Assembly: GCA_003023725.1 (NCBI GenBank)
Contig: PXYT01000004.1
Coordinates: forward strand, 62,001 to 126,000
Source of the DNA: Sulfobacillus benefaciens
GTDB lineage: Bacteria > Bacillota > Sulfobacillia > Sulfobacillales > Sulfobacillaceae
DNA length: 64,000 nucleotides
Direction: 5' to 3'
The notes below the pieces were generated by a model. The model saw only the letters and a list, made by a program, of their open reading frames with translations. It was not told the DNA's origin and made no database searches. Position 1 is the stretch's first letter. Every line of letters begins with the position of its first letter. Position numbers and translations under genes: made by a program. This document shows positions 1-64,000 of the stretch, one piece after another.

Positions 1-2
1 GA

Positions 3-299
3 CCTCAGAAGGGGGATCATGTAATTCGCAAGCGGCAGTGGGGTGCATTTTACGGAACCGACCTCGACCTGCAGCTGCGTCGCCGCGGAATTGATACCAT
101 CGTGTTATGCGGCATCTCGACGAATATTGGTGTGGAAAGCACAGCTCGGGCGGCCTACGAACACGGATATCAGCAGATCTTCGTTGAAGATGCGTGTTCT
201 GCTCGATCGTCAGACGAGCACCATTTTACCTTCCAACATATTTTCCCGCGTATTGGCCGAATTCGCTCGACTCGAGAGGTGCTAGACGCTTTGGCATGA
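3..299 (+). CDS. Isochorismatase-family cysteine hydrolase, C-terminal part (5' cut by window edge)
   Basis: The reading frame is open from the first bases of the window to a TGA at 297-299, so only the last ~98 residues are present. The segment reads ..[18 protein letters not shown], then [19 protein letters not shown], which is the typical strand-nucleophile turn of the isochorismatase-like hydrolase fold: the Cys of VLCGISTN is the expected nucleophile, preceded by the small-residue strand and followed by the helix E-S-T-A-R-A-A. The late VEDACSA..DEH stretch is also typical of this family. Members hydrolyse amides (nicotinamide, carbamoylsarcosine) or vinyl ethers; the substrate cannot be told from this fragment. 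The N-terminal catalytic Asp and Lys lie outside the window. Confidence 0.85.
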
Positions 300-601
300 G
301 ATGGGAGACGCTCTCTTATTGAGATCGTCTTCTCTTATTTGCAGCAAGAAGTCTTAACTCTTTTCTTCAACATGACCGACGTTTCTGGCTTATCTATCGG
401 ATTGGTGACGTCTCTCCCCTGCCCAAGACCTATTCAGACCACACGGAACCGAAGTCATCACAAGAAGAATGAGTGAACGATTGGCTCACGGTAGTGACGT
501 GTTTTCGGCTCGGTTGTACGGGAAACGGTCGCAAGAGTTTCGGCACAAGACAAAACCGCTCATCGACGAGATGGCAGGGGGGAAGACGCCTGGCGAGGTT
601 A

Positions 602-2085
602 GTGAAAACGGTAAAGATCGGCATCCATAAAGAACTTCATGCCGGAAAACGGCAAGCGATCTTGGCGACACAAGCTTTATGCAACCAAACGATTGCATTT
701 TACCTGGAATTTTTCGTTGGACATTTAGCCGTGCTGGATGCGAAGAAGACGGATCACCGCAAGGACGGCACACCGTATGAATGGCCCTGGACGAATCAAG
801 AATGGCTCACGTTCGCAGAAAACGCATACACTTCGACACCAAGACGCATCCTGACCCTTTGCATTCGTTGAGGGAAACCTTGCCAAGTGCGCGCACCATG
901 CCTGTCAGCCTTCGCCGTGCGGCTATTAACCATGCCATAGGCACAATGAAATCATGGTATAGCTTGCTCAAATCGTGGGAAGCCACTGATCGCAAAAAAC
1001 TTCCACCCCAACTCGCTCAGCCGAACGAACCGACCACGGTTGATGCCGATATGGTGGACTATCCCGATGTGGATTTAGCGATTCAACGTCCAGTTCGCCA
1101 TGATTTTGTGGCCGTGACATTGTTCTACGATGATGCTTGGCAACTCGTGCCACTGCCTGTAATTCTTCATCACCAAGCCCAAATCACGTTGGCGGAATCC
1201 CAAGCGGAGGCACGGATCGGCGAAATAAAAAGCTAGATCACAGCGCGCAAGGCTCCAAAAGAGCCGTGGACATCCGAAGAACGAGCAGGAGTTCGTCCTC
1301 GAACGCGGCGTGCCTTATCTCTTTCCCTTTATGCCAAACGAGACAAGCGATACCCCGGTGAATGGCGGTTTGCGTTACATGTACCGTTTGAAAAGTGGGT
1401 GGATACACCGCAAAAAGCCAAAGTGCAATTGGCGGCCAATCCCGAAATACCGATCGTTACGGTGGATTTGGGTGTCAATCGTTTAGCCGTCATGGGGGCG
1501 TTCCTCCACGACAAACTGACGGCAACCCAATTCATTCATGGCGGTAAACTGAATCATCATCGGCATCAATTGTTGAATGTCATTGCGAACAAACACCGCC
1601 AAAGCGGTAAGCTTCAAGCGAATGTGAAAGATCACGTGGTTCTCTGGAAAAAAGTGCGAAACATCGACGAGAACGCGGCGCGGCAGGTTGCCCGTCAAAT
1701 CGTCGATTTCGCCATCGCCTATGAAGCCCCAGTCATTGTTTTTGAATAATCTCTTCGTGGGTACAAGCTGCCCCAAGAACGGATGAGCCGATCAGGGCGT
1801 AAGAATCACAAACGAGCCGATTGGCTCCGCGGCTAGATCATTAAAGGGGTGCGCGACCGAGCGTTCCGTAAAGAAGGCATTTTAACGGTCGAGTGCAATC
1901 CAGCGTACACATCGAAAATGTGCCCGCATTGCCACACACAAGGCGAGCGAAATGGTCATCATTTGACCTGTCAAAATTCCGCGCACACGGATCATGTGGA
2001 TTCGGATTTTGTCGGCATGATGAACCTGTACCAAAAGGAGGAGTGGCAAATTCGTCTATCCGCGAAAGAAAAAACGTGCGGATGA
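602..2085 (+). pseudogene. Decayed TnpB-like RNA-guided nuclease of an IS200/IS605-type element
   Basis: A GTG at 602 opens MKTVKIGIHKEL, the usual TnpB N-terminus. The frame shifts once near 850-870 and then continues in one frame broken by TAG at 1234, TAA at 1747 and TAG at 1834. All three RuvC pieces remain readable: IVTVDLGVNRLAV (first Asp, ~1456), PVIVFE followed by stop then SLRGYK (second, Glu at 1744-1746), and DHVDSDFVGMMNLY (third Asp, ~2000). Between the last two lies a zinc-finger remnant CPHCHTQGE..GHHLTCQN in which the second CxxC has degraded to CQNS. About 490 codons, slightly long for TnpB. No TnpA (Y1 transposase) gene is visible nearby. Certainly non-functional as a full-length protein. 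Confidence 0.85.
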
Positions 2086-2290
2086 ACCCAATCCTACGCA
2101 GGCGATGGCCTAAAACAGCGCAAGTCTGCCCTTCAGCCAGTGGCTGTTGGGCTCGTGTGGTGCGAGGGGAGTCGGAACACGTCTCTTGGGATAACGGTTT
2201 ACAGAAATAGCAGATGTATACACGCCGATAAAGGGTCCCGTTCTCAAGCCCCTCCACGCCTAGGCGTGAGAAAAAGGCCAGCCCAACCAC
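2086..2290 (+). ncRNA. Possible right end / guide RNA (reRNA) region of the TnpB element
   Basis: In IS605-type elements the TnpB guide RNA overlaps the 3' end of tnpB and runs to the right end of the element. Here the tnpB relic is followed by about 200 non-coding bases that finish with CAAGCCCCTCCACGCC-TAGGCGTGAG, whose core CACGCCTAGGCGTG (2255-2268) is a perfect palindrome; a CAAGCCCC-plus-hairpin end is common at such right ends. No boundary or target motif can be fixed by eye. Inference only. Confidence 0.35.
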
Positions 2291-2642
2291 AGTAAATGAT
2301 AATGTGGGAATATGTTATCGGGCAACTGTTGAAACCACGTCAAAATAGTTACGTATCATCATACACCATAAGTACTCGACAGAATCGCATAGCGTTGGGG
2401 TCTGCAATGGTTCCGAAAATGGAATCCCGTCTGCCTACTTTATCACTCCGATCCGTCCCAGGCGATCATGCTGGTAGTCGAAAAGGGGGAATAAACGGGA
2501 AGATCTACAGTATCGGGAATGATGCCAGGAGTTGGCCAAATCCGGCACTGCTACCAAGAACCCTTTTGCAACATGCGGGGATCCAACAATCCAAGGATTA
2601 CCACCCGTGGGATGAGGAAGGTCCCAGAGGACGGACTCTTCT
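2291..2642. other. Gap with no recognisable gene
   Basis: Between the TnpB element end and the DUF421 gene. Open frames here have no ribosome binding site and no family resemblance. Confidence 0.5.
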
Positions 2643-3128
2643 CTAGCTGTTGTCACTGTTTTTGTTGTTTGACAGTTCCGATTTTTTCTTCTTCAGCGAA
2701 ATATCTCCGGTTGGCTCCAGCCTGGCTTCGACAACCTCGTCTAGAGAAACGTCGTTTTTTCTGAGTTCCATATCCAAATCCGGGTTGGACACTCGTTCTC
2801 TTTTCATTTGTTGTTGTTTGACATGCCCCTGCTCCACTATCAAGGTCGATGTCCCCTGTGTGATTTTCTCCAACCAACGGTAGCGGACGTTGAGCCACGT
2901 CAGCAAATACTGCAGCGCCCCCAGAAGCACGGTAATACCGATAGCGTTCATTAAAGGGGTTTTGCTGTCCTCCATTCCTATGGCTACGGCTTCACCAATC
3001 ATGATGATCACGGCAAAATCGAAGGGACCCAGTTTGGCCAGCGTCCTTTTTCCCATCATCCGAAAAACCACCAACGCCACTATCCATAATATGGCCGTAC
3101 GATACAATAATATTAGTAGTTCTATCAC
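2643..3128 (-). CDS. DUF421 family membrane protein (YetF-like)
   Basis: A 161-residue protein with N-terminal hydrophobic helices (IELLILLYRTAILWIVALVVF, split over two quotes in the family pattern) followed by the hallmark RMMGKRTLAKLGPFDFAV and IIMIGEAVAIG motifs of the DUF421/YetF family, then a cytoplasmic domain with STLIVEQGHVKQQQMKRERV and a Lys/Ser-rich tail. Family members are integral membrane proteins of unclear function, often sporulation or stress linked. I chose the GTG at 3126-3128 because GGAAGGGGTGAGG lies five bases upstream; the longer frame from GTG 3179 has no such site. The C-terminal domain is shorter than in the ~220-residue family members. Divergently oriented to the Hen1-Pnkp operon. 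Confidence 0.85.
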   Translation of the reverse strand: MIELLILLYRTAILWIVALVVFRMMGKRTLAKLGPFDFAVIIMIGEAVAIGMEDSKTPLMNAIGITVLLGALQYLLTWLNVRYRWLEKITQGTSTLIVEQGHVKQQQMKRERVSNPDLDMELRKNDVSLDEVVEARLEPTGDISLKKKKSELSNNKNSDNS

Positions 3129-3298
3129 CCGATCCTCACCCCTTCCGTGTTCAAACATGACTGGAGGTAGAATTCTCACCTGAGCGCAATGTTATACTAA
3201 AGCCATGTCTTGGACGTATCGGCAAATGCGTAAGTGTGATGTCGTGAGAAGAAGAACAACCCGTATGACATCATTACTCCAAAGGGGAACGAGATTCC

Positions 3299-4672
3299 GT
3301 GATCTTGACCATAACCACCACGTACCGCCCGGCAACAGACCTCGGTTTCTTATTGCATAAACACCCGGACAAAGTTCAAACATTCCCATTGCCCTTTGGA
3401 CACGCCCATGTCTTTTTCCCCGAGGCCGACGAAGATCGTTGTACGGCAGCTTTGCTTTTAGACATTGACTCGCTCGACATCGTCCGCTCCAAGGCACAAG
3501 GCCGCAAGATGGCTGGGCACTATGTTAACGATCGCCCTTACACCATCTCATCCTTCATGGCCGTCGCCATAGCAAAAGTTTTTGGCACGGCATTAAGTGG
3601 CCATTGCCGAGCAAGGGAGGCTTTGCCTGATCAGGCTATCCCTCTCCAGGCCCATCTGAGTGTTTTGCCGTCGGACGAGGGAGAGCCCCTAATCCGTCGG
3701 ATTTTCGAGCCTTTGGGCTATGAAGTCGAGGTTCAAAAAACTTTGCTCGATCCCGCATTTGCCGAGTGGGGAGAGGCTCCATATTATGCCGTAACACTAC
3801 GCGCGGTAATTTCGCTCCATCGGCTTTTGAACCATCTCTATGTTTTAATCCCGGTTCTCGACAACGACAAACACTACTACATAGCGGATGATGAAGTCGC
3901 AAAGCTGCTCCAGCACGGCAAGGGATGGCTAAATTCCCATCCCGAACGCGAGACGATCAGTTGGCGGTATCTGAAACACAATTCGCGTTTGACTCAAACC
4001 GCCTTATCCCGCATGGCATATGGCTCGCAAGCCGGTTCCTCCCCCGAGGAAGGACCTTCTCATCGGCCGGTGCCTTTGCGTGAGCAACGCATCCAGACAG
4101 TGCTAGATGTTCTCAAAGCGAGCGAGGTTTCACGTATTTTAGATCTGGGGTGTGGTGAAGGCGAACTCCTGCGGCATCTCATTCAGGAACCGGTCTTTAA
4201 CGAATTGGTGGGTGTTGATGTTTCTCTTGCAACCCTGGCCAAGGCCAAAGACCGTCTTCACCTTGACACATTGCCCGAGCGGCAATCCCGGAGAGTCAAA
4301 TTATGGCATGGATCTCTCATTTACCGAGACCGCCGTCTCGAAGGATTTGACGCCGCGACCGTTACCGAGGTGATCGAACACATCGAACCGGCGCTTTTGC
4401 CCGCCTTTGACCGTGCGCTGTTTGAATTTGCCCGACCCCGTGTCGTCATTGTGACGACACCCAACCGAGAATACAACCGCCTCTTCGAATCCCTGGGCCC
4501 CGATACACTTAGGCATGCCGACCACCGTTTTGAATGGACACGGCAACAATTCACCGACTGGGCCGAACAGGCCGCCGCCCAGTTCGGCTACCAAGTAAGA
4601 ATCCAGGGAATAGGCCCTGAAGATCCCGTTTTGGGGTCACCAACGCAAATGGGGGTGTTTCAACGCAAATGA
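3299..4672 (+). CDS. hen1: Bacterial Hen1: RNA 3'-terminal ribose 2'-O-methyltransferase
   Basis: 457 residues. The N-terminal half (MILTITTTYRPATDLGFLL at the start) is the bacterial Hen1-specific domain that activates the ligase of its partner Pnkp; the C-terminal half is a SAM methyltransferase with LDLGCGEGE at 281-289. The metal-binding signature of Hen1 enzymes is intact: EVIEH at 357-361 and the HADHRFEWTR segment at 406-415, with TTPNREYN at 386-393. Known role of the family: methylates the 2'-OH at the 3' end of a cleaved RNA before religation so that the repaired RNA resists recleavage at the same place. GTG start at 3299. The stop codon overlaps the pnkp start by four bases (ATGA), so the two proteins are translationally coupled. 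Confidence 0.95.
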   Translation: MILTITTTYRPATDLGFLLHKHPDKVQTFPLPFGHAHVFFPEADEDRCTAALLLDIDSLDIVRSKAQGRKMAGHYVNDRPYTISSFMAVAIAKVFGTALSGHCRAREALPDQAIPLQAHLSVLPSDEGEPLIRRIFEPLGYEVEVQKTLLDPAFAEWGEAPYYAVTLRAVISLHRLLNHLYVLIPVLDNDKHYYIADDEVAKLLQHGKGWLNSHPERETISWRYLKHNSRLTQTALSRMAYGSQAGSSPEEGPSHRPVPLREQRIQTVLDVLKASEVSRILDLGCGEGELLRHLIQEPVFNELVGVDVSLATLAKAKDRLHLDTLPERQSRRVKLWHGSLIYRDRRLEGFDAATVTEVIEHIEPALLPAFDRALFEFARPRVVIVTTPNREYNRLFESLGPDTLRHADHRFEWTRQQFTDWAEQAAAQFGYQVRIQGIGPEDPVLGSPTQMGVFQRK

Positions 4673-7227
4673 CCGTTAACATTCCGGAATTGTCTCTGGT
4701 TGTTCTCATTGGTGCGTCAGGATCAGGAAAGACCCGCTTCGCCCAACAACACTTTCAATCCTCCGAAATTCTCTCCTCGGATGCCTGCCGAGCCATGGTT
4801 TCGGACGACGAAACCAACCAGGAAGCGACTCACGACGCCTTTGACGTGCTTTACTACATCGCCCGTAAGCGGCTTGAGAGAGGACGTCTCACCGTCATTG
4901 ACGCCACCAACGTCGAGACCCGGGCCCGCCATTCCCTTATTGCCCTGGGTCGGGAATATCATTTTCTTATGACCGCCATTGTTTTAAACTTGCCGGAAAA
5001 TGTCCTTATCGAACGCAATAAGATACGAGATGACCGCCATATTCCTCACAATGTCGTGCACCGCCAACTTCGGGCACTCACTCCATCACTGTCGCGTCTG
5101 CGCCGGGAAGGATTCCACCAAGTTATCATGCTGTCATCGGAAGACGAAATAGACGGATTTAAGTGGAAACGTCAGCCATTGTGGAACAATAAGACCCACG
5201 AACATGGCCCCTTCGACATTGTGGGTGATGTGCACGGCTGTTTTGACGAACTCCAGGCATTGACGGGGAAACTGGGATACCGGTTATTGCGCATTGACGG
5301 CCGTTATCATATTGAGCATCCCCAAAACCGGAAATTGATATTTCTGGGAGACTTGGTGGACCGAGGCCCGGGCATTATGGAGGTATTACGTTTGGTCATG
5401 GATGGCGTAGATGAAGGCAGTGCTCTGGCCGTCATGGGTAATCACGAATCAAAACTCCTTCAAAAAATTCAGGGACGTGACGTGACCCTCTCGCACGGTC
5501 TGAGGCAATCACTGGAACAACTTGACCAGGAGCCGGCTGACTTCACCAAGCGCGTCAAAGACTTTCTGGATAGCCTAGTCAGTCATTATGTGCTTGATGG
5601 CGGACGCCTGGTCGTGGCACACGCCGGACTGCCCGAGTCCATGCACGGACGGGGTTCTGCCCGGGTTCGCAACTTTGCCCTCTATGGTGAAACCACGGGA
5701 GAAACCGACGAATTCGGTTTGCCCATCCGTTACAACTGGGCGTCGGATTACCGGGGCAAGGCGATTGTCGTCTATGGGCATACCCCTGTTCCCTATCCCC
5801 AATGGCTAAACCGGACCCTTAACATCGACACCGGCTGTGTTTTCGGTGGGCAACTGACAGCTTTTCGCTATCCGGAAAAGGAATTGATGGCTGTTCCGGC
5901 TCTCAAGACGTACTTTGACCCCATTCGCCCCTTGGGAACGAGGACCGAGAGTGAATCCGTCAACTTGCAGCAGGAACATGACTCCCTGCTCGACATCGCC
6001 GACTTTATGGGACAGAAACGGATTCACACCCGTCTAATAGGAGACGTGGTCATTCCCGAAGAAAATACCAGCGCCGCCCTGGAAACATTAAGTCGGTATG
6101 CCGTCAGCCCCCAGTGGCTGATTTATCTCCCGCCCACGATGTCTCCTGCGGAAACGAGCACGCTTCCGGGCATCTTGGAGCATCCCCGCGAAGCTTTTTC
6201 CTACTTTCACACCCAGGGCGTATCCCATCTCATCTGTGAGCCCAAGCACATGGGCTCCCGGGCGGTTGTCATCGTGTGCCGGGACGAAAAAACGAGCCGC
6301 GTGCGCTTTGGAGTCTCCGAGGAGAGCACTGGCATCGTCTACACGAGAACCGGGAGGAAATTTTTCACGTATCCTGAACTCGACTCTCAGGTCCTGGAAC
6401 GGATCCGCGAGGCGGTTGAGCGATCCGGTCTTTTCACGCTGCTCAAGTCCGACTGGCTGATGCTCGACGCCGAAATTATGCCCTGGTCCCTCAAAGCGGA
6501 AGAACTGCTCAAAGAGCAGTATGCTGGGCTGGGGCGCGCGGCACTTATGGGATTTGACGCGGCAGAAACCGCTTTTTCCCGAGCCCAAGAACGGGGCCTG
6601 GCCCTATCGGAACTGGCTGAACGCTTCTCCGGCAAGAAAGCCCGGGTGGAACAATTTATTCAGACGTACCGAAGATATTCCTGGCCGGTGCGTGGTATCG
6701 GCGACATCAAGCTGGCCCCATTTCACCTTTTGGCCTCGGAAGGGGAAGTGCACAGCGGACGCGATCATTTGTGGCATCTGGATATGATTCGCAGACTAAG
6801 TGCCGTGGATCCGGGGCTCTTTCAAGACACCAAGGCCGTTCAGATTGACACGAACGACCAGAAAAGTATTGCCCAAGGCGTGAAATGGTGGGAAGAATTG
6901 ACGGAGCAAGGCTACGAAGGAATGGTGGTAAAGCCATTGTTCTATATCGCCCGCAATTCCCGAGGCAAGCTGGTACAACCTGCGATTAAGGTCCGGGGCC
7001 GGGAATACCTCCGTATTATCTATGGGCCCGACTATACGGCGGATGACAACCTGGCAAACCTTCGACAACGCTTTGTGGGTACAAAAAGGCGCATGGCTTT
7101 GCGCGAATTCGCTCTTGGCATTGAAGGCTTAAACCGTTTTGTTGACCGCGAACCCTTGCGCCGAGTCCACGAATGCGCACAGGGTGTGCTGGCGCTGGAA
7201 AGTGAAGGGGTGGACTCAAGACTCTAA
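4669..7227 (+). CDS. pnkp: Pnkp: polynucleotide kinase-phosphatase-ligase for RNA repair
   Basis: 852 residues, the normal length. Three catalytic modules in order: a 5'-kinase with P-loop GASGSGKT (15-22); a calcineurin-like metallophosphatase with GDVHGC (~186-191), GDLVDRGPG (~226) and GNHE (~257); and a ligase-adenylyltransferase module with CEPKHMGSR, Lys526 being the expected AMP-accepting lysine, and a late GMVVKPL motif (~750). Together with Hen1 it is known from other bacteria to form a heterotetramer that heals and seals RNAs cut by ribotoxins: the phosphatase clears the 2',3'-cyclic phosphate, the kinase phosphorylates the 5' end and the ligase joins them. Overlaps hen1 by four bases. 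No ribotoxin gene is visible next to it. Confidence 0.96.
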   Translation: MTVNIPELSLVVLIGASGSGKTRFAQQHFQSSEILSSDACRAMVSDDETNQEATHDAFDVLYYIARKRLERGRLTVIDATNVETRARHSLIALGREYHFLMTAIVLNLPENVLIERNKIRDDRHIPHNVVHRQLRALTPSLSRLRREGFHQVIMLSSEDEIDGFKWKRQPLWNNKTHEHGPFDIVGDVHGCFDELQALTGKLGYRLLRIDGRYHIEHPQNRKLIFLGDLVDRGPGIMEVLRLVMDGVDEGSALAVMGNHESKLLQKIQGRDVTLSHGLRQSLEQLDQEPADFTKRVKDFLDSLVSHYVLDGGRLVVAHAGLPESMHGRGSARVRNFALYGETTGETDEFGLPIRYNWASDYRGKAIVVYGHTPVPYPQWLNRTLNIDTGCVFGGQLTAFRYPEKELMAVPALKTYFDPIRPLGTRTESESVNLQQEHDSLLDIADFMGQKRIHTRLIGDVVIPEENTSAALETLSRYAVSPQWLIYLPPTMSPAETSTLPGILEHPREAFSYFHTQGVSHLICEPKHMGSRAVVIVCRDEKTSRVRFGVSEESTGIVYTRTGRKFFTYPELDSQVLERIREAVERSGLFTLLKSDWLMLDAEIMPWSLKAEELLKEQYAGLGRAALMGFDAAETAFSRAQERGLALSELAERFSGKKARVEQFIQTYRRYSWPVRGIGDIKLAPFHLLASEGEVHSGRDHLWHLDMIRRLSAVDPGLFQDTKAVQIDTNDQKSIAQGVKWWEELTEQGYEGMVVKPLFYIARNSRGKLVQPAIKVRGREYLRIIYGPDYTADDNLANLRQRFVGTKRRMALREFALGIEGLNRFVDREPLRRVHECAQGVLALESEGVDSRL

Positions 7228-7632
7228 ATCCCTCCATCTCCCCTCTATTCATTTCCCCAGTTTGATCTGTATCTGGACGGTCCAACAACAAAACGGGGTC
7301 CTTTTTTAGCGTAGTCCTTTGGCCTTTTATAGATAGAATCTCGAGATCCACAGCGTACTGTCTCCCTTGGTAACAGCAACAAAAAACTCAATAAACAGGG
7401 ACGACCTTAACATAACCTTCATAGCATGATCATCAAACAATAAAGAAGACATCGTAACATCATGGGTGAGGGTGCTGACATCGAGGGGAAACAGGCAAAA
7501 AATATCCACCCCTGAAGAACCACCGGGAAAACCCTTGATGTTTCTCTATCCGTATCCAACACCCGTCAACGGGCTTCGGCGAACTATTTCGGCCTCATAG
7601 TGCCCACAAGAGCAAGTATGAAGGGAGACACT
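7228..7632. other. Gap between pnkp and the zinc-finger gene
   Basis: About 400 bases with no supported gene; frames overlapping it are short and lack ribosome binding sites. GGGAG at 7623-7627 is the ribosome binding site of the next gene. Confidence 0.5.
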
Positions 7633-7890
7633 ATGCTAAAACGTTGGAATCCCCCACTATTCTCCCGGGGTTTGTCTCCGAAGTGGGTGGTATGCATGAA
7701 ATGCCTAGGATATGGAGAAAGACCCTGTGACAATTGCGAGGGTCAGGGATGCAATCTTTGCGGGCGGGAAGGGCATAGCCTGTGTACCTCGTGCCGAGGG
7801 CTTGGCGAAATTCAGGATCGGGATTACGGGCATATCATCTCTAATCCGGCCGGCACACCGTTCACGGAATCGATCGGTGATGTCTTCTAA
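7633..7890 (+). CDS. Small Cys-rich protein with DnaJ-type zinc-finger repeats
   Basis: 85 residues. After an N-terminal basic stretch it shows four evenly spaced Cys pairs: CMKCLGYG, CDNCEGQG, CNLCGREG and CTSCRGLG. This is the CxxCxGxG array of the DnaJ central zinc domain, which binds two zinc ions, without J-domain or C-terminal substrate domain. The start ATG at 7633 follows GGGAG with five-base spacing and is preferred over upstream ATGs at 7600 and 7618. Function unknown; free-standing DnaJ-type zinc fingers act as small chaperone or assembly factors in other systems (for example in plastid complexes), but nothing here identifies a partner. Followed by a non-coding gap and surE. Confidence 0.72.
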   Translation: MLKRWNPPLFSRGLSPKWVVCMKCLGYGERPCDNCEGQGCNLCGREGHSLCTSCRGLGEIQDRDYGHIISNPAGTPFTESIGDVF

Positions 7891-8318
7891 ACAGACTCCA
7901 TGCAAATTCTGCTTGAGAATAAAGGAAACTCCTTGTGGCAGCAAATACCGGAGACAATCACCGTTGAGTACAACAACCTCGTCGGCGGGATCGCTCCCCA
8001 TTGAGCAACGGCGAAAAGAGCTCAGGCAGAGAGAATTCGCTTGGCGATTGATCTTCCTTCTCCACGTTTCTGCACACGCCCAAGAAAGGAAACGGAAATT
8101 GGACGCGAGATTAACAACATCAATGTGTCACACAAGGAGACTTTTTTGGGCCCGTTACCGGGAACCGGGCAGTTGGTGTGGGAAGACTCAAGCCAACACA
8201 GCCGTTGAGACGCACCAACTATGGACGGCCGCAATCAAGCAAACAAACAAACCGCTCCCCCAAGGAGCGACCATCTTCTCTCGACGTGAACGTGTGCAGC
8301 CATTAGGAGGTATTACGA
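7891..8318. other. Gap upstream of surE
   Basis: A 211-codon frame (7712-8347) crosses this gap but starts inside the zinc-finger gene in another frame and resembles no family, so I treat it as chance. GGAGG at 8306-8310 is the surE ribosome binding site. Confidence 0.45.
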
Positions 8319-9131
8319 ATGGGATTAATAGTGTTGACCAACGATGACGGCTATCAGTCAATTGGCCTTGAAATTTTGGCCCAGGCAATAAAAACACTGG
8401 GACACGACGTACTGGTTGTGGCCCCTGAAACCAACCAAAGCGGCAAAAGCCATAGTATCAGTCTGAGTCCCTTACACGTCAAAAATTTTAATCAGCATCA
8501 ATACCGAGGGTGGTGGGTGGTTTCGGGCACGCCGGTTGACTGTGTCCGTTTGGCTTTGTCCGAGTATGGTCCTCAGCAACCCGTTTGCGTTGTTTCAGGC
8601 ATTAACCGCGGGTGGAACTTCGGCTATCATGTACAGACATCAGGCACGGTCGCAGGTGCCCGCGAAGCGTCATTGCGGAATGTGCCGGGGATTGCCCTGT
8701 CAGCTCCGGAAAATGCCTCCTGGGAGAAAATTTTGGCGATGACAGTCTTGCACCTGAATACGTGGATGTCCTACGCCGTCGCTCATCCCGGAATTTATCT
8801 CAACATCAATTTTCCTGAATCGGGGCGGGAATGGCATTGGGCACAACCCAAGCCCCGTTCTCCCCAAATACATGTCCACCACGTCGAGCACACGGCGTGG
8901 GGTGATAAAGTATCATTTCACTATGACGAGCATAACGTCCTCGCTGCTAAGGATCCTCAAGACTTTACCACCGACGTGGCGATGGTGAGTGCGGGAATTA
9001 TTTCCGTTTCGGCACTGCCTGCTGTTTCAATGGAAGTTGTTTCTCCCCACTTGGAGAAATCCCCGGCGCACCGGAAAGCGAACGGCACAAAACCGGATCC
9101 CCACAGTGTGGCTATTCCCGATACCCCTTAA
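8319..9131 (+). CDS. surE: SurE-family 5'/3'-nucleotidase
   Basis: 270 residues, matching SurE. The N-terminus MGLIVLTNDDGYQSIGLEI contains the metal-binding NDDG motif (8-11); VVAPETNQSGKS supplies the conserved N/S residues (~41-50); SGTPVDCVRLAL and SGINRGWNFG (~93-102) followed by TSGTVAGAREA complete the active site. The canonical YSGTVGAA is slightly altered to TSGTVAGA. The enzyme dephosphorylates nucleoside monophosphates and short polyphosphates in the cytoplasm, often under stress. AGGAGG at 8305-8310 precedes the ATG. The last ~25 residues are an unusual low-complexity tail. Confidence 0.93.
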   Translation: MGLIVLTNDDGYQSIGLEILAQAIKTLGHDVLVVAPETNQSGKSHSISLSPLHVKNFNQHQYRGWWVVSGTPVDCVRLALSEYGPQQPVCVVSGINRGWNFGYHVQTSGTVAGAREASLRNVPGIALSAPENASWEKILAMTVLHLNTWMSYAVAHPGIYLNINFPESGREWHWAQPKPRSPQIHVHHVEHTAWGDKVSFHYDEHNVLAAKDPQDFTTDVAMVSAGIISVSALPAVSMEVVSPHLEKSPAHRKANGTKPDPHSVAIPDTP

Positions 9132-10564
9132 TGTTCCGCTAGATGAGCATGCCAACCAACACACGGGCACTAGGTTCCGGGACTATCGCCCCGGTTCTGC
9201 CGGAACAGACCGCTAGCGGATCGAAAGACGGAACTTATGCGTTATTACTATTCGGCAAGAAATCCTGCGAAGACCTTCAGTGACCATGCTGGAACGGATC
9301 TCTAATGCATCCGGAATAGCATTTGGGGGGACAAGGTCAACCACTATGACGCGTAAGTAGCCCGTGTGCGACGAATTTTGGCGACAGAGTTGCTCTCTTG
9401 GCCTTTCCGCCTTAGTCATCTACTGAGGAAGACATCACCCTGCCCCTGCCATTGAGAACCTAGAACGAGGAAGATTATTTCAACAGTCCCCTTAACCCTA
9501 ATAAATTTGAGATGGCAGGATCTGGCACTAGAGACACCAGATATCGCAAGCGGTGTTGAACCAGAATCCCTTTGGAGATGGGCAAGTGAGAGCCCGTGTC
9601 TCCCGGCTTCTGGTAACCAGCCTGCTCACATTTGACGGCACGTTCGCCAACACGGGCTGCATTCACGCTTCCATTTAGGCCGGGCCCCGCTAATAATGCC
9701 AAACGGGGTACGAATCCTCCGTCATTTCCGCCAGATTCCCCTTCATACGATCAATCTTCTTTGGGCACCTTATGGGGACGGCATTACCGAACCCTGAGCT
9801 TTGTCATGCAAAACCATATCGTGGACCACATCCATTATGTTACCAAAAAGCCTCGGGAGCACCGGCGATGGGGGGGATGGATGCCGGCACAAATTAGATA
9901 TTCTGTCGTACAGTGCCCTGTCGATGAGACTAAGGGATATTGGTTGCAACGGCCAATATCTCCAACAGCCAACCCTAGTGGGTCCAAGAGTTCTCGTTGT
10001 GACAGAATAAAGTGGTGCCCTTTCAAGGCAACGGCAGCCTCTTAATCTCCCTTATCTCATGATTTTGTTTGATGAAGAAAATCTTTTACACGGACACTTT
10101 GACAGTTCCTAATTGTGAGATCCTATTTGATACCCAACACAAGGAAGATTCGATCACCAGAGGAATCCCCGGTGCGGACCTTTGGCACCAGAAATGGGGT
10201 ATTTGCCGAAAGGCAAATCCGTTTCAGAATACGGCCTACCGCCAATCTGATAGCGTGCTAATGGTAAGGTGCACATGACCAGGACTAACCGTGGAATCCT
10301 CTTGTTGGGCTCTATAGAAAATTATGTCACTCCCTATCCGGCGGGACGACTGTCTTCTGGTGAAACATCTCGTGCTAATTTCTGCCATCTTGTGGACTCA
10401 TTCCGTATCATGTTTTCCGGTCCATCCTATCTCTTGCCTATCACTAGCAATAATTACCAGGCAATTGCACGGGGAGAACGAGAACAACGCACTGGGCATA
10501 AAACCTTTCGCTTGTCGCGCAAGTGAAAGCCAGAGGACACGACAGATATAATTGACCCTCGCTG
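9132..10564. other. 1.4 kb without a recognisable gene
   Basis: Several frames of 60-137 codons exist on both strands but none has a convincing ribosome binding site, family motif or neighbour logic. The stretch at 9225-9420 reads like a fragment of a protein (RQEILRRPSVTMLERIS) and may be decayed coding sequence, but I cannot name it. Confidence 0.5.
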
Positions 10565-11203
10565 TCACTCGCCTATTATATCTTCCGGCACCCCCTCACC
10601 GTCATGATGTTGGGAAGAGGGAAAGCAAGACTGAAAAATATAGCCAAAACCGCGAACGTTCTTGATATGGTGGGGACCCACCTGCTGCGTAATAGAATGA
10701 ATCGCGGATTTCAAACTGTGCGTCGTCCAGGTTGTGATATGGCGTGATTTCGATTCCTTATTAATATCGACTAGGCGCAAAACTTGTCCCGGGTAGGTAA
10801 CAAAAATCGCGAGCAATTGAACTGCCCGCGATGAGAGAGACAAAACCTGGCCCCTGTGAGACAGGGCGGGAACAAACTGCACACATGACAGGGGTGCGCG
10901 GCACTGGGTCAGGAACTCAGCAGGATCAAGAGACGTCAGCTGCGAAATTCCGGATTGAACGTAACTGGTTAACAATAACACAGGAATACCATGATTCTTG
11001 GCCGTTTCGATCACAGCGTCACATTCCTTGGGGTCGGAGAACCAACGCCCCTCGACGGCAAACAAATCCACTTCACGGGAAACGAGCCCATGCAAAACCT
11101 GGTTAATGGTGTCAAAGCGCACTAAACGGACTGTTGCCACCGTGGTCGGAAAGAATTGCGAGATCGGTGTCGCACTGACATAGCCTAAGGTAAACGGCTC
11201 CAT
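10565..11203 (-). CDS. OmpR-type winged-helix regulator with degenerate receiver domain
   Basis: 212 residues. The C-terminal ~90 residues follow the OmpR/PhoB DNA-binding pattern: LSSRAVQLLAIFVTYPGQVL, the helices around THSLKSAIHSITQQVG, and the terminal wing KNVRGFGYIF. The N-terminal ~115 residues have the strand/helix rhythm of a response-regulator receiver (VDLFAVEGRWF, IPVLLLTSYV) but the phospho-acceptor position reads V-E-G instead of an Asp, so it is probably not phosphorylated normally. I start at ATG 11203 since GAGGGGG lies six bases upstream; the ATG at 11209 abuts that site. No histidine kinase is nearby. An orphan, possibly ligand-responding regulator; its targets are unknown, the minus-strand metal cluster upstream being one candidate. 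Confidence 0.72.
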   Translation of the reverse strand: MEPFTLGYVSATPISQFFPTTVATVRLVRFDTINQVLHGLVSREVDLFAVEGRWFSDPKECDAVIETAKNHGIPVLLLTSYVQSGISQLTSLDPAEFLTQCRAPLSCVQFVPALSHRGQVLSLSSRAVQLLAIFVTYPGQVLRLVDINKESKSRHITTWTTHSLKSAIHSITQQVGPHHIKNVRGFGYIFQSCFPSSQHHDGEGVPEDIIGE

Positions 11204-11457
11204 CTTCATCCCCCTCGTCCTGAGGTTTCTGCCCTAATTTGCCCGCATTCCGACAATTTTTCATGGATCAAACTGAAATCACAATCATGGTGCGTCTCTT
11301 CCGTAGATGCCATAGTTCGCTAAATCCTCTTGATGCTAACCAGCCGGTCTGTGTCCCTGGTGTATGGGGCTGCAAAGTCCTCGGCCGCTGTCTTCCATGC
11401 CGGCGAAGACAGCACATAGCCAAACGTCATGCTCTCATTCACAGTGTCCTGCCGTCC

Positions 11458-11643
11458 CTAGGAGCGGCCCAACACACTCACCGTTAATGTCGACCCAATA
11501 ATTCCCAGATAAACTACGTTGGTGGTCCACTGCGGTATCGCCGGATGAATTAGTCCTACAGTAATCATCGCCGTTGCCACACCCAAAGGAATCCGTTTGT
11601 CTTCAAAAAACAGGTGGCCGATAAACCTCATCGCCTCTTTCAT
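11458..11643 (-). CDS. Small membrane protein, unknown function
   Basis: 61 residues with two predicted membrane segments (RIPLGVATAMITVGLIHPAI and TNVVYLGIIGSTLTVSVL) after an amphipathic start MKEAMRFIGHLFFEDK. GGAGGAGGGG lies immediately before the ATG at 11643, which supports it as a real gene despite its size. It is the third member of the minus-strand cluster with the COG4280-like and VIT-family proteins, 78 bases after the former, so it may be an accessory subunit. No family recognised. Confidence 0.6.
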   Translation of the reverse strand: MKEAMRFIGHLFFEDKRIPLGVATAMITVGLIHPAIPQWTTNVVYLGIIGSTLTVSVLGRS

Positions 11644-11721
11644 AGACCCCTCCTCCCCCGCCGGCCCCCGTCCATCCCGGGACGGGGGCCCATTTCACCT
11701 GTAAAGTCCTCCGCTACCGGC

Positions 11722-12516
11722 TTACAAATTTTCCTGCGGTCTTCTCACCGCGGCCTCGGCAGAGGACAACCCGCCTGTTCGTCCACGCGTCCCGGAAAGG
11801 CCCTTCACAATCAGAATAAGTGCGATCGAGAACAGCACATAGACCGCCAAAAGGCCCGGATAACTGGCGTCACCCAAGACCCAATGGACACCCACACCCT
11901 CTCCCGTCCACAGGGTTCCCAAGGCCGTGAGCATGACCCCGACCACATATTTGATTCCATTTTCGGGCGCAGACGCCAGGGGCCGGCGGAACATCATCCC
12001 CAGGAAAGCCACAGCAACAATTCCTGCCGCACTGCCTATTAGCGCATAGGGCATCATATGTGCAATAGAACCAAAGCTGATCACGGCAAAAGCCACTTCG
12101 GACCCTTCCAGAACCGTGGCCCCATAGGTTGCGGAAAAAGCGACCCTGTCAATTTCCCATGCCGTGATCCTTTGCTCGTCACGGGAGAGTTTGGATGACA
12201 TCCTTTCGAATGCCTCGCTCTCATCGCGCAGCGTTTTGGCGCCACCATAGAGTTGAACCGCTTTAACCAGCCAGCGGGAACCGAAAAGAAGCAGGAACAG
12301 CCCAATGACGACGTTGAGCAGATGAAGCGGCAGGACGTTTATGACCACCTTACCCACGATGAGGATGACAAGAGCCAACGTCAGAATCCCTGCCAGCAAT
12401 CCAAAATACGCCGATTTCCAGTTACGGCTCAGCCCTGCGGCCAAAACCACCGTCAAGGTTTCAATAGACTCCACGACTCCCGCGAGAAACGTGGCCAGCA
12501 ATGTCGATATTACCAA
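11722..12516 (-). CDS. COG4280-like polytopic membrane protein, probable metal transporter
   Basis: 264 residues, about seven hydrophobic segments. The opening TLLATFLAGVVESIETLTVV carries E-x-x-E in the first helix, and a second acidic pair lies in GATVLEGSEVAF, a two-fold arrangement seen in several small cation transporter families. I recall the protein as belonging to the uncharacterised membrane family COG4280; this is from memory of the motif, not a search. TTG start at 12516 with GGAGG ten bases upstream. Directly downstream (66 bases) of the VIT-family gene in the same direction, which suggests a shared role in iron/manganese handling. Confidence 0.65.
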   Translation of the reverse strand: MVISTLLATFLAGVVESIETLTVVLAAGLSRNWKSAYFGLLAGILTLALVILIVGKVVINVLPLHLLNVVIGLFLLLFGSRWLVKAVQLYGGAKTLRDESEAFERMSSKLSRDEQRITAWEIDRVAFSATYGATVLEGSEVAFAVISFGSIAHMMPYALIGSAAGIVAVAFLGMMFRRPLASAPENGIKYVVGVMLTALGTLWTGEGVGVHWVLGDASYPGLLAVYVLFSIALILIVKGLSGTRGRTGGLSSAEAAVRRPQENL

Positions 12517-12581
12517 CGCTTAGAATCCTCCTCTCAACCGCGGCAGCCGTGCCGGCGCATGACATACACGCTTTCTCCCCA

Positions 12582-13316
12582 CTATTTCCCAAAAATTGGA
12601 GCAATCAGATGGCCCGCCGCCATCCCGATGCCGGCAGCCACTGCAGCCACCGCTAAAAACGACAGACCCGAACGCCAGGAACTCTTCCCCGAGGATCGCG
12701 CGGTAAGGGCACCCAGCAAAAAAGCCGTCAGTGCCGATAAGACGATGACCCACGGAAAGACCCCTTGGGGATGCGTGGAGAAAAAGTTGGGAATCAGGGG
12801 CGGCAGGGAGCCGAAACCGACAGCCAGTGCCATAACTCCGGCATTACTCCATGGATTTTCGAAGTTCTCCGCAAGAATGCCCAGTTCATCGCGCAGCATC
12901 AGATTGAGCCACAACTTCTTATCCTTTAAAAATCGGTTGAGAAAAACTTGAATTTCATCCTCGGAAAACCCGTAACCGCGATATATCTGCCGCATTTCAT
13001 TCAATTCTTCCTCGGGATTTTCCTCTATTTCCCTCTTCTCCCTGAGCACTTGGGCCTGATGGTACTGTACCTCAGTTCTGGTCGACAAATAGGATCCGAG
13101 TGCCATGGAAACCACTGCCGCGAAAATGGCCGCGAGTGTCGCCCCCAAGACTGTGCCTTGACCGGCCCCGGCAAACGTCAGCCCGGCCACCAAACCCACC
13201 GTGGCAACCAGTCCGTCGTTAACCCCAAACACCAACTGCCGGAGAGTTGTGGCATGAGTGCCATGCCATGATTCATCTTCATACCTCTCAGGATGAAGAG
13301 CTGTAAGCTGAGCCAT
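12582..13316 (-). CDS. VIT1/CCC1-family iron/manganese transporter
   Basis: 244 residues. RQLVFGVNDGLVATVGLVAG is the diagnostic first-helix motif of the VIT/CCC1 family; a second helix follows with MALGSYLSTRTE, then a cytosolic acidic loop (QVLREKREIEENPEEELNE..) that in plant VIT1 forms the metal-binding domain, and three more C-terminal helices. Family members export Fe2+ or Mn2+ from the cytoplasm in antiport with protons. The ATG at 13316 is chosen because AAGGAG lies six bases upstream; the TTG at 13337 is part of a read-through frame. First gene of the minus-strand cluster. Confidence 0.9.
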   Translation of the reverse strand: MAQLTALHPERYEDESWHGTHATTLRQLVFGVNDGLVATVGLVAGLTFAGAGQGTVLGATLAAIFAAVVSMALGSYLSTRTEVQYHQAQVLREKREIEENPEEELNEMRQIYRGYGFSEDEIQVFLNRFLKDKKLWLNLMLRDELGILAENFENPWSNAGVMALAVGFGSLPPLIPNFFSTHPQGVFPWVIVLSALTAFLLGALTARSSGKSSWRSGLSFLAVAAVAAGIGMAAGHLIAPIFGK

Positions 13317-14052
13317 TACATTCTCCTTTTTCGCCAACTTTATCAGGAAAATTTTGATACCAAATAAACTCCCGCGAGCGGATGCTCTTGTTAAGCCGTA
13401 AATATCGTAGAGGAGAACCGGGAATTCGCCCCACGTTCATAAAGTTGTGACACCGGATGCTCACCCAATCGGTGTGCACGAAGCAGACATACCAAATGCG
13501 GCAACACGCCCTTTATCCCACACATAGTGGCAACGGGCCCTTATCCGTGCTTCCCATAACATTATCGAAAGTGCTCATTAACCTTGTGTTACTGAATGGT
13601 TAAGACGCGGTTAAAACATCGAGTGGCATTTGTGTATACCCACCTTCCCGAGACGCCGCCCGACGTGAGCCAGCCGTGACGGGGATTGCATTAACGCAAG
13701 GCGCCCGAACAGGGCGGCCCAGCCAAAAATGGAACCCGGATCCTCACCCGGTTTCCTTGTCCCCATCCCACGCTACAAACGCTATGGCTCGTGGTTCACC
13801 TCGGTTTCGAACTCCGGGCCATCCTTTGCCGTAGCACCGAGAATAGGGCACCCATCCGGAATTTACAACTGATGACGGGGGGTTCTTGTGCCTAAGTCTT
13901 GGGCCATTCTCCTCTCTATCCCTTTCTTAACACGATCGCAACAACGCAATAATGGGGTCATCACAATTCACCTATATACTGGCCGAGAACCATTCAATAA
14001 CTCCTCATTATTGACTAATTATTGACTGCGGTATGTTCTTAAGGAGGTTTCC
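13317..14052. other. Divergent intergenic region between VIT and ABC-importer operons
   Basis: About 730 bases without a gene. It contains the structured stretch described at 13640-13870 and, close to the importer, the direct repeat ATTATTGACT/AATTATTGACT (14008-14028) followed by AAGGAGG. Confidence 0.55.
13640..13870 (-). ncRNA. Unassigned structured element, possible leader RNA of the VIT operon
   Basis: GC-rich against its surroundings and full of complementary arms, for example GCGCCC-GAACA-GGGCG (13700-13716) and GGAACCCGG-ATCCTCA-CCCGGTTTCC (13731-13757). Read on the minus strand the second hairpin (CCGG-GTGAGGAT-CCGG) faintly resembles the P5 loop of cobalamin riboswitches, but the following conserved core and the B12 box are not seen, so I do not call a class. 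Orientation is inferred from its distance to the VIT gene and could equally belong to the plus-strand importer. Confidence 0.3.
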
Positions 14053-15183
14053 ATGGCAAGCATTGAGTTTAGAAATGTGTCGAAAATGTTTGGCTCGCAG
14101 CGTGTTTTGGCACCAACCCACCTAGGAATTCCGAATGGCGAATTCTTTACGGTAGTGGGACCCTCTGGTAGCGGGAAGTCGACACTGCTCCGCCTTATTG
14201 CGGGATTGGAAGTGCCCAGCACGGGAGAAATCCTGTTTGACGGGGAGCGCGTGGACAACAAACCGGCCTATTCCCGCAACGTGGGTATGGTCTTTCAAAA
14301 CTATGCCATATATCCTCACATGACAATTTCGCAAAACATGAGTTTTGGACTGGAAGCCCAAAAGATTCCCAAAGCCCAAATCAATCAAAAAGTTAAAGAA
14401 GTGGCCAAAATCCTCGAAATTGACGGCCTCTTGGCAAAACGTCCCGGACAGCTGTCCGGCGGACAAAAGCAGCGGGTCGCACTAGGACGGGCCCTCGTCC
14501 GCAATCCCCGGGTTTTTTTGATGGATGAACCCCTGTCTAATCTCGACACGCAATTGCGCGAACGCATGCGCAAGGAAATTCGGTTGCTTCACGAAACTTT
14601 TCAAATCACCACAGTTTATGTGACCCACGATCAAACCGAGGCTATGACCATGGCTGACCGTATTTGTGTGGTAAACGGCGGGGAGATCCAGCAAATTGGC
14701 ACGCCCGAAGATATATACCAGCACCCGGCCAACATCTTTGTGGCCAAATTCTTCGGGTCCCCCGCCATGAATGTGATTGCGGGACGGCTGGTTCCCTACA
14801 AAGAAACACTGGCCTTTGAACCGGAGCATGACCCCGAACGGTTGTCGCCTCTGCCGGCGGATTTAGCTGCCCGTGGCCGCGAACATGTGCTTGACGGCCC
14901 GGTCTTCCTGGGTTTCCGCCCGGAGGCGGTTGGTCAAGAAACCTCCGGGACAGCGTGGGAGATCCCGTTTGTGCCGGTTACCATCGAGTCTTTGGGATCC
15001 CATTATCAAATCCATGGTCAGTGGTGCGATCAGCCCATTAGTCTGAGCACCAGCATACGTCCGGTGCGGGAACGGCACAAAGTCCTGAATCTGCTGATTC
15101 CCTGGACAGACGTCCACTGGTTTTACGAAGATGGTTCCCGTATAAACTTTGCGGCACCCGTCCGGGTCAGGCAGGAGGCATAA
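14053..15183 (+). CDS. Sugar ABC importer ATPase, MsmK/UgpC type
   Basis: 376 residues. Walker A GPSGSGKST (~36-44), Q-loop VFQNYAIYPHM, signature LSGGQKQR, Walker B RVFLMDEPLSNLD and switch THDQTEA are complete. The C-terminal ~130 residues (FRPEAV.., with IRPVRERHKVL) form the OB-type regulatory domain that marks the MalK/MsmK/UgpC class. Energises uptake of oligosaccharides or glycerol-phosphate compounds through the two permeases encoded next. AAGGAGG at 14040-14046 precedes the ATG. First gene of a four-gene operon, which is unusual since the ATPase often comes last or is remote. Confidence 0.95.
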   Translation: MASIEFRNVSKMFGSQRVLAPTHLGIPNGEFFTVVGPSGSGKSTLLRLIAGLEVPSTGEILFDGERVDNKPAYSRNVGMVFQNYAIYPHMTISQNMSFGLEAQKIPKAQINQKVKEVAKILEIDGLLAKRPGQLSGGQKQRVALGRALVRNPRVFLMDEPLSNLDTQLRERMRKEIRLLHETFQITTVYVTHDQTEAMTMADRICVVNGGEIQQIGTPEDIYQHPANIFVAKFFGSPAMNVIAGRLVPYKETLAFEPEHDPERLSPLPADLAARGREHVLDGPVFLGFRPEAVGQETSGTAWEIPFVPVTIESLGSHYQIHGQWCDQPISLSTSIRPVRERHKVLNLLIPWTDVHWFYEDGSRINFAAPVRVRQEA

Positions 15184-15187
15184 GCGT

Positions 15188-16156
15188 ATGGCCCAAGCCC
15201 GTTCCCTAACCCAGAATCCGCCACAAAGTGCAAGTGCCGCCCGGAGTGATTCCTGGGGAACCCGGATTAAAACGTCTATCCTCGGATACGGATTGATCCT
15301 TCCCAGCCTATTGGTATTTCTGACGTTCTTTTACGGCCCGGCCATATTCCTGGCGTATATCGCGTTTTTTCACTGGAACATTTTCAGCGCCAACAGCACG
15401 TTTGTCGGCCTCGGGAACTTTCTCAAGCTGTTTCACCAGCCTGTTTTCTGGCAATCCTTGCTGAATACGGCATACTACGTGGTCGTTCTCGTTCCCGTCA
15501 CCGCCTTGCTGGCTCTGGCCCTGGCTCTTCTATTGCGTGAAGGTCTTAGCCGCCGGGGCGGGGGAATATCCCGGGCTTTCATTTTTCTACCCCATGTGAC
15601 ACCGGTTGTGGCCACCTCAATCATCTGGGTGTGGATTTTCAACCCGCAGTTTGGCCTGGCGAACACTGTCCTTCATTTTTTGCATCTTCCCGCCCTGAAC
15701 TGGCTGGAAAGTGTGCACTGGGCACTGCCCTCAGTCATGGTCTACACCCTATGGCATTCGGTGGGGCTTTACACGGTCTTGTTTTTGGCGGGATTGGCTT
15801 CCATTCCCCGTTCCGTGATTGAGGCCGCAACCACCGACGGAGCCCATGGATGGCGCATGTTCAAACGGGTGTTCTGGCCCATGCTGGGACCGATAACGTT
15901 CTTTGTTGTCGTTCTCGCGTCCATCAACACCATGCAAACCTTCTCACAAATCTACACGCTAACCGGGGGTCCCCACGGCGGGGCGGGTGGACCGGCATTC
16001 TCCACCACCACCGATTCCTTGCTCATTTACCAAACGGCGTTCTTGTACCTGCATTTCTCGCTCGCGTCCGCCATGAGCATCATTCTCTTTATTCTGATTA
16101 TGACCCTGACGCTGATACAAAAATGGGTGGCCGACCGTTTTGTGTTTTACCGTTAA
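15188..16156 (+). CDS. Sugar ABC importer permease (CUT1, MalF/UgpA type)
   Basis: 322 residues with six membrane helices beginning at LPSLLVFLTFFYGPAIF. The EAA loop that contacts the ATPase is EAATTDGAHGWRMFKRVFWP. The ATG at 15188 sits ten bases after AGGAGG and four bases after the ATPase stop, so the genes are probably translationally linked. The N-terminal ~30 residues are polar and cytoplasmic. The solute cannot be predicted from the sequence. Confidence 0.93.
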   Translation: MAQARSLTQNPPQSASAARSDSWGTRIKTSILGYGLILPSLLVFLTFFYGPAIFLAYIAFFHWNIFSANSTFVGLGNFLKLFHQPVFWQSLLNTAYYVVVLVPVTALLALALALLLREGLSRRGGGISRAFIFLPHVTPVVATSIIWVWIFNPQFGLANTVLHFLHLPALNWLESVHWALPSVMVYTLWHSVGLYTVLFLAGLASIPRSVIEAATTDGAHGWRMFKRVFWPMLGPITFFVVVLASINTMQTFSQIYTLTGGPHGGAGGPAFSTTTDSLLIYQTAFLYLHFSLASAMSIILFILIMTLTLIQKWVADRFVFYR

Positions 16157-16233
16157 CCGACCGCGACTCCCGCAATCGCAATAGCTGCTGGCATTGGCTG
16201 GCCAACCCGTCGCTGTGGCCAAGGAGGAACTTT

Positions 16234-17052
16234 ATGCGCAACGCGTTTCGTTTACGAACCCTGCTTCTTATCGTTTTACCGGTGTTGTTTTTCATTCCCA
16301 TTTATTGGACATTCGTGATCGCTGTGGGGTACCATGGCGCAGCCTATCACCTCCCTCCGGTGTGGACACCCCTGTTCCACTGGGGTCCCATCATCTATGT
16401 ATTGACCCACACCCACTGGCCCCGCTATGTATTCAATACGGTCGGAATAACGGCGGCCACAATTGTGCTGGTGCTGTTCACCAGTGCCCTCGCCGGTTAT
16501 GCTCTCGCTGAAATTCCCTTCAAGGGCCACTCCCTCTATTTTCTTCTGGTTATCGGCGTCATGATGTTGCCGCAACAAGCTCTTCTGGTTCCGCAATATG
16601 TCGTTTTGTTCCATCTGCATATGCTCAATACCTATGCGGCCATGGTCATCCCATTTGCCGCCAACAGCTCCAGTATTTTTCTGTTCCGTCAGTTCTTCAA
16701 GAAAATCCCGGTCAGCTTCCATGAAATTGCCCGCATCGAAGGGGTTAGCACCTTGCGCTACATCTTCCGGGTGGCCATGCCCTTAGCCAAACCAGCGGTA
16801 GCCACCTCGGTGCTGTTGACCTTCATCGCCGCCTGGAATCAATTCCAGTGGCCGTTAATCATGACCAACAGCCCGCAAATTCAACCTATTGAGCTGGCTT
16901 TGAGTCATTACATGCAAACCTACGAGGCCAATTGGCGGGAACTGGCGTCTGCAGCCCTGATTGCGCTGTCCCCCATTCTCATTGTCTTTGCCTTCACCCA
17001 GAAACACATCGTGCAGGCGGTGGCGGGGGGAGATCTCAATGCGAAAGATTAG
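16234..17052 (+). CDS. Sugar ABC importer permease (CUT1, MalG/UgpE type)
   Basis: 272 residues, six predicted membrane helices and the partner EAA motif EIARIEGVSTLRYIFRVAMP. The start is the ATG at 16234, preceded by AAGGAGG at 16221-16227; longer frames upstream run through the first permease and are not used. Forms the heterodimeric channel with the preceding gene product. Confidence 0.93.
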   Translation: MRNAFRLRTLLLIVLPVLFFIPIYWTFVIAVGYHGAAYHLPPVWTPLFHWGPIIYVLTHTHWPRYVFNTVGITAATIVLVLFTSALAGYALAEIPFKGHSLYFLLVIGVMMLPQQALLVPQYVVLFHLHMLNTYAAMVIPFAANSSSIFLFRQFFKKIPVSFHEIARIEGVSTLRYIFRVAMPLAKPAVATSVLLTFIAAWNQFQWPLIMTNSPQIQPIELALSHYMQTYEANWRELASAALIALSPILIVFAFTQKHIVQAVAGGDLNAKD

Positions 17053-17155
17053 AAGGAAACGGGCGGCTTGAGGATCTAACGTTCGTGTCCGCCACACCAC
17101 GGAGTGGGTCCGTGCAATTTCTGAACCTGTCCGACAAAAACACTGTAAAGGATCT

Positions 17156-18484
17156 GTGATAACCATGCATTTACACCAATTCTCCCGGTTCAAATCGAAC
17201 CGTCTTATGCTCACGGCGGCCGCCACGACGGCAGCGGCGCTGACCCTGGCCGGCTGCGGAAGCACCCAGGCTCAGGGCGTGAAGTCCTCGTCGGGTGTCG
17301 AAACCGTCACACTGTGGGAATCCCATCCCTCCCAGACGCCCGCAGGCAAAACCATGAGCGCTCTGGTGAACAAATTCAACAGCACGCACCATTCGATTCA
17401 TGTCGACCTTGTCGTCACCAAAGCCAGTCACAAGGCGCTGGGAGCTCTGGCCGCAGGAGACGCTCCGGTTTTGGCCGAGATCAGCCATTATGACGGCAAC
17501 TTTCTGGCCGCCCATGCCTTGGAGTCGTGGAACCCTTACATGGGTCATGAAATCTCCTCGAGTCTCAAGCAGTCCATGTATCCCGCTGTCTGGCACAACG
17601 GTGAGGTTAATGGGCAGCATTACCGTCTGCAGGCGGATGCCAAAGTGAGTCAGTTAACCTACAATAAGGCTATTTTCGCTAAAGTCGGCATTAGTCACGT
17701 GCCCACCACCTGGACGCAGCTGGCGCAGGATGTTGCTTTGATTAAAGCCAAGGATCCCGGTGTAATTCCTCTGGCCTGGAAAGATTCTTCGGCGCACATT
17801 CTCCCTCCCATGCTCAGCAACGGCGGCCACATCTATAAACCGGGCTCAAATCAAAAGGCCGCCGATTTCCTGTCTTCGGCCGCCCGCAGCACCTTTAGCT
17901 ATTTCCGCACACTGTATCAAAACAAAGAGATGATTTTCGCCCACGGCACCCAGATTCGGGCCGACTTGGGATCCGGCAAACTGGCCATTGCCGACGGCAC
18001 GTCCGCCGGATACGACAAGGCCCTGGCAGCTGTCGGCGGAAAATTCCCCGTCGGCGTCTTCCCCTATCCGCAAGGCTCCACGGGTCACCCCTCCAATTTA
18101 GTGCAAGGTCTGGGATTTGTCTTGATGAAGGGCCATTCGTCAGCGCAATATAAAGCGGCGGCGACTTTGGTCAACTGGTTTTTCTCACCGAGCCAACAAA
18201 CCTACTGGGGCGAAAATTCCGGGGATCCTCCGGTCACCAGCGCAGGATATCAACAGATCCCCTCGAGTTTCCTCTCGAGTCATCCGGGCCTGGTGGTAGC
18301 CAGTAAAATAATGAACTCCCCATACACGATTTCCCGGCCCATTCCCGATTCCTATAAAGAAGTGCAGGCGTCTTTGGACACCCAGTTTTTCAATATCGTC
18401 ACCGGACGCGAAACACTTTCGAAAGGTCTAAGCACGTTGGAGCAGCAAGCCAATGGCTACCTGTCAGGCAAATCTGCGCTATAA
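17156..18484 (+). CDS. Sugar ABC importer solute-binding lipoprotein
   Basis: 442 residues. Signal peptide with basic start, hydrophobic run TAAATTAAALTLAGC and lipobox LAGC, so it is anchored outside the membrane by the acylated Cys. The mature part follows family 1 extracellular binding proteins: ETVTLWESHPSQTP, FNSTHHSIHVDLV, and the late NLVQGLGFVLMKG region. AAAGGA precedes both the GTG at 17156 and the ATG at 17165; I report the longer form. Its Ala/Lys/Ser-rich surface and His-rich loops would suit an acidic exterior (inference). Last gene of the importer operon. Confidence 0.92.
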   Translation: MITMHLHQFSRFKSNRLMLTAAATTAAALTLAGCGSTQAQGVKSSSGVETVTLWESHPSQTPAGKTMSALVNKFNSTHHSIHVDLVVTKASHKALGALAAGDAPVLAEISHYDGNFLAAHALESWNPYMGHEISSSLKQSMYPAVWHNGEVNGQHYRLQADAKVSQLTYNKAIFAKVGISHVPTTWTQLAQDVALIKAKDPGVIPLAWKDSSAHILPPMLSNGGHIYKPGSNQKAADFLSSAARSTFSYFRTLYQNKEMIFAHGTQIRADLGSGKLAIADGTSAGYDKALAAVGGKFPVGVFPYPQGSTGHPSNLVQGLGFVLMKGHSSAQYKAAATLVNWFFSPSQQTYWGENSGDPPVTSAGYQQIPSSFLSSHPGLVVASKIMNSPYTISRPIPDSYKEVQASLDTQFFNIVTGRETLSKGLSTLEQQANGYLSGKSAL

Positions 18485-18558
18485 TTCACCATTAACCTCC
18501 GGAACCCGGCAGGATCGGAATAGGTTATTCTTGGTTCTTGAAGGAGAGAATATCGACG

Positions 18559-19146
18559 ATGCTAGTGGAAGAAGCTATCTTAGGGCGCCGGAGCGTGAAG
18601 GTGTTCGACTCCCGCCCGGTTCCCCGGAGTCTCATCGAGCAGTGCCTGTCACTGGCCATCTGGGCGCCAAATCATAAATTGACCGAGCCCTGGCGTTTCA
18701 GTGTCGTCACCGGAGAGGCACGGGCAGAGCTATCCCATCGGGTTCATCAGGACCTCAAGGCTAGTGATCCTCCCATATCGTGGGCTGTGCTTGAGGCAGC
18801 CAGCCTCAAGCACCATCGAAAAATCCACAGTGCTCCCGTTATCATTGTGGTCTATGCTCTTCAAGATGACGATTCGCTCCGTTCGCGGGAAAATTATGCC
18901 GCCACGGCCGCGGCCATAGAAAATCTGTTGCTGGCGGCGCACTCCTTGGAACTTGGTGCCATCTGGCGAACCGGCTCCATTTTCGAAGGCAGACATGTCA
19001 GGGAATTTTTACACAGTCCCCCGCGAAGCCTATTCGTAGGAGCCGTCTATCTCGGATATTCCGCCCAGCGTGATACGCCTCGCCGCCGCACCGAAGCTCA
19101 AAGTCACACGTACTGGGTACCTGTGAGTGACACTGCTCCCGATTGA
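18559..19146 (+). CDS. Nitroreductase-family flavoprotein
   Basis: 195 residues. The N-terminal VEEAILGRRSVKVFDSRPVP is the FMN-phosphate binding RRSxxxF motif of the family, followed by LSLAIWAPNHKLTEPWRF and the mid region AATAAAIENLLLAAHSLELG, then IWRTG. Such enzymes are NAD(P)H-dependent FMN oxidoreductases acting on nitro compounds, quinones or other electron acceptors. The ATG at 18559 follows AAGGAG by 12 bases; a GTG at 18565 is an alternative start. Separate from the importer by 74 bases, possibly in the same transcript. Confidence 0.9.
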   Translation: MLVEEAILGRRSVKVFDSRPVPRSLIEQCLSLAIWAPNHKLTEPWRFSVVTGEARAELSHRVHQDLKASDPPISWAVLEAASLKHHRKIHSAPVIIVVYALQDDDSLRSRENYAATAAAIENLLLAAHSLELGAIWRTGSIFEGRHVREFLHSPPRSLFVGAVYLGYSAQRDTPRRRTEAQSHTYWVPVSDTAPD

Positions 19147-19514
19147 TTCTTGAAAGATCTAAAACGCCCCAAGAATCAAATTCTTGTCGCAGCGGCGCTC
19201 AGCCAATTCGTATCACCCATGCCTATGGCATAGACCAAAACAGAGATAGTGAACACCGCTCCCTCTCTTTCGGTCTATGTTTTTTATATTCTTCCTTGGA
19301 TGCCGTTAACCCTTCATTATGGCTTGAAACATCATTCATTGGCTTCGGAAAAAGTTCAGGAGTTCTTCAGCCGAAGCCCGTAGTGGAAATTCCCGGGAAA
19401 GAGTACTCTTTAAGAGACGTCATCCTCCAAAGTTAAGGCGTCCAACTTCGATGCAGATGATATAGATCCTAACAATATATGTTCATAACTTACGGGAACT
19501 TACGGGGTGAAGCC
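19147..19514. other. Gap upstream of the export operon
   Basis: No gene supported. GGGGTG at 19504-19509 is the likely ribosome binding site of the adaptor gene. Confidence 0.5.
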
Positions 19515-21005
19515 ATGATTCAGCAACCCGCGTCCGGACGCGTGATCCGACGCAAGATACCGTATCCGCGCGTATTTTTGTTGGGCGGCGGAACGATTCT
19601 CATTTTAGCAGCTCTCACGTATTACGTCATCCGCGGCAGCCAACCCCCGGCACCGGCCAAATATTTAAGCGCGCCGGTGCGGATTGGATCGTTGTCGGAG
19701 ACCGATTCGGCCACCGGGGAAGTGGTGCCGGGCAATACCTTTACTGTGTCTACCCCCGCCAATGCCACCTTGCAGCAACTCAATGTCCACTATGGTCAGC
19801 AAGTGGCGTCTGGCACCGTTCTGGCAACTTTCAGCGACCCCGCTTTGGCCAGTGAAGTGGCCTCGCAAGAGGCGACGGTGCTCAATGATCAAAATCAGGT
19901 CAGCGAGCTGGCGTCGCCAATTTATACCGCATCCCAGCAGGCGGCTTTGGCTCAGCTTCGGGACAATTTAAGCCAGGCTCAGGCGCAATGGACGGCGGAC
20001 AAATCCGCCGGGACCGTCATGGCTCCGACTACGGGAACCCTCAGCCAAATTCTCCCTGTGGGCAGCATCGTTAACCAAGGACAGACGGTGGCCACCATAT
20101 CCGGGAAAAACATTCCTGCTCCCCTCTCCGGCACGGTGCAAAGCGTCAACGCCGAAACCGGAGCGTTCGTCCACGCCGCCTCCCCTCTTCTCGTTCTCTC
20201 ATCGCCTCAGTTGACAGCCAAAGTACTGGGTGACGAAAGTCAGATCGCCAATATCCAGTCACAGTTGGACAAAGCTGAACTCCAGGACAGCCCCGCGCAA
20301 CTGTCCACCCAACTGGCGCAAGCCAGAGCCCAATTGCAGAGAAACCAAGAAACCCTGACCCAAGAACAGCAGGCACTGGCGGGATTGACCGTCAAAGCGC
20401 CGTTTTCGGGACAAATCGTCTCTCTCAACACCTCATCGGGCACGGGTAAATTACTCACTCTCGACAGCGCTTCCTTGATGGTCAGTGTTCCCATCCCCGA
20501 AACCCAGATTAATGCGATCCACACCAACCAAAGGGTAGCCGTGTCCTTGCCCGCCCTGCCGGGCCAGGCGACCACGGGCCAGGTTCAAACCATTGCCCCC
20601 GTGGGCACTTACAGCAATGGGGTGTCGACCTATCCGGTTAGCATCGCTCTGAGTGACCCGGCGGGGATTCGTTACGGCATGACGGCTCAGGTCTCCATCG
20701 TCGTTAAAAGCGTGCAGCACGCCATGTTGGTGCCTTTGGCCGCCATTCACAGCAAAGGCTCCCATAATTTTGTACAGACGCTGGGACCAAATAATCAACT
20801 CACGCGAGTCCCTGTTCACATCATATTGGAAAACGCCACTCAGGCCGCAGTTAAATCGCGAAAGCTCTCGCCCTCCAGTCATGTCGTTACGGCCACCCTC
20901 ACTTCCACCAGCGGCAAACTTCACTTAAAGGCCAAAGGGCGAGCCCTTCATCACAAGGGCCCTAAGGGCAAAAAAGGCGGGAAAGGCGGAAAAGGCGGGC
21001 TATGA
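19515..21005 (+). CDS. Membrane-fusion (adaptor) protein of a MacAB-like exporter
   Basis: 496 residues from ATG 19515. One N-terminal membrane helix (VFLLGGGTILILAALTYYVI), then the biotinyl-lipoyl half-motif around VSTPANATLQQLNVHYGQQV, a coiled-coil hairpin rich in Gln/Ala (~residues 100-290, e.g. QLSTQLAQARAQLQRNQE), the returning lipoyl half (GLTVKAPFSGQIVSLN), and a beta-barrel domain (VAVSLPALPGQATTGQV). The extreme C-terminus is a Lys/Gly tail, [16 protein letters not shown], not usual in the family. It couples to the ATPase/permease encoded next (four-base overlap), exporting peptides, lipids or drugs across a single membrane. Confidence 0.9.
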   Translation: MIQQPASGRVIRRKIPYPRVFLLGGGTILILAALTYYVIRGSQPPAPAKYLSAPVRIGSLSETDSATGEVVPGNTFTVSTPANATLQQLNVHYGQQVASGTVLATFSDPALASEVASQEATVLNDQNQVSELASPIYTASQQAALAQLRDNLSQAQAQWTADKSAGTVMAPTTGTLSQILPVGSIVNQGQTVATISGKNIPAPLSGTVQSVNAETGAFVHAASPLLVLSSPQLTAKVLGDESQIANIQSQLDKAELQDSPAQLSTQLAQARAQLQRNQETLTQEQQALAGLTVKAPFSGQIVSLNTSSGTGKLLTLDSASLMVSVPIPETQINAIHTNQRVAVSLPALPGQATTGQVQTIAPVGTYSNGVSTYPVSIALSDPAGIRYGMTAQVSIVVKSVQHAMLVPLAAIHSKGSHNFVQTLGPNNQLTRVPVHIILENATQAAVKSRKLSPSSHVVTATLTSTSGKLHLKAKGRALHHKGPKGKKGGKGGKGGL

Positions 21006-21691
21006 TCCAGATCACCAACGTGATTAAAGACTATACCCTGGCCTCACAGGTTTACCGGGTCTTAAACGGCATTACCTTTACCATTCCGGAAGGCATGCTG
21101 GCAGCCATTGTGGGACCATCCGGTTCGGGAAAAACCACATTACTTAATATCCTGGGAGGTCTTGATAGTCCCACCGCCGGGGAATATCTCTTAAATGGCC
21201 GGGATGTCAGTCATTTCGATCCGGATGAGTGGGCTCATGAACGGAATCATACCATTGGATTCGTCTTTCAGTCGTTCCAACTCATCCCGTCTCTGTCAGC
21301 GCGCGACAACGTCGCCCTGCCCTTAGTTTACCGAGGGGTTCCGGCACGCATCCGGCGCATTCAGGCCGACGAAGGACTGGAACGGGTTGGCCTTGGGCAC
21401 CGCAAGCATCATCGCCCCGCTCAGCTGTCCGGAGGACAGCAGCAACGCGTGGCCATCGCCCGGGCACTCGTGGGAGATCCTCCCGTGCTTCTGGCCGATG
21501 AACCCACAGGCAATCTGGATCATGCCACGGGACTCGAAATTTTGGAAATTCTGCGCCAGTTGAGCGAGCAGGGTAAAACCGTCGTGATTGTGACGCATAG
21601 TGCGGAAGTTGCGCAGGTGTGCCGGCAGGTTATTGAGGTTCAAGACGGACATATCGTCACCAACACCCTGGAAATGGAGCAGAAGGTATGA
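21002..21691 (+). CDS. ABC exporter ATPase, MacB/LolD type
   Basis: 229 residues. Walker [11 protein letters not shown]-loop [12 protein letters not shown], signature [15 protein letters not shown], Walker [13 protein letters not shown] and switch His VTHSAEVA are all present. The order and the size are typical for the free-standing ATPase of MacAB/LolCDE-like mechanotransmission transporters. Start and stop overlap its neighbours by four bases on each side, so adaptor, ATPase and permease form one coupled operon. Confidence 0.95.
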
Positions 21692-22854
21692 CGTGGAGCG
21701 ACGGCTTTAGTCTGGCTTTTCACGGAATGATCAGCAACAAACTGCGTGCGGTTCTAACTATGCTCGGCGTCATTATTGGCGTGGCGGCGGTCATTGTGTT
21801 GGTGGCCATCGGCCAAGGCGCCGCCTCCATCGTCTCTTCGCGGATAGAAACCTTGGGCACCAACGTGATCTTCGTATCTCCAGCCGCAGGGACCCCGTTT
21901 CCTATGTCGGAAACCGGAATCATCGCGCATGCTCTGCCTTTTTCTGTGCAAGTGGTGCCGGAAATGAATACCGGGGGCAAAGTGTCTACACTGAGTACCG
22001 AAGGGACTGCCCAGATTGCCGGGACAACGTCATCGTATTTGCGTCTTGGAGGGATTTCCGTTGCAGCCGGACACTTTATCACGCCGCAGGAAGTGTCTTC
22101 CGCTCAACATGTTGCCGTCCTGGGAGCGAATCAGGCATTGAATTTATTTGGTGGCCAAAACCCTGTGGGGTCCTCCATCATGATAATGGGACAGCAATTT
22201 CAAGTGATTGGAGCCTTGAATGCCGTGGGTCAGGGGCCCGGAGCCAGCCAGGACAATGAGATTTTCATCCCGATTACCTCGGCCCAGCCTCTATTCGGCA
22301 CCACTCAGCTCAGCCAGATGATTGTAAAGACATCGAGTCCCAGCCAGGCCAATCTGGCCGCCGACTACTTGACCAATCTCTATACTAACGAATTGGGATC
22401 ATCCAGTGCCGTCAATGTCGCCTCGGAGGATCAAGTCCTGCAAACCCTGCAGGCTACGCGGGCAACATTTACCAATCTTCTGGCAGGAACTGCCGCCATT
22501 GCTCTTGTCGTCGGAGGCATCGGCATTATGAACATTATGCTGGTATCCGTCACCGAACGCACCCGGGAGATCGGCATCCGGCGGGCGTTGGGGGCAACGC
22601 GCGAGGACATTCTCCTGCAATTTTTGTTGGAATCCATGATCATGAGTCTTTCGGGCGGACTGATTGGAGTGGTGGCGGGACTCGGAATCATGAACTTGAT
22701 TCCCTTAATCCTCAAAACCCCCGCCGTATTCTCTCCCAGTGCCCTTATCCTCGCTTTTGTTTTTAGTACCGCGGTCGGCTTGATCTTTGGACTCTATCCG
22801 GCTATTAAAGCCTCAGGACTGGATCCGATTCACGCATTGCGCTACGACGGCTAA
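21688..22854 (+). CDS. ABC exporter permease, MacB-type with periplasmic core domain
   Basis: 388 residues. One helix near the N-terminus (LTMLGVIIGVAAVIVLVAIG), a large extracytoplasmic MacB core domain (~residues 45-255, IETLGTNVIFVSPAAG to the middle), then three C-terminal helices beginning at AAIALVVGGIGIMNIMLVSV and the conserved cytoplasmic TERTREIGIRRALGAT loop that contacts the ATPase. Works with the preceding two gene products in export. Confidence 0.94.
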   Translation: MTWSDGFSLAFHGMISNKLRAVLTMLGVIIGVAAVIVLVAIGQGAASIVSSRIETLGTNVIFVSPAAGTPFPMSETGIIAHALPFSVQVVPEMNTGGKVSTLSTEGTAQIAGTTSSYLRLGGISVAAGHFITPQEVSSAQHVAVLGANQALNLFGGQNPVGSSIMIMGQQFQVIGALNAVGQGPGASQDNEIFIPITSAQPLFGTTQLSQMIVKTSSPSQANLAADYLTNLYTNELGSSSAVNVASEDQVLQTLQATRATFTNLLAGTAAIALVVGGIGIMNIMLVSVTERTREIGIRRALGATREDILLQFLLESMIMSLSGGLIGVVAGLGIMNLIPLILKTPAVFSPSALILAFVFSTAVGLIFGLYPAIKASGLDPIHALRYDG

Positions 22855-22988
22855 ATTGTTGGCAAATTCAACCGAATTTCAGCCGGATTTCAGGTGTTGT
22901 TCAGATTGAACTGCTAGGATATCCATGCTTCCATACAGCATTTAATTTACGGGATTACATTCGACTTCAACAAGGAGGACATACCGAG

Positions 22989-23975
22989 ATGAAACCACCA
23001 CTCAAAAGCACTGTGTTTGCCGTCTCCTCGTCTTTTCTCGCGCTGGGAGCCGGTGCTCTCATTTACAGCCATACCCTTCCCACGGCCATCCCCTATTCGG
23101 CATCATCCCAGCAACCGACTCAGGCTCCGAAGACGCACTCATTTTACCGTGGCCATATCGAGAGTGTGAGCAGCACAGGGGTCACGATTACTCGAACCAT
23201 CGACAAAACCCAGAACACCCAGGTCCTACCGCTAAACCAGATTACCGTACGAGCCGGCTGGACCACCCTTTCCTCCCACATGCTGGTTCCGGGAGAAGTT
23301 GTCAGTGTGAATGAAACTCACGGTTCTTCCTGGGTCTTGTCCCTGCATCCCGTGGCCCAAGGGAAGTTACGCCTTAACAACGGCTCGTGGATGATACACA
23401 AGAGAGTGATCGGTGGCAGTCCTGTCATGGAAGGTGCCAGCCAAATGACCGCGGGAGTTCCCGTTGCCGTTTATGGTACCCGCAACGGAAATCAAATCGC
23501 CGCCTTGGTCGTGCAGGTGCGACCGAAAATGGTGGCCGGCACCGTCACGCAAAATGCCTCGGGCCGTATGACCGTGAATACCAAGAAGGCGGGCCAATTA
23601 CAATATACGTATTCCGGCGCACTCAATTCCGCCCAATTGGGCAAAATTCCGGTCGGGCACAAAGTGCTGGTCGGAACTAATCCCCTTACCCATCAAGTAC
23701 TTTTTGCCCGGGCTATTCGGCACACTCATTGGGGCAAGATTGCCAAGACCCTCACTCACAACGTCTATGGTCAGCTGACACAATCTTCCTCCACGTCTCT
23801 TACCATTCAAGGGAAATGGGGAAGTCAGCAGGTCCATCTCAACATCCGCCGGGTCAAGGTGATTTGGAACAAACACCCGCACACCTCTGCCTCGCAAGTT
23901 CCCGCCGGCTCCCGGGTGATGCTCCATGAGTTCCATAACCGGTGGATTTTGCATGTTATGCCGACTCACCAATAA
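22989..23975 (+). CDS. Secreted/anchored protein with DUF5666-like repeats
   Basis: 328 residues. An N-terminal signal anchor (TVFAVSSSFLALGAGALIYS) is followed by repeated small beta modules that each start with G-x-I/V/L-x-x-x-S/A: GHIESVSSTGVTITR, GTVTQNASGRMTVNTK and GQLTQSSSTSLTIQGKW. These resemble the DUF5666 pattern of small OB-like repeats of unknown function. AGGAGG sits 8 to 13 bases upstream of the ATG. Placed 134 bases after the exporter permease, and followed by a lipoprotein with one such module, so it may serve with the exporter at the cell surface. No enzyme motif seen. Confidence 0.7.
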   Translation: MKPPLKSTVFAVSSSFLALGAGALIYSHTLPTAIPYSASSQQPTQAPKTHSFYRGHIESVSSTGVTITRTIDKTQNTQVLPLNQITVRAGWTTLSSHMLVPGEVVSVNETHGSSWVLSLHPVAQGKLRLNNGSWMIHKRVIGGSPVMEGASQMTAGVPVAVYGTRNGNQIAALVVQVRPKMVAGTVTQNASGRMTVNTKKAGQLQYTYSGALNSAQLGKIPVGHKVLVGTNPLTHQVLFARAIRHTHWGKIAKTLTHNVYGQLTQSSSTSLTIQGKWGSQQVHLNIRRVKVIWNKHPHTSASQVPAGSRVMLHEFHNRWILHVMPTHQ

Positions 23976-24053
23976 TTTTCGGGCCAGTCTCTCTGTTTGT
24001 AAAGTCTGCGAGAATCGCCCCCAGAAGCTGAGAAAGGTGGTTTACGCACCGTT

Positions 24054-24431
24054 ATGGTTGCCTTTTCCCTCTCGTTTAAACGATCGGTCTTAATCGCTGC
24101 ACTGGCCCTGTCTATAACGGGATGCGGTGCGGCTCAGGCAAGCCGTCCCGCACCTCCGGCTTCTTCTTCGGCGACGGCCACTCACACGAAAAAAACTCAT
24201 AAAAGCAAAGGAATTCATGTCAAAGGCGCAGTCACCTCAATATCGGCTTCGAAACTCATCGTGAAGACCAAAACGGGCACCGTATTCACCTTCACTTTAT
24301 CCTCCCATACCAAGTATCGGGAGAAGAAAAAACCGATTAATTCCGCTCAGATCAAGACCGGCGAAACGGTCGCCGTTGCGGCCAGACACCGAAAATCGTC
24401 CCTCGTTGCCCGCGTTGTTCGCTTGCTGTAG
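24054..24431 (+). CDS. Small lipoprotein with one DUF5666-like module
   Basis: 125 residues. Signal peptide SVLIAALALSITGC with lipobox ITGC predicts lipid anchoring. A Ser/Thr/Lys-rich linker leads into GAVTSISASKLIVKTKTG, the same module type as in the preceding gene. The ribosome binding site is weak (AAAGGTGG, 15 bases away), so the exact start is uncertain. A strong hairpin terminator follows at 24459-24505. A decayed copy of its 3' half lies 0.4 kb downstream. Confidence 0.72.
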   Translation: MVAFSLSFKRSVLIAALALSITGCGAAQASRPAPPASSSATATHTKKTHKSKGIHVKGAVTSISASKLIVKTKTGTVFTFTLSSHTKYREKKKPINSAQIKTGETVAVAARHRKSSLVARVVRLL

Positions 24432-24458
24432 ACAACGGTTGGGAACACCCCTTTTCCC

Positions 24459-24505
24459 AAACGGAAAGAGAGCTTGCGCCACACTAAGCGGTTCTCTTTC
24501 CGTTT
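24459..24505 (+). terminator. Hairpin terminator after the lipoprotein gene
   Basis: AAACGGAAAGAGA (24459-24471) pairs perfectly over 13 bases with TCTCTTTCCGTTT (24493-24505), with a 21-base loop. The T-run is inside the second arm, so it would also work in the other direction. Confidence 0.7.
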
Positions 24506-24726
24506 ATGAGGATAACCCCCCTAAGATCTAAGAGGCTGGGTAGGGCCCACGAAGACTAATAAAGACGGTATGGAAGCCAGGAACCCGGTGCACTTACCCG
24601 CCCCCATCCCGCCTCCCGGCTACTGCACCACACTGCCTCCCTAAATTTTATCCAGGTAATAGTCATTAGAGGTTGATTTATTTTGGAAATTTTGTGGGGA
24701 AGTGCCCTTTCGGCGACAAAGCCCCT

Positions 24727-24880
24727 AGCTCTTCCCATGTGCCGAAGATGGGGAGAAGAAAAAGCGTTTCGAGCCACTCAGATCAAAACCAGAGACGGTC
24801 ACCAGCCGCGTACCCAAAAATCGTCCCGAATTGACCCAATGGTTTGTCCCTGTAGACAACGGTTGGACACAGCCCTGCGG
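24727..24880 (+). repeat. Decayed tandem copy of the lipoprotein gene 3' end
   Basis: Aligns with 24295-24455. Matching blocks include GGGAGAAGAAAAA, CTCAGATCAAAACCAGAGACGG against CTCAGATCAAGACCGGCGAAACGG, AAAATCGTCCC, and the block spanning the old stop codon, CTGTAGACAACGGTTGG, identical in both. An internal gap of about seven bases destroys the frame. A past duplication of at least the 3' half followed by drift is the simplest reading. Confidence 0.75.
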
Positions 24881-25013
24881 GAACTCCCACAAAAAGAATG
24901 GCGCAGGCCGGGCAGCACCAGGAAGACGGGGCGCCTGAAACCAGGAGTCTTTCATTCTTTCCACCATCTCGTCTGAGATCCGCGAAACACACGGATCGAA
25001 AATCCCCCGTGAT

Positions 25014-25044
25014 TTAAAGAAAGCCGACGACACTCCGTTATAAT
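25014..25044 (+). promoter_or_regulatory. Probable glnA promoter
   Basis: A perfect -10 TATAAT at 25039-25044 with a weak -35 (TTAAAG, 25014-25019, 19-base spacing). This gives a start near 25051 and a leader of about 100 bases before glnA. No clear GlnR-type palindrome was seen. Confidence 0.5.
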
Positions 25045-25151
25045 ACAGGTGATGGGGGTTAGCTCTTGTGCTCAAAGACGGGGGAAAATGACCCCGGGTG
25101 TCCGGATGCCATGCTAAGGCCCATAAATGTACGGCCACACGAGGAGGATGT

Positions 25152-26480
25152 ATGGGACTGACCAAAACTGATGTGTTAGAGAAGGCAGAAGCTCTCAATG
25201 TCAAATTTGTGCGTTTACAATTCACCGATATTTTGGGCGTCGTGAAAAATGTGGCGATTCCTCTCCACGCCTTGGAAGCTGCCTTGGACGGAAAAATTAT
25301 GTTTGACGGGTCGTCGATTGAAGGGTTTGTCCGTATAGAAGAGTCGGACATGCATTTGCACCCGGACCCCGATACCTTTGCCATTTTTCCCTGGAGCAGT
25401 CCAGAAGGAATGACAGCCCGCCTAATGTGCGATATTAAACATCCAGACGGCGCACCGTTTGCCGGCGACCCCAGAACCACACTCAAACGCGTTCTGGCGG
25501 AGGCGCGTGAGATGGGTTATGACATTACGGTCGGACCCGAACCGGAATTCTTTCTCTTTGAGCGTGATCTAGAAGGGAAAGCTACTAATCGAACTGTTGA
25601 TCAAGCTGGCTATTTTGATCTTTCTCCCGTCGATTTGGGAGAAGATGTGCGCCGCGATATCGTCTTAACCCTGGAACAAATGGGTATGAGCATTGAAGCG
25701 ACCCACCATGAAGTCTCTCCCGGACAACATGAAATTGACTTGGGGTATGCTGACGCCCTCAGGACCGCGGACAATATTGTAACCTTCCGTTTCGTCGCCC
25801 GCACAGTGGCCTTGCAGCGCAATTTTCACGCCACATTCATGCCTAAACCCCTGCAGGGGGTTAATGGATCGGGTTTGCATCTGCATCAGGCTCTGTTTAA
25901 AGACAATGTCAATGCCTTCCAGGATCCCAAACATCCTGATGGTATAAGCAAAACCGGACTGCGTTATATTGCCGGCCTCATCGAGCATGCCAAGGCCTTT
26001 ACCGCCGTAACCAACCCCTTGGTGAACAGCTACAAACGCCTCGTTCCCGGATTCGAAGCACCAGTGTATATTGCATGGTCCATGGGCAACCGGAGCCCGA
26101 TGATTCGGGTACCCCAGGCCCGGGCGGAAGCCACGCGCATTGAACTGCGTTCTCCCGATCCCGCCTGCAACCCGTATCTGGCTTTAGCCGTTACCATTAA
26201 GGCGGGCCTCGATGGCATCCGTCATAAGCTCGATGCTCCGGCTCCCGTCAGCCGCAATATTTACCGAATGCATGAACATGAACGCCGTGAGTACGGCATC
26301 GAAAATCTTCCTGAGGATCTGGCCGAAGCCCTAAATTATTTCGAAAGAGATACCGTCATGCGTGAGGCACTGGGCGAACACATTTTTTCTCGGTTTTTGG
26401 AAGCCAAACGAATTGAATGGGAAATCTACCGTCAACAGGTTCATGATTGGGAAATCGACCAATATCTGACCGTCTACTAA
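25152..26480 (+). CDS. glnA: Glutamine synthetase type I (alpha class)
   Basis: 442 residues. MFDGSSIEGF (~50-59), PEPEFFLF, the GSGLHLHQAL and NRSPMIRVP motifs, and NPYLALAV make a complete GSI active site. ATP-dependent ammonia addition to glutamate. The segment NIYRMHEHERREYGIENLP lacks the adenylylated Tyr motif of beta-class enzymes, and Arg in GFVRIEESDM corresponds to the residue that gives Bacillus GS its feedback sensitivity, so regulation is more likely by feedback and a GlnR-type factor than by adenylylation. GAGGAGG lies four bases upstream of the ATG at 25152; the longer frame from 25098 is discarded. Confidence 0.97.
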   Translation: MGLTKTDVLEKAEALNVKFVRLQFTDILGVVKNVAIPLHALEAALDGKIMFDGSSIEGFVRIEESDMHLHPDPDTFAIFPWSSPEGMTARLMCDIKHPDGAPFAGDPRTTLKRVLAEAREMGYDITVGPEPEFFLFERDLEGKATNRTVDQAGYFDLSPVDLGEDVRRDIVLTLEQMGMSIEATHHEVSPGQHEIDLGYADALRTADNIVTFRFVARTVALQRNFHATFMPKPLQGVNGSGLHLHQALFKDNVNAFQDPKHPDGISKTGLRYIAGLIEHAKAFTAVTNPLVNSYKRLVPGFEAPVYIAWSMGNRSPMIRVPQARAEATRIELRSPDPACNPYLALAVTIKAGLDGIRHKLDAPAPVSRNIYRMHEHERREYGIENLPEDLAEALNYFERDTVMREALGEHIFSRFLEAKRIEWEIYRQQVHDWEIDQYLTVY

Positions 26481-26500
26481 CCAGCACACCTTTTTCTTAC

Positions 26501-26533
26501 GGAACACGGCAGGTTTCACCCTTGCCGTGTTCC
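26501..26533. terminator. Inverted repeat after glnA
   Basis: GGAACACGGCA (26501-26511) and TGCCGTGTTCC (26523-26533) are perfectly complementary. No T-run follows on the plus strand, so termination strength is uncertain. Confidence 0.5.
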
Positions 26534-27484
26534 GGTGCACACTCGTACCGGAATATCCCGTGTCACAAGGTATTTCCTGGTCTCAAAGATACGTCAAAGT
26601 TGGCGAGACGGGGACGAATGCACCAAGAAATTTTGATGAGCATGCCAGGCAGGTCATTGTGGGTGCCCCAGGGACAGCAGGCCCCTGGGGGAAGCATCCT
26701 GAAGGAACCATGGTGCTCGAATGAGGGGACGCTGTGAGCGGGTGTCAACTATCCTCGCACGGTGTCGTCGACCACAAACGGGGGCCCCCTATGATCCAAG
26801 TTGGGGATATTACGGTGGTGGCACTGCCTCCATGCATCGTACGTTCCACACGGGTTGTCGCTGATTCGCCCAATAATGCGTTCTAATGGCAGCATACAAT
26901 CACGGATCCACCCGCTTCGTGTCTACGGACGCTTTGCCGTACCAGAATTTGCACACCCGCTCAACAACCAAGCATTTCAGCTGATCAATCTCTTCTGCCA
27001 CAGTCATCTCCTCGGAACTATCGGCTGCATGTTGTCCAGCTTCTCTGGCCCTTCGGCATAGTCATGAAGAAGCAAACGAGAGCCAATCCGCCACAGATCA
27101 ATACGACTAGAGGGTTTATCGATCTGGCACCGGAGGGGAAGATTCTCGAGTTTGAGGGCGAAGAAGGCGTCATAGACGGAGGGCTGGTTTTTCTTGACTT
27201 CCATCAGCCGAAGTCGGGAGAGCATCCACCCCAACGATGGCTTCTGGAATGTCCACAGGACCCCGCAGTTCCTCTTCGTCGGAGAACTTCATCTGATTTC
27301 TCCTCCCGCCACCTATCCGATGATCTATCCCTCCTCCCTCGTGCAAAATGTCCCCGTACTGATGAACGGAAGAGAACTCTTTGCAGCGGGATGCGGAGAG
27401 GATTTTGCAGGGGCGGCAATCGCCCGATCCACCAAGGCCTCTTCGGTGAGCCATGTGATGAGGACGGTATCGAGCTTCTTGGCA

Positions 27485-28000
27485 TCAACTGGCGGCAATG
27501 TCCGCCGGGTCGTCGGTTCGCCAGGAATCCGGAAGGTTCTCCGCCACTGGCGACATCCCCAACCGAGCCCGTTGGTCGGGCTGTAAATCCTGACTCCAGT
27601 CAATAATCGCAATAAATCTCTGGCTGCCCGCTGCCATCGCGGCAACACATTTCAGCAAGTCGGCCGCCAGCGTACGAAACCCCTTGTCATGATGCATAGC
27701 CTTCAGAGTCTGCTGACGAAGCTGTCCCATCTGGTGAACTGAGCGCACATGGAGACATTGGATCCAATTCTCCATCGGTTTTCTATTTACGGTGGCAATA
27801 TCTGTATGTCCATTCGAACTACCATACGGCGCAGACATATCAACCGCATTGTCAACGGGGTGCTGGATAACAGATTTCACAACTTTTCCGTGATCTTGCC
27901 CCCGGCTTTTACCACCTGACCCGAAGCCCGTCGTATAAAAACTCTTTTGTGGCTTTCTGTGCCCATTTCTCTTCGCATAGGTTTTCCCATTTGGGATCAT
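27485..28000 (-). pseudogene. Probable ISL3-family transposase relic
   Basis: This frame contains NAVDMSAPYGSS, which resembles the central MDMSPAF catalytic strand of ISL3 transposases, and SQDLQPDQRARL, which resembles the NPENLTxxQRxRL segment found downstream of it in that family, at about the expected spacing. The intervening sequence is diverged and the expected catalytic surroundings are damaged. Neither a start with ribosome binding site nor terminal repeats were found, so this is a fragment. Assignment from motif memory only. Confidence 0.42.
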
Positions 28001-28150
28001 GCTGGGAGAAGAGTGAATCCGGATTCCGTAAAAGTTTCAGTATGCTGACAATTTTGGGCTCGTCCCACAATTGATCTATAATACCAAAACGACGGGCGGT
28101 TCTTGGATGACACTTTCCGTGATGATTAAGAACGAACAGGGGAGGCTGAT

Positions 28151-28658
28151 GTGGTGTTTGCATCAGGATTGGTCGAATCACCCTTGGTGCCTATCGCCAT
28201 TGGAGTTCTTGGTCTGGGAATCGGTAATTTTGTTGGAAAATGGCGAACGTTATTCGGCACTCCCAAGCATTCCCCTGGCAGCAGCCGAACTTGGCCCGTT
28301 TGGGGCACTGGGATGGAAGGCTTCACACAGTTGGTCACCGGATGTGATCTCATGGTGAGCCTCAGTTCGGTAAGATGGCGTTGGCATGAAGGGGACAATG
28401 ACGAATCGGATGGGAACGTGGCCTTGGCTTTTCTTGCTATCCCCATTCTTCGCTTTCATCCGTGGTGCCGTCGGAGATATCCCTGTCAAGATATTGTTGG
28501 TCTTTCTCGCCGCGACTTATCTTTTGGAGATCTCCAATCGTCCCGGAGGATGGGCAGCCAGATTCCGAGCTACTGTTTTCGTGCGATCTTCCACGGGAAT
28601 CCGGCTGATGAACCTAACCCACGGCCTTGCGATGAATGCGGCCCTCTCCCGGCATTAG
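28151..28658 (+). pseudogene. Broken membrane-protein gene, family not recognised
   Basis: One frame (from 28151) reads VESPLVPIAIGVLGLGIGNF and continues with RTLFGTPKHSPGSS and GMEGFTQLVTG; after about 28390 the hydrophobic reading moves to another frame (WPWLFLLSPFFAFI, KILLVFLAATYLL; 28386-28658). Two hydrophobic stretches in different frames that line up end to end suggest a frameshifted membrane protein. I cannot name the family. Confidence 0.4.
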
Positions 28659-28722
28659 GAGATTTAATTTCAAGTTTGTCAGCTACACCCCACCCTGTAC
28701 ATTCAACGAGGAGGCTTGCCTT

Positions 28723-31700
28723 GTGAGTCAATTTCATTGGGAGATACACGTCGATGGGCAAACATTCTCCGCGCAGAAGGGCCAAACAATTTTACAGGTC
28801 CTGCTGGAAAACGGAAGGGAACTTCCCCATATTTGCTATCACCCCGATTTAGGTCCCATCCAAACCTGTGATACGTGCATAGTCGAAACCGAAGGCGGGC
28901 TTCTGCGCGCCTGCGCCACGCGGGTAGCTCCCAACATGACGGTGACAACCGCGTCCGACAAAGCCCGCGAAGCCCGTGTCGAGGCTATGAACCGTATTCT
29001 TCAGAACCATCAGTTGTATTGCACGGTCTGCGATAACAACAATGGGAACTGCGTGGTGCATAACACGACGGAAATGATTGGCATCACCCACCAAAAATAT
29101 CCTTTTGAACCCAAGCCCTATAAACAGATTGACGACACCAATCCTTTCTACCGTTACGACGTTAACCAATGTATCCTCTGCGGCCGTTGCGTGGAGGCGT
29201 GCCAAGATTTGGAGGTCAACGAAACTCTCTCCATCGATTGGACTCTGGAAAGGCCCCGGGTTGTATGGGACGGTGGCGTGGATATTGGGGAGTCGTCCTG
29301 CGTGTCGTGCGGACATTGTGTCAGTGTCTGCCCCTGCAACGCCTTGATGGAAAAAAGCATGCTGGGTGAAGCTGGCTACCTCACGGGGATCGAGCCGGAT
29401 ACGCTGAACTCGATGATTGAATTCGTAGAGGATATCGAGCCGAGCCTGCCTCCGGTGTTCAAACTGTCTGACATGGAATCCGCAATGCGGAAGAGCCGTA
29501 TCAAGAAAACCAAAACCGTGTGTACATATTGCGGAGTCGGATGCTCTTATGACATCTGGACCAAAGACCGGAAGATTCTTAAGGTGGAGCCTACTCCCGA
29601 AGCACCCACCAATGGCATTTCGACCTGTGTCAAAGGCAAGTTCGGATGGGATTTCGTCAATAGCCCCCACCGGCTGACTTCTCCCTTAGTCCGTCGTGGA
29701 AATAAATTCTATGAAACCTCCTGGGAGGAAGCCTACCGTGTCATTGCCGAGAAAATGACGACTATTCGCAAGAAACATGGACCCGATGCCTTTATGTTCG
29801 TCGCGTCCTCCAAAGCATCGAATGAAGAGGCTTATCTCGTACAAAAACTTGCCCGCAATGTCATCGGCACCAATAATGTTGACAACGACTCGACCTATTG
29901 TCAGGACCCAGCTACATACGGTCTGCGCAACACCGTTGGATACGGGGGCGACAGCGGATCCATCCATGACATGGCTTATGCCGACATGATTATGATTATC
30001 GGATCCAATACGGCCGAGTCTCATCCGGTGTGGGCGACCAGAGTCAAGCGGGCGCACAAGCTTCATGGCACCAAATTGGTCGTGGCCGATATTCGCAAGC
30101 ATGAAATGGCCGAACGCGCCGACATATGGGTCAAGCCCAAACCGGGAACGGATGGAATCTGGATCCTGGGATTGTCTAAATACCTTGTGGATCAGGACTG
30201 GATCGATCACCAATTTCTCACCGAACGGGTTGATGGCCTCGATGACTATGTCCAGTCACTGGCTCCCTACACCTTGGAACAAACCGAGAAACTGACCGGG
30301 GTGGAAAAAGATACGACCATCAAAGTGGCGGAAATGATCCACGAATCCCGCGCTCTGTCCATTTTGTGGGCTATGGGCGTTACCCAGCAGCGTGACGGTT
30401 CGGAGACATCGCTGGCTATTTCCAACCTCTTGCTGCTCACTGGCAACTTTGGTCGGCCGGGAACCGGAGGCTATCCCCTGCGTGGTCATAATAACGTGCA
30501 AGGAGCATCGGACTTCGGTGCCAAACCGCATTACCTGCCTGGTTATCAAGACCTCGCGGATCCTGACGTCAAAGAACGATTTAAGCGTGTTTGGGGTACG
30601 GATCTGCCTAAAAACCGGGGGATTAATAACGAGGAAATTGCCCAGGAGATACTAAAGGGACGCATCAAAATGCTGTACATTGTCGGTGAAGACACGGCGT
30701 TGGTCGACGCCAATGCCAATGAGGCGCAAAAGGCGTTTGGCCAGCTAGATTTCATGGTCGTACAGGAGATTTTCATGACCAAGACGGCCCAGTATGCCGA
30801 TGTGGTGTTGCCGGCTTCCCCTTCTTTAGAGAAAGATGGAACGTTTGTCAATACCGAACGCCGTATTCAGCGTTTCTATCAAGCCCTTGACCCCTTGAAA
30901 GGCAGTAAACCTGACTGGGTCATTTTGCAAGAGGTAGCCAAAGAGTTAGAGGCCAACTGGCCTGTTTACCATCATCCCAGTGATATTATGAACGAAGTTG
31001 CCCAAGTGGCTCCTTTGCTGGCAGGCGTTCGCTATGACCGGCTAAAGGGGTATCAGACCCTGCAATGGCCAGTTGCAGAAGACGGTACTGACTCACCATT
31101 GCTGTATACCGATCACTTCCACACGGATAACGGCCGGGCTAAACTTAGGGTTTTGTCCCTATCCGGCCCCAACCGCGAAGCGGATAAGTTTGACTTACAT
31201 GTCAACAACGGCCAGTTGCTCGAACACTTCCACGAGGGGAACATGACGTACCGGGTTAAAGGAATCCGTCACTTAGTTCCGGAGGTCTTTCTCGAAGTTT
31301 CGAAGCAGTTAGCTGAAGAGCGTCACTTGAAAGACGGGACATTAGTTCGCTTGGTGTCCCCCACCGGATCGGTAAAGGTGCCGGTGTTGATCACGGACCG
31401 TGTCAGTGGACACGAGCTATATTTGCCCATGAACTCTCAAGGAGAAGGGGCTATTAATGATTTAACCGGTACCGGAATCGACACACGAACCGATACCCCC
31501 GCTTTCAAGGACACCGTCGCTTACATGGAAGTGCTTGATGAAAAGGCCCAATCCCCCTCACCTCTGCCTCGCTACAATTGGCGTTTCCACAAACGTCATC
31601 CGCAAATGAGTGTGGAGGTCCAGAAAAAATGGCGGCGCCAGGACTACGTTTCCTTAGTTACGGCACCCGAGGGGCAAGACGATTCACCAAACGAGGAGGA

Positions 31701-31725
31701 CAGCCATGGCTCAGCCGATCACTGA
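28723..31725 (+). CDS. Formate dehydrogenase alpha subunit, YjgC/YrhE type (Mo-bisMGD, multi Fe-S)
   Basis: 1000 residues from GTG 28723 (GAGGAGG nine bases upstream). An N-terminal 2Fe-2S ferredoxin domain (Cys38, 49, 52, 64) is followed by a C-terminal-type His/Cys Fe-S segment (YCTVCDNNNGNC), two 4Fe-4S sites (CILCGRCVEAC, CVSCGHCVSVCPC) and the molybdopterin oxidoreductase domain beginning with CTYCGVGCSYD. The expected Mo ligand is Cys393 in STYCQDPATYG: the residue after it is Gln, where selenium or cysteine FDHs such as E. coli FdhF have a catalytic His. I recall the same Cys-Gln in Bacillus YrhE. Oxidises formate to CO2 and feeds electrons to an unidentified acceptor; substrate remains provisional. 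DUF1641 gene overlaps its end, as in Bacillus yrhED. Confidence 0.9.
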   Translation: MSQFHWEIHVDGQTFSAQKGQTILQVLLENGRELPHICYHPDLGPIQTCDTCIVETEGGLLRACATRVAPNMTVTTASDKAREARVEAMNRILQNHQLYCTVCDNNNGNCVVHNTTEMIGITHQKYPFEPKPYKQIDDTNPFYRYDVNQCILCGRCVEACQDLEVNETLSIDWTLERPRVVWDGGVDIGESSCVSCGHCVSVCPCNALMEKSMLGEAGYLTGIEPDTLNSMIEFVEDIEPSLPPVFKLSDMESAMRKSRIKKTKTVCTYCGVGCSYDIWTKDRKILKVEPTPEAPTNGISTCVKGKFGWDFVNSPHRLTSPLVRRGNKFYETSWEEAYRVIAEKMTTIRKKHGPDAFMFVASSKASNEEAYLVQKLARNVIGTNNVDNDSTYCQDPATYGLRNTVGYGGDSGSIHDMAYADMIMIIGSNTAESHPVWATRVKRAHKLHGTKLVVADIRKHEMAERADIWVKPKPGTDGIWILGLSKYLVDQDWIDHQFLTERVDGLDDYVQSLAPYTLEQTEKLTGVEKDTTIKVAEMIHESRALSILWAMGVTQQRDGSETSLAISNLLLLTGNFGRPGTGGYPLRGHNNVQGASDFGAKPHYLPGYQDLADPDVKERFKRVWGTDLPKNRGINNEEIAQEILKGRIKMLYIVGEDTALVDANANEAQKAFGQLDFMVVQEIFMTKTAQYADVVLPASPSLEKDGTFVNTERRIQRFYQALDPLKGSKPDWVILQEVAKELEANWPVYHHPSDIMNEVAQVAPLLAGVRYDRLKGYQTLQWPVAEDGTDSPLLYTDHFHTDNGRAKLRVLSLSGPNREADKFDLHVNNGQLLEHFHEGNMTYRVKGIRHLVPEVFLEVSKQLAEERHLKDGTLVRLVSPTGSVKVPVLITDRVSGHELYLPMNSQGEGAINDLTGTGIDTRTDTPAFKDTVAYMEVLDEKAQSPSPLPRYNWRFHKRHPQMSVEVQKKWRRQDYVSLVTAPEGQDDSPNEEDSHGSADH

Positions 31726-32191
31726 TGATATTGTTCGGAAGATCCCCAGTCTCGATGAACAATGGGAGGAATTCAAAGCCCGTCTGCTGGCTGATGAGGA
31801 CACCATTCAGGCTCTGTTGCGTTTGGCTCAGGCAGCCCATGAGGCCGGTGTTCTGCCGTTTCTGACCGGGCTGTTGGAACAAAAAAATTCCGTCCTGCAC
31901 CTATTAGTCGAAGAGATAAACCAGGACGGAGTGAAAAAAGCGATCAACAACATAGAACAACTGGCCGCCTTATGGGGAACAATATCCCAAGACACTCTGC
32001 ACACTGTGCTGGATGCTATGAACCAAGGACTTGAGCGAATGGCCCAGTCTAGTGAGTCCGGCTCTACTGGCGGCATGGGTTTTTTCCAAATTCTGTCTTA
32101 CTTGAAAAACCCCGATGTGGCCCAAGGCATGCGGACTTTGTTCGCTTTTCTCGAGGGTTTTGGTAAAACCCTCTCGTCCACTCAAAAATAA
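31706..32191 (+). CDS. DUF1641 protein, partner of the YrhE-type formate dehydrogenase
   Basis: 161 residues. Helical protein with the DUF1641 features ALLRLAQAAHEAGVLPFL and the C-terminal ILSYLKNPDVAQGMRTLF. Its ATG lies 20 bases inside the end of the formate dehydrogenase gene, preceded by GAGGA. In Bacillus the same pair (yrhE-yrhD, yjgC-yjgD) is conserved, so it is likely a small subunit or assembly partner. A strong terminator follows. Confidence 0.88.
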   Translation: MAQPITDDIVRKIPSLDEQWEEFKARLLADEDTIQALLRLAQAAHEAGVLPFLTGLLEQKNSVLHLLVEEINQDGVKKAINNIEQLAALWGTISQDTLHTVLDAMNQGLERMAQSSESGSTGGMGFFQILSYLKNPDVAQGMRTLFAFLEGFGKTLSSTQK

Positions 32192-32209
32192 CAGCGTGAT
32201 ATCATCGCC

Positions 32210-32242
32210 AAAGGCCAAGAGACTTATTGTCTCTTGGCCTTT
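32210..32242. terminator. Bidirectional terminator between DUF1641 and acyl-ACP reductase-like genes
   Basis: AAAGGCCAAGAGAC (32210-32223), loop TTATT, GTCTCTTGGCCTTT (32229-32242): a perfect 14-base stem with A and T flanks, serving the convergent genes on both sides. Confidence 0.85.
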
Positions 32243-32297
32243 AATTGGTTTTTCACGCATACCGGTAAAGTTCCCGGCGTGGTAGAGATCTCCGGAT

Positions 32298-33407
32298 TCA
32301 AAAGGTGATCCGGTTGGGTATATCCGAATCGCGTTTTTGAGCAAGATACCCGCGAATGCGTTCAATTTCGCCATCATCAATAGCGCGCTCAAATCGCCGG
32401 AACCCGGCCAGTTTGAATCCGTGCCGCCGGCCCAGATGATGGATTTCCGAAACCTTAGATATCTCTATTTCTGATCCAAGAGTAAAATTCTCCAGTCGAT
32501 TGGATAGAGCAAGAATCATGGTTTCCGCCATGCAGGCTTCGACCATCCTCGGAGGGAAACCGAAGTCAAAGCCCATATCGGCATGAGCGCCGGGAACCTC
32601 AATAACGCCACCGTCCAAGACCAGAACGTCCGGGCGCTTTTGACTGACTTGGGCAGAAATATTTCGGGGTCGCGCCACGTCGGTTATGACCGCTCCGGGT
32701 TTTAAATCTCCCGGTTCGACGATAGCCCCGGGCGCGGAAGAGACGGCGATCACGATATCGGCATCCAAAACTGCCTGCCGGGCATCAGTCGAAACATCAA
32801 CAGACAAATGAGGAAACTGATGGGAGAGGCGCGCTTTTAACAAATCCAACTGATCACCATGACGGGCGACCAGGCGCATGCGCTGAATGGAAGGGGCGAC
32901 AACAAAGCATGTGGCCCGGCCGATGGAGCCGGTCGCTCCTAGGACGACGACTTGTGCGGTGGATAAATCCAATTGCATTCGTTTCGCCGCAGCCAAGGTG
33001 CCTTCGACAGCGGTGGCGGTGGTATAGGAATTTCCCGTGGTGACAGGAATATTCAGCCGTTGCGACAAGGTGATTCCCCGGTCTCCGGCAATCTTCGTAA
33101 AAGCTCCCAGTCCCAAAATTTCCGCTCCAAGATCCTCAGCCATTTTCCCGGCTTTTTCAAGCTTTTTGAGCACCCATTCATAGGGCGCATTTAAAATAAC
33201 TTGTGGCGTGAGCGGCAACCCGATTAGCCAGCCTTCCAGCTCTTCCCCCGTTTCAGAATGGACTTTGGTAACGTGTCCGGCCAGGACGGGATTGACATGT
33301 TTAAACAAAGATTCGACTAATCGGGGAGGTAAATAGCGAGTAACAGGATATTTTCGAGCAAAATCATCGAATCGTAATGGATGTAAGATAAATGCAAAAC
33401 GGCGCAC
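32298..33407 (-). CDS. Long-chain acyl-ACP reductase-like protein
   Basis: 369 residues. Resembles cyanobacterial acyl-ACP reductase (AAR): TTGNSYTTAT (~123-132), nucleotide-binding loop GATGSIG (157-163), the DGGVIEVPG segment and EACMAETMILALSNRLENF, in which Cys292 matches the acyl-accepting cysteine of AAR, then RRHGFKLAGF near the end. AAR reduces acyl-ACP to fatty aldehyde with NADPH. GTG start at 33407 with GGAGG ten bases upstream. The usual cyanobacterial partner, aldehyde-deformylating oxygenase, is not in the window, so the product may feed another pathway such as alcohol, ester or plasmalogen formation. Confidence 0.8.
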   Translation of the reverse strand: MRRFAFILHPLRFDDFARKYPVTRYLPPRLVESLFKHVNPVLAGHVTKVHSETGEELEGWLIGLPLTPQVILNAPYEWVLKKLEKAGKMAEDLGAEILGLGAFTKIAGDRGITLSQRLNIPVTTGNSYTTATAVEGTLAAAKRMQLDLSTAQVVVLGATGSIGRATCFVVAPSIQRMRLVARHGDQLDLLKARLSHQFPHLSVDVSTDARQAVLDADIVIAVSSAPGAIVEPGDLKPGAVITDVARPRNISAQVSQKRPDVLVLDGGVIEVPGAHADMGFDFGFPPRMVEACMAETMILALSNRLENFTLGSEIEISKVSEIHHLGRRHGFKLAGFRRFERAIDDGEIERIRGYLAQKRDSDIPNRITF

Positions 33408-34042
33408 GTTGCCGCCACCTCCTGTGCACAAACCTGTGCACATTTTACCACATCGGACGCGATTACAAAATTCTCCAGGGACTGGGCCTCTTATACCCCT
33501 TTTGATAGTTCGTCCATACGGCAATCTCGACGCTTATTCGATACCGTTTTAACGGATGTTGTCCTTTGGCCCAACCGAAATCAGAAAGTATATAAAACCT
33601 GCGCCCCTGTCATGCCTTTTGCCTCTCCCCATGCGGCATCAAAAATACGCCGGACTCCAGCCAGCCTCGCCCAAAAGCCCCCTTGCTCGGAAAGAAGTTG
33701 CTGCTGGAGATAATGTGGAGTTCGACCCAGGAAACTCATTGGGGGAACCAGCAACCCAAATAGCCGATCCGTATAACAAGACAACAGCCCCCACGCCCAA
33801 CAGCTTCCTTGAAGCACAAACGGGCATAGGCTATATTATTGTGTGTAAATGTCTGCGAAGATCAAGAATTTTTTGAGGCCAGGGGCCTATTCGCCGTGGT
33901 CATTATACTCGGCCAACAAGAGCGGGGTTTTCGCCTGGTTTGCAAGATCGGGCAACAAATTTCGATTCAGTTCCGACGATTTCGTCAATAACAATAAGTG
34001 GTCCCGATAAGCAATTGGAACCCCAGGAAAGGATGAGCAACA
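33408..34042. other. Gap upstream of the Crp/Fnr gene
   Basis: About 630 bases. Two minus-strand frames (33581-33817 and 33639-33827) look somewhat protein-like, one with a hydrophobic start, but lack ribosome binding sites and overlap each other; I leave them uncalled. Confidence 0.45.
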
Positions 34043-34693
34043 GTGTCCCCGGAACAAATTCCTTTGCTACAGGATATCCCTGGTGCCGCACTCGAAAAAT
34101 GGACACTTACACGTTCTTACCGGGCCGGCAACATTATTTTTCGTCAGGGAGAAACCACCAGTGGTCTGTGGGTCGTGCTGCAAGGACAAATTGCCGTAGA
34201 ACGCTTAGGACCCGACGGCCATATTTTTGCGACTGGAATCTGGTTGCCGGGAGACATTATCGGCATTGCCGGTTTGTGGGATGACAGTCCGTATCCCGCG
34301 ACAGCACGGGCAATGACAACACCTACGGAAGTCTTGTGGATGTCTCGCGAACATGTTCTTGTCGCTCAGCGAGAAATCCCCCTCTTTGGTATTGCCATGT
34401 GCAAAACTCTTGCGCAACGGTTGCGTTTGGTTCAAGAATCAGCGGCAGACACCAGAGGCCGTCCTGTGATTGCTCAGGTGGCGGGAGTATTGGCGATTTT
34501 AGCGGAACGCATGGGCCCCAGCATCAGCTTAACTCATGAGGAACTGGCTCGCATGCTGGGCGTCCAACGCGAAACCATTACCCGATCCTTGCACACCCTC
34601 GTCAAAGAACACATTATAAGCAGTGGACACGGAACCGTTCGCGTCCATGATATTGATGAGCTAAAGGAATGGATAACAAAAGCTATATATTAG
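34043..34693 (+). CDS. Crp/Fnr-family transcription regulator
   Basis: 216 residues. N-terminal cyclic-nucleotide-binding-like beta roll (RAGNIIFRQGETTSGLWVVL, GDIIGIAGLWDDSPYPATA), long dimer helix, then a winged helix with LTHEELARMLGVQRETITRSL as recognition region. No N-terminal Cys cluster, so it does not sense oxygen through an Fe-S cluster as Fnr does; it could bind a small ligand or heme. GTG start with AAAGGAT eight bases before. A perfect TGTGA-N6-TCACA box lies 129 bases after its stop, in front of a DUF2249 gene, and two similar boxes occur near related genes, making this protein the obvious candidate regulator. Confidence 0.92.
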   Translation: MSPEQIPLLQDIPGAALEKWTLTRSYRAGNIIFRQGETTSGLWVVLQGQIAVERLGPDGHIFATGIWLPGDIIGIAGLWDDSPYPATARAMTTPTEVLWMSREHVLVAQREIPLFGIAMCKTLAQRLRLVQESAADTRGRPVIAQVAGVLAILAERMGPSISLTHEELARMLGVQRETITRSLHTLVKEHIISSGHGTVRVHDIDELKEWITKAIY

Positions 34694-34821
34694 TTAGCAG
34701 GGTTTATAGTATAGCAACCATCTTCGAAGCTTTAAAGTGATTGCTCACCCCTGTGCATCATCCGGGAAATGCACATGTTATATTTTTCAGTCTCTCTCTT
34801 GGAGATATCCTCCGATTCTCG

Positions 34822-34864
34822 TGTGATCAGACTCACAATACGGATCAGGACATCCTAGTATGAT
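34822..34864 (+). promoter_or_regulatory. Crp/Fnr-type box and -10 element upstream of the DUF2249 gene
   Basis: TGTGATCAGACTCACA (34822-34837) is a perfect TGTGA-N6-TCACA operator. The -10 TATGAT (34859-34864) predicts a start near 34871, placing the box centre at about -41.5, the class II activator position. The leader would be about 270 bases. Confidence 0.72.
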
Positions 34865-35143
34865 TGAATGTGTCCGTAAGGACGGTACCGATATCCCTTT
34901 TTCTCACTGGACGATACGAAATTCGGGATGGGGAACTGTTGTCCAAAATAAACGGCGTGGGGGATGTTGGGACCTTCGCACCAGAAACGTTCTCCACGAA
35001 GCGTCAACAGCATAGTTTAGTCACAATTCCCACCGTTATGCTGCAAAGAGCAGAATCCCGGTTATCAGAGACAAAGATAACTCTGAATCAACAATCTATG
35101 ATCCCAAAATTATGACTCAAAAAGTTCTTAGGAGGCCTATAAA

Positions 35144-35368
35144 ATGAAACAGTTGGATGTCCGCCCCATCCTCAACAACGGCGGAGAACCTTTCGACGAC
35201 ATTATGAAATTCGTTAGCGAACTGACCCCAGGAGAGAGCTTCGAACTCTTGGCCACCTTTCGACCCGATCCGCTACTGCAAATCTTGAAAGTTCAGGGCT
35301 TAGAAGGCAAAGCCACTGAACGGGGGCCGAATTTCTGGTCTGTCATATTCTCCCCCACGAACGATTAA
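35144..35368 (+). CDS. DUF2249 protein (single domain)
   Basis: 74 residues. Starts KQLDVRPILNNGGEPFDDI, then ELTPGESFELLATFRPDPL and the terminal WSVIFSP strand, the SirA/TusA-like fold pattern of DUF2249. Strongly similar in layout to the first half of the tandem DUF2249 protein at 48858-49355 (EL-PG-S...F-P-PL). AGGAGG ten bases before the ATG. The family is often found near denitrification, nitric-oxide or hemerythrin genes, but its biochemical function is unknown. Downstream of a Crp/Fnr box. Confidence 0.82.
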   Translation: MKQLDVRPILNNGGEPFDDIMKFVSELTPGESFELLATFRPDPLLQILKVQGLEGKATERGPNFWSVIFSPTND

Positions 35369-35369
35369 C

Positions 35370-35622
35370 GCTTGCCGACCACCCCGGCCGGAACCCGAGG
35401 AAATCTTCCGACTCCATCGGTGACGAGCCCGTGTGGCGCCGTTCAGTCGGTGCGGGCTTTTAGGCGCTTCTCCAGCCTGAAACTCCGGGCCTCCCATTCA
35501 ACCCAGCTCGGGGAAGAGCGAGCCGTGTGGGAGGTGTTTCCGATCCGGCTGAACTCGGACGAGGAGAGATTACCATCAGAAAGGGTCACGCCGTTTACGG
35601 GGAATAACCTGGAGGAATTTTT
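35370..35622 (+). ncRNA. Possible omega RNA upstream of the IscB relic
   Basis: IscB proteins use a guide RNA encoded immediately 5' of iscB. This 250-base GC-rich interval between the DUF2249 stop and the iscB relic carries no gene and has complementary runs, for example GAGCCCGTG..CGGTGCGGGCTTT (35427-35461). Position fits; fold not verified. Confidence 0.4.
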
Positions 35623-36580
35623 ATGGTCTTGGTGTTCGATCCACACAAAAACCCTTTGATGCCGTGTACGAAATAACGTGCTCGGCAGTTATTGATGCAA
35701 GGACCCGCGGTGATTCATACGCGGAATTCCTTGACCATTCGACTGAAAGATCGCACAGTCCATACTTCGATCCGGCAACCCTTGCGCGTAAAGTTTGATG
35801 CCAGCAGCAAGACCACCGGAGTTACCATCATCTTGAAGAGGGCCACAGACCCCCAAGTCCTCTCTTTGCGAAGCACAGGGCACACTGAACGGGCATCAAG
35901 GCCCGGCTCTGTGCGCCCTGTGGACTCTAACGAGAGCTGGGGTCCCGAAAACCCTCCACCGACAGACGACCCCAAACCAACTTTACCGGAACCAACACTC
36001 AACACAATCCTCAAACTGCAAGAACGTGGGGAGCGGGAAGCACCCCACCCGACAGTCACGCTTGAAAGCAATGGGGCAGCCATAAACACGACACCGTGGC
36101 GCTCTACCAGACACCCCAAGCCACCGGTCCGATCTGTCCGTAGAGAAAAATACCGCGCACAAAGGGCGGCTTCCCCTCAGAGCCTTAGTATGACGCCTTG
36201 TGTGTCCGGGCAAAAGTGCACCGGAGCATTGCCGGCTTACGTGAATGACTGAACAGCCAAAGGCTACGAAACCTGGCCGAAGGGCGGGAGTCAGCACGCG
36301 CGAATTCCTCATTCACGGTTGGAGCCGGCACAAACAACACAGGGGAATTTCAGACCGGAGAGCTCATCAAAGCTGACACCCTTCATGGTAAAGGAGCCGA
36401 AATTTGGATAGGACGCGTGACATCCACGCCGATAGTCAGTTTGTCGTCGCCACAGCGAACTGCAAAACAATCAAGGTGCGTCACTCTTATTCCATGTCGC
36501 GTGCTTCAACGTCAAAGAGGTTGGCTTGAGCGATTAAAGAGGGTATCTCGCCCTCCTCCCCTCGCAGCTTATTGCCAGTG
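35623..36580 (+). pseudogene. Decayed IscB-like RNA-guided nuclease
   Basis: ATG 35623, with GGAGG seven bases upstream, opens MVLVFDPHKNPLMPC, then a TAA at 35674 interrupts CTK*RARQLLMQG; IscB has an uninterrupted CxxxRARxLL there. The frame continues SLTIRLKDRTV and QPLRVKFDASSKTTG, the RRXRR/RuvC-I start with its Asp. The middle, including the HNH domain, is missing or unreadable. Near the end, NTTPW and, one frame over, ALYQTPQATG (36099-36128) match the IscB NATRWALYxxLKxTG segment; FQTGELIKADTLHGKGAE then GRV (36348-36420) and CRVLQRQRGW (~36500) match the C-terminal domain. About 400 bases shorter than a full iscB. A relic with a stop, frameshifts and an internal deletion. Confidence 0.82.
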
Positions 36581-36727
36581 ATGCTGCAATCGTCTAGAAT
36601 AAAGAACATTTATGGGCAGAAGGACATTCAGGACCGGGGTGCCGGATCCAGATGACATCGAGAGAAAAAAAGGAATGCGTAATCAGGGCTCTAAAAATTT
36701 CCGGTTCCAGCCACAAGGATGATAAAG

Positions 36728-37903
36728 ATGGTAATGTGGTTATCCTTAATCGGATTAATTGGGGGCGGGCTTGTCGTCAACCGTTTGCTTAATAGGTGGT
36801 CTCTTCCCGATGTGCCAGTCTACCTGTTCCTGGGTGTGGCATTGGGACCAGCGCTCGGCTTAATTCGCGTGCCTTCCACCTCTCCACTGACGCTGAACAT
36901 TTTGCCCATAGCCGCTGGAGTGATTCTTTTCGAAGGTGGCGCAGGTATCCCTTTTGACGGGCTGCGCCGAATGTGGCCCAGCATCATGTCACTGGCCACC
37001 TTAGGAGTTCTCCTCGCTTCCTCATTCATGGCCGTATCTCTCCATTGGATTTGGAACTTGCCCTGGTCACTGGCTGCCATGAGTGCCATTGTCATCGCCA
37101 ATACCGACCCAGCCAGTGTCATACCCGTACTCTCTCGTCTTTCCATACCTCAGTCAATCCGGATCACCATGGAAGCCGAGTCAGCCTTCAACGATACTAT
37201 GAGTGCGCTCACAACCTCCATTCTCATGGCCGTTTTGAATTCTCACTTTTCTAGGACCGTCGTTCTCGAGCAATCTTTCAGGCAGATCTTCTTGGGACTC
37301 TTGCTTGGCCTGAGTGTGGGATATGCGATGGGAACCCTCGCCCGAAAGAACCCCGGGTTAAGCATCTGGACGGAAATAACGGCGGCGTTTGTTCCCTATC
37401 TGTTGGCAGTGGAATTGGGTTCAAACGGCTATGTGGCCGCCTTTACTGCAGGGCTGTCGTGGCGCTTTCGCCATTACTTCCCCTCCCCCACTCTGCTCGT
37501 AAGCCGTATAAGCACCCTGGCCCGCATTACCGTCTTTACTTGGCTGGGTCTGATTATGCCAATCGCGGTGTTAAGGACTCACTGGCCGTTAGCTCTGGGG
37601 GTTCCTTTTATTCTCATGTTTGCAGCCCGTCCGTTAACGGTCATCGGTTCCGTGGGATGGATCAGACAATGGCATCCCAAAGAACGGCTATTTATGATGT
37701 GGGTCCGGGAGACAGGCGCCATTTCCGCTGTTCTGGCCGTCCAAACCGGAACCCTTTTCCCTCAATGGAGGCCCCTGATTTGGGCTATTGTCTTCAGTAG
37801 CATTCTTGTTACCGTAGGAATACAGGCTCCGAGTAGCAGATTTCTAGCAAGAATTTTGGGGTTCGCTAGTGCACAAAAGGAAAAAATGCCGGAACGAGAA
37901 TAA
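36728..37903 (+). CDS. Cation/proton antiporter, CPA1 type
   Basis: 391 residues and about twelve hydrophobic segments. VPVYLFLGVALGPALGLI and ILFEGGAGI at the N-terminus, IVIANTDPASVIPVLSRL with the paired polar/acidic residues of the ion-binding helix, and AESAFNDTMSA (ND motif) are typical of CPA1/NhaP exchangers; MWVRETGAISAV near the end matches the conserved RGxxG-like region. Exchanges Na+ or K+ for H+, plausible for pH homeostasis in an acidophile. The ATG at 36728 is nine bases after AAGG. Ends 38 bases inside the convergent SLC13 gene. Confidence 0.88.
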   Translation: MVMWLSLIGLIGGGLVVNRLLNRWSLPDVPVYLFLGVALGPALGLIRVPSTSPLTLNILPIAAGVILFEGGAGIPFDGLRRMWPSIMSLATLGVLLASSFMAVSLHWIWNLPWSLAAMSAIVIANTDPASVIPVLSRLSIPQSIRITMEAESAFNDTMSALTTSILMAVLNSHFSRTVVLEQSFRQIFLGLLLGLSVGYAMGTLARKNPGLSIWTEITAAFVPYLLAVELGSNGYVAAFTAGLSWRFRHYFPSPTLLVSRISTLARITVFTWLGLIMPIAVLRTHWPLALGVPFILMFAARPLTVIGSVGWIRQWHPKERLFMMWVRETGAISAVLAVQTGTLFPQWRPLIWAIVFSSILVTVGIQAPSSRFLARILGFASAQKEKMPERE

Positions 37904-39647
37904 CCGTCAATACAAACATGACAATAGTAAACGGAACGCCAATACGAAAGAAGTCCTGATACCGGTAGCGCCCGGGTCCCATAGCCATAATAAATACTTT
38001 GTTGGCCAAAGGCGTGATTGGCGCTGCCGACAACGCAATCACCATGGAAATAATCAGACCGTCAGGAGACCAATGATTGGCTCCTGCCACCGAAATGGCC
38101 AGAGGCGCTAAAACCAGTGCCGCCGCCACGTTGCTAATCACCTGAGTCAGAAAAGCCGCGAGCCAGAAAAATACCGCCAAAATCGCATAGGGCCCTAAGG
38201 GACCCACAACACGAATCAACGTATGAGAAATTTCCGCACTCACACCCAAACGGGTCAGGGCCAAACTTAATGGGGTGATCCCCCCTACCAGCGTGATAAT
38301 GCGCCAGTCGATCGCTCGATACGCATGGTTCATAGAAATAATCCGGGTCATCAACAGTACCAAAATGCCTACCGCAGCGGCAGCCTGAATGGCAAGGAAA
38401 TTCACTGCAGCAGCCACTAACACACCTAATACCACTAAACCCGCAATCACACTCCGTCTGGGGCTGGCGGATACGGCGTGTTCTACATCCGCAAATACCG
38501 TTAAATCGTCGGCCATCTGCAACCTGGCTATGGCATCATCGGTTCCCGTTACCAGAAGCACATCCCCAGCCCGCAGAGGAGTGACAGGCAATTCCCGAAT
38601 ACGGGTCACACCCTGACGCAAAATAGCTAAAACGGTGGCTCCGTATTTGGTACGGAAATTGGTGCCGCGAAGGGTATGACTAACTAGAGGGGACCGAGGC
38701 GGAATCATGGCTTCCACTACACGGATATTGTCTCGCCTGAGCTTCATGGTGCTGGGATCCGTACCCACCACTTCCATCCCGAATTCCGGCTGTAGGTCCA
38801 AAATGGCCTGTACATCTCCTTGAACAACCAAACGATCCCCGGCACGAATGGTATCATTGGCTCCAGGAGTCAAAATATGCCCATTTGCCCGGATAATTCG
38901 CAAAACCGTCAAATGGTGCTGCCGGAAATAACCGACTTCTCGCAGCGATCGATCCACCAACGTTGAATCATCGTTGACCCGCACTTCGCTGATATAGCTT
39001 TTCACTTCCTGATAATTGCTGAGGAACTCGCTTTGACCATTACTTGCCGGCAGATGGCGAATGCCCCACAACTTCATAAACATAAAGCCGGCCAGAACGA
39101 GAATAATCCCCAAGGGGGTAATGCCAAAAAGAGGAATCGGCGCATAATGACTACTGGCCAGTGCCGCATTGCCGATAATGTTTCCGGCTGACCCAATCAT
39201 ACTGAGAAGTCCGCCCAAAGCAATGGAAAAGGCTAAAGGCATCAGCAACCTGTGAAGAGAAATTTTCAAACTTTGCCGGATTCGCATCATTGTCGGTAAA
39301 AAAATGCTCATGAGACCCACATCGGAGATAAAGGTGGATGGAATCGGCGGTAATGCCATCAGTGCAGTTAGCAAAGCCGGTTCTCCCCGTCTGCCAATCT
39401 TTTCAAACATGCCAGCCATAACATCTGTGGCTCCTGAACGCCGAAGCCCTTCGCCCAAAATAAACATTTCGGCCAAAATAATCGCCGCGTAAGAACTGAA
39501 TCCGCTAAAAAGGCTATGAATCGGCACCAAATGAAACAATCCGACTAAGGCTAACGAGACTACTCCTGCGACATCGATCCGCACGCGTCCTGAGACCAGA
39601 AGCACCATAACCAGAAACAAAATACCGATAACCAGAACCTCGGCCAT
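37866..39647 (-). CDS. SLC13/DASS-type permease with two TrkA-C domains
   Basis: 593 residues. Two membrane halves flank a central cytoplasmic region with two RCK-C (TrkA-C) modules: VGYFRQHHLTVLRIIRANG..GDRLVVQG and YGATVLAILRQGVTRI..GDVLLVTG. The N-terminal half has PPIPSTFISDVGLMSIFLP and GSAGNIIGNAAL, the C-terminal half SNVAAALVLAPLA and SAAPITPLANKVF, the substrate loops of divalent anion/sodium symporters. Such RCK-containing forms carry sulfate, citrate or dicarboxylates. ATG at 39647 follows GAGGGGGG by five bases; the upstream start at 39668 is discarded. Convergent, overlapping the antiporter gene by 38 bases. Confidence 0.88.
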   Translation of the reverse strand: MAEVLVIGILFLVMVLLVSGRVRIDVAGVVSLALVGLFHLVPIHSLFSGFSSYAAIILAEMFILGEGLRRSGATDVMAGMFEKIGRRGEPALLTALMALPPIPSTFISDVGLMSIFLPTMMRIRQSLKISLHRLLMPLAFSIALGGLLSMIGSAGNIIGNAALASSHYAPIPLFGITPLGIILVLAGFMFMKLWGIRHLPASNGQSEFLSNYQEVKSYISEVRVNDDSTLVDRSLREVGYFRQHHLTVLRIIRANGHILTPGANDTIRAGDRLVVQGDVQAILDLQPEFGMEVVGTDPSTMKLRRDNIRVVEAMIPPRSPLVSHTLRGTNFRTKYGATVLAILRQGVTRIRELPVTPLRAGDVLLVTGTDDAIARLQMADDLTVFADVEHAVSASPRRSVIAGLVVLGVLVAAAVNFLAIQAAAAVGILVLLMTRIISMNHAYRAIDWRIITLVGGITPLSLALTRLGVSAEISHTLIRVVGPLGPYAILAVFFWLAAFLTQVISNVAAALVLAPLAISVAGANHWSPDGLIISMVIALSAAPITPLANKVFIMAMGPGRYRYQDFFRIGVPFTIVMFVLTVILVPAFFPFVH

Positions 39648-40272
39648 AGAGGCCCCCCTCATATCCACTTTACGCCCATGGTAACCTGCCTCGACACAAA
39701 AAGTCCACGAAGTCGGGGACCAGGAGCTCGTGAAAATTTCATAAATTTTTCCCCGGGACTACCTTACCCTCAATATGGTGTTTCATCACACAGCTGGGGC
39801 TGTTGCTCGTCTTAAAGTGTCTCACATAATTCGATAAATAACGGATTGTTATAGGGAACCGGATAATAAGGGGGGTCACGCTCGAGCACACGTTCGTCGC
39901 TCATGCGTAGCCACCCGTGATTTGGTGTGCCACCAAATGGTCCATTCCCAAGTCCTGCCAGTTATGTGACATTCCCATCTGGATGCCTCCGGCGAAGCTG
40001 ATCGCGCGTGATCTCAGGATGACATGGTCCGGACCCTACGTGAGGTCGGGAGACGATGAGACCTGCTGTCCTGCGATCCTGTAAAGTTTGATGCAGTTCT
40101 TCCAAGAATTTTTGACCTGCATGTGGTTGCCGGGGGTTCATCATAAGAACTTTGGCAACGTTTTGGATGTAGCGCCGGTTGTTAACCTTATCTATAATCA
40201 CATCGCGATTACGCCCTTAACGGCTAACTCCGAAAGGTCCACCATGCAAGGAACGTCAGTTTAGCACTCGGG
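39648..40272. other. Gap with one possibly broken small gene
   Basis: Holds the interrupted frame at 39812-40201; the remaining ~160 bases next to the SLC13 start show nothing. Confidence 0.5.
39812..40201 (-). pseudogene. Small unknown gene with in-frame stop
   Basis: Reads MIIDKVNNRRYIQNVAKVL.. for 79 residues to a TAA at 39962-39964, then continues open in the same frame with ..GPFGGTPNHGWLRMSDERV and DPPYYPVPYNNPLFIELCETL to TAA at 39812. Both halves look protein-like and lie 71 bases downstream of the unknown gene at 40273-41211, in the same direction. Either one gene broken by a single stop or two short frames. Family not recognised. Confidence 0.35.
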
Positions 40273-41211
40273 TTAACCATGATCTTCTGTATGCACCCAC
40301 GGCGGATTATCGGAAGTTGCTCCTTGGTCGTAAGCAGCTTTGGCTTGCACTTGCCCCAGGTCCTGCTCTTCCATCGGAGTAATCAACCCCACTTCGATAA
40401 AGGTTTCCCTGTCATCCACTAAGTGAAGATTCTGCGCGGTTTCGAAAAAGGCGGGGTCATCTTGCGCAATGCGATACGGATATTCGGCTCCCGGAAAGCG
40501 TGGATCGACAATCTCTAGCCACCAGTGCTCACGCGATCCTTGGAGCTTCCAATGCCAAGTGTCCTGAAAATGTGGCTGACGAGGATGTAACCGATCCCGT
40601 GACGGCAACCGGGGATTCACTTTCCGCCACGGTACCCGATTCTCGTGTTGGCGTGCACGGAGGCAATCGTACAACAACTCTAGAAATTGGTTTTTGGCCA
40701 TCACAGGTTGAGCGTCATACGATGGGTCATGGAAGACTAGACGGCCGGCCCAGGGATTAAAGAATTCTCCACGTTGGGCCCAATCGGGATTCGCTGCAGC
40801 CTCGTGCTGTCCCAACTCCTGGGCATCCATAGCCGTTACCAGCACCCCGACAAATTCCGCAATGCGTTGGGATGTCGTCATGCCTAACTCACGGGCCCAC
40901 GGAAAGAAATTATGCATGGCGTCCAACTGATAGAGGCGGCCTTGGATGGGTTGCCGATGATCGCAGATCTGCAAAAACCAAAAGACCCTATCTCCTAAAA
41001 CTGTCCACTCCCACGACTTGGACGGCCACCGTTCCCCAGGGATTTCGTCCTTTGAGTCTTCGAATCGCACCCGCACTTCCCCCAGGCAGCCTGCATTCAA
41101 AATCGCATCGTACAACTCCCTTACAAACTCTGTGTCGTTCACCCTATCACATCCGTCCGTCTGAACCGATTTCGCGCTTAAGCGTTCATTTTCATCCATC
41201 AGGGTCATCAT
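40273..41211 (-). CDS. Unknown protein with internal tandem duplication
   Basis: 312 residues, soluble, Trp-rich, no family recognised. The two halves match: FVRELYDAILNAG..SWEWTVLGDRVFWFLQICD against FLELLYDCLRARQ..TWHWKLQGSREHWWLEIVD, followed in both by an R-Y/P stretch, then AMDAQELGQHEAAA against PMEEQDLGQVQAKAA. So the gene arose by duplication of a ~150-residue unit. ATG at 41211 (a second ATG immediately follows); the gene overlaps the end of a short transposase-like HTH frame by 20 bases and no good ribosome binding site is visible, so translation may be coupled to it. Unknown function. Confidence 0.7.
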   Translation of the reverse strand: MMTLMDENERLSAKSVQTDGCDRVNDTEFVRELYDAILNAGCLGEVRVRFEDSKDEIPGERWPSKSWEWTVLGDRVFWFLQICDHRQPIQGRLYQLDAMHNFFPWARELGMTTSQRIAEFVGVLVTAMDAQELGQHEAAANPDWAQRGEFFNPWAGRLVFHDPSYDAQPVMAKNQFLELLYDCLRARQHENRVPWRKVNPRLPSRDRLHPRQPHFQDTWHWKLQGSREHWWLEIVDPRFPGAEYPYRIAQDDPAFFETAQNLHLVDDRETFIEVGLITPMEEQDLGQVQAKAAYDQGATSDNPPWVHTEDHG

Positions 41212-41359
41212 GATGAGGGGTTTTCACCGTCTCTCGCACCCACCATCGCACCATGCTCGGCCTGATCTGATGACGCCGGGCCACCAAGGTGGCATGGTGC
41301 GTGTCTTGGGCTTCTTGTACTATCTGCTGTTCGAATTCGCCGGAATACGTTTGACTCAT
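41192..41359 (-). CDS. Short IS3/IS911-type transposase OrfA-like HTH fragment
   Basis: 55 residues from ATG 41359: MSQTYSGEFEQQIVQEAQD, then ATLVARRHQIRPSMVRWWVRE, the standard helix-turn-helix start of IS3-family OrfA (YSxEFKxxIV..NATxVARRHxLxPxxVxxW). It ends about 45 residues earlier than a full OrfA and has neither OrfB nor inverted repeats nearby. Overlaps the start of the next gene by 20 bases. Either a transposase remnant or an HTH co-opted as a small DNA-binding protein. Confidence 0.6.
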   Translation of the reverse strand: MSQTYSGEFEQQIVQEAQDTHHATLVARRHQIRPSMVRWWVRETVKTPHHDDPDG

Positions 41360-41507
41360 TCGTTCTTCTCTCTTCTTTTTATACTCAGTGTTAGCCTACC
41401 AGGAGAGATGGCGATTGTCATGTTTTCTTAGGGAGCTTAAAAGGGAGTACATGCAGACGGATTAAAAGCGTGAGGAACAGCGGCCTGCCTGTACCTTTGT
41501 CCCGACT

Positions 41508-42071
41508 CTATTTTGATCTGCCATTTAACATGAGTGCGCGAGCCCGCGGTCGCATCGGAGAAATGGAAGAATGTCCTTCGCCTGGTCTGTTTGACGGCAA
41601 TTGTGCCAGCACTTTCACGAAACGAACCGTCGCTTCCGTGCTCGCCCGGTCCCAGTCCACGATTTGTACCATCTGCCAAAACCGCTTCATAGCCACCAGC
41701 AGCTCCGGATCGGAAGTAAGTGTCAATTGAAAACCCGCGGCCCAGCACATAATAAGAGGGTCTCCCGAACGTTTTGCGACATCGACTGCTCGGGCAGCCA
41801 AATCCCATGCCATGTTCCTATTCCCCATGTCGTGAAGAATTCGCGCCAAGTGCATCAAAATGTCAATAACATGCCCATCAAAACCAGGCTGGTAAAACTG
41901 TTCCGTGCGATACGGGAGTCTTATCGCGATATGGGATAGAAACCGTCTCGAAGGTTCTTGCAACCCGTTCTCGATCCGACTGACATAGGCGGCGGAAAAT
42001 TGGGGATTCCCTAATGCTTCCTGCGATAAGTTATTGGCTTGACGAATTTGTTGGATATATTGACCAATCAC
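41508..42071 (-). CDS. XRE-family HTH regulator
   Basis: 187 residues. IGQYIQQIRQANNLSQEALG, then FSAAYVSRIENGLQEPS, is a lambda-repressor-like HTH; the remainder is helical and TPR-like (HLARILHDMGNRNMAWDLA), as in Rgg/PlcR-type regulators. GTG start at 42071 with AAGGAG seven bases upstream; the longer frame to 42110 runs through this site. Target genes unknown; could control the adjacent minus-strand genes or the divergent peptidase-like gene. Confidence 0.85.
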   Translation of the reverse strand: MIGQYIQQIRQANNLSQEALGNPQFSAAYVSRIENGLQEPSRRFLSHIAIRLPYRTEQFYQPGFDGHVIDILMHLARILHDMGNRNMAWDLAARAVDVAKRSGDPLIMCWAAGFQLTLTSDPELLVAMKRFWQMVQIVDWDRASTEATVRFVKVLAQLPSNRPGEGHSSISPMRPRARALMLNGRSK

Positions 42072-42576
42072 CGACGTTCTCCTTCTAAGGTTACGAAATT
42101 TGGCCAGCATACCGCTCGCACACTGTGCCTCAACGGAGCAAATTATTTATCTGTCCTAACCAGACATAGCATGAACCGCTCCAGATCACCGTGATCATGC
42201 GCACAAATGAGAGCCCTCGCCCGTTGTCTCTCATGAAGCTCACTCGGAGTCATCTCTGGAAAAACGGTGGTATGACAGTTCCTATGCATAAAATTCCGCA
42301 TTGAATAGGGTCTGACGTCCCATTTCAAAGCGCATCAGAACCGTTTCCAGTTCTTAGCCTTCGACAGGAGGCCACACCGGACATTCCCGCAGGGAATAGC
42401 TCGAGACCTTTTCATCTATATCAAACATGCGATCAAGTCGAATTTTTCCGTTCTTGCCCTATTTGGCATCAACCCCGGAACTAGGTATATAATAGTAATG
42501 TCGAATTTTCAGGCACGATCGGAAGTATATCTTAGTTTTCAACGAACCTTGTCATGACGAATTCATTCCAGAGTAG
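42072..42576. other. Intergenic region with promoter of the peptidase-like gene
   Basis: No gene supported apart from the promoter described at 42463-42493. Confidence 0.5.
42463..42493 (+). promoter_or_regulatory. Probable promoter of the C39-like pseudo-peptidase gene
   Basis: -35 TTGGCA (42463-42468) and overlapping -10 options TATATA (42486, spacing 17) or TATAAT (42488-42493, spacing 19). Predicted start near 42500, giving a leader of about 80 bases. Confidence 0.6.
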
Positions 42577-43485
42577 GTGCCAAACGTGAAAGATTCCTTG
42601 AAACCCCGAAACAAGAAAAAGAACAGCCGAGTTGGCGCAATTGTGCGTATTGCTGTGGCGGTAATAGCCGTGGGCATAGTGGCGACCGTGTTTTCTCAAC
42701 AACTTCACGGTCTCGTTGCATCTCCCAAGTCCAATAAACCGGCAGTCAAAAAAAAGAAACCGACCAAGCCCCAGCCTTTGCCGCAACAAATCTTATTACC
42801 CGTGACACCCCAAGCCCAAAATCCCCAACTTCCCAACGGGGCTGAAGTGACCACCTTGTCTATGCTGTTTTCGGCGGTACACCACCCCGTAAGCAAAATG
42901 GTTCTCGCAAAAAAAATCCATGTGGATCCGACCAAAGAAGTAATCAAACACTATACCACGTCATCTGGTAAAAGCGTGTATCAAATCACTCAATGGGGTG
43001 ATCCAAATATGGGCTACGTAGGCAACATGTACAACGCCGGTAAAGGATACGGTGTTTACCACGGTCCCCTACTGGCTCTGCTTAACAAGGTGTGGCCAAA
43101 ACACGGGATAGATCTCACCGGTCACTCGTTTTCCAGTCTCTTGGCATCTGTGGGGCGGCGCAGGCCGGTAGAAATCTGGACCACGCTAAACTTTCAGCCT
43201 ACAAAGTTCTGGATTTCCTGGTTGAGTCCTGAAGGAAAATTTATAGGAACCCCGGAAGAAAACGCTGCTCTCATCGTAGGCTACAACAAACCCAAAGGTT
43301 TAGTCTATGTCGACAACCCTGGAACCGGTACGTTGCAGAAGGTCCCTCTCACCCCATTGGAACAGTCGTGGAAACAACTGGGAAGTCAGGCTATTACCGT
43401 AAATGCCACGGTTCCCGTGCCGAAGCCCCCTGCGAAATCCAAACCGGCGAAAGGCACACATTCCTCAAAATCGGGGAAGGGTTAA
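42577..43485 (+). CDS. C39-like peptidase homologue lacking catalytic residues (pseudoenzyme)
   Basis: 302 residues. Signal anchor IVRIAVAVIAVGIVATVF, a Lys/Pro linker, then a C39_2 papain-like domain. It is a clear paralog of the protein at 43643-44554 (LPNGAEVTTLSML against LANGCEVTSLSML; GKGYGVYHGPLL against GYGYGIYNGPMM; PVEIWTTLNFQPT against PVEVWTTLTFKPT). The catalytic Cys is Ala89 and the catalytic His is Asn229 (PEENAALIVGYN against LEHAVIIVGYS), so it should not cleave peptides. The coding frame is intact over 300 codons with its own promoter, so it is probably functional as a binding or decoy protein. GTG at 42586 is an alternative start. Lys/Ser-rich tail. Confidence 0.85.
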   Translation: MPNVKDSLKPRNKKKNSRVGAIVRIAVAVIAVGIVATVFSQQLHGLVASPKSNKPAVKKKKPTKPQPLPQQILLPVTPQAQNPQLPNGAEVTTLSMLFSAVHHPVSKMVLAKKIHVDPTKEVIKHYTTSSGKSVYQITQWGDPNMGYVGNMYNAGKGYGVYHGPLLALLNKVWPKHGIDLTGHSFSSLLASVGRRRPVEIWTTLNFQPTKFWISWLSPEGKFIGTPEENAALIVGYNKPKGLVYVDNPGTGTLQKVPLTPLEQSWKQLGSQAITVNATVPVPKPPAKSKPAKGTHSSKSGKG

Positions 43486-43554
43486 CGGACGCCCTCTGGC
43501 AAGACGCACACCAGATATATAGATATGATATCCCGTATTAGGGAAGAGAAAAAT

Positions 43555-43607
43555 AAAAAAGACGGAGCCTAGAGGGTCCCGAACCCATCCAAAGGCTCCA
43601 TCTTTTT
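43555..43607. terminator. Bidirectional terminator between the two C39-like genes
   Basis: AAAAAGACGGAGCCT (43556-43570) pairs with AGGCTCCATCTTTTT (43593-43607) with one mismatch, with A/T runs on both outer sides. Confidence 0.8.
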
Positions 43608-43642
43608 GTACTCCTTGAGTAGCTTCTTTATGTTAAAGCCTT

Positions 43643-44554
43643 TTAGGATGTCGTTTTCGATGAAGCCTTAACGGTTATGGCCTGATCCCCCAACTGGTTC
43701 CAAGCGGCAATAAAGGGAGCTTTGGCCACCTTTTCTCCTGCCTGGCCGGTCCAAGGGTTATTGATATACAAATAGTTCGGGCTGTATCCCACAATAATCA
43801 CGGCATGCTCCAGCGGCGTGGCATGCACCGGCCCTTGGGGGCTATTCCATGTAACCCAATCGTTGGTCGGTTTAAACGTCAATGTGGTCCAGACTTCAAC
43901 TGGCACTCCTTGCGCCACATGTGCCAAAATGGCGGAAAAAGGCTTGCCGGTCAAATTAACAGCGCGTCCCGGCCACACTTCATTCAACAACTTCATCATG
44001 GGCCCGTTATAAATACCATACCCATACCCCGCTTTATAGACACTGCCTACAAATCCCACATTGGGATTCCCCCACACCTCGACTTTGTTCACCGTTTGAC
44101 CCTTAGCATTAGTCGTTTGCGTGAGCTGAAGAGGGGTATGAGCCTTTGGCATTTCCTTTGCTAAAGTCAGTTTACTCACGGGATGACCAACCCCCGTCAG
44201 CAACATCGAGAGGGATGTTACCTCACAACCATTGGCCAGTTGCGGAAACTGGGACTGAGCCGGGACATGCATTAGGTAAGATGACGGAATCGCTTGGGGA
44301 TGTTCTGCAGGCTTCACAGCTGGCGACTTGGCCGCGCTTGATTTGTCTACACGCGCTTTGGGATTGGTTGAAGTCTTAGTTTGGGTCAGTTGGTTCAGTC
44401 CCAGCTGCCCTCCCACATAAGCGGAGATAGATCCACGGTGCATGGCCACGGCACCTGCCAGTCCTCCCACGACACCCACGGTTAAAATCAGGCGAGGCCA
44501 ACTCACCTGGCGCTTCGTTATTCTGCCCTTCGCTGACACTCTGTTCCACCTCAC
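43643..44554 (-). CDS. Membrane-anchored C39 family peptidase
   Basis: 303 residues. N-terminal membrane anchor (LILTVGVVGGLAGAVAM), Ser/Lys/Pro linker, then the C39_2 (papain-like) domain with catalytic Cys110 in LANGCEVTSLSMLL, His250 in LEHAVIIVGYS and an Asn265 in YINNPWTG. Similar to Bacillus YvpB-like extracytoplasmic proteins of unknown substrate. GTG start at 44554 overlaps the asnB stop (GTGA), so it is translated together with asnB. Convergent to its inactive paralog. Confidence 0.85.
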   Translation of the reverse strand: MRWNRVSAKGRITKRQVSWPRLILTVGVVGGLAGAVAMHRGSISAYVGGQLGLNQLTQTKTSTNPKARVDKSSAAKSPAVKPAEHPQAIPSSYLMHVPAQSQFPQLANGCEVTSLSMLLTGVGHPVSKLTLAKEMPKAHTPLQLTQTTNAKGQTVNKVEVWGNPNVGFVGSVYKAGYGYGIYNGPMMKLLNEVWPGRAVNLTGKPFSAILAHVAQGVPVEVWTTLTFKPTNDWVTWNSPQGPVHATPLEHAVIIVGYSPNYLYINNPWTGQAGEKVAKAPFIAAWNQLGDQAITVKASSKTTS

Positions 44555-46440
44555 GATAAGCTTATAGGTCTTCTTGCATCAAATACTGCGTTCGATCCGA
44601 TAAATCGCTGGTACCAGAGCAGAAACACCAACCCTGTCCAAATTTTCCGATCCCGATTGAATACGTACTGGGGTGTATCAAGCAGATGCTGAAAATACCC
44701 CGCATCCAAAAACTCGGGCTGAACCGTGGAAAAGACATCCCGGATAAAAGGCTGCATGTCCCCGGCAATCCAGTCCACAATAGGAATCGGAAATCCCAAT
44801 TTGGGCCGGTTGACGACCTCCTCCGGCACAATTCCTTCAGCTGCCCGGCGTAAGGCAACTTTGGTAATTGACCTGTTCACTCGCAAATGCTGGGGAAGAG
44901 ATCTGGCAGCCTTTTCAAACAGTTCAACGTCAAGAAATGGCACTCGTAATTCAAGGGAATGCGCCATGGACATTTTATCCGCTTTCATGAGTATATCTCC
45001 CGGCAACCATGTATGGCAATCAACCGTCTGCATGACCGCTGAATCGTCGAGTTCATACGGCAAGGCATAATAAGGATCCGTGACACGAAACGACGACTGC
45101 ACCGCGTGATACACCTCAGATGCCAGAAATTCCTTCTTATCTTCTTCGGAAAACATGCGCGCATTCCCGATGAACCGGCGATTCAGTGGAGTCATCCCGC
45201 GCTGGATATATCCTCGCCCTTTGGTTCCGGGGGGAAGTTTGCTTGCCGTCCACCACAAGGATTCCCGGAGAGCCCGCGGCAATCTCCGGAAAGGTTCAAG
45301 AGCCAGAGGTTCCTGATAAATCGGATAACCGCCAAATAACTCATCTGAACCCTCACCAGACAAAATGACGGTGACAAATTTTTTAGCCTCTCGGGCTAAA
45401 AAATACAAAGCGGGAGCACTGGGGTCGGCGATAGGGTTTTCCTGCGCCACGATGATCTCCGGAAGCTTTTCCTGATATTCTTCGCGGTCTACCTCCACCT
45501 CGTGGTGACGGGTTCCAAGAGCCTTGGCGGTAGCCCGAGCAAGACCTAGTTCGTTGATTTCCCGGTGTCTGCCGCTAAACCCGATACTAAAAGTATCCAC
45601 CTCATGAGACTCTCTTAAAAGGGCCACCACCAAAGTCGAGTCAATACCACTGGACAAATACGCTCCCCAACGCACGTCACTGTTTTTGTGACGGTTCACT
45701 GAATCGGTCAGAGCATCCCGAATTATATGCACGGCCCTCTCCAGACCCAGTGCCGGATCCGGATGAAATTCCAGTTGCCAGTATCTTTGCAGACTCACCT
45801 GTTTTCCATGAAGCCGTAGATAGTGGGCGGCGGGAAGCTCATACACGCCCTCAAACATGGTAAGGGGATCGGGAACGTACTGAAAAGTAAAGTAATCCCA
45901 TATAGCCTGTTTGTTTACGGATGGAACCTGGGGCAACGCCGATAAGAGACTTTTGATTTCCGACGAAAACGCCAGAACACCCTCCTCAAACCGATAGTAA
46001 AGGGGTTTAATTCCAAAATGATCACGAATCAAATACAAACTTTCATGTTGCGCATCCCAGATTGCCATCGCAAACATGCCTCGTATCTTCCGGACCACCT
46101 CGTCGATGCCGCCCTCTTCATATAAATGGGGCACAACTTCGGCATCACTCTCACTCCTAAAATGATGTCCCTTCTTCTGAAGCATGGACCGTAATTCCCG
46201 ATAATTGTAAATTTCTCCGTTTACCACACTCACGACGGTCGAATCTTCACCAGTCATGGGCTGGTGTCCACCCGACAAGTCCAAAATGGACAGCCTCCTA
46301 AAACCCAGGCCGACGTTCCGGCGGTGCCACATCCCCTCATCGTCCGGGCCGCGATGAGCTAGCCACTTCATCATTCCGGCTATGACATGAGGATCCACAT
46401 TATGATTATTCGCATTGACAACGCCGCATACTCCACACAC
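44551..46440 (-). CDS. asnB: Asparagine synthase (glutamine-hydrolysing)
   Basis: 629 residues. MCGVCGVV exposes Cys2 as the glutaminase nucleophile after Met removal; LAHRGPDDEGMW, VNGEIYNYRELR and SESDAEVV complete the GATase domain. The synthetase half contains YLSSGIDSTLVVALL (PP-loop) and LSGEGSDELFGGYP. Makes asparagine from aspartate, glutamine and ATP. The full glutaminase domain argues against a lasso-peptide cyclase, but transfer to a non-free Asp, as in cell-wall amidation, remains possible, especially with the coupled extracytoplasmic peptidase. Confidence 0.95.
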   Translation of the reverse strand: MCGVCGVVNANNHNVDPHVIAGMMKWLAHRGPDDEGMWHRRNVGLGFRRLSILDLSGGHQPMTGEDSTVVSVVNGEIYNYRELRSMLQKKGHHFRSESDAEVVPHLYEEGGIDEVVRKIRGMFAMAIWDAQHESLYLIRDHFGIKPLYYRFEEGVLAFSSEIKSLLSALPQVPSVNKQAIWDYFTFQYVPDPLTMFEGVYELPAAHYLRLHGKQVSLQRYWQLEFHPDPALGLERAVHIIRDALTDSVNRHKNSDVRWGAYLSSGIDSTLVVALLRESHEVDTFSIGFSGRHREINELGLARATAKALGTRHHEVEVDREEYQEKLPEIIVAQENPIADPSAPALYFLAREAKKFVTVILSGEGSDELFGGYPIYQEPLALEPFRRLPRALRESLWWTASKLPPGTKGRGYIQRGMTPLNRRFIGNARMFSEEDKKEFLASEVYHAVQSSFRVTDPYYALPYELDDSAVMQTVDCHTWLPGDILMKADKMSMAHSLELRVPFLDVELFEKAARSLPQHLRVNRSITKVALRRAAEGIVPEEVVNRPKLGFPIPIVDWIAGDMQPFIRDVFSTVQPEFLDAGYFQHLLDTPQYVFNRDRKIWTGLVFLLWYQRFIGSNAVFDARRPISLS

Positions 46441-47977
46441 CCTAATTCACCCTTCCGATATCCGATGCTTCAGCATTTCTATGCACGTCCAAGTAAACCT
46501 CGCCCCTGCATTGTCAGTAGATTTTCAGCTGGTCCCATTCTCCACTTACCCGCGCCGAGAATGAATCCCTCCTTGACTGGCAAGTGCATGAGCCCAAAAA
46601 CTCCAGTCCTAACCTAACGTTATGCCTAATCCCAAAATCCGATCATCTCCGGTTCCGGCTTGCAGTGAAACACAGAACACGTCATCATCCGGAATCAGTC
46701 AGCCCACCGCTGGACTCTTCCAATCTCGAACCTTCACAGCCGTGCCTTCTCCAGCCCTCACGTTGCAGAAGGTTTCTCCCGCAATCTAATCTAAATCGAG
46801 GCAATAGCTTCCTGGCCGGACATACCTTGGGAGAAGGCAGCCCGATGCAGCGTCGCCTGCCACAGAACTTCGTCATCAGTTTTTTCAGCCTCGGATGAAG
46901 TCTCCCGATTCCATAGTTAATCGCGACAACTCCGAGACTATTTCAAAAACCCCTCACAAAATTCTTCCAATCTCCGACAGTCAATCTATAGTTCCGCTAC
47001 GCAGCTTTGGCCCTTAAAGTCTTACTCTCACCATGGAAAATATCTACGAAAGCTCCTCGGGAGAAATGTTCTTGTGTTCCTCCCGGCCACGTTATGAATT
47101 AGACAACCTCACTCATAATTCACTACTCACTTGGTCTGAACCTATCGTAATCTAGTTTATCACGGATTGAATTCGCTCGTCCGGCTCCATCCTAACCAGA
47201 AAAGGATAACCTCAGGGAAGGGGACTTGCCATGCTAATCTTTTCTCCGTATCGCCTTGACTCTTCGGCATCTGAGAATTCGAAGCTAAGATAGGGCTGAC
47301 CCAAGACCCAAGAAAATCCCTCGGAGCGTGAAACGCCGGTCGTGGAAAATATAAGAATTTCTCCAAGTCCTCTGGAATTGCAGCTCTCCGGCACCATATC
47401 TGGCTTGGCACCCATAAGAGACAGCCTTCCATCTCCAAGAGGATCATGGCCATACATCTCCTGTTGTCCATGATGTTTTAGGCCTACTCAGTGGGAAATG
47501 GAGACAGCGGTTTCGGCTCCTTGGCGTGAGAAAAGGGCTGTCTTAAGTAAATAGTAAATAACTAAATCCGGTGTGTAAGTCCCGTTGATGTTGGAAGGTC
47601 ATGTTCTGGAATGGTATGGTGTCCAGATTCACGACAACGTACCGTGCAGCGCACGGCCCTATTCCCCTAAAGTTTCCAGTTTCTCCAAGGCTTGCAGAGT
47701 CACCAGCCGACAGAACCGATCTGCAAACAACCCTTTCTCGGTATAGCGGGCCAAGTCAATTAAATTGCACAATCTCTGAAGAAAAATGCGTCGGGTCCCA
47801 TTTACATCACGTCATAATCTGGCTCCCGGATCCGGTAAAAGCGTGATTTCACAGATTTTACCGGATCCGGGAGTTCGGTGTGAGGCTCAGATGACGTCTG
47901 TCTCGGTATGCGCTGACAAAGACCCCGAAGTTAACCACGAAAAATCATAACGAACAGATCTGACAGGCTTAGCCCCT
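46441..47977. other. 1.5 kb without a recognisable gene
   Basis: Short frames only. A minus-strand frame at 47212-47457 (MYGHDPLGDGRLSLMGAKP..) looks protein-like but has no ribosome binding site or family match. Near 47520 the sequence TTGGCGTGAGAAAAGGGC resembles the TnpB element end at 2262, possibly another element trace. The perfect hairpin at 47823-47873 lies here. Confidence 0.5.
47823..47873. repeat. Perfect 18-base inverted repeat (long hairpin)
   Basis: CTCCCGGATCCGGTAAAA (47823-47840) and TTTTACCGGATCCGGGAG (47856-47873) are exact complements around a 15-base spacer, which itself contains GTGA-TT-TCAC. No gene abuts it on the left, and the nearest gene on the right is the DUF488 gene ending at 47978. 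May be a terminator, a mobile-element end or an operator. Confidence 0.8.
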
Positions 47978-48340
47978 TTACTCATCGTGTGCCTCTCGTT
48001 TCAGAAATTCCCGCAAAATGGGAACCTGAGAGCGTTCGATATCACGGCTGAATGTCAAAAGTGCCACAGGACGGGTCTGAACTAGAGTAAATAACCGTTG
48101 CAGTTGAGATGAAGTGTTGTTTCTAAGCTCATGAAGATATCGAATTCGAAATGTGTCCAAATCATCCCAATGACCGTGAAAGTAGCGCCTTAACTGCGTG
48201 CTGGGAGCAACTTCCGGGAGCCATTCCTGCCAAAAGGTCTGATCCTTGCGAATACCCCTGGGCCATAACCGATCCACCAAAATCCGGTAAAAATCCGAGG
48301 GCGTTCCCTCCTTAATTCGGGCGATGAGGATTGCTCGCAT
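47978..48340 (-). CDS. DUF488 family protein (YeaO-like)
   Basis: 120 residues. ILVDRLWPRGIRKDQ, APSTQLRRYFHGHWDDL, FRIRYLHELRNN and VALLTFSRDIERSQ are the family's ordered motifs; about the usual length. Function unknown; the fold is small alpha/beta and some members occur with redox genes. ATG 48340 (AATGACA before it, GGGAG seven bases upstream) is preferred to the ATG at 48346. Confidence 0.85.
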   Translation of the reverse strand: MRAILIARIKEGTPSDFYRILVDRLWPRGIRKDQTFWQEWLPEVAPSTQLRRYFHGHWDDLDTFRIRYLHELRNNTSSQLQRLFTLVQTRPVALLTFSRDIERSQVPILREFLKREAHDE

Positions 48341-48857
48341 TGTCATTCTCCCAACAAACCAGTCTTCTGATTCCCGTGGAGTGGGCCAGATATAGTATAC
48401 AAATCTCTCGGCTTATACGGCTCCTGGGAACCCTGGGATCCCTCCGCCTGCTGCCGAATCGGGCCCAGCCCCTCCGGCCGAAGGTTGGTTCCGCCACTCG
48501 TCGAACTCGCCCATTCCCTTCGCGGCGCGACGCGCCTTTTCGGGAAGAAGGCCGTATTACGCGCAAATATTGTCGCCTGCACCCATCCATTTTACGCCAG
48601 TGCCGCAAGTTTTCTGAACAATATCCAGGTAAAACTGGAATTAACTGCCATTTGGATTGTTATGCAAACTCGCGAACCGCACCTAGAATCTCTTTAGAAA
48701 CGGAATAATGACCTCAACCCAGTCCGGATTCATCAAATCTGGTCCACCTCTTCTGTGGGACTTTGAACAGCCTCGGAGAGACGATTTTCGGCCTTTTTGC
48801 ATTCTCAAAGCCCACACCACTGTCCAAACCGCTTCTTATCGGCAGAAAAGTCCGGTT
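48341..48857. other. Gap with a GC-rich stretch
   Basis: 48420-48560 is GC-rich and carries many short complements (e.g. GGGAACCCTGGGATCCC) but matches no RNA class I know and codes for nothing recognisable. Confidence 0.4.
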
Positions 48858-49355
48858 TTAATGCGTTTTGAGAATGCGAACAATGGCGGAGTCGTCAGGT
48901 TGAGCAGCGGTTTCATAAGGATATCCCTCATCGTCTAGCTGTCCCAGCAGAAAGACAGGGACCCGGTCATTGTGAATCACCACCACGGTGCCTATATCCA
49001 CTTCTTCCAGTTTGCGCAGAGTTCTCTGCATGGGTTCTGGAGGCACTAGGCCCCGGTTGTCCAGGAATTCCTCTGGGCCTTGAATAGGAGTGTCAGCTCT
49101 GAGAGATGGCTGACCTTCTTCCGTTCCCCTTGCCTCACCGGGAGTAAATGTGGTCACAATCGTCCGCCCCACTTTTTCCTGATGCACAGAATACCCCCGG
49201 CGCCGCATTTGGGACACCAGAGGCCGGGGATTGAACGTCGACTTGATGATCAAGCTCTGACCCGGCCGCAACTCATTGACTGTATCCATCATATGAGTAA
49301 ATAGCGACAATCCTTGTCTCAAGACACTCTTAACCTCAACCACAACAGGTTCCAT
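48858..49355 (-). CDS. Tandem DUF2249 protein
   Basis: 165 residues. First domain VVVEVKSVLRQGLSLFTHM..ELRPGQSLIIKSTFNPRPLV..TTFTPGE, second domain after a polar linker: LDNRGLVPPEPMQRTLRKL and VVVIHNDRVPVFLLGQLDD. Both follow the SirA/TusA-like DUF2249 pattern; the first is close to the single-domain protein at 35144-35368. GGAGGGG lies 8 bases before the ATG. Transcribed from a promoter with a Crp/Fnr box and divergent to the first CcoN/NnrS-like gene. Confidence 0.82.
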   Translation of the reverse strand: MEPVVVEVKSVLRQGLSLFTHMMDTVNELRPGQSLIIKSTFNPRPLVSQMRRRGYSVHQEKVGRTIVTTFTPGEARGTEEGQPSLRADTPIQGPEEFLDNRGLVPPEPMQRTLRKLEEVDIGTVVVIHNDRVPVFLLGQLDDEGYPYETAAQPDDSAIVRILKTH

Positions 49356-49730
49356 GATTTCTACCCCTCCATAACATCCCGTGTCTACACAGACTGACTC
49401 GGTATCCTTATGCGACCAGTGTAACCATATCTTTCACGCCAGCACTGTGATGTGGATCACGGCCTTAGGCAAAAAGACTTGTCGAACCTGGCCACAGCAT
49501 TGGACATTTTTCGCCTCATACCACCACTAAAACCACTCCAATGCCGGGTCTCCTCGCACGACGACGCAAGACGCCGACAAAGATCCACCATTTCCCGAGA
49601 AGGCCACTCTATTATCTTGGCGGGAAAGCAAAACCTGTGATCAGAAACACAGTACAACCCACTTGGGGATATCATACTGACCAAGGTATTGTAAACAGTG
49701 TATGAAGAAAGATCTCGAGGCGACAACATC
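49356..49730. other. Divergent intergenic region between DUF2249x2 and the first CcoN/NnrS-like gene
   Basis: Contains the Crp/Fnr box; a minus frame at 49457-49732 overlaps it but lacks a ribosome binding site. Confidence 0.5.
49418..49461 (-). promoter_or_regulatory. Crp/Fnr-type box and -10 for the tandem DUF2249 gene
   Basis: TGTGATGTGGATCACG (49446-49461) matches TGTGA-N6-TCACA at 9 of 10 positions. On the minus strand TACACT (49418-49423) is a weak -10; a start near 49411 puts the box centre at about -42. Confidence 0.55.
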
Positions 49731-51032
49731 ATGGATAGCGATACAATGCGGGCCCAGTCTGCACACTATAAACCCACCATCAACATCAATCAGGCGCCAC
49801 CCTTGGCGGGGCCTGCTTTGTTCTTGATTTCGGCATGGATTAGTCTCATGTTGGCCGCAGAACGCACTATCACCGATCCCCAACAATGGCGCAACGCCCG
49901 TCTGGGTTCTGACGGAACCTTAATCACGGTTCATCTGGTGACGCTAGGCTTTTTGACAATGACCATGTTTGGCATCTTGTACCAATGGATTCCGGTTGTT
50001 TTCGATAGGCCTCCGGTCCCCCTTAAACTCATCATCATCCATTGGTTCCTATACAGCGCAGGACTGGGACTGTTTCTTTTGGGATTCTCCTCCGGTCGAG
50101 GAACCTTGTTGGCGGCCGGGGCTTCCGTCCTGGCACTTAGCATTGTCGTTTTCACCTCATTTATGGGCAAACGTTTGGTACAGTCGTCACGCAAGGCCGA
50201 TGCCCTGACTTTTTCTTTGATCATTGCACTTGCCGCGATCAATGCCACCTGGATATTCGGACTCAGTATGGCCCTGGGTATGGCAGGAATTACGGCTTAC
50301 CCAAACGTGCTGAGCGAACACTTAAACACAGCATGGGCCGGATGGATTGTCATGCTGGTCCTTGCCGTGCAAGTCAAGTTGCTGCCCATGTTCTCCATGG
50401 CGCGCATGGACAGCCTTCGCCCGGGTCTTCCCATTGGGTTGGCAGCCGGGGGATTAATCATGCAATATGTGGCCGCTGCGCGTCCAGCTCTCGAACTGTT
50501 GCCCGTTCTTTTCTGGCTCGCGGCAGGGATCACCGTGTTATGGCAATTACATATGTTGTGGCACCATCGTCAAAGTCCGAATCGCGACGGCGTTTTTGCT
50601 GGTGTCATCCTCGGATGGATTCTGTGGATCGGCGCTGCCATCGCTCTTCTGCTTCATCCAGAGTTGAGCATTTTCCTGGTAGCTTTGGGGGCGATAACGT
50701 TTATATTCAGTTATCAGTCCCGCATCATCCCGTTCTTGATTGCCCTGTTTGTCGGCCGCAGACTTCCTGGACCCGTATTCAAGACGTTTTTCATGGCGCA
50801 GCGCTTCAATTCACCCATGCTGCCCGTGATCAGCGCCGTTTGGTCTTTGGCCCTGAGTGCCGCCTGGATTGGGGGAATCCAAGCCCGTAATCCCGGATTG
50901 CTTGAATGGGCTGGCGTGTTGTTGTTCTTATGGCCCGTGTATCATGCCCTCTTCATCGTTCAGCGTATTCTTCATGCGGCTAAAGCGGCCCGACGCCCCC
51001 AGGAAGGAAACGCCAACAAAAACCATGACTAG
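49731..51032 (+). CDS. CcoN/NnrS-like multi-helix membrane protein, paralog 1
   Basis: 433 residues with about twelve hydrophobic helices. TVHLVTLGFLTMTMFGILYQWIPVV carries a conserved His and the GxxYQ-P motif found in heme-copper-oxidase-like and NnrS proteins; a second conserved His lies in the SEHLNTAWAGWIVMLVL helix, and YQSRIIPFLIALF comes late. Two conserved helix histidines suggest heme or metal binding. No full oxidase ligand set (six His) is present, so it is not a working oxidase. Start ATG 49731 with GAGG ten bases upstream; 49746 is an alternative. Overlaps paralog 2 by eight bases. Confidence 0.72.
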   Translation: MDSDTMRAQSAHYKPTININQAPPLAGPALFLISAWISLMLAAERTITDPQQWRNARLGSDGTLITVHLVTLGFLTMTMFGILYQWIPVVFDRPPVPLKLIIIHWFLYSAGLGLFLLGFSSGRGTLLAAGASVLALSIVVFTSFMGKRLVQSSRKADALTFSLIIALAAINATWIFGLSMALGMAGITAYPNVLSEHLNTAWAGWIVMLVLAVQVKLLPMFSMARMDSLRPGLPIGLAAGGLIMQYVAAARPALELLPVLFWLAAGITVLWQLHMLWHHRQSPNRDGVFAGVILGWILWIGAAIALLLHPELSIFLVALGAITFIFSYQSRIIPFLIALFVGRRLPGPVFKTFFMAQRFNSPMLPVISAVWSLALSAAWIGGIQARNPGLLEWAGVLLFLWPVYHALFIVQRILHAAKAARRPQEGNANKNHD

Positions 51033-52356
51033 AAATCGTCGTCGGAAACGGAACACACACGACTTTGGGCGCCAGCACCCTGAAAATACGGCCAGTCTGG
51101 TTGTTCCGCCGTTGTTCCTTCTTACGGCTCAACTAGGATGGTTGGCCTCTCTTTTCCTGTTAACCCGGCACCCGTCGGCTCTCCTTCGGGAACAATGGTC
51201 CCAAGGCTTCCTGCTAGCCGTCGTCCACCTCTTTACGCTTGGATTCCTGACCATGACCATGATGGGCATATTACACCAGCTGGTTCCCGTCACTCTCAAC
51301 ACCAAGCCGTGGAGCACACGCATCGTGATCGTCCACTATGGGCTCATGGTCACAGGCACCATACTGTTCAGCGCGGGATTCGTGAATGAGCAACCCTTAT
51401 TCATTATGGTAGGCGCTATTGCGATTTCTCTGGCCATCCTCTATTTTGTGGCACTGATCCTCTACGCCCTGCGTCATGCTCAGGGCCATCCCTTTCATGG
51501 CCCTTTTATCCTGTCGTCGATGGGATATTTAGCCTTGACGGTCGTACTGGGCGTCACCCTGGCATGGAACTATGTATATGGTCTCGGCCTGGCGTCCTCG
51601 TTCATCGTCGCTCATATTGCCGTGGCCGCAGGAGGATTTGCCGCTTTTCTTTTGATGGGACTAAGTTATAAACTCTCGGTCATGTTTTTCCCGTCTAAAA
51701 GCGCTCCAAGACACGGTACCTGGGTCTTTTATCTCCTTCATGCCGCCGTTCTAACGGAATTCCTTGCAGGATTCACGGGCTGGCATCTCGTCACTGCAGG
51801 AATTGCCATTTTCACGACCGCTTCCGGCTTGTACCTCTGGGATATGATAGACATCTGGCTCATGCGGCGCAATTCCTATCCCGATCCGGTTCTTTTTACC
51901 ATTGGCCTAGGCACCTTGTCTTTTGCCGCCGCATGGATTCTTTTGGGGCTGTGGGCCCTGTCCCCATCAAACTCGCATCTTGCCTCAGCCGCTATTTTTA
52001 TGTTTTTTGAGGGATGGTTCGGGCTTTCAATTCTCGGCTACAGTCAAAAAATCTTGCCTTTTGTCCTCTGGCTTCACCGCTACTCCCATGTGCATGGACA
52101 AGGCAAAGTCCCTCGGCTCAACGAAATTTTTCCGGAGGATTGGTCTTGGCAAATTATGATGTTGTCGGCAGCAGGACTCGTATTATCCTGTGGGGGACTA
52201 ATTCTTTCATCGGTGTCCATGTTTCGCACTGGTCTGATAACCTTGTCTCTCGGAGTAGCACGGATGCATTTCGCGTCCTGGCGTGCTCTGTTACGCCACC
52301 CCGTCCATCAAGACAACCCTAAGAGAGATTTTCGCACCCGGATCCGCAACTGGTAG
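51025..52356 (+). CDS. CcoN/NnrS-like multi-helix membrane protein, paralog 2
   Basis: 443 residues. VHLFTLGFLTMTMMGILHQ then LVPV repeats the first-motif His, the second in SFIVAHIAVAAGGFAAFLL, and YSQKILPFVLWLHRYSHVH near the end adds further His. The ATG at 51025 lies inside the end of paralog 1 (eight-base overlap), with AGGAAGGAAA upstream; longer frames run through that gene and are discarded. Probably cotranscribed and perhaps complexed with paralog 1. Confidence 0.72.
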   Translation: MTRNRRRKRNTHDFGRQHPENTASLVVPPLFLLTAQLGWLASLFLLTRHPSALLREQWSQGFLLAVVHLFTLGFLTMTMMGILHQLVPVTLNTKPWSTRIVIVHYGLMVTGTILFSAGFVNEQPLFIMVGAIAISLAILYFVALILYALRHAQGHPFHGPFILSSMGYLALTVVLGVTLAWNYVYGLGLASSFIVAHIAVAAGGFAAFLLMGLSYKLSVMFFPSKSAPRHGTWVFYLLHAAVLTEFLAGFTGWHLVTAGIAIFTTASGLYLWDMIDIWLMRRNSYPDPVLFTIGLGTLSFAAAWILLGLWALSPSNSHLASAAIFMFFEGWFGLSILGYSQKILPFVLWLHRYSHVHGQGKVPRLNEIFPEDWSWQIMMLSAAGLVLSCGGLILSSVSMFRTGLITLSLGVARMHFASWRALLRHPVHQDNPKRDFRTRIRNW

Positions 52357-52450
52357 TTGACCCGATGAAACGAAGAGAGAACAGAATCGAAGCCACAGCA
52401 CTGTCTGCTGTGGCCACGTTGTGGAAAGTTGTCCATTTCGATACCGTCTC

Positions 52451-53338
52451 TTACGAGAATGGGACAGTTTTCGTCGACCGGGCCTGACGGGCAGCGTGAT
52501 ACGACGTGCGAACCAACGGACCTGATTCAACATGGAGAAATCCGCGGGCCATACCCTCTTCCCGCAACTTTTGAAATTCCTCGGGAGTATAAAAACGGGC
52601 AACGGGCATTTGTTTCGAGGTCGGCCGCAAATACTGGCCGATGGTCACAATATCCACCTCGGCAGCCCGCAAGTCGTCCAGGGTTTCTAAAATCTCTTCC
52701 CAGGTTTCTCCAACTCCCAGCATAATGCTGGATTTTGTGGCCTGGTCGCGGCGAATGCCCTTGGCGTTACGCAAAAGCTCCAAAGACCTGTCATACGTTG
52801 CGCGTGAACGGACACGAGGGGTCAAGCGCCGCACCGTCTCGACATTGTGGTCCAACAATTCGGGACGAGCCTCAATAACTTGTTCCAACGCCTGACGATC
52901 TCCTTGGAAATCGGGTATAAGCACTTCTACCTGACAGCGAGGCGACAGACGTCTTACGGCTTCGATGGTCAGGCGGAAGAGGGTGGATCCCCCGTCGGGC
53001 ACATCATCTCTGTCCACACTGGTAATGACAACATGATCCAAGCCCATTTTTTGAACTGTCTGCGCCACGCGTTCAGGTTCCTCCCAGTCTAAGAAACCCG
53101 GATGGCCACTCTTCACCGCACAAAATCGGCAGTTGCGGGTGCATGTGTCACCCAGGATCATAAAGGTGGCAGTCTTGTCCTGTTCCCAGCACTCATAGAT
53201 ATTGGGACAATGAGCTTCTTCACAAACCGTATGAAGCTGCTCTCCACGCATCATCACTTTTAACCGCTGATAGTTGGGTCCCAGGGTCGCCTTCACTTTT
53301 AGCCACTGGGGTTTTTCCAACTCCTGTTTATCCGTCAT
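52451..53338 (-). CDS. lipA: Lipoyl synthase
   Basis: 295 residues. CEEAHCPNIYECW supplies the auxiliary 4Fe-4S cluster cysteines, CTRNCRFC the radical-SAM cluster, and the C-terminal GPLVRTSYHA the Ser/Arg end of the family. Inserts two sulfurs into protein-bound octanoyl groups of pyruvate and oxoglutarate dehydrogenases and GcvH. ATG 53338 follows AAGGGTG by six bases; the GTG at 53347 is part of the same frame. Placed between the membrane paralogs without obvious functional link. Confidence 0.96.
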   Translation of the reverse strand: MTDKQELEKPQWLKVKATLGPNYQRLKVMMRGEQLHTVCEEAHCPNIYECWEQDKTATFMILGDTCTRNCRFCAVKSGHPGFLDWEEPERVAQTVQKMGLDHVVITSVDRDDVPDGGSTLFRLTIEAVRRLSPRCQVEVLIPDFQGDRQALEQVIEARPELLDHNVETVRRLTPRVRSRATYDRSLELLRNAKGIRRDQATKSSIMLGVGETWEEILETLDDLRAAEVDIVTIGQYLRPTSKQMPVARFYTPEEFQKLREEGMARGFLHVESGPLVRTSYHAARQARSTKTVPFS

Positions 53339-53678
53339 CCGTATCACCCTTATCTATATTGTCATACACGGCAAGCACATATTACCACCTAGGCTGTTCT
53401 GACTTTCGTTCAGGCGCCTGCATGCATCCGAAATTCGATTGCTTATCCCCTCCTCCTCGTTCGCCATCTCCCCACAAATTCCGCTCTTACTCCATAATCA
53501 TTAATCAAACAATAAGCGACAATCCCGCCTTTTTAGCAGGATTGTTCCCTTTTCAGTTTTTTACAATTATTGACGAATGTTACTTGTCACCTATCATCAC
53601 GACTCACTGGCCACTTGCCTGGTCTTATCACTTTTCCCTTAAGCTGGACTCGACCTCAGACTTGTTCGCGACAAATTC
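53339..53678. other. Gap between lipA and paralog 3
   Basis: No gene. Contains the hairpin at 53519-53545. Confidence 0.5.
53519..53545 (-). terminator. Probable terminator of paralog 3
   Basis: ACAATCCCGC (53519-53528) and GCAGGATTGT (53536-53545) pair with one mismatch. It lies 134 bases beyond the minus-strand stop of paralog 3. A T-rich run follows on the plus strand, so direction is uncertain. Confidence 0.45.
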
Positions 53679-55025
53679 TTAGTGAGTCGGAATACGCCAA
53701 GGTGCTCGATCCTGACTTTTCGTCTTTTGTTCCGGTTGCGCTCCCAAGGCGGTGGCCGGAGAGTGAGCTGCACGATATAACGCACGAGCAATATCAATGG
53801 TTGCAAGAAAGGCTGCAGCCATCGCCAAACGAAAACCCGGGAACCACCCAGTCAAAAGGAACCCCGTGGCCAAAATGATCGCGATAAAATACACGATATA
53901 AGCATAATGGTCTCTCAACTCATTGACAAGGTCCTGAACTCTAGGGGTTTTCTGTTTTCCCATACGGGATCCAAATCGGTTTATCCAGGCTAAAAACGGA
54001 ATGATTTTGTACAACTGCGTTAAGGCCATTCCCCCCAACCAACCGTACAGTGCCAAAAAAACAAGTGCCACATCGAGCCGGCTGCGGGACGAGTCAAATA
54101 ACACGTTCAAGGATCCAACAATCAAAACCGCGAGAATCATCAGCGGTATAACCCCGTAGCGCGCATTAAGCTCAAGATGACGGCGCTTTCTTTGCTGATA
54201 CAGTCTCCTCATGTCAAGGAGATACATACTCAGGCCCGCCAAAGTCACAAACCACCCAATATTGGCCGGAATATTAAGTCCCGCCCATCGACACACCCAT
54301 GTTTCGGTAATCCCCACGGCCGCGGCGATATAGGCAATCCATCCCAACAGGCCCCGATGTTCGTCAGACAGCGTGAACATCGCTAAGAGTTTGTAGCTAA
54401 CACCCATGACTGTCAGAGTCAGCCATCCAATCACTCCGCCGACGATATGGGATTCCAGCCCCCTGTTTCCTATCACCATAAGCTGGGATTGTGTGAACAA
54501 CTGCGGTACAGTCAAAGACAAGGCGAGCACCAGTCCCGCCAGAACTGTCACTACTAAGTAGAAAAGTCCGCTCGCCACCAGCCACGCCGGCAATTGCCAC
54601 GGCCACGCCCTTTTGAGTGTCACTCCAAGATTGATAGCGGCTATGACGGCACCGGCCACGACAAGTGCCCCTCCGGCCGGCAATAACCATGTGTTCTCCG
54701 CGATAACGCCTCCAGGCAACGCCAGGAATCCTAAAACCATTCCGGCTAACCCCACCACAATACTCCCCAGGCTCACCCCGGACCATCCTTGACTGGCTAG
54801 TTCGGTTTTGGTCAGAACGGGAACAAACTGATGCAGGGCCCCCATTATAATCACCGTCAAAAAACCGATAGTCGTCAAGTGAACTCCCGCCAAAACCCAT
54901 GGGTTCCCCAAATGTTGAAGGGGATTGCCTAGTCCCGAAGCCCACAATAATTCTGCCAATAACAATGACACGATCGCCACGGTGAAATAACTCATACTCC
55001 ACCGTGATAAGCGTACTCCATGCAT
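53679..55025 (-). CDS. CcoN/NnrS-like multi-helix membrane protein, paralog 3
   Basis: 448 residues, about twelve helices. VHLTTIGFLTVIIMGALHQF then VPV and SHIVGGVIGWLTLTVMGVSY keep both conserved His helices of paralogs 1 and 2, and TQLYKIIPFLAWINRF matches their late motif. Ends with a polar Gln/Lys tail. AGGGAG eight bases upstream of ATG 55025. Its leader is ~330 bases, headed by a perfect Crp/Fnr box, suggesting control with the DUF2249 genes. Confidence 0.75.
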   Translation of the reverse strand: MHGVRLSRWSMSYFTVAIVSLLLAELLWASGLGNPLQHLGNPWVLAGVHLTTIGFLTVIIMGALHQFVPVLTKTELASQGWSGVSLGSIVVGLAGMVLGFLALPGGVIAENTWLLPAGGALVVAGAVIAAINLGVTLKRAWPWQLPAWLVASGLFYLVVTVLAGLVLALSLTVPQLFTQSQLMVIGNRGLESHIVGGVIGWLTLTVMGVSYKLLAMFTLSDEHRGLLGWIAYIAAAVGITETWVCRWAGLNIPANIGWFVTLAGLSMYLLDMRRLYQQRKRRHLELNARYGVIPLMILAVLIVGSLNVLFDSSRSRLDVALVFLALYGWLGGMALTQLYKIIPFLAWINRFGSRMGKQKTPRVQDLVNELRDHYAYIVYFIAIILATGFLLTGWFPGFRLAMAAAFLATIDIARALYRAAHSPATALGAQPEQKTKSQDRAPWRIPTH

Positions 55026-55714
55026 AGCTCATTCTCCCTATTCGATATTTTTCCCGCCATACGTCCAGGCATTCTTAAATAAGCCATGTTCCATGTTGCC
55101 AACTCTTTCTCCAAACCTGTACGGCTTTTCCCTGCAGCATTCACACGGATCCTCGTTGCACGTGGTTGCGCACCTTGCGAATCATTCGCATGTTCCGCAT
55201 ACAAAACGTGTCCAAACATCTTTTGTATCTGCGATCTCCGTATGAGTGCCGCGAGATGTTCGACTGACCGGCGAGTACCTGGTTCATACTTTCAAAACCG
55301 TGCCAAATCCACCGTTGCACCGATTTTTCCTGTTTTTCGCTTATATTTTTTCCTCTATCAAGAGTACAATGTGGCGCTGGAGCACAATGTGATAGCGATC
55401 ACACGGTCTTCGTCGATCGGATTCCGCACAAATCGATCGTGAGCAGACAAGGTTGTCACAACTTCCTTTGACCACCTTCAAACTTGTCTGTCGCATGAGA
55501 AGGGACATTCATTCATCTGGCATCTAGCGAGTTCTGTATGCAACAAGCTTTAACAAGCAAAGTTCGTGGGTAATAATATGATCATGATATTCCCACACAG
55601 CAAGAAGGGGCTTTCGAATTTTTCTCCGGTCTTTCTCTTGCTGTCTTTTGCTATCATGAATGGGAAACGCGTTTGCATTCTCAAAATTCTGACGTAAGGA
55701 TGGCGAGGACATCA
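55026..55714. other. Divergent region between paralog 3 and MaoC-like gene
   Basis: No gene; holds the Crp/Fnr box at 55388-55403. Confidence 0.55.
55363..55403 (-). promoter_or_regulatory. Crp/Fnr-type box and possible -10 for paralog 3
   Basis: TGTGATAGCGATCACA (55388-55403) is a perfect TGTGA-N6-TCACA operator. Minus-strand TGTACT (55363-55368) could be a -10, with a start near 55356, box centre about -40. The plus-strand MaoC-like gene is an alternative target. Confidence 0.6.
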
Positions 55715-56155
55715 ATGTATTTTGAAGATTTTGACGTGGAACAGACCTTTTATTCCGGAGGGAGAACACTTACCGAAGGCGAAATTATTGCGTTTGCTCA
55801 CATGTACGATCCCCAAACGATGCATATTGACTCCGAATGGGCAAAAGACGGCCCGTTTGGCGGGTTAATCGCATCCGGATTCCAGACTCTCGGCATAGCC
55901 TGGTGGCTATTTCTCCGCATGGGACTCGTTTTGGAAAGCATGTTCGTCGGAGTCGGCGTCGATCACCTGCGCTGGACCCAGCCGGTACGCCCGGGTGATA
56001 CTCTTTCCCTAACTGTAACGATTCGTAACAAGGGTGAGGTGCGTTCAGGAAAGGGACTGATTACATTTGGCCACGAGCTGAAAAACCAGAATGGCGATAC
56101 GGTCATGACCTACACGTCCCAAAACCTCATTCATTGCCGGCCGCCCCAGAAATAA
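55715..56155 (+). CDS. MaoC-like hot-dog hydratase
   Basis: 146 residues. MYFEDFDVEQTFYSGGRTL, EIIAFAHMYDPQTMHID (the D-x-x-x-x-H hydratase signature with Asp and His), FGGLIASGFQTLGIAWWL, and DHLRWTQPVRPGDTLSL are ordered as in R-specific enoyl-CoA hydratases / MaoC proteins. Hydrates trans-2-enoyl-CoA in fatty acid or PHA-like metabolism. The ATG at 55715 has GCGAGG six bases before it; the ATG at 55700 abuts its AAGG and is less likely. Confidence 0.88.
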   Translation: MYFEDFDVEQTFYSGGRTLTEGEIIAFAHMYDPQTMHIDSEWAKDGPFGGLIASGFQTLGIAWWLFLRMGLVLESMFVGVGVDHLRWTQPVRPGDTLSLTVTIRNKGEVRSGKGLITFGHELKNQNGDTVMTYTSQNLIHCRPPQK

Positions 56156-56766
56156 GGCCCGTGGCTGCAGTGTGATCGGGACGACAGACTGTCCCGCGAT
56201 AATTCTACGTGGCATTTGACGTAGTCAATGTCGATTACCATGGTCCGTTGGGTTGACAGGCGTGTCGTCCTGGCTAAAGTCCCGCCCACCTCATTGCCAC
56301 AACAAGGCCAATCTCATGCGTGGAAGCAGTGTCGCGGTAGACTTCTCGTGGGCGATAAGGAACAAACGGACGCGATCATCTTGGCACAGTTTCGATGCCG
56401 TCAATGGGGGACTGAACATTAGGGTATAACATTTTGACATTTTGACATTTTGACCAATTTTTCAGTGCCAAGTGTCATCGTTCGTGAAAAACCTGCCAGG
56501 CACAAAAATTTCTAGGGGAGATCCCAAAGCAATGATGGATTCTCCCGTTTTGTATTCGCATCTGAGTCGCTGTCCTCGACTTTCGGATCAAACGCCATGA
56601 GGATTCCCAAAACCTTGCACAAATGTCATTGGCCGAAGGCTCGCGGGCAGAGCACTGAAACAAATCGACAAGACGCAGAGTTATAGCTGGTCTGGTTCCA
56701 CATGAGTCAGCTTATGAAGCATGTTCCCCTTTTGGGGCGGCTCTGGAATATGTTCCGCCAGCCGCG
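56156..56766. other. Gap with a short tandem repeat
   Basis: About 600 bases with no supported gene; a minor repeat at 56429-56452. Confidence 0.5.
56429..56452. repeat. ACATTTTG tandem repeat, three copies
   Basis: Three perfect 8-base units in a row. Probably a slippage tract; no function inferred. Confidence 0.8.
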
Positions 56767-57693
56767 TCAGTCGCTAAGGTCGGAAAATAGCACGGTAGAC
56801 AGATAGCGTTCGGCGAGATCAGGCAAAATCACAACCGCCACTCCTTTCGGAGCCAAAGAAGGCAGGATTCTGCGGCAGGCTTCAACAGCTGCACCACTGG
56901 AAATACCGACACCGAATCCTTCCTCGCGCATTAACTTTTTAGCCGTCTCAATGGCATCGTTATCAGACACGGCAACCACTTGATCATAGATGGAACGATC
57001 AAGAATTTCCGGAACAAACCCCGCACCGATACCCTGAATACGGTGGACGTGGGCATCTCCGCCGGAGAGAACCGCAGATTCCGCGGGTTCTACGGCAACG
57101 ACATGTATCCCACGATTGCGTTCTTTGAGAAATCGCCCTGCTCCGGTTATTGTTCCTCCTGTACCCACTCCGGCTATAAATGCGCTGATATTTCCCTGGG
57201 TATCCTCCCAAATCTCAGGACCGGTAGTCTCATAATGAATCTGAACATTGGCGGGATTGGAAAACTGCTGGAGAATGATTGCTCCCTTTATTTCTTCCAC
57301 CAGTTCCCGTGCCCTTTCCACGGCTCCTTTCATGCCCTGAGCCGCCGGAGTTAACACAATTTTCGCTCCATATCCTCGCATCATCATCCGGCGTTCGTGG
57401 CTGGCACTCTCCGGCATGGTCACAACGACCCGGTATCCCCGAGTCAATCCAACCCAAGCCAGACCGATGCCTGTATTGCCCGAAGTCGGTTCAACGATTG
57501 TGCCTCCCGGTTTAAGAACCCCTCTGTTCTCGGCGTCCCGAATCATCGCCCAGGCAATCCGGTCCTTGACACTTCCTCCCGGATTAGCCGCTTCCCATTT
57601 GCCGTAGACTCGCCAATCCGTCTCCTCGGACACGCCCCGTAAGCGCACCAACGGAGTGTTTCCTATGGCCTCCAACAGCGATTCGTATTGCAT
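56767..57693 (-). CDS. cysK: Cysteine synthase (O-acetylserine sulfhydrylase)
   Basis: 308 residues. NTPLVRL, NPGGSVKDRIAWAMI with the PLP lysine, EPTSGNTGIGLAW, the phosphate loop GVGTGGTITGAGRFL and GISSGAAVEA are all present. PLP enzyme that makes cysteine from O-acetylserine and sulfide. ATG 57693 has GGGAG nine bases upstream; ATG/GTG codons further up lack such a site. Could also act as cystathionine beta-synthase-like, but the length fits CysK. Confidence 0.93.
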   Translation of the reverse strand: MQYESLLEAIGNTPLVRLRGVSEETDWRVYGKWEAANPGGSVKDRIAWAMIRDAENRGVLKPGGTIVEPTSGNTGIGLAWVGLTRGYRVVVTMPESASHERRMMMRGYGAKIVLTPAAQGMKGAVERARELVEEIKGAIILQQFSNPANVQIHYETTGPEIWEDTQGNISAFIAGVGTGGTITGAGRFLKERNRGIHVVAVEPAESAVLSGGDAHVHRIQGIGAGFVPEILDRSIYDQVVAVSDNDAIETAKKLMREEGFGVGISSGAAVEACRRILPSLAPKGVAVVILPDLAERYLSTVLFSDLSD

Positions 57694-58564
57694 CACGACA
57701 TCTCCCTTCGGAGCCATAACGCGCTCCACGTTCCTCAACGTCAACACCGGACTACTCTACCAACCGGTGCGCACGGCGCCACTCGCGGCCCTTCTTTGAG
57801 TGACTCCTCGATCATGACTCCTGGCACACCCTGGCCATCCGCTCAATTCTGATGTTCTGACAATAAGGTGCAAACACTTTTGTCTTCCACCACCTGCTCA
57901 CACTCGTACACCCGGTTAAAGAGCGCCGGAAACAATTCCAGGGAATTAGGATGATTGGGGAGACCTTTCATCCCGGGTTCATAGGACCAAAATTCGGCAC
58001 TGTCAGTCTGTTGATCCTCGCCGGATCCGTCTCCCCCGGTTCTGATTGCGACCAACCCTATTCACTTTACCTTAATCACTGTAATGTCTATCATGTTATT
58101 CATTATTATGACCTGATTATCCCCCTTCGTCAAGTTGTCTATGCTCTTCAGCCTCGGGATCGGCAATCTAAGCGTTCTGGAGAAGCCGTGTACGGATTTT
58201 CCTCATACTCTTCGCACATCGGACCACGATTAAGTTCCAGACACTGCGAATCCACCGGCCATCACCCAAGATCGCGCCTCGGACGCCAGGACATCTGGTC
58301 CATCATCAGCCGGTAATGGCAACAGAATCAAAGGGCCATCGAACTCGGAGGAAGAGGCAACAATCTGCTTGGTCATTCGACAAAAACAGACATTTAAGGA
58401 TCCAAAGGCCTAAGAATGCTGTCTAATCACTGAGATGCTATCAATTTCCACCTACGTCCATAAATAAATCTTGTACCCGTGCAGGATGGACCGGGGGTAG
58501 AGGAGCATACAAGCCAGGGATTCATTCCATAAAGCCTCTAAGCGCTTCTGCTCCGCTCATGTGG
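57694..58564. other. Gap upstream of cysK
   Basis: About 870 bases with only chance frames; no T-box or other leader motif seen for cysK. Confidence 0.5.
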
Positions 58565-59278
58565 TTAAATACACGAAGAAGCTGGCCCGAAGTTCATGCG
58601 GTCATAGCGCACAGCCAAAAAACCCGCCCGATCCAAAAAATACCATTGACGGCGCTCTTTCTCAAGTTTCCAGCCCTCGTCAACACTAACCAATTCTTCT
58701 GGACCCACAAAAAGACCTGCTCGCAAATCCGATGGAAACCGGCCCATGAGATTCACGAGTTCTGGCAACGTCCAAAAATGCGCATGTCCATAGACAGATG
58801 ATGACTCCTGCCTGGCGCGAGCCCGATATGACTTGGCCCACGCTCCGCTCCCTTGTATGACACCCATGACCAGCCGCCCCCGGGGTTTGAGAACACGTAA
58901 CGCCTCGCAAATGACCCGCCTGGGATCGGAAACAAATTCCAAGGCAACCTGAAGTAATGCCCCATCATATGTTCCGGCACCATAGGGAAGATTACCGATA
59001 TCTCCCTGAATATAAGTAATCTGAGCTGCTTCGGGACGTTGTAAGCGGGCCCGCTCAAGCATAGGCTGCGACTCATCCACTCCCACAACCACACACCCAT
59101 GGGATGCCAGCACCATGCTGTAGCTCCCGGTCCCGCACCCTAAATCAATCCACATTTCTTCAGCTCGAGGATGCATCAGATCTTCCAGTAGCATCTTTTC
59201 AACGTCGTTCACAAAACGGCCTTGAGGCGTTTGGCAAAACGCCTCGTACCGATCGACTGCATTGTCAAAAAGAGCCAT
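58565..59278 (-). CDS. Class I SAM-dependent methyltransferase
   Basis: 237 residues. WIDLGCGTGSYSMVLASHG is SAM motif I, GVDESQPMLERAR motif II, YIQGDIGNLPYGAGTYDG motif III and ALRVLKPRGRLVMGVI motif IV/V, as in UbiE/Methyltransf_11 enzymes. Substrate not predictable. ATG 59278 follows AAGGTGGG by seven bases. It lies 47 bases after the cysteine desulfurase gene, in the same direction, so the two are probably cotranscribed. Confidence 0.88.
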   Translation of the reverse strand: MALFDNAVDRYEAFCQTPQGRFVNDVEKMLLEDLMHPRAEEMWIDLGCGTGSYSMVLASHGCVVVGVDESQPMLERARLQRPEAAQITYIQGDIGNLPYGAGTYDGALLQVALEFVSDPRRVICEALRVLKPRGRLVMGVIQGSGAWAKSYRARARQESSSVYGHAHFWTLPELVNLMGRFPSDLRAGLFVGPEELVSVDEGWKLEKERRQWYFLDRAGFLAVRYDRMNFGPASSCI

Positions 59279-59325
59279 GTCACTACCCACCTTACCGAGT
59301 CTCGACGAGTGAGACAAAACCATAC

Positions 59326-60462
59326 TCAGAGACTTTTCGGTTTCGTTTGGACTGCCCGCGCCAGGAGTTGTGCCGCCGTGAGAACTTCGGCGGAACTTGT
59401 CTGCCGTCCCAAGCTTAGCCGAATCAATCCACGGGCTAGCGCAGGCAGCATACCCATAGCCCGCAATGTGGGCGAACCTTCATCCGTCAAGGAATGGCAA
59501 GCAGATCCGGTACCAGCCCGCAGATCGGGACACAACGAAAGCAAGTCGGCTCCCACCCAACCTTCAATGGCTAAGCCAACGGTATTGGGCAGCCGGGGAA
59601 CTTGTTGCCCGAATATATGACACTGCGGAATCTCCTGCTGCAGGTGGTGCTCAAGTTCATTGCGCAGGGCGCGTTGAGTGGTTGGGCCTTTCTCCCTAAA
59701 CCACTCGTGTGCCAGGGCTGCAGCTCGTCCCAAGCCAACGATTCCCGCAACGTTTTCTGTTCCGCTGCGCCGCCCCCGTTCTTGTGCGCCTCCCCGAAAA
59801 CCCGCGGGAAAGTCTAATCCCGCTTTGAAAACCAAAGCGCCAATGCCTTTGGGTGCGTACAGTTTGTGGCCAGCCACGGTCAATAAGTCGACATCCAAAA
59901 GCGACATATTCACGGGGATCTTGCCAACGGCCTGAGAAGCATCGGTGTGCACGAGAGCGCCAACCCGGTGAGCGCGCTGAGCGATATCCGCCACTGGCTG
60001 AATCGTACCAATTTCATTGTTGGCAAGCATGACGCTAACTAACGCAGTTCTCTCGTCCAACAACGTATCTAAGACATCCATACGCACAATGCCATGAGAA
60101 TCCACCGGGATAAACTTCACGTCGACTCCGTCGGACGCGAGAAGTCTCACGGTTTCTGCCACGGAGGGATGTTCGATCGCAGACACTAAGATGCGCCGGC
60201 GTTTCCCATGCCAATACGTTAAGCTGCCCTGGATGGCCCAATTATTGCTTTCTGTTCCGCCGCTCGTCCAAACGACCTGATCAGAAGTAGTGCCCAGCAA
60301 GTCAGCGACGAGTTTCCGAGACTCGGCAACGGCTGCGGCCACCGCTTGCGCTTCGGGATAGGACGACGAAGGATTATAAAACTGCTCCGTAAAAAAAGGC
60401 AACATCGCCGAAAGCACTTCGGCCGCTACAGGCGTAGTCGCATTATAATCCAAATAAATCAT
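59326..60462 (-). CDS. Cysteine desulfurase (NifS/IscS-like)
   Basis: 378 residues. MIYLDYNATTPV start, TSGGTESNNWAI, HTDASQAVGK, PLP lysine K200 in TVAGHKLYAPKG, and the sulfur-accepting Cys322 in GTGSACHS. PLP enzyme that moves sulfur from cysteine for Fe-S cluster or tRNA thiolation. No iscU or mnmA next to it, so the partner is elsewhere. GGGAGG nine bases before the ATG. The short loop around Cys322 suggests the group I IscS/NifS type. Confidence 0.92.
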   Translation of the reverse strand: MIYLDYNATTPVAAEVLSAMLPFFTEQFYNPSSSYPEAQAVAAAVAESRKLVADLLGTTSDQVVWTSGGTESNNWAIQGSLTYWHGKRRRILVSAIEHPSVAETVRLLASDGVDVKFIPVDSHGIVRMDVLDTLLDERTALVSVMLANNEIGTIQPVADIAQRAHRVGALVHTDASQAVGKIPVNMSLLDVDLLTVAGHKLYAPKGIGALVFKAGLDFPAGFRGGAQERGRRSGTENVAGIVGLGRAAALAHEWFREKGPTTQRALRNELEHHLQQEIPQCHIFGQQVPRLPNTVGLAIEGWVGADLLSLCPDLRAGTGSACHSLTDEGSPTLRAMGMLPALARGLIRLSLGRQTSSAEVLTAAQLLARAVQTKPKSL

Positions 60463-61117
60463 GGGGGAGAACCTCCCGAGAATAGAGAATGATGGAATGA
60501 TGTCATCTAATACCCTTCTTAATCGGTGGCAGATCTGGGTGACATCCCGCCCATTTGGCCGTGTCTGCTAAGTTAATCGAATCACTTTCAGCCCTATCTT
60601 GCAACAACTTGCAGTCGCCGAATTTCTCTGGTAGGACTCTCCTCGATGAGAGTGGTTTGCTTCTTAACGCGTGTGAACGCGAAATCTGGGAACACGATCG
60701 TTGCACATCCGACACCCCTTAATCTAACCATACTCCATGGCGGCCTGAAAACATGACAAGCTTATTTGCTGACACTCTCTGCGCTTGGCGAGGGGTTTGA
60801 CGGCGTTCAGACCGCCACAAGACCCGGCAACCAGATCCACCAGATTTCTCACCCTAAGGGAGCCATGGCCAGCCAGGTCGCGGCCATAGAAAGATAGGAA
60901 TATTTAAAATTTTATTTTACCACATTTGTTGGCCATTAACCATTACGCGATAACAAAAAATTATGTTAAACTTGAACAAGATCTTTGCAGTCCTCTTTGA
61001 TGAAGACGTACTGTTTTCACAAACCATCTTCAGCCTAGAGACTGTAAGTTTTTTTATGCACAAACTCGTTGAATTCGCGCATTACGCACCAATTCTCCAC
61101 AAAATTGGGGGGGTTCT
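60463..61117. other. Gap between cysteine desulfurase and permease genes
   Basis: About 650 bases; no gene or known leader motif seen. GGGGGGG at 61106-61112 serves as ribosome binding site of the next gene. Confidence 0.5.
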
Positions 61118-62572
61118 GTGGCAAAAAAATTAGGTTTGGAAACACACAGTATAGACTTTATACCTTTGAATCAGCGTCATGGAAAGGCCTCAGATCTGTT
61201 CTTTCTTTGGTTTGGAGCTAATGCCCAAATGGCGGTGGTGACTACCGGAATCTTGACGATCGTACCCCATTTCGGCTTCATCTGGGCCGCTTTGGGAATC
61301 GTCATCGGATCATTGCTGGGTTCGATCTTTATGGCATCTCACTCAGCGCAAGGTCCTCATCTGGGAATCCCGCAAATGATCCAGAGCCGGGCACAGTTTG
61401 GATATTATGGGGCGGTGATTCCTCTTTTCATGGTAGTCGCCATGTATCTGGGATTTTACGCAGCCGGAGCGGTAATTGGAGCCGAAGCTTTAGCCCTGCT
61501 GTTTCATATTCCTATTTACATGGGGATTCTCATCAGTTCTGCAGCAGACCTTCTCTTGGTGATTGGAGGATATCAGTTTATCCACCGCTTCAACCATATG
61601 ATGGCCTATTTCTTCTCGTTGGTTTTCCTCGGCGTCAGTTTTTTGCTGATATGGGGACCGGGCCTGGGCCGGGGATTAAACCACGCTACGTTTTACGGCC
61701 ATTTCATGGTCGGACCGTTTCTCTTAAGCATTTCCCTGGCCGTCATTAACACACTGGGCTATGCTCCCTATGTGGCCGATTACTCCCGGTATCTGCCCGA
61801 AAAAACGACGATCAAGTCCACCTTCTGGTATTCGTATGTGGGTGTTGGTATCTCCAATATTTGGATGATGATTTTGGGAGCAGCGGTTCAGGCACAGTCA
61901 CCGCATTCCGACCCCATGATCGGATTTTTCCATCTGGGTTCCAAAGCCTTCCCGCTCTTTGGGCTGTTTGTACTTTTGGCGGCGTGGTTAGGGGTGGTGA
62001 GTATTAACGCTTTGAACATTTATGGGACATTTATGTCAACCTTGACCATCGTTACGACTTTTTACCGCCGCTGGAATCCCACGTTCCGGCTTCGATTATG
62101 GTTCATCGTCCCCATCGCAGTCGTGGCGACCTACGTTTCATTTTTTGACAAAAGCCATCTATTGATGAGCTTTGAGACCTTCTTAACCTTCTTGATCGAT
62201 TTTCTTGTGCCATGGACGGCTATCAATCTGACAGACTTCTACGTTGTCCGTCGTGGCGACTACAATATTCGGGCCATATTCAACCCAAACGGTTCCTACG
62301 GCCGTATCAACACGACGGCCATGGTATGCTATTTCGGCGGATTTTTGGCTGAACTGCCATTTATGAATAACTCCGTTTACGAAGGGCCCATCGCCCGGAT
62401 TCTCGGCAACGGAGACATTAGCTGGATGGTCGGGCTCCTGGTAGCTGGATCGCTATATTGGCTCCTGGAAAAGCGTGGTACCGCAAATCTTGGTGAAACG
62501 GAGAATATGTCTTATGACAGCGCCTGTAACAGCGATGGCGCCATTCAGCAAAAAGGAGCCCGCCGACGCTGA
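61118..62572 (+). CDS. NCS1-family purine/cytosine/allantoin permease
   Basis: 484 residues, twelve helices. PLNQRHGKASDLFFLWFGAN is the typical N-terminus; GPHLGIPQMIQSRAQFG is the substrate-site helix of the family, and ADYSRYLP plus GVGISNIWMMILGA match mid-region features; WFIVPIAVVATY and WTAINLTDFYVVRRGDYN follow. Imports nucleobases, hydantoins or thiamine with H+ or Na+. GTG start. Stands alone; no catabolic genes nearby reveal its substrate. Confidence 0.92.
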   Translation: MAKKLGLETHSIDFIPLNQRHGKASDLFFLWFGANAQMAVVTTGILTIVPHFGFIWAALGIVIGSLLGSIFMASHSAQGPHLGIPQMIQSRAQFGYYGAVIPLFMVVAMYLGFYAAGAVIGAEALALLFHIPIYMGILISSAADLLLVIGGYQFIHRFNHMMAYFFSLVFLGVSFLLIWGPGLGRGLNHATFYGHFMVGPFLLSISLAVINTLGYAPYVADYSRYLPEKTTIKSTFWYSYVGVGISNIWMMILGAAVQAQSPHSDPMIGFFHLGSKAFPLFGLFVLLAAWLGVVSINALNIYGTFMSTLTIVTTFYRRWNPTFRLRLWFIVPIAVVATYVSFFDKSHLLMSFETFLTFLIDFLVPWTAINLTDFYVVRRGDYNIRAIFNPNGSYGRINTTAMVCYFGGFLAELPFMNNSVYEGPIARILGNGDISWMVGLLVAGSLYWLLEKRGTANLGETENMSYDSACNSDGAIQQKGARRR

Positions 62573-62866
62573 ACGTCATAAACTCGATCACTATGGTCGG
62601 CAGGCAGTATGCAGAGAGTTCCGGGAACCATGAGAATTGCTCGGATGGAATTAGACTTGACGGATTCCTTGATTCTTTTGGAAACATTTTAAGATAGGGC
62701 TCTATCAAGACTGTAGGAAAAAACGTATGGCCATTTGCGGATAAAATTCCAACCGCAATGTGCACGGATTGCGATGGCATAGCATTGTAGCCGGCTTTAT
62801 TGGATTCACAAGACAGATGCGTGAGAAGCCAGCTTCGTACGTGGATCACGTCCTGTTAAGTGCCTG
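62573..62866. other. Gap between permease and IS256 fragment
   Basis: No gene supported. Confidence 0.5.
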
Positions 62867-63175
62867 TCAAATGATGTAAAAGATTCGTGGAAAAAACGCC
62901 GACCGATTGAGCCGTTCCGGCCGATTGGTGAACGCGACTTGCTTCCGATGTTCGTGGGGGAACCTCCCCATATACGCCAGAATGTCATCTTGGGCATCGG
63001 CCAACAAGCGGGACGCCTTCGGAAAGCAGTTCTCCAGACTCTCCACCACCCGGGCCAATTCAGCCCGGGTGGTGTGCGGATCCGGTTGGGCCAACACCGT
63101 ATGCACGAGGGCGGAGACCATGGTTTGGGCGTGCTGACGAACGGGCAGCGCGAAAGTGCACAACACCGTTGCCAA
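62867..63175 (-). pseudogene. IS256-family transposase fragment
   Basis: Frame reading AQTMVSALVHTVLAQPDPHT, ENCFPKASRLLADAQDDILA and TNRPERLNRSAFFPRIFYII matches the C-terminal third of IS256 transposases (MVSALVRTIF-AQPD, FPKAAxLLExAExDILA, STNPLERLNKEI..). After ERLN the sequence jumps to non-matching residues and a stop, so both ends are missing. The plus-strand TGTCAAATGATGTAAAA close by (62866-62882) resembles an IS256-type terminal repeat. A broken insertion sequence. Confidence 0.75.
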
Positions 63176-63358
63176 CTCGCTCCTAGGAGAATTTGGCGAA
63201 TGCTTGGATCCCGGTGCGCGCGTCCCCCGCGGAGACGGATCGTTCGGTCAAACCCTAGCGAGGTTTCCTTGTCAAACTCCGTCAAATGGCCCTTTAAAAG
63301 ACTCCTTGCCGGATACCAATCCCGGATTCTGACTCTGGGTTTCTGGGCCTTTAGAGGG

Positions 63359-63481
63359 TTATTCGGGCTCGCATTCATCCTCCGCCTCGGGGTGCTGCTT
63401 GCGTTCTTGTTCATCAGCGTGAACGCGTTCCATGAAACTGTGGACGATGTCCCACGCCGTTTGGCGATTCACGTTCACCAT
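63359..63481 (-). CDS. Possible small acidic protein overlapping the AbiEii-type gene
   Basis: 40 residues from ATG 63481: MVNVNRQTAWDIVHSFMER, then VHADEQERKQHPEAEDECEPE. It overlaps the last ~20 codons of the upstream gene in another frame. Charged, coherent composition; no strong ribosome binding site (GATGG upstream only). It could be a real second gene or the true tail of the upstream gene after a frameshift. Confidence 0.4.
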   Translation of the reverse strand: MVNVNRQTAWDIVHSFMERVHADEQERKQHPEAEDECEPE

Positions 63482-64000
63482 CCGGTAACAAATCCAAATG
63501 GGGAGCCTCTAATACATAGCGGGTGGCCATTTGATGAAGATGTTGGCGGATGGGCTCTAATTCGCGAATCCATGCAGATCGTGACGCCCATAAACCCGCC
63601 GGATCTCGATCATAAACAACAGCCAGGTCGACAACATCGCGAGATCGGAGCGCGCGCCCACGATAATAAAGTTTTTTCGCGATAATTTCCGCCGGCGTCT
63701 CTATCGCTACCGACTGAGCGTGGATCGTTGTGAACTCAAACGAATGAGCAGTCAATGCAGGGGCCACAATAAAATCGATTTCTCCGAGCGGCAACACCGG
63801 TTTGAGCCATGTCGGGCCGTCTTGATAATCCAAGATCAGAGACTCAATACGTTCATTGCGTTCGGGGGACAAAATGGGGAGCCATTGCGGATCCAAGAGA
63901 AAGATATCAATGTCCTGACTGTTTCGGTGATGATATCGCAGTATCAGTGCGGTCCCGCCGCCCAATGTCCAATCCGGCATCAGTGGACCCGTAATCAGAA
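63414..64000 (-). CDS. AbiEii/AbiGii-type nucleotidyltransferase (5' end beyond window)
   Basis: The frame is open to the window edge, so its start is probably outside. LGGGTALILRYHHRNSQDIDIFL is the nucleotidyltransferase GG[ST]-x9-DxD motif of the AbiEii toxin family, followed by EIDFIVAPALTAHSF (third acidic strand) and PAEIIAKKLYYRGRALRSRDVVD, the family's conserved Lys/Arg-Asp segment. Family members such as AbiEii and MenT transfer nucleotides to RNA or tRNA and are used in abortive infection or as toxins. No antitoxin is visible in the window; it could precede this gene beyond the edge. Confidence 0.82.
   Translation of the reverse strand, partial: LITGPLMPDWTLGGGTALILRYHHRNSQDIDIFLLDPQWLPILSPERNERIESLILDYQDGPTWLKPVLPLGEIDFIVAPALTAHSFEFTTIHAQSVAIETPAEIIAKKLYYRGRALRSRDVVDLAVVYDRDPAGLWASRSAWIRELEPIRQHLHQMATRYVLEAPHLDLLPDGERESPNGVGHRPQFHGTRSR

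Follow-up and report, generated by a model that had tools for sequence, protein, structure and literature searches.

Four putative operator boxes lie in the analysed stretch of 64,000 nucleotides (hereafter the window), which comes from a 4.56 Mb genome of the Sulfobacillaceae, and they probably belong to a single Crp/Fnr regulon that works through class II promoters and takes in DUF2249 genes, genes for membrane proteins and hemerythrin genes, together with nar genes in relatives. The protein encoded at 34043-34693 would bind the boxes as operators, its dimer reading GTGA half-sites through a CRP-like RETxxR recognition helix, and at the promoters of the DUF2249 and membrane genes it would sit at -41.5 and activate by class II contact with RNA polymerase. 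Such a regulon would unite the DUF2249 proteins, three membrane proteins stripped of most metal ligands (memA to memC) and hemerythrin-type di-iron proteins, and would extend to the nar nitrate reductase operon in those relatives that possess one. The products are most likely accessory, protective or repair factors of nitrogen-oxide metabolism, with roles in handling NO and in protecting or rebuilding iron-sulfur centres. This reading draws on the conservation of boxes and -10 elements, on gene sets and on a predicted fold, the relatives compared being Sulfobacillus genomes and Bacillota MAGs.

The genes verified in the window are a predicted Crp/Fnr-family activator gene (34043-34693, + strand), a single-domain DUF2249 gene of 74 aa (35144-35368, + strand, with AGGAGG upstream), a tandem DUF2249 gene of 165 aa (48858-49355, - strand), memA (49731-51032, + strand) and its paralog memB (51025-52356, + strand, its start codon uncertain with the frame open from 50857), which together occupy 49731-52356, and the third paralog memC (53679-55025, - strand). 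A sequence-only reading of this DNA named three TGTGA-N6-TCACA boxes, and all three stand as written: predicted operator box 1 in the promoter of the single DUF2249 gene (34822-34837, TGTGATCAGACTCACA) and box 3 in that of memC (55388-55403, - strand TGTGATCGCTATCACA) are exact, and box 2, in the tandem DUF2249 promoter (49446-49461, - strand CGTGATCCACATCACA), has one mismatch. The count was nevertheless too low, as a predicted fourth box at 49636-49651 (TGTGATCAGAAACACA) had been missed; it precedes the + strand membrane gene at 49731, memA, which is divergent from the tandem DUF2249 gene, and is conserved in three same-genus relatives (L013, L014 and L030). The Crp/Fnr gene said to adjoin the first box is indeed present. 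Box 1 was also considered as a control site of the crp gene itself and rejected; it stands downstream of crp and therefore serves DUF2249.

The same reading had put the box centres about 40-42 bases away from plausible start codons and had argued from this for class II spacing. These starts do not hold, the real ones being at 35144, 49355 and 55025, which puts the box centre 314 bp from the start of the single DUF2249 gene, 98 bp from that of the tandem gene and about 370 bp from that of memC, and the ATG at 34860, ~30 bp beyond the midpoint of box 1, falls within a predicted -10 hexamer. Class II spacing is counted from the transcription start and not from the start codon, and so counted from the predicted transcription starts the proposed spacing survives, although the argument that led to it was wrong. 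The predicted -10 hexamers are TATGAT for the single DUF2249 gene (34859-34864, + strand, with the box centre at -41.5), TACACT for the tandem gene (49418-49423, - strand, one base beyond the consensus spacing), CATACT for memA (49673-49678, + strand) and TACTCT for memC (55361-55366, - strand). CRP-family proteins can also repress, and a regulator that mainly represses these promoters is conceivable; it is an improbable reading, as the box centre lies at -41.5 and a conserved -35 hexamer is lacking, which is how activator promoters are arranged.

Homologs of the tandem DUF2249 gene are present in most of 34 family genomes, and a box of the form GTGATC-N3-RTCACA, typically ~100 bp from the start codon, precedes them in 22 of 26 family promoters, the rows of this footprint having been picked by the core GTGA[CT]-N5-TCAC and coming from related, hence non-independent, genomes. 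Outside what the row selection dictates are the C that follows GTGAT, the R in front of TCAC, an ATG past the box and a conserved TAnaCT hexamer, whose first base is 29.5 from the box centre and which therefore places the box at -41.5. At least two of the four boxless exceptions sit directly behind another gene, one straight after a single-domain DUF2249 gene (L035) and the other after a membrane gene (L036). The same offset emerges from a separate set of 48 further boxes, which were picked by eye near regulon genes with -10 spacing playing no part (single DUF2249, memA, memC, a small gene, thiol peroxidase, methyltransferase and nar) and in which matches to TATAAT peak at this position with a mean of 3.38 of 6 against a typical 1.5; three boxes of the window belong to this set. 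It is thus by the conserved -10 position in two sets of boxes, with transcription starts that are predicted, that these promoters are placed with class II CRP-type promoters, whose box lies near -41.5. When the leaders of DUF2249 and memC are aligned with those of relatives (two of them in the case of box 1), box and -10 are kept and the surroundings have diverged. On this comparative evidence the boxes would appear to be real, functional control sites. In one relative (L269, G003:C212, about 3174-3700) the tandem DUF2249 frame is broken, yet a box and a -10-like hexamer still precede it.

A chance frequency of the motif in the genome had been named as a refuting outcome. Genome-wide, exact boxes are enriched, 11 being found where the reversed motif has 2, but at up to two mismatches the window has no enrichment, with 24 sites against 26 expected. 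Two of the 11 exact boxes fall in these 64 kb. Several of the 11 resemble sites of the regulator Rex (TTGTGAA-N6-TTCACAA), and counting is therefore weak evidence, for which reason comparison was used instead; the bare TGTGA-N6-TCACA was likewise rejected as a definition of the regulon, as it catches Rex-like sites too and so mixes regulators. The Rex-like exact boxes include L002, L005 and L010 (C2:62788, C64:103999 and C134:71418), with flanks TTGTGA...TCACA, and one of them stands before a cytochrome bd oxidase-like gene. From the flat count in the window and from such Rex-like boxes it could be argued that the boxes are chance occurrences or are bound by a different regulator, for instance Rex, and that the grouping of genes is a coincidence. 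This would seem very unlikely, given that boxes and -10 elements persist whilst their flanks diverge, that motifs are enriched over reversed controls and that the boxes of the window carry GTGAT and have none of the TT...AA flanks of Rex sites.

In comparison with reversed patterns, the core motif is found 104 times against 3 in 638 kb of family loci (which partly overlap), and a composite pattern, made up of the core box and TANNNT at the -41.5-type spacing, gives 147 sites against 26 in 34 genomes. The simpler GTGAT-N4-ATCAC has 11 sites in the window's own genome, 8 of them in or near unrelated genes and mostly inside frames. A blind search of this genome with the composite pattern returned six sites, five of which are ahead of regulon-type genes, namely the single DUF2249 gene, memC, a third DUF2249 gene on contig C93, a small gene on the same contig whose homologs precede DUF2249-crp in relatives, and a hemerythrin gene on C70. 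The sixth, on C148, falls within a reading frame in phage-like DNA and was taken as chance. On C97 an exact box stands ahead of genes for a hemerythrin and a methyltransferase whose homologs are boxed in relatives, but no -10 was found at the class II distance from it. Three genomes (G004, G011 and G012) are without the Crp gene, the tandem DUF2249 gene and every composite site, and in two others (G006 and G031) composite sites are kept and the Crp gene was not detected, perhaps owing to assembly gaps.

The candidate regulator is the sole protein with a cNMP-binding domain (PF00027) found in the genome, and it belongs to the Crp/Fnr superfamily by both of its domains (PF00027 at 63.1 bits and PF13545 at 56 bits, each over its cut-off). 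Aligned with E. coli CRP it has the same type of recognition helix, RETxxR, which would fit GTGA half-sites. It does not have the GE...RSA pocket of a cAMP-responsive CRP, the corresponding stretch being GDIIGIAGLWDDSPYPATAR, conserved in orthologs as GLWDxSxYPxxA[RK], and the NCBIfam CRP model gives 43.4 bits against a cut-off of 266; nor does it have the cysteines of the FNR 4Fe-4S cluster, as its one cysteine is unconserved in orthologs. The half-site GTGAT and the helix RETxxR would also set it apart from the NnrR/DNR subgroup, whose half-sites are of the TTGAT or TTGcg type. The signal sensed is probably low oxygen, nitrogen oxides or both, and with FNR cysteines and cAMP-pocket residues absent it would be sensed by a chemistry of another kind. 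In many relatives the Crp gene lies inside the DUF2249 cluster, and the regulator looks to be lineage-specific, because its best match outside the family is 34% identical (in a sample of 299 genomes of the phylum) and a plasmid search with the protein gave relatives of only about 30%.

A connection with nitrogen oxides comes from those relatives that carry narG. Of 16 loci that could be assessed there, 10 clearly and 2 probably have a regulon box upstream of an HHE-narGHJI or narK-HHE-nar operon, as read from gene maps in which moaA and the nar subunits other than narG were named from their sequence. These nar promoters do not have the -41.5 arrangement, and several have a -10-like element ~19 bp further down, which suggests that they may be of class I. 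In relatives, boxes also stand ahead of a thiol peroxidase gene and of a methyltransferase gene that neighbours moaA. The window's own genome yielded no narG above the cut-off and the nitrate link there is therefore indirect; amongst older Sulfobacillus genomes nar has been reported in only one (PMC4378227). Across the genomes compared, presence of narG and of the tandem DUF2249 gene are weakly associated (Fisher p 0.12), and the DUF2249/mem module persists in about nine relatives that have no narG, besides the window's own genome. This persistence is what would be anticipated if the regulator were a general low-oxygen switch of the Fnr/ArcR type, with the DUF2249 and mem proteins serving microaerobic respiration or redox balance rather than nitrogen oxides, and the box of Bacillus Fnr/ArcR is also TGTGA-N6-TCACA. 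We regard such a switch as possible but on the whole unlikely, since the box is also found ahead of nar in related genomes, relatives of DUF2249 and memC occur in denitrification clusters, and the Fnr cysteine motif is absent.

The membrane proteins were described in the sequence-only reading as CcoN/NnrS-like, and their tie to DUF2249 in one regulon that responds to redox state or nitrogen oxides is supported by the footprints, the sole Crp/Fnr protein, the nar boxes and the fold. The model of memA (pLDDT 93) has 12 helices and the fold of heme-copper oxidase subunit I, matching NO reductase (cNOR; Z 30.9, rmsd 3.0, 361 residues) and cbb3 oxidase (Z 30.1, rmsd 3.6, 375 residues) over nearly its full length. 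By helix order two histidine positions are shared with these enzymes, H68 in TM2 and H197 in TM6, and they are the only invariant histidines of memA homologs, the same two recurring across all 39 paralogs. A catalytic heme-copper oxidase or NO reductase has six histidine ligands, some of them supplied by TM7 and TM10; because neither of these helices has an invariant histidine, it can be inferred from helix order that a canonical binuclear centre cannot form. No protein of the window matches the NnrS family (PF05940), memA compared directly to an annotated NnrS gave no match, and a PDB sequence search using the membrane protein alignment likewise found none. NnrS/COX1 models are matched weakly and only in some relatives, PF05940 by 8 of 39 with a best E of 5e-4. 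Homologs of memB share a His-rich WLHRYxHVHGxGKxPRL just past helix 10 (52075-52095, residues 351-357), which is not in memA or memC and might be a metal site.

The DUF2249 proteins are assigned by profile, the two of the window scoring 50.2 bits (the single-domain protein, E 2.4e-13) and 79.8 bits, and the third copy 68.9 bits, against a PF10006 cut-off of 29.5. The second domain of the tandem protein, whose model (pLDDT 80) is less certain than that of memA, has the fold of the TusA/SirA sulfur carriers (Z 12.0, rmsd 1.7 over 74 residues, and Z 11.7, rmsd 1.9 over 71 residues, against TusA-type proteins), but the cysteine that carries sulfur in TusA is replaced by proline in DUF2249, within a PPEPM found in all aligned members.

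We take COG4309 to be the DUF2249 family. COG4309 was placed in the NnrR/NsrR denitrification regulons in 2005 (PMC1274295), and the claim that the present regulon is uncharacterised is therefore only half true. In the NnrR/DNR/NsrR regulons of Proteobacteria, as here, Crp/Fnr proteins (NnrR and DNR) control denitrification genes, COG4309 is a member, often with norB, and heme-copper-like NnrS genes are included (PMC1274295). NnrR however reads half-sites TTGcg-N4-cgCAA, unlike the CRP-like GTGATC-N4-TCAC of the Sulfobacillaceae, whose regulator forms a lineage of its own; genes of the nor and nir types were not observed next to the boxes. The DnrS/DnrT, DrpA/DrpB nitrate-respiration circuit of Thermus thermophilus likewise has a DnrT-dependent member of the DUF2249 family, DrpA, beside nar (PMC6282519), but the Sulfobacillaceae set also includes a tandem DUF2249 gene and genes for heme-copper-fold membrane proteins. 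DUF2249 is also induced in denitrifying haloarchaea (PMC11218638).

Rhizobial denitrification clusters (Mesorhizobium pB2-1-1 and Agrobacterium pAtCFBP5877a) resemble the Sulfobacillaceae set in holding DUF2249, NnrS and Crp/Fnr genes together, and that on the Mesorhizobium plasmid encodes a protein 36% identical to memC, with DUF2249, an iron-sulfur assembly factor, Crp/Fnr, pseudoazurin and NnrS as its neighbours; they differ in also having nos-type or nor/nirK genes and in belonging to a host of another phylum. An iron-sulfur assembly gene follows memC in one of the relatives (L107). A memC-like gene also adjoins a tandem DUF2249-like gene in a Burkholderiales MAG (L114, 8612-10480), so that the pair exists outside the Bacillota.

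We judge the regulon to be a variant among the known Crp/Fnr nitrogen-oxide regulons. What appears to be new, as far as sequence comparison can tell, is the regulator of the Sulfobacillaceae with its operator and the geometry of its promoters, the control shared with oxidase-fold membrane proteins and nar, and the persistence without nar. A bolder proposal can be put forward only tentatively, that a Crp/Fnr sensor confined to this lineage and equipped with a new ligand pocket, GLWDxSxYPxxA[RK], runs a stand-alone response to nitrosative or iron-sulfur damage in acidophiles, in which the stripped oxidase-fold proteins and the cysteine-less, TusA-like DUF2249 proteins would form a new membrane machine for NO handling or metal-centre repair that is kept without nitrate respiration. 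DUF2249 and oxidase-like proteins with no catalytic centre recur, with no assigned function, in bacterial and archaeal denitrification clusters, and what they do together can be put to the test in a small regulon for which there are a single candidate regulator, a defined operator and an identifiable set of genes. Sulfobacillus matters for bioleaching and for acid mine drainage, and the regulon may name candidate genes for its response to nitrogen oxides or to lack of oxygen.

Finally, some further features of the window may be recorded. Unusually long 5' leaders of about 270-330 nt run from the predicted transcription starts to DUF2249 (34865-35143) and to memC (55026-55360, the ~330 nt leader that follows box 3), and they differ in length and sequence among relatives; Rfam gave no match to a known RNA anywhere in the window, these leaders included. 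The gene at 32298-33524 is a weak relative of long-chain acyl-ACP reductase and PigE (under the family cut-offs), adjoins a formate dehydrogenase alpha gene and is kept beside crp in same-genus relatives. At 42577-44554 two secreted-type paralogs lie face to face beside an asparagine-synthase-like gene, and this block is also kept in relatives.
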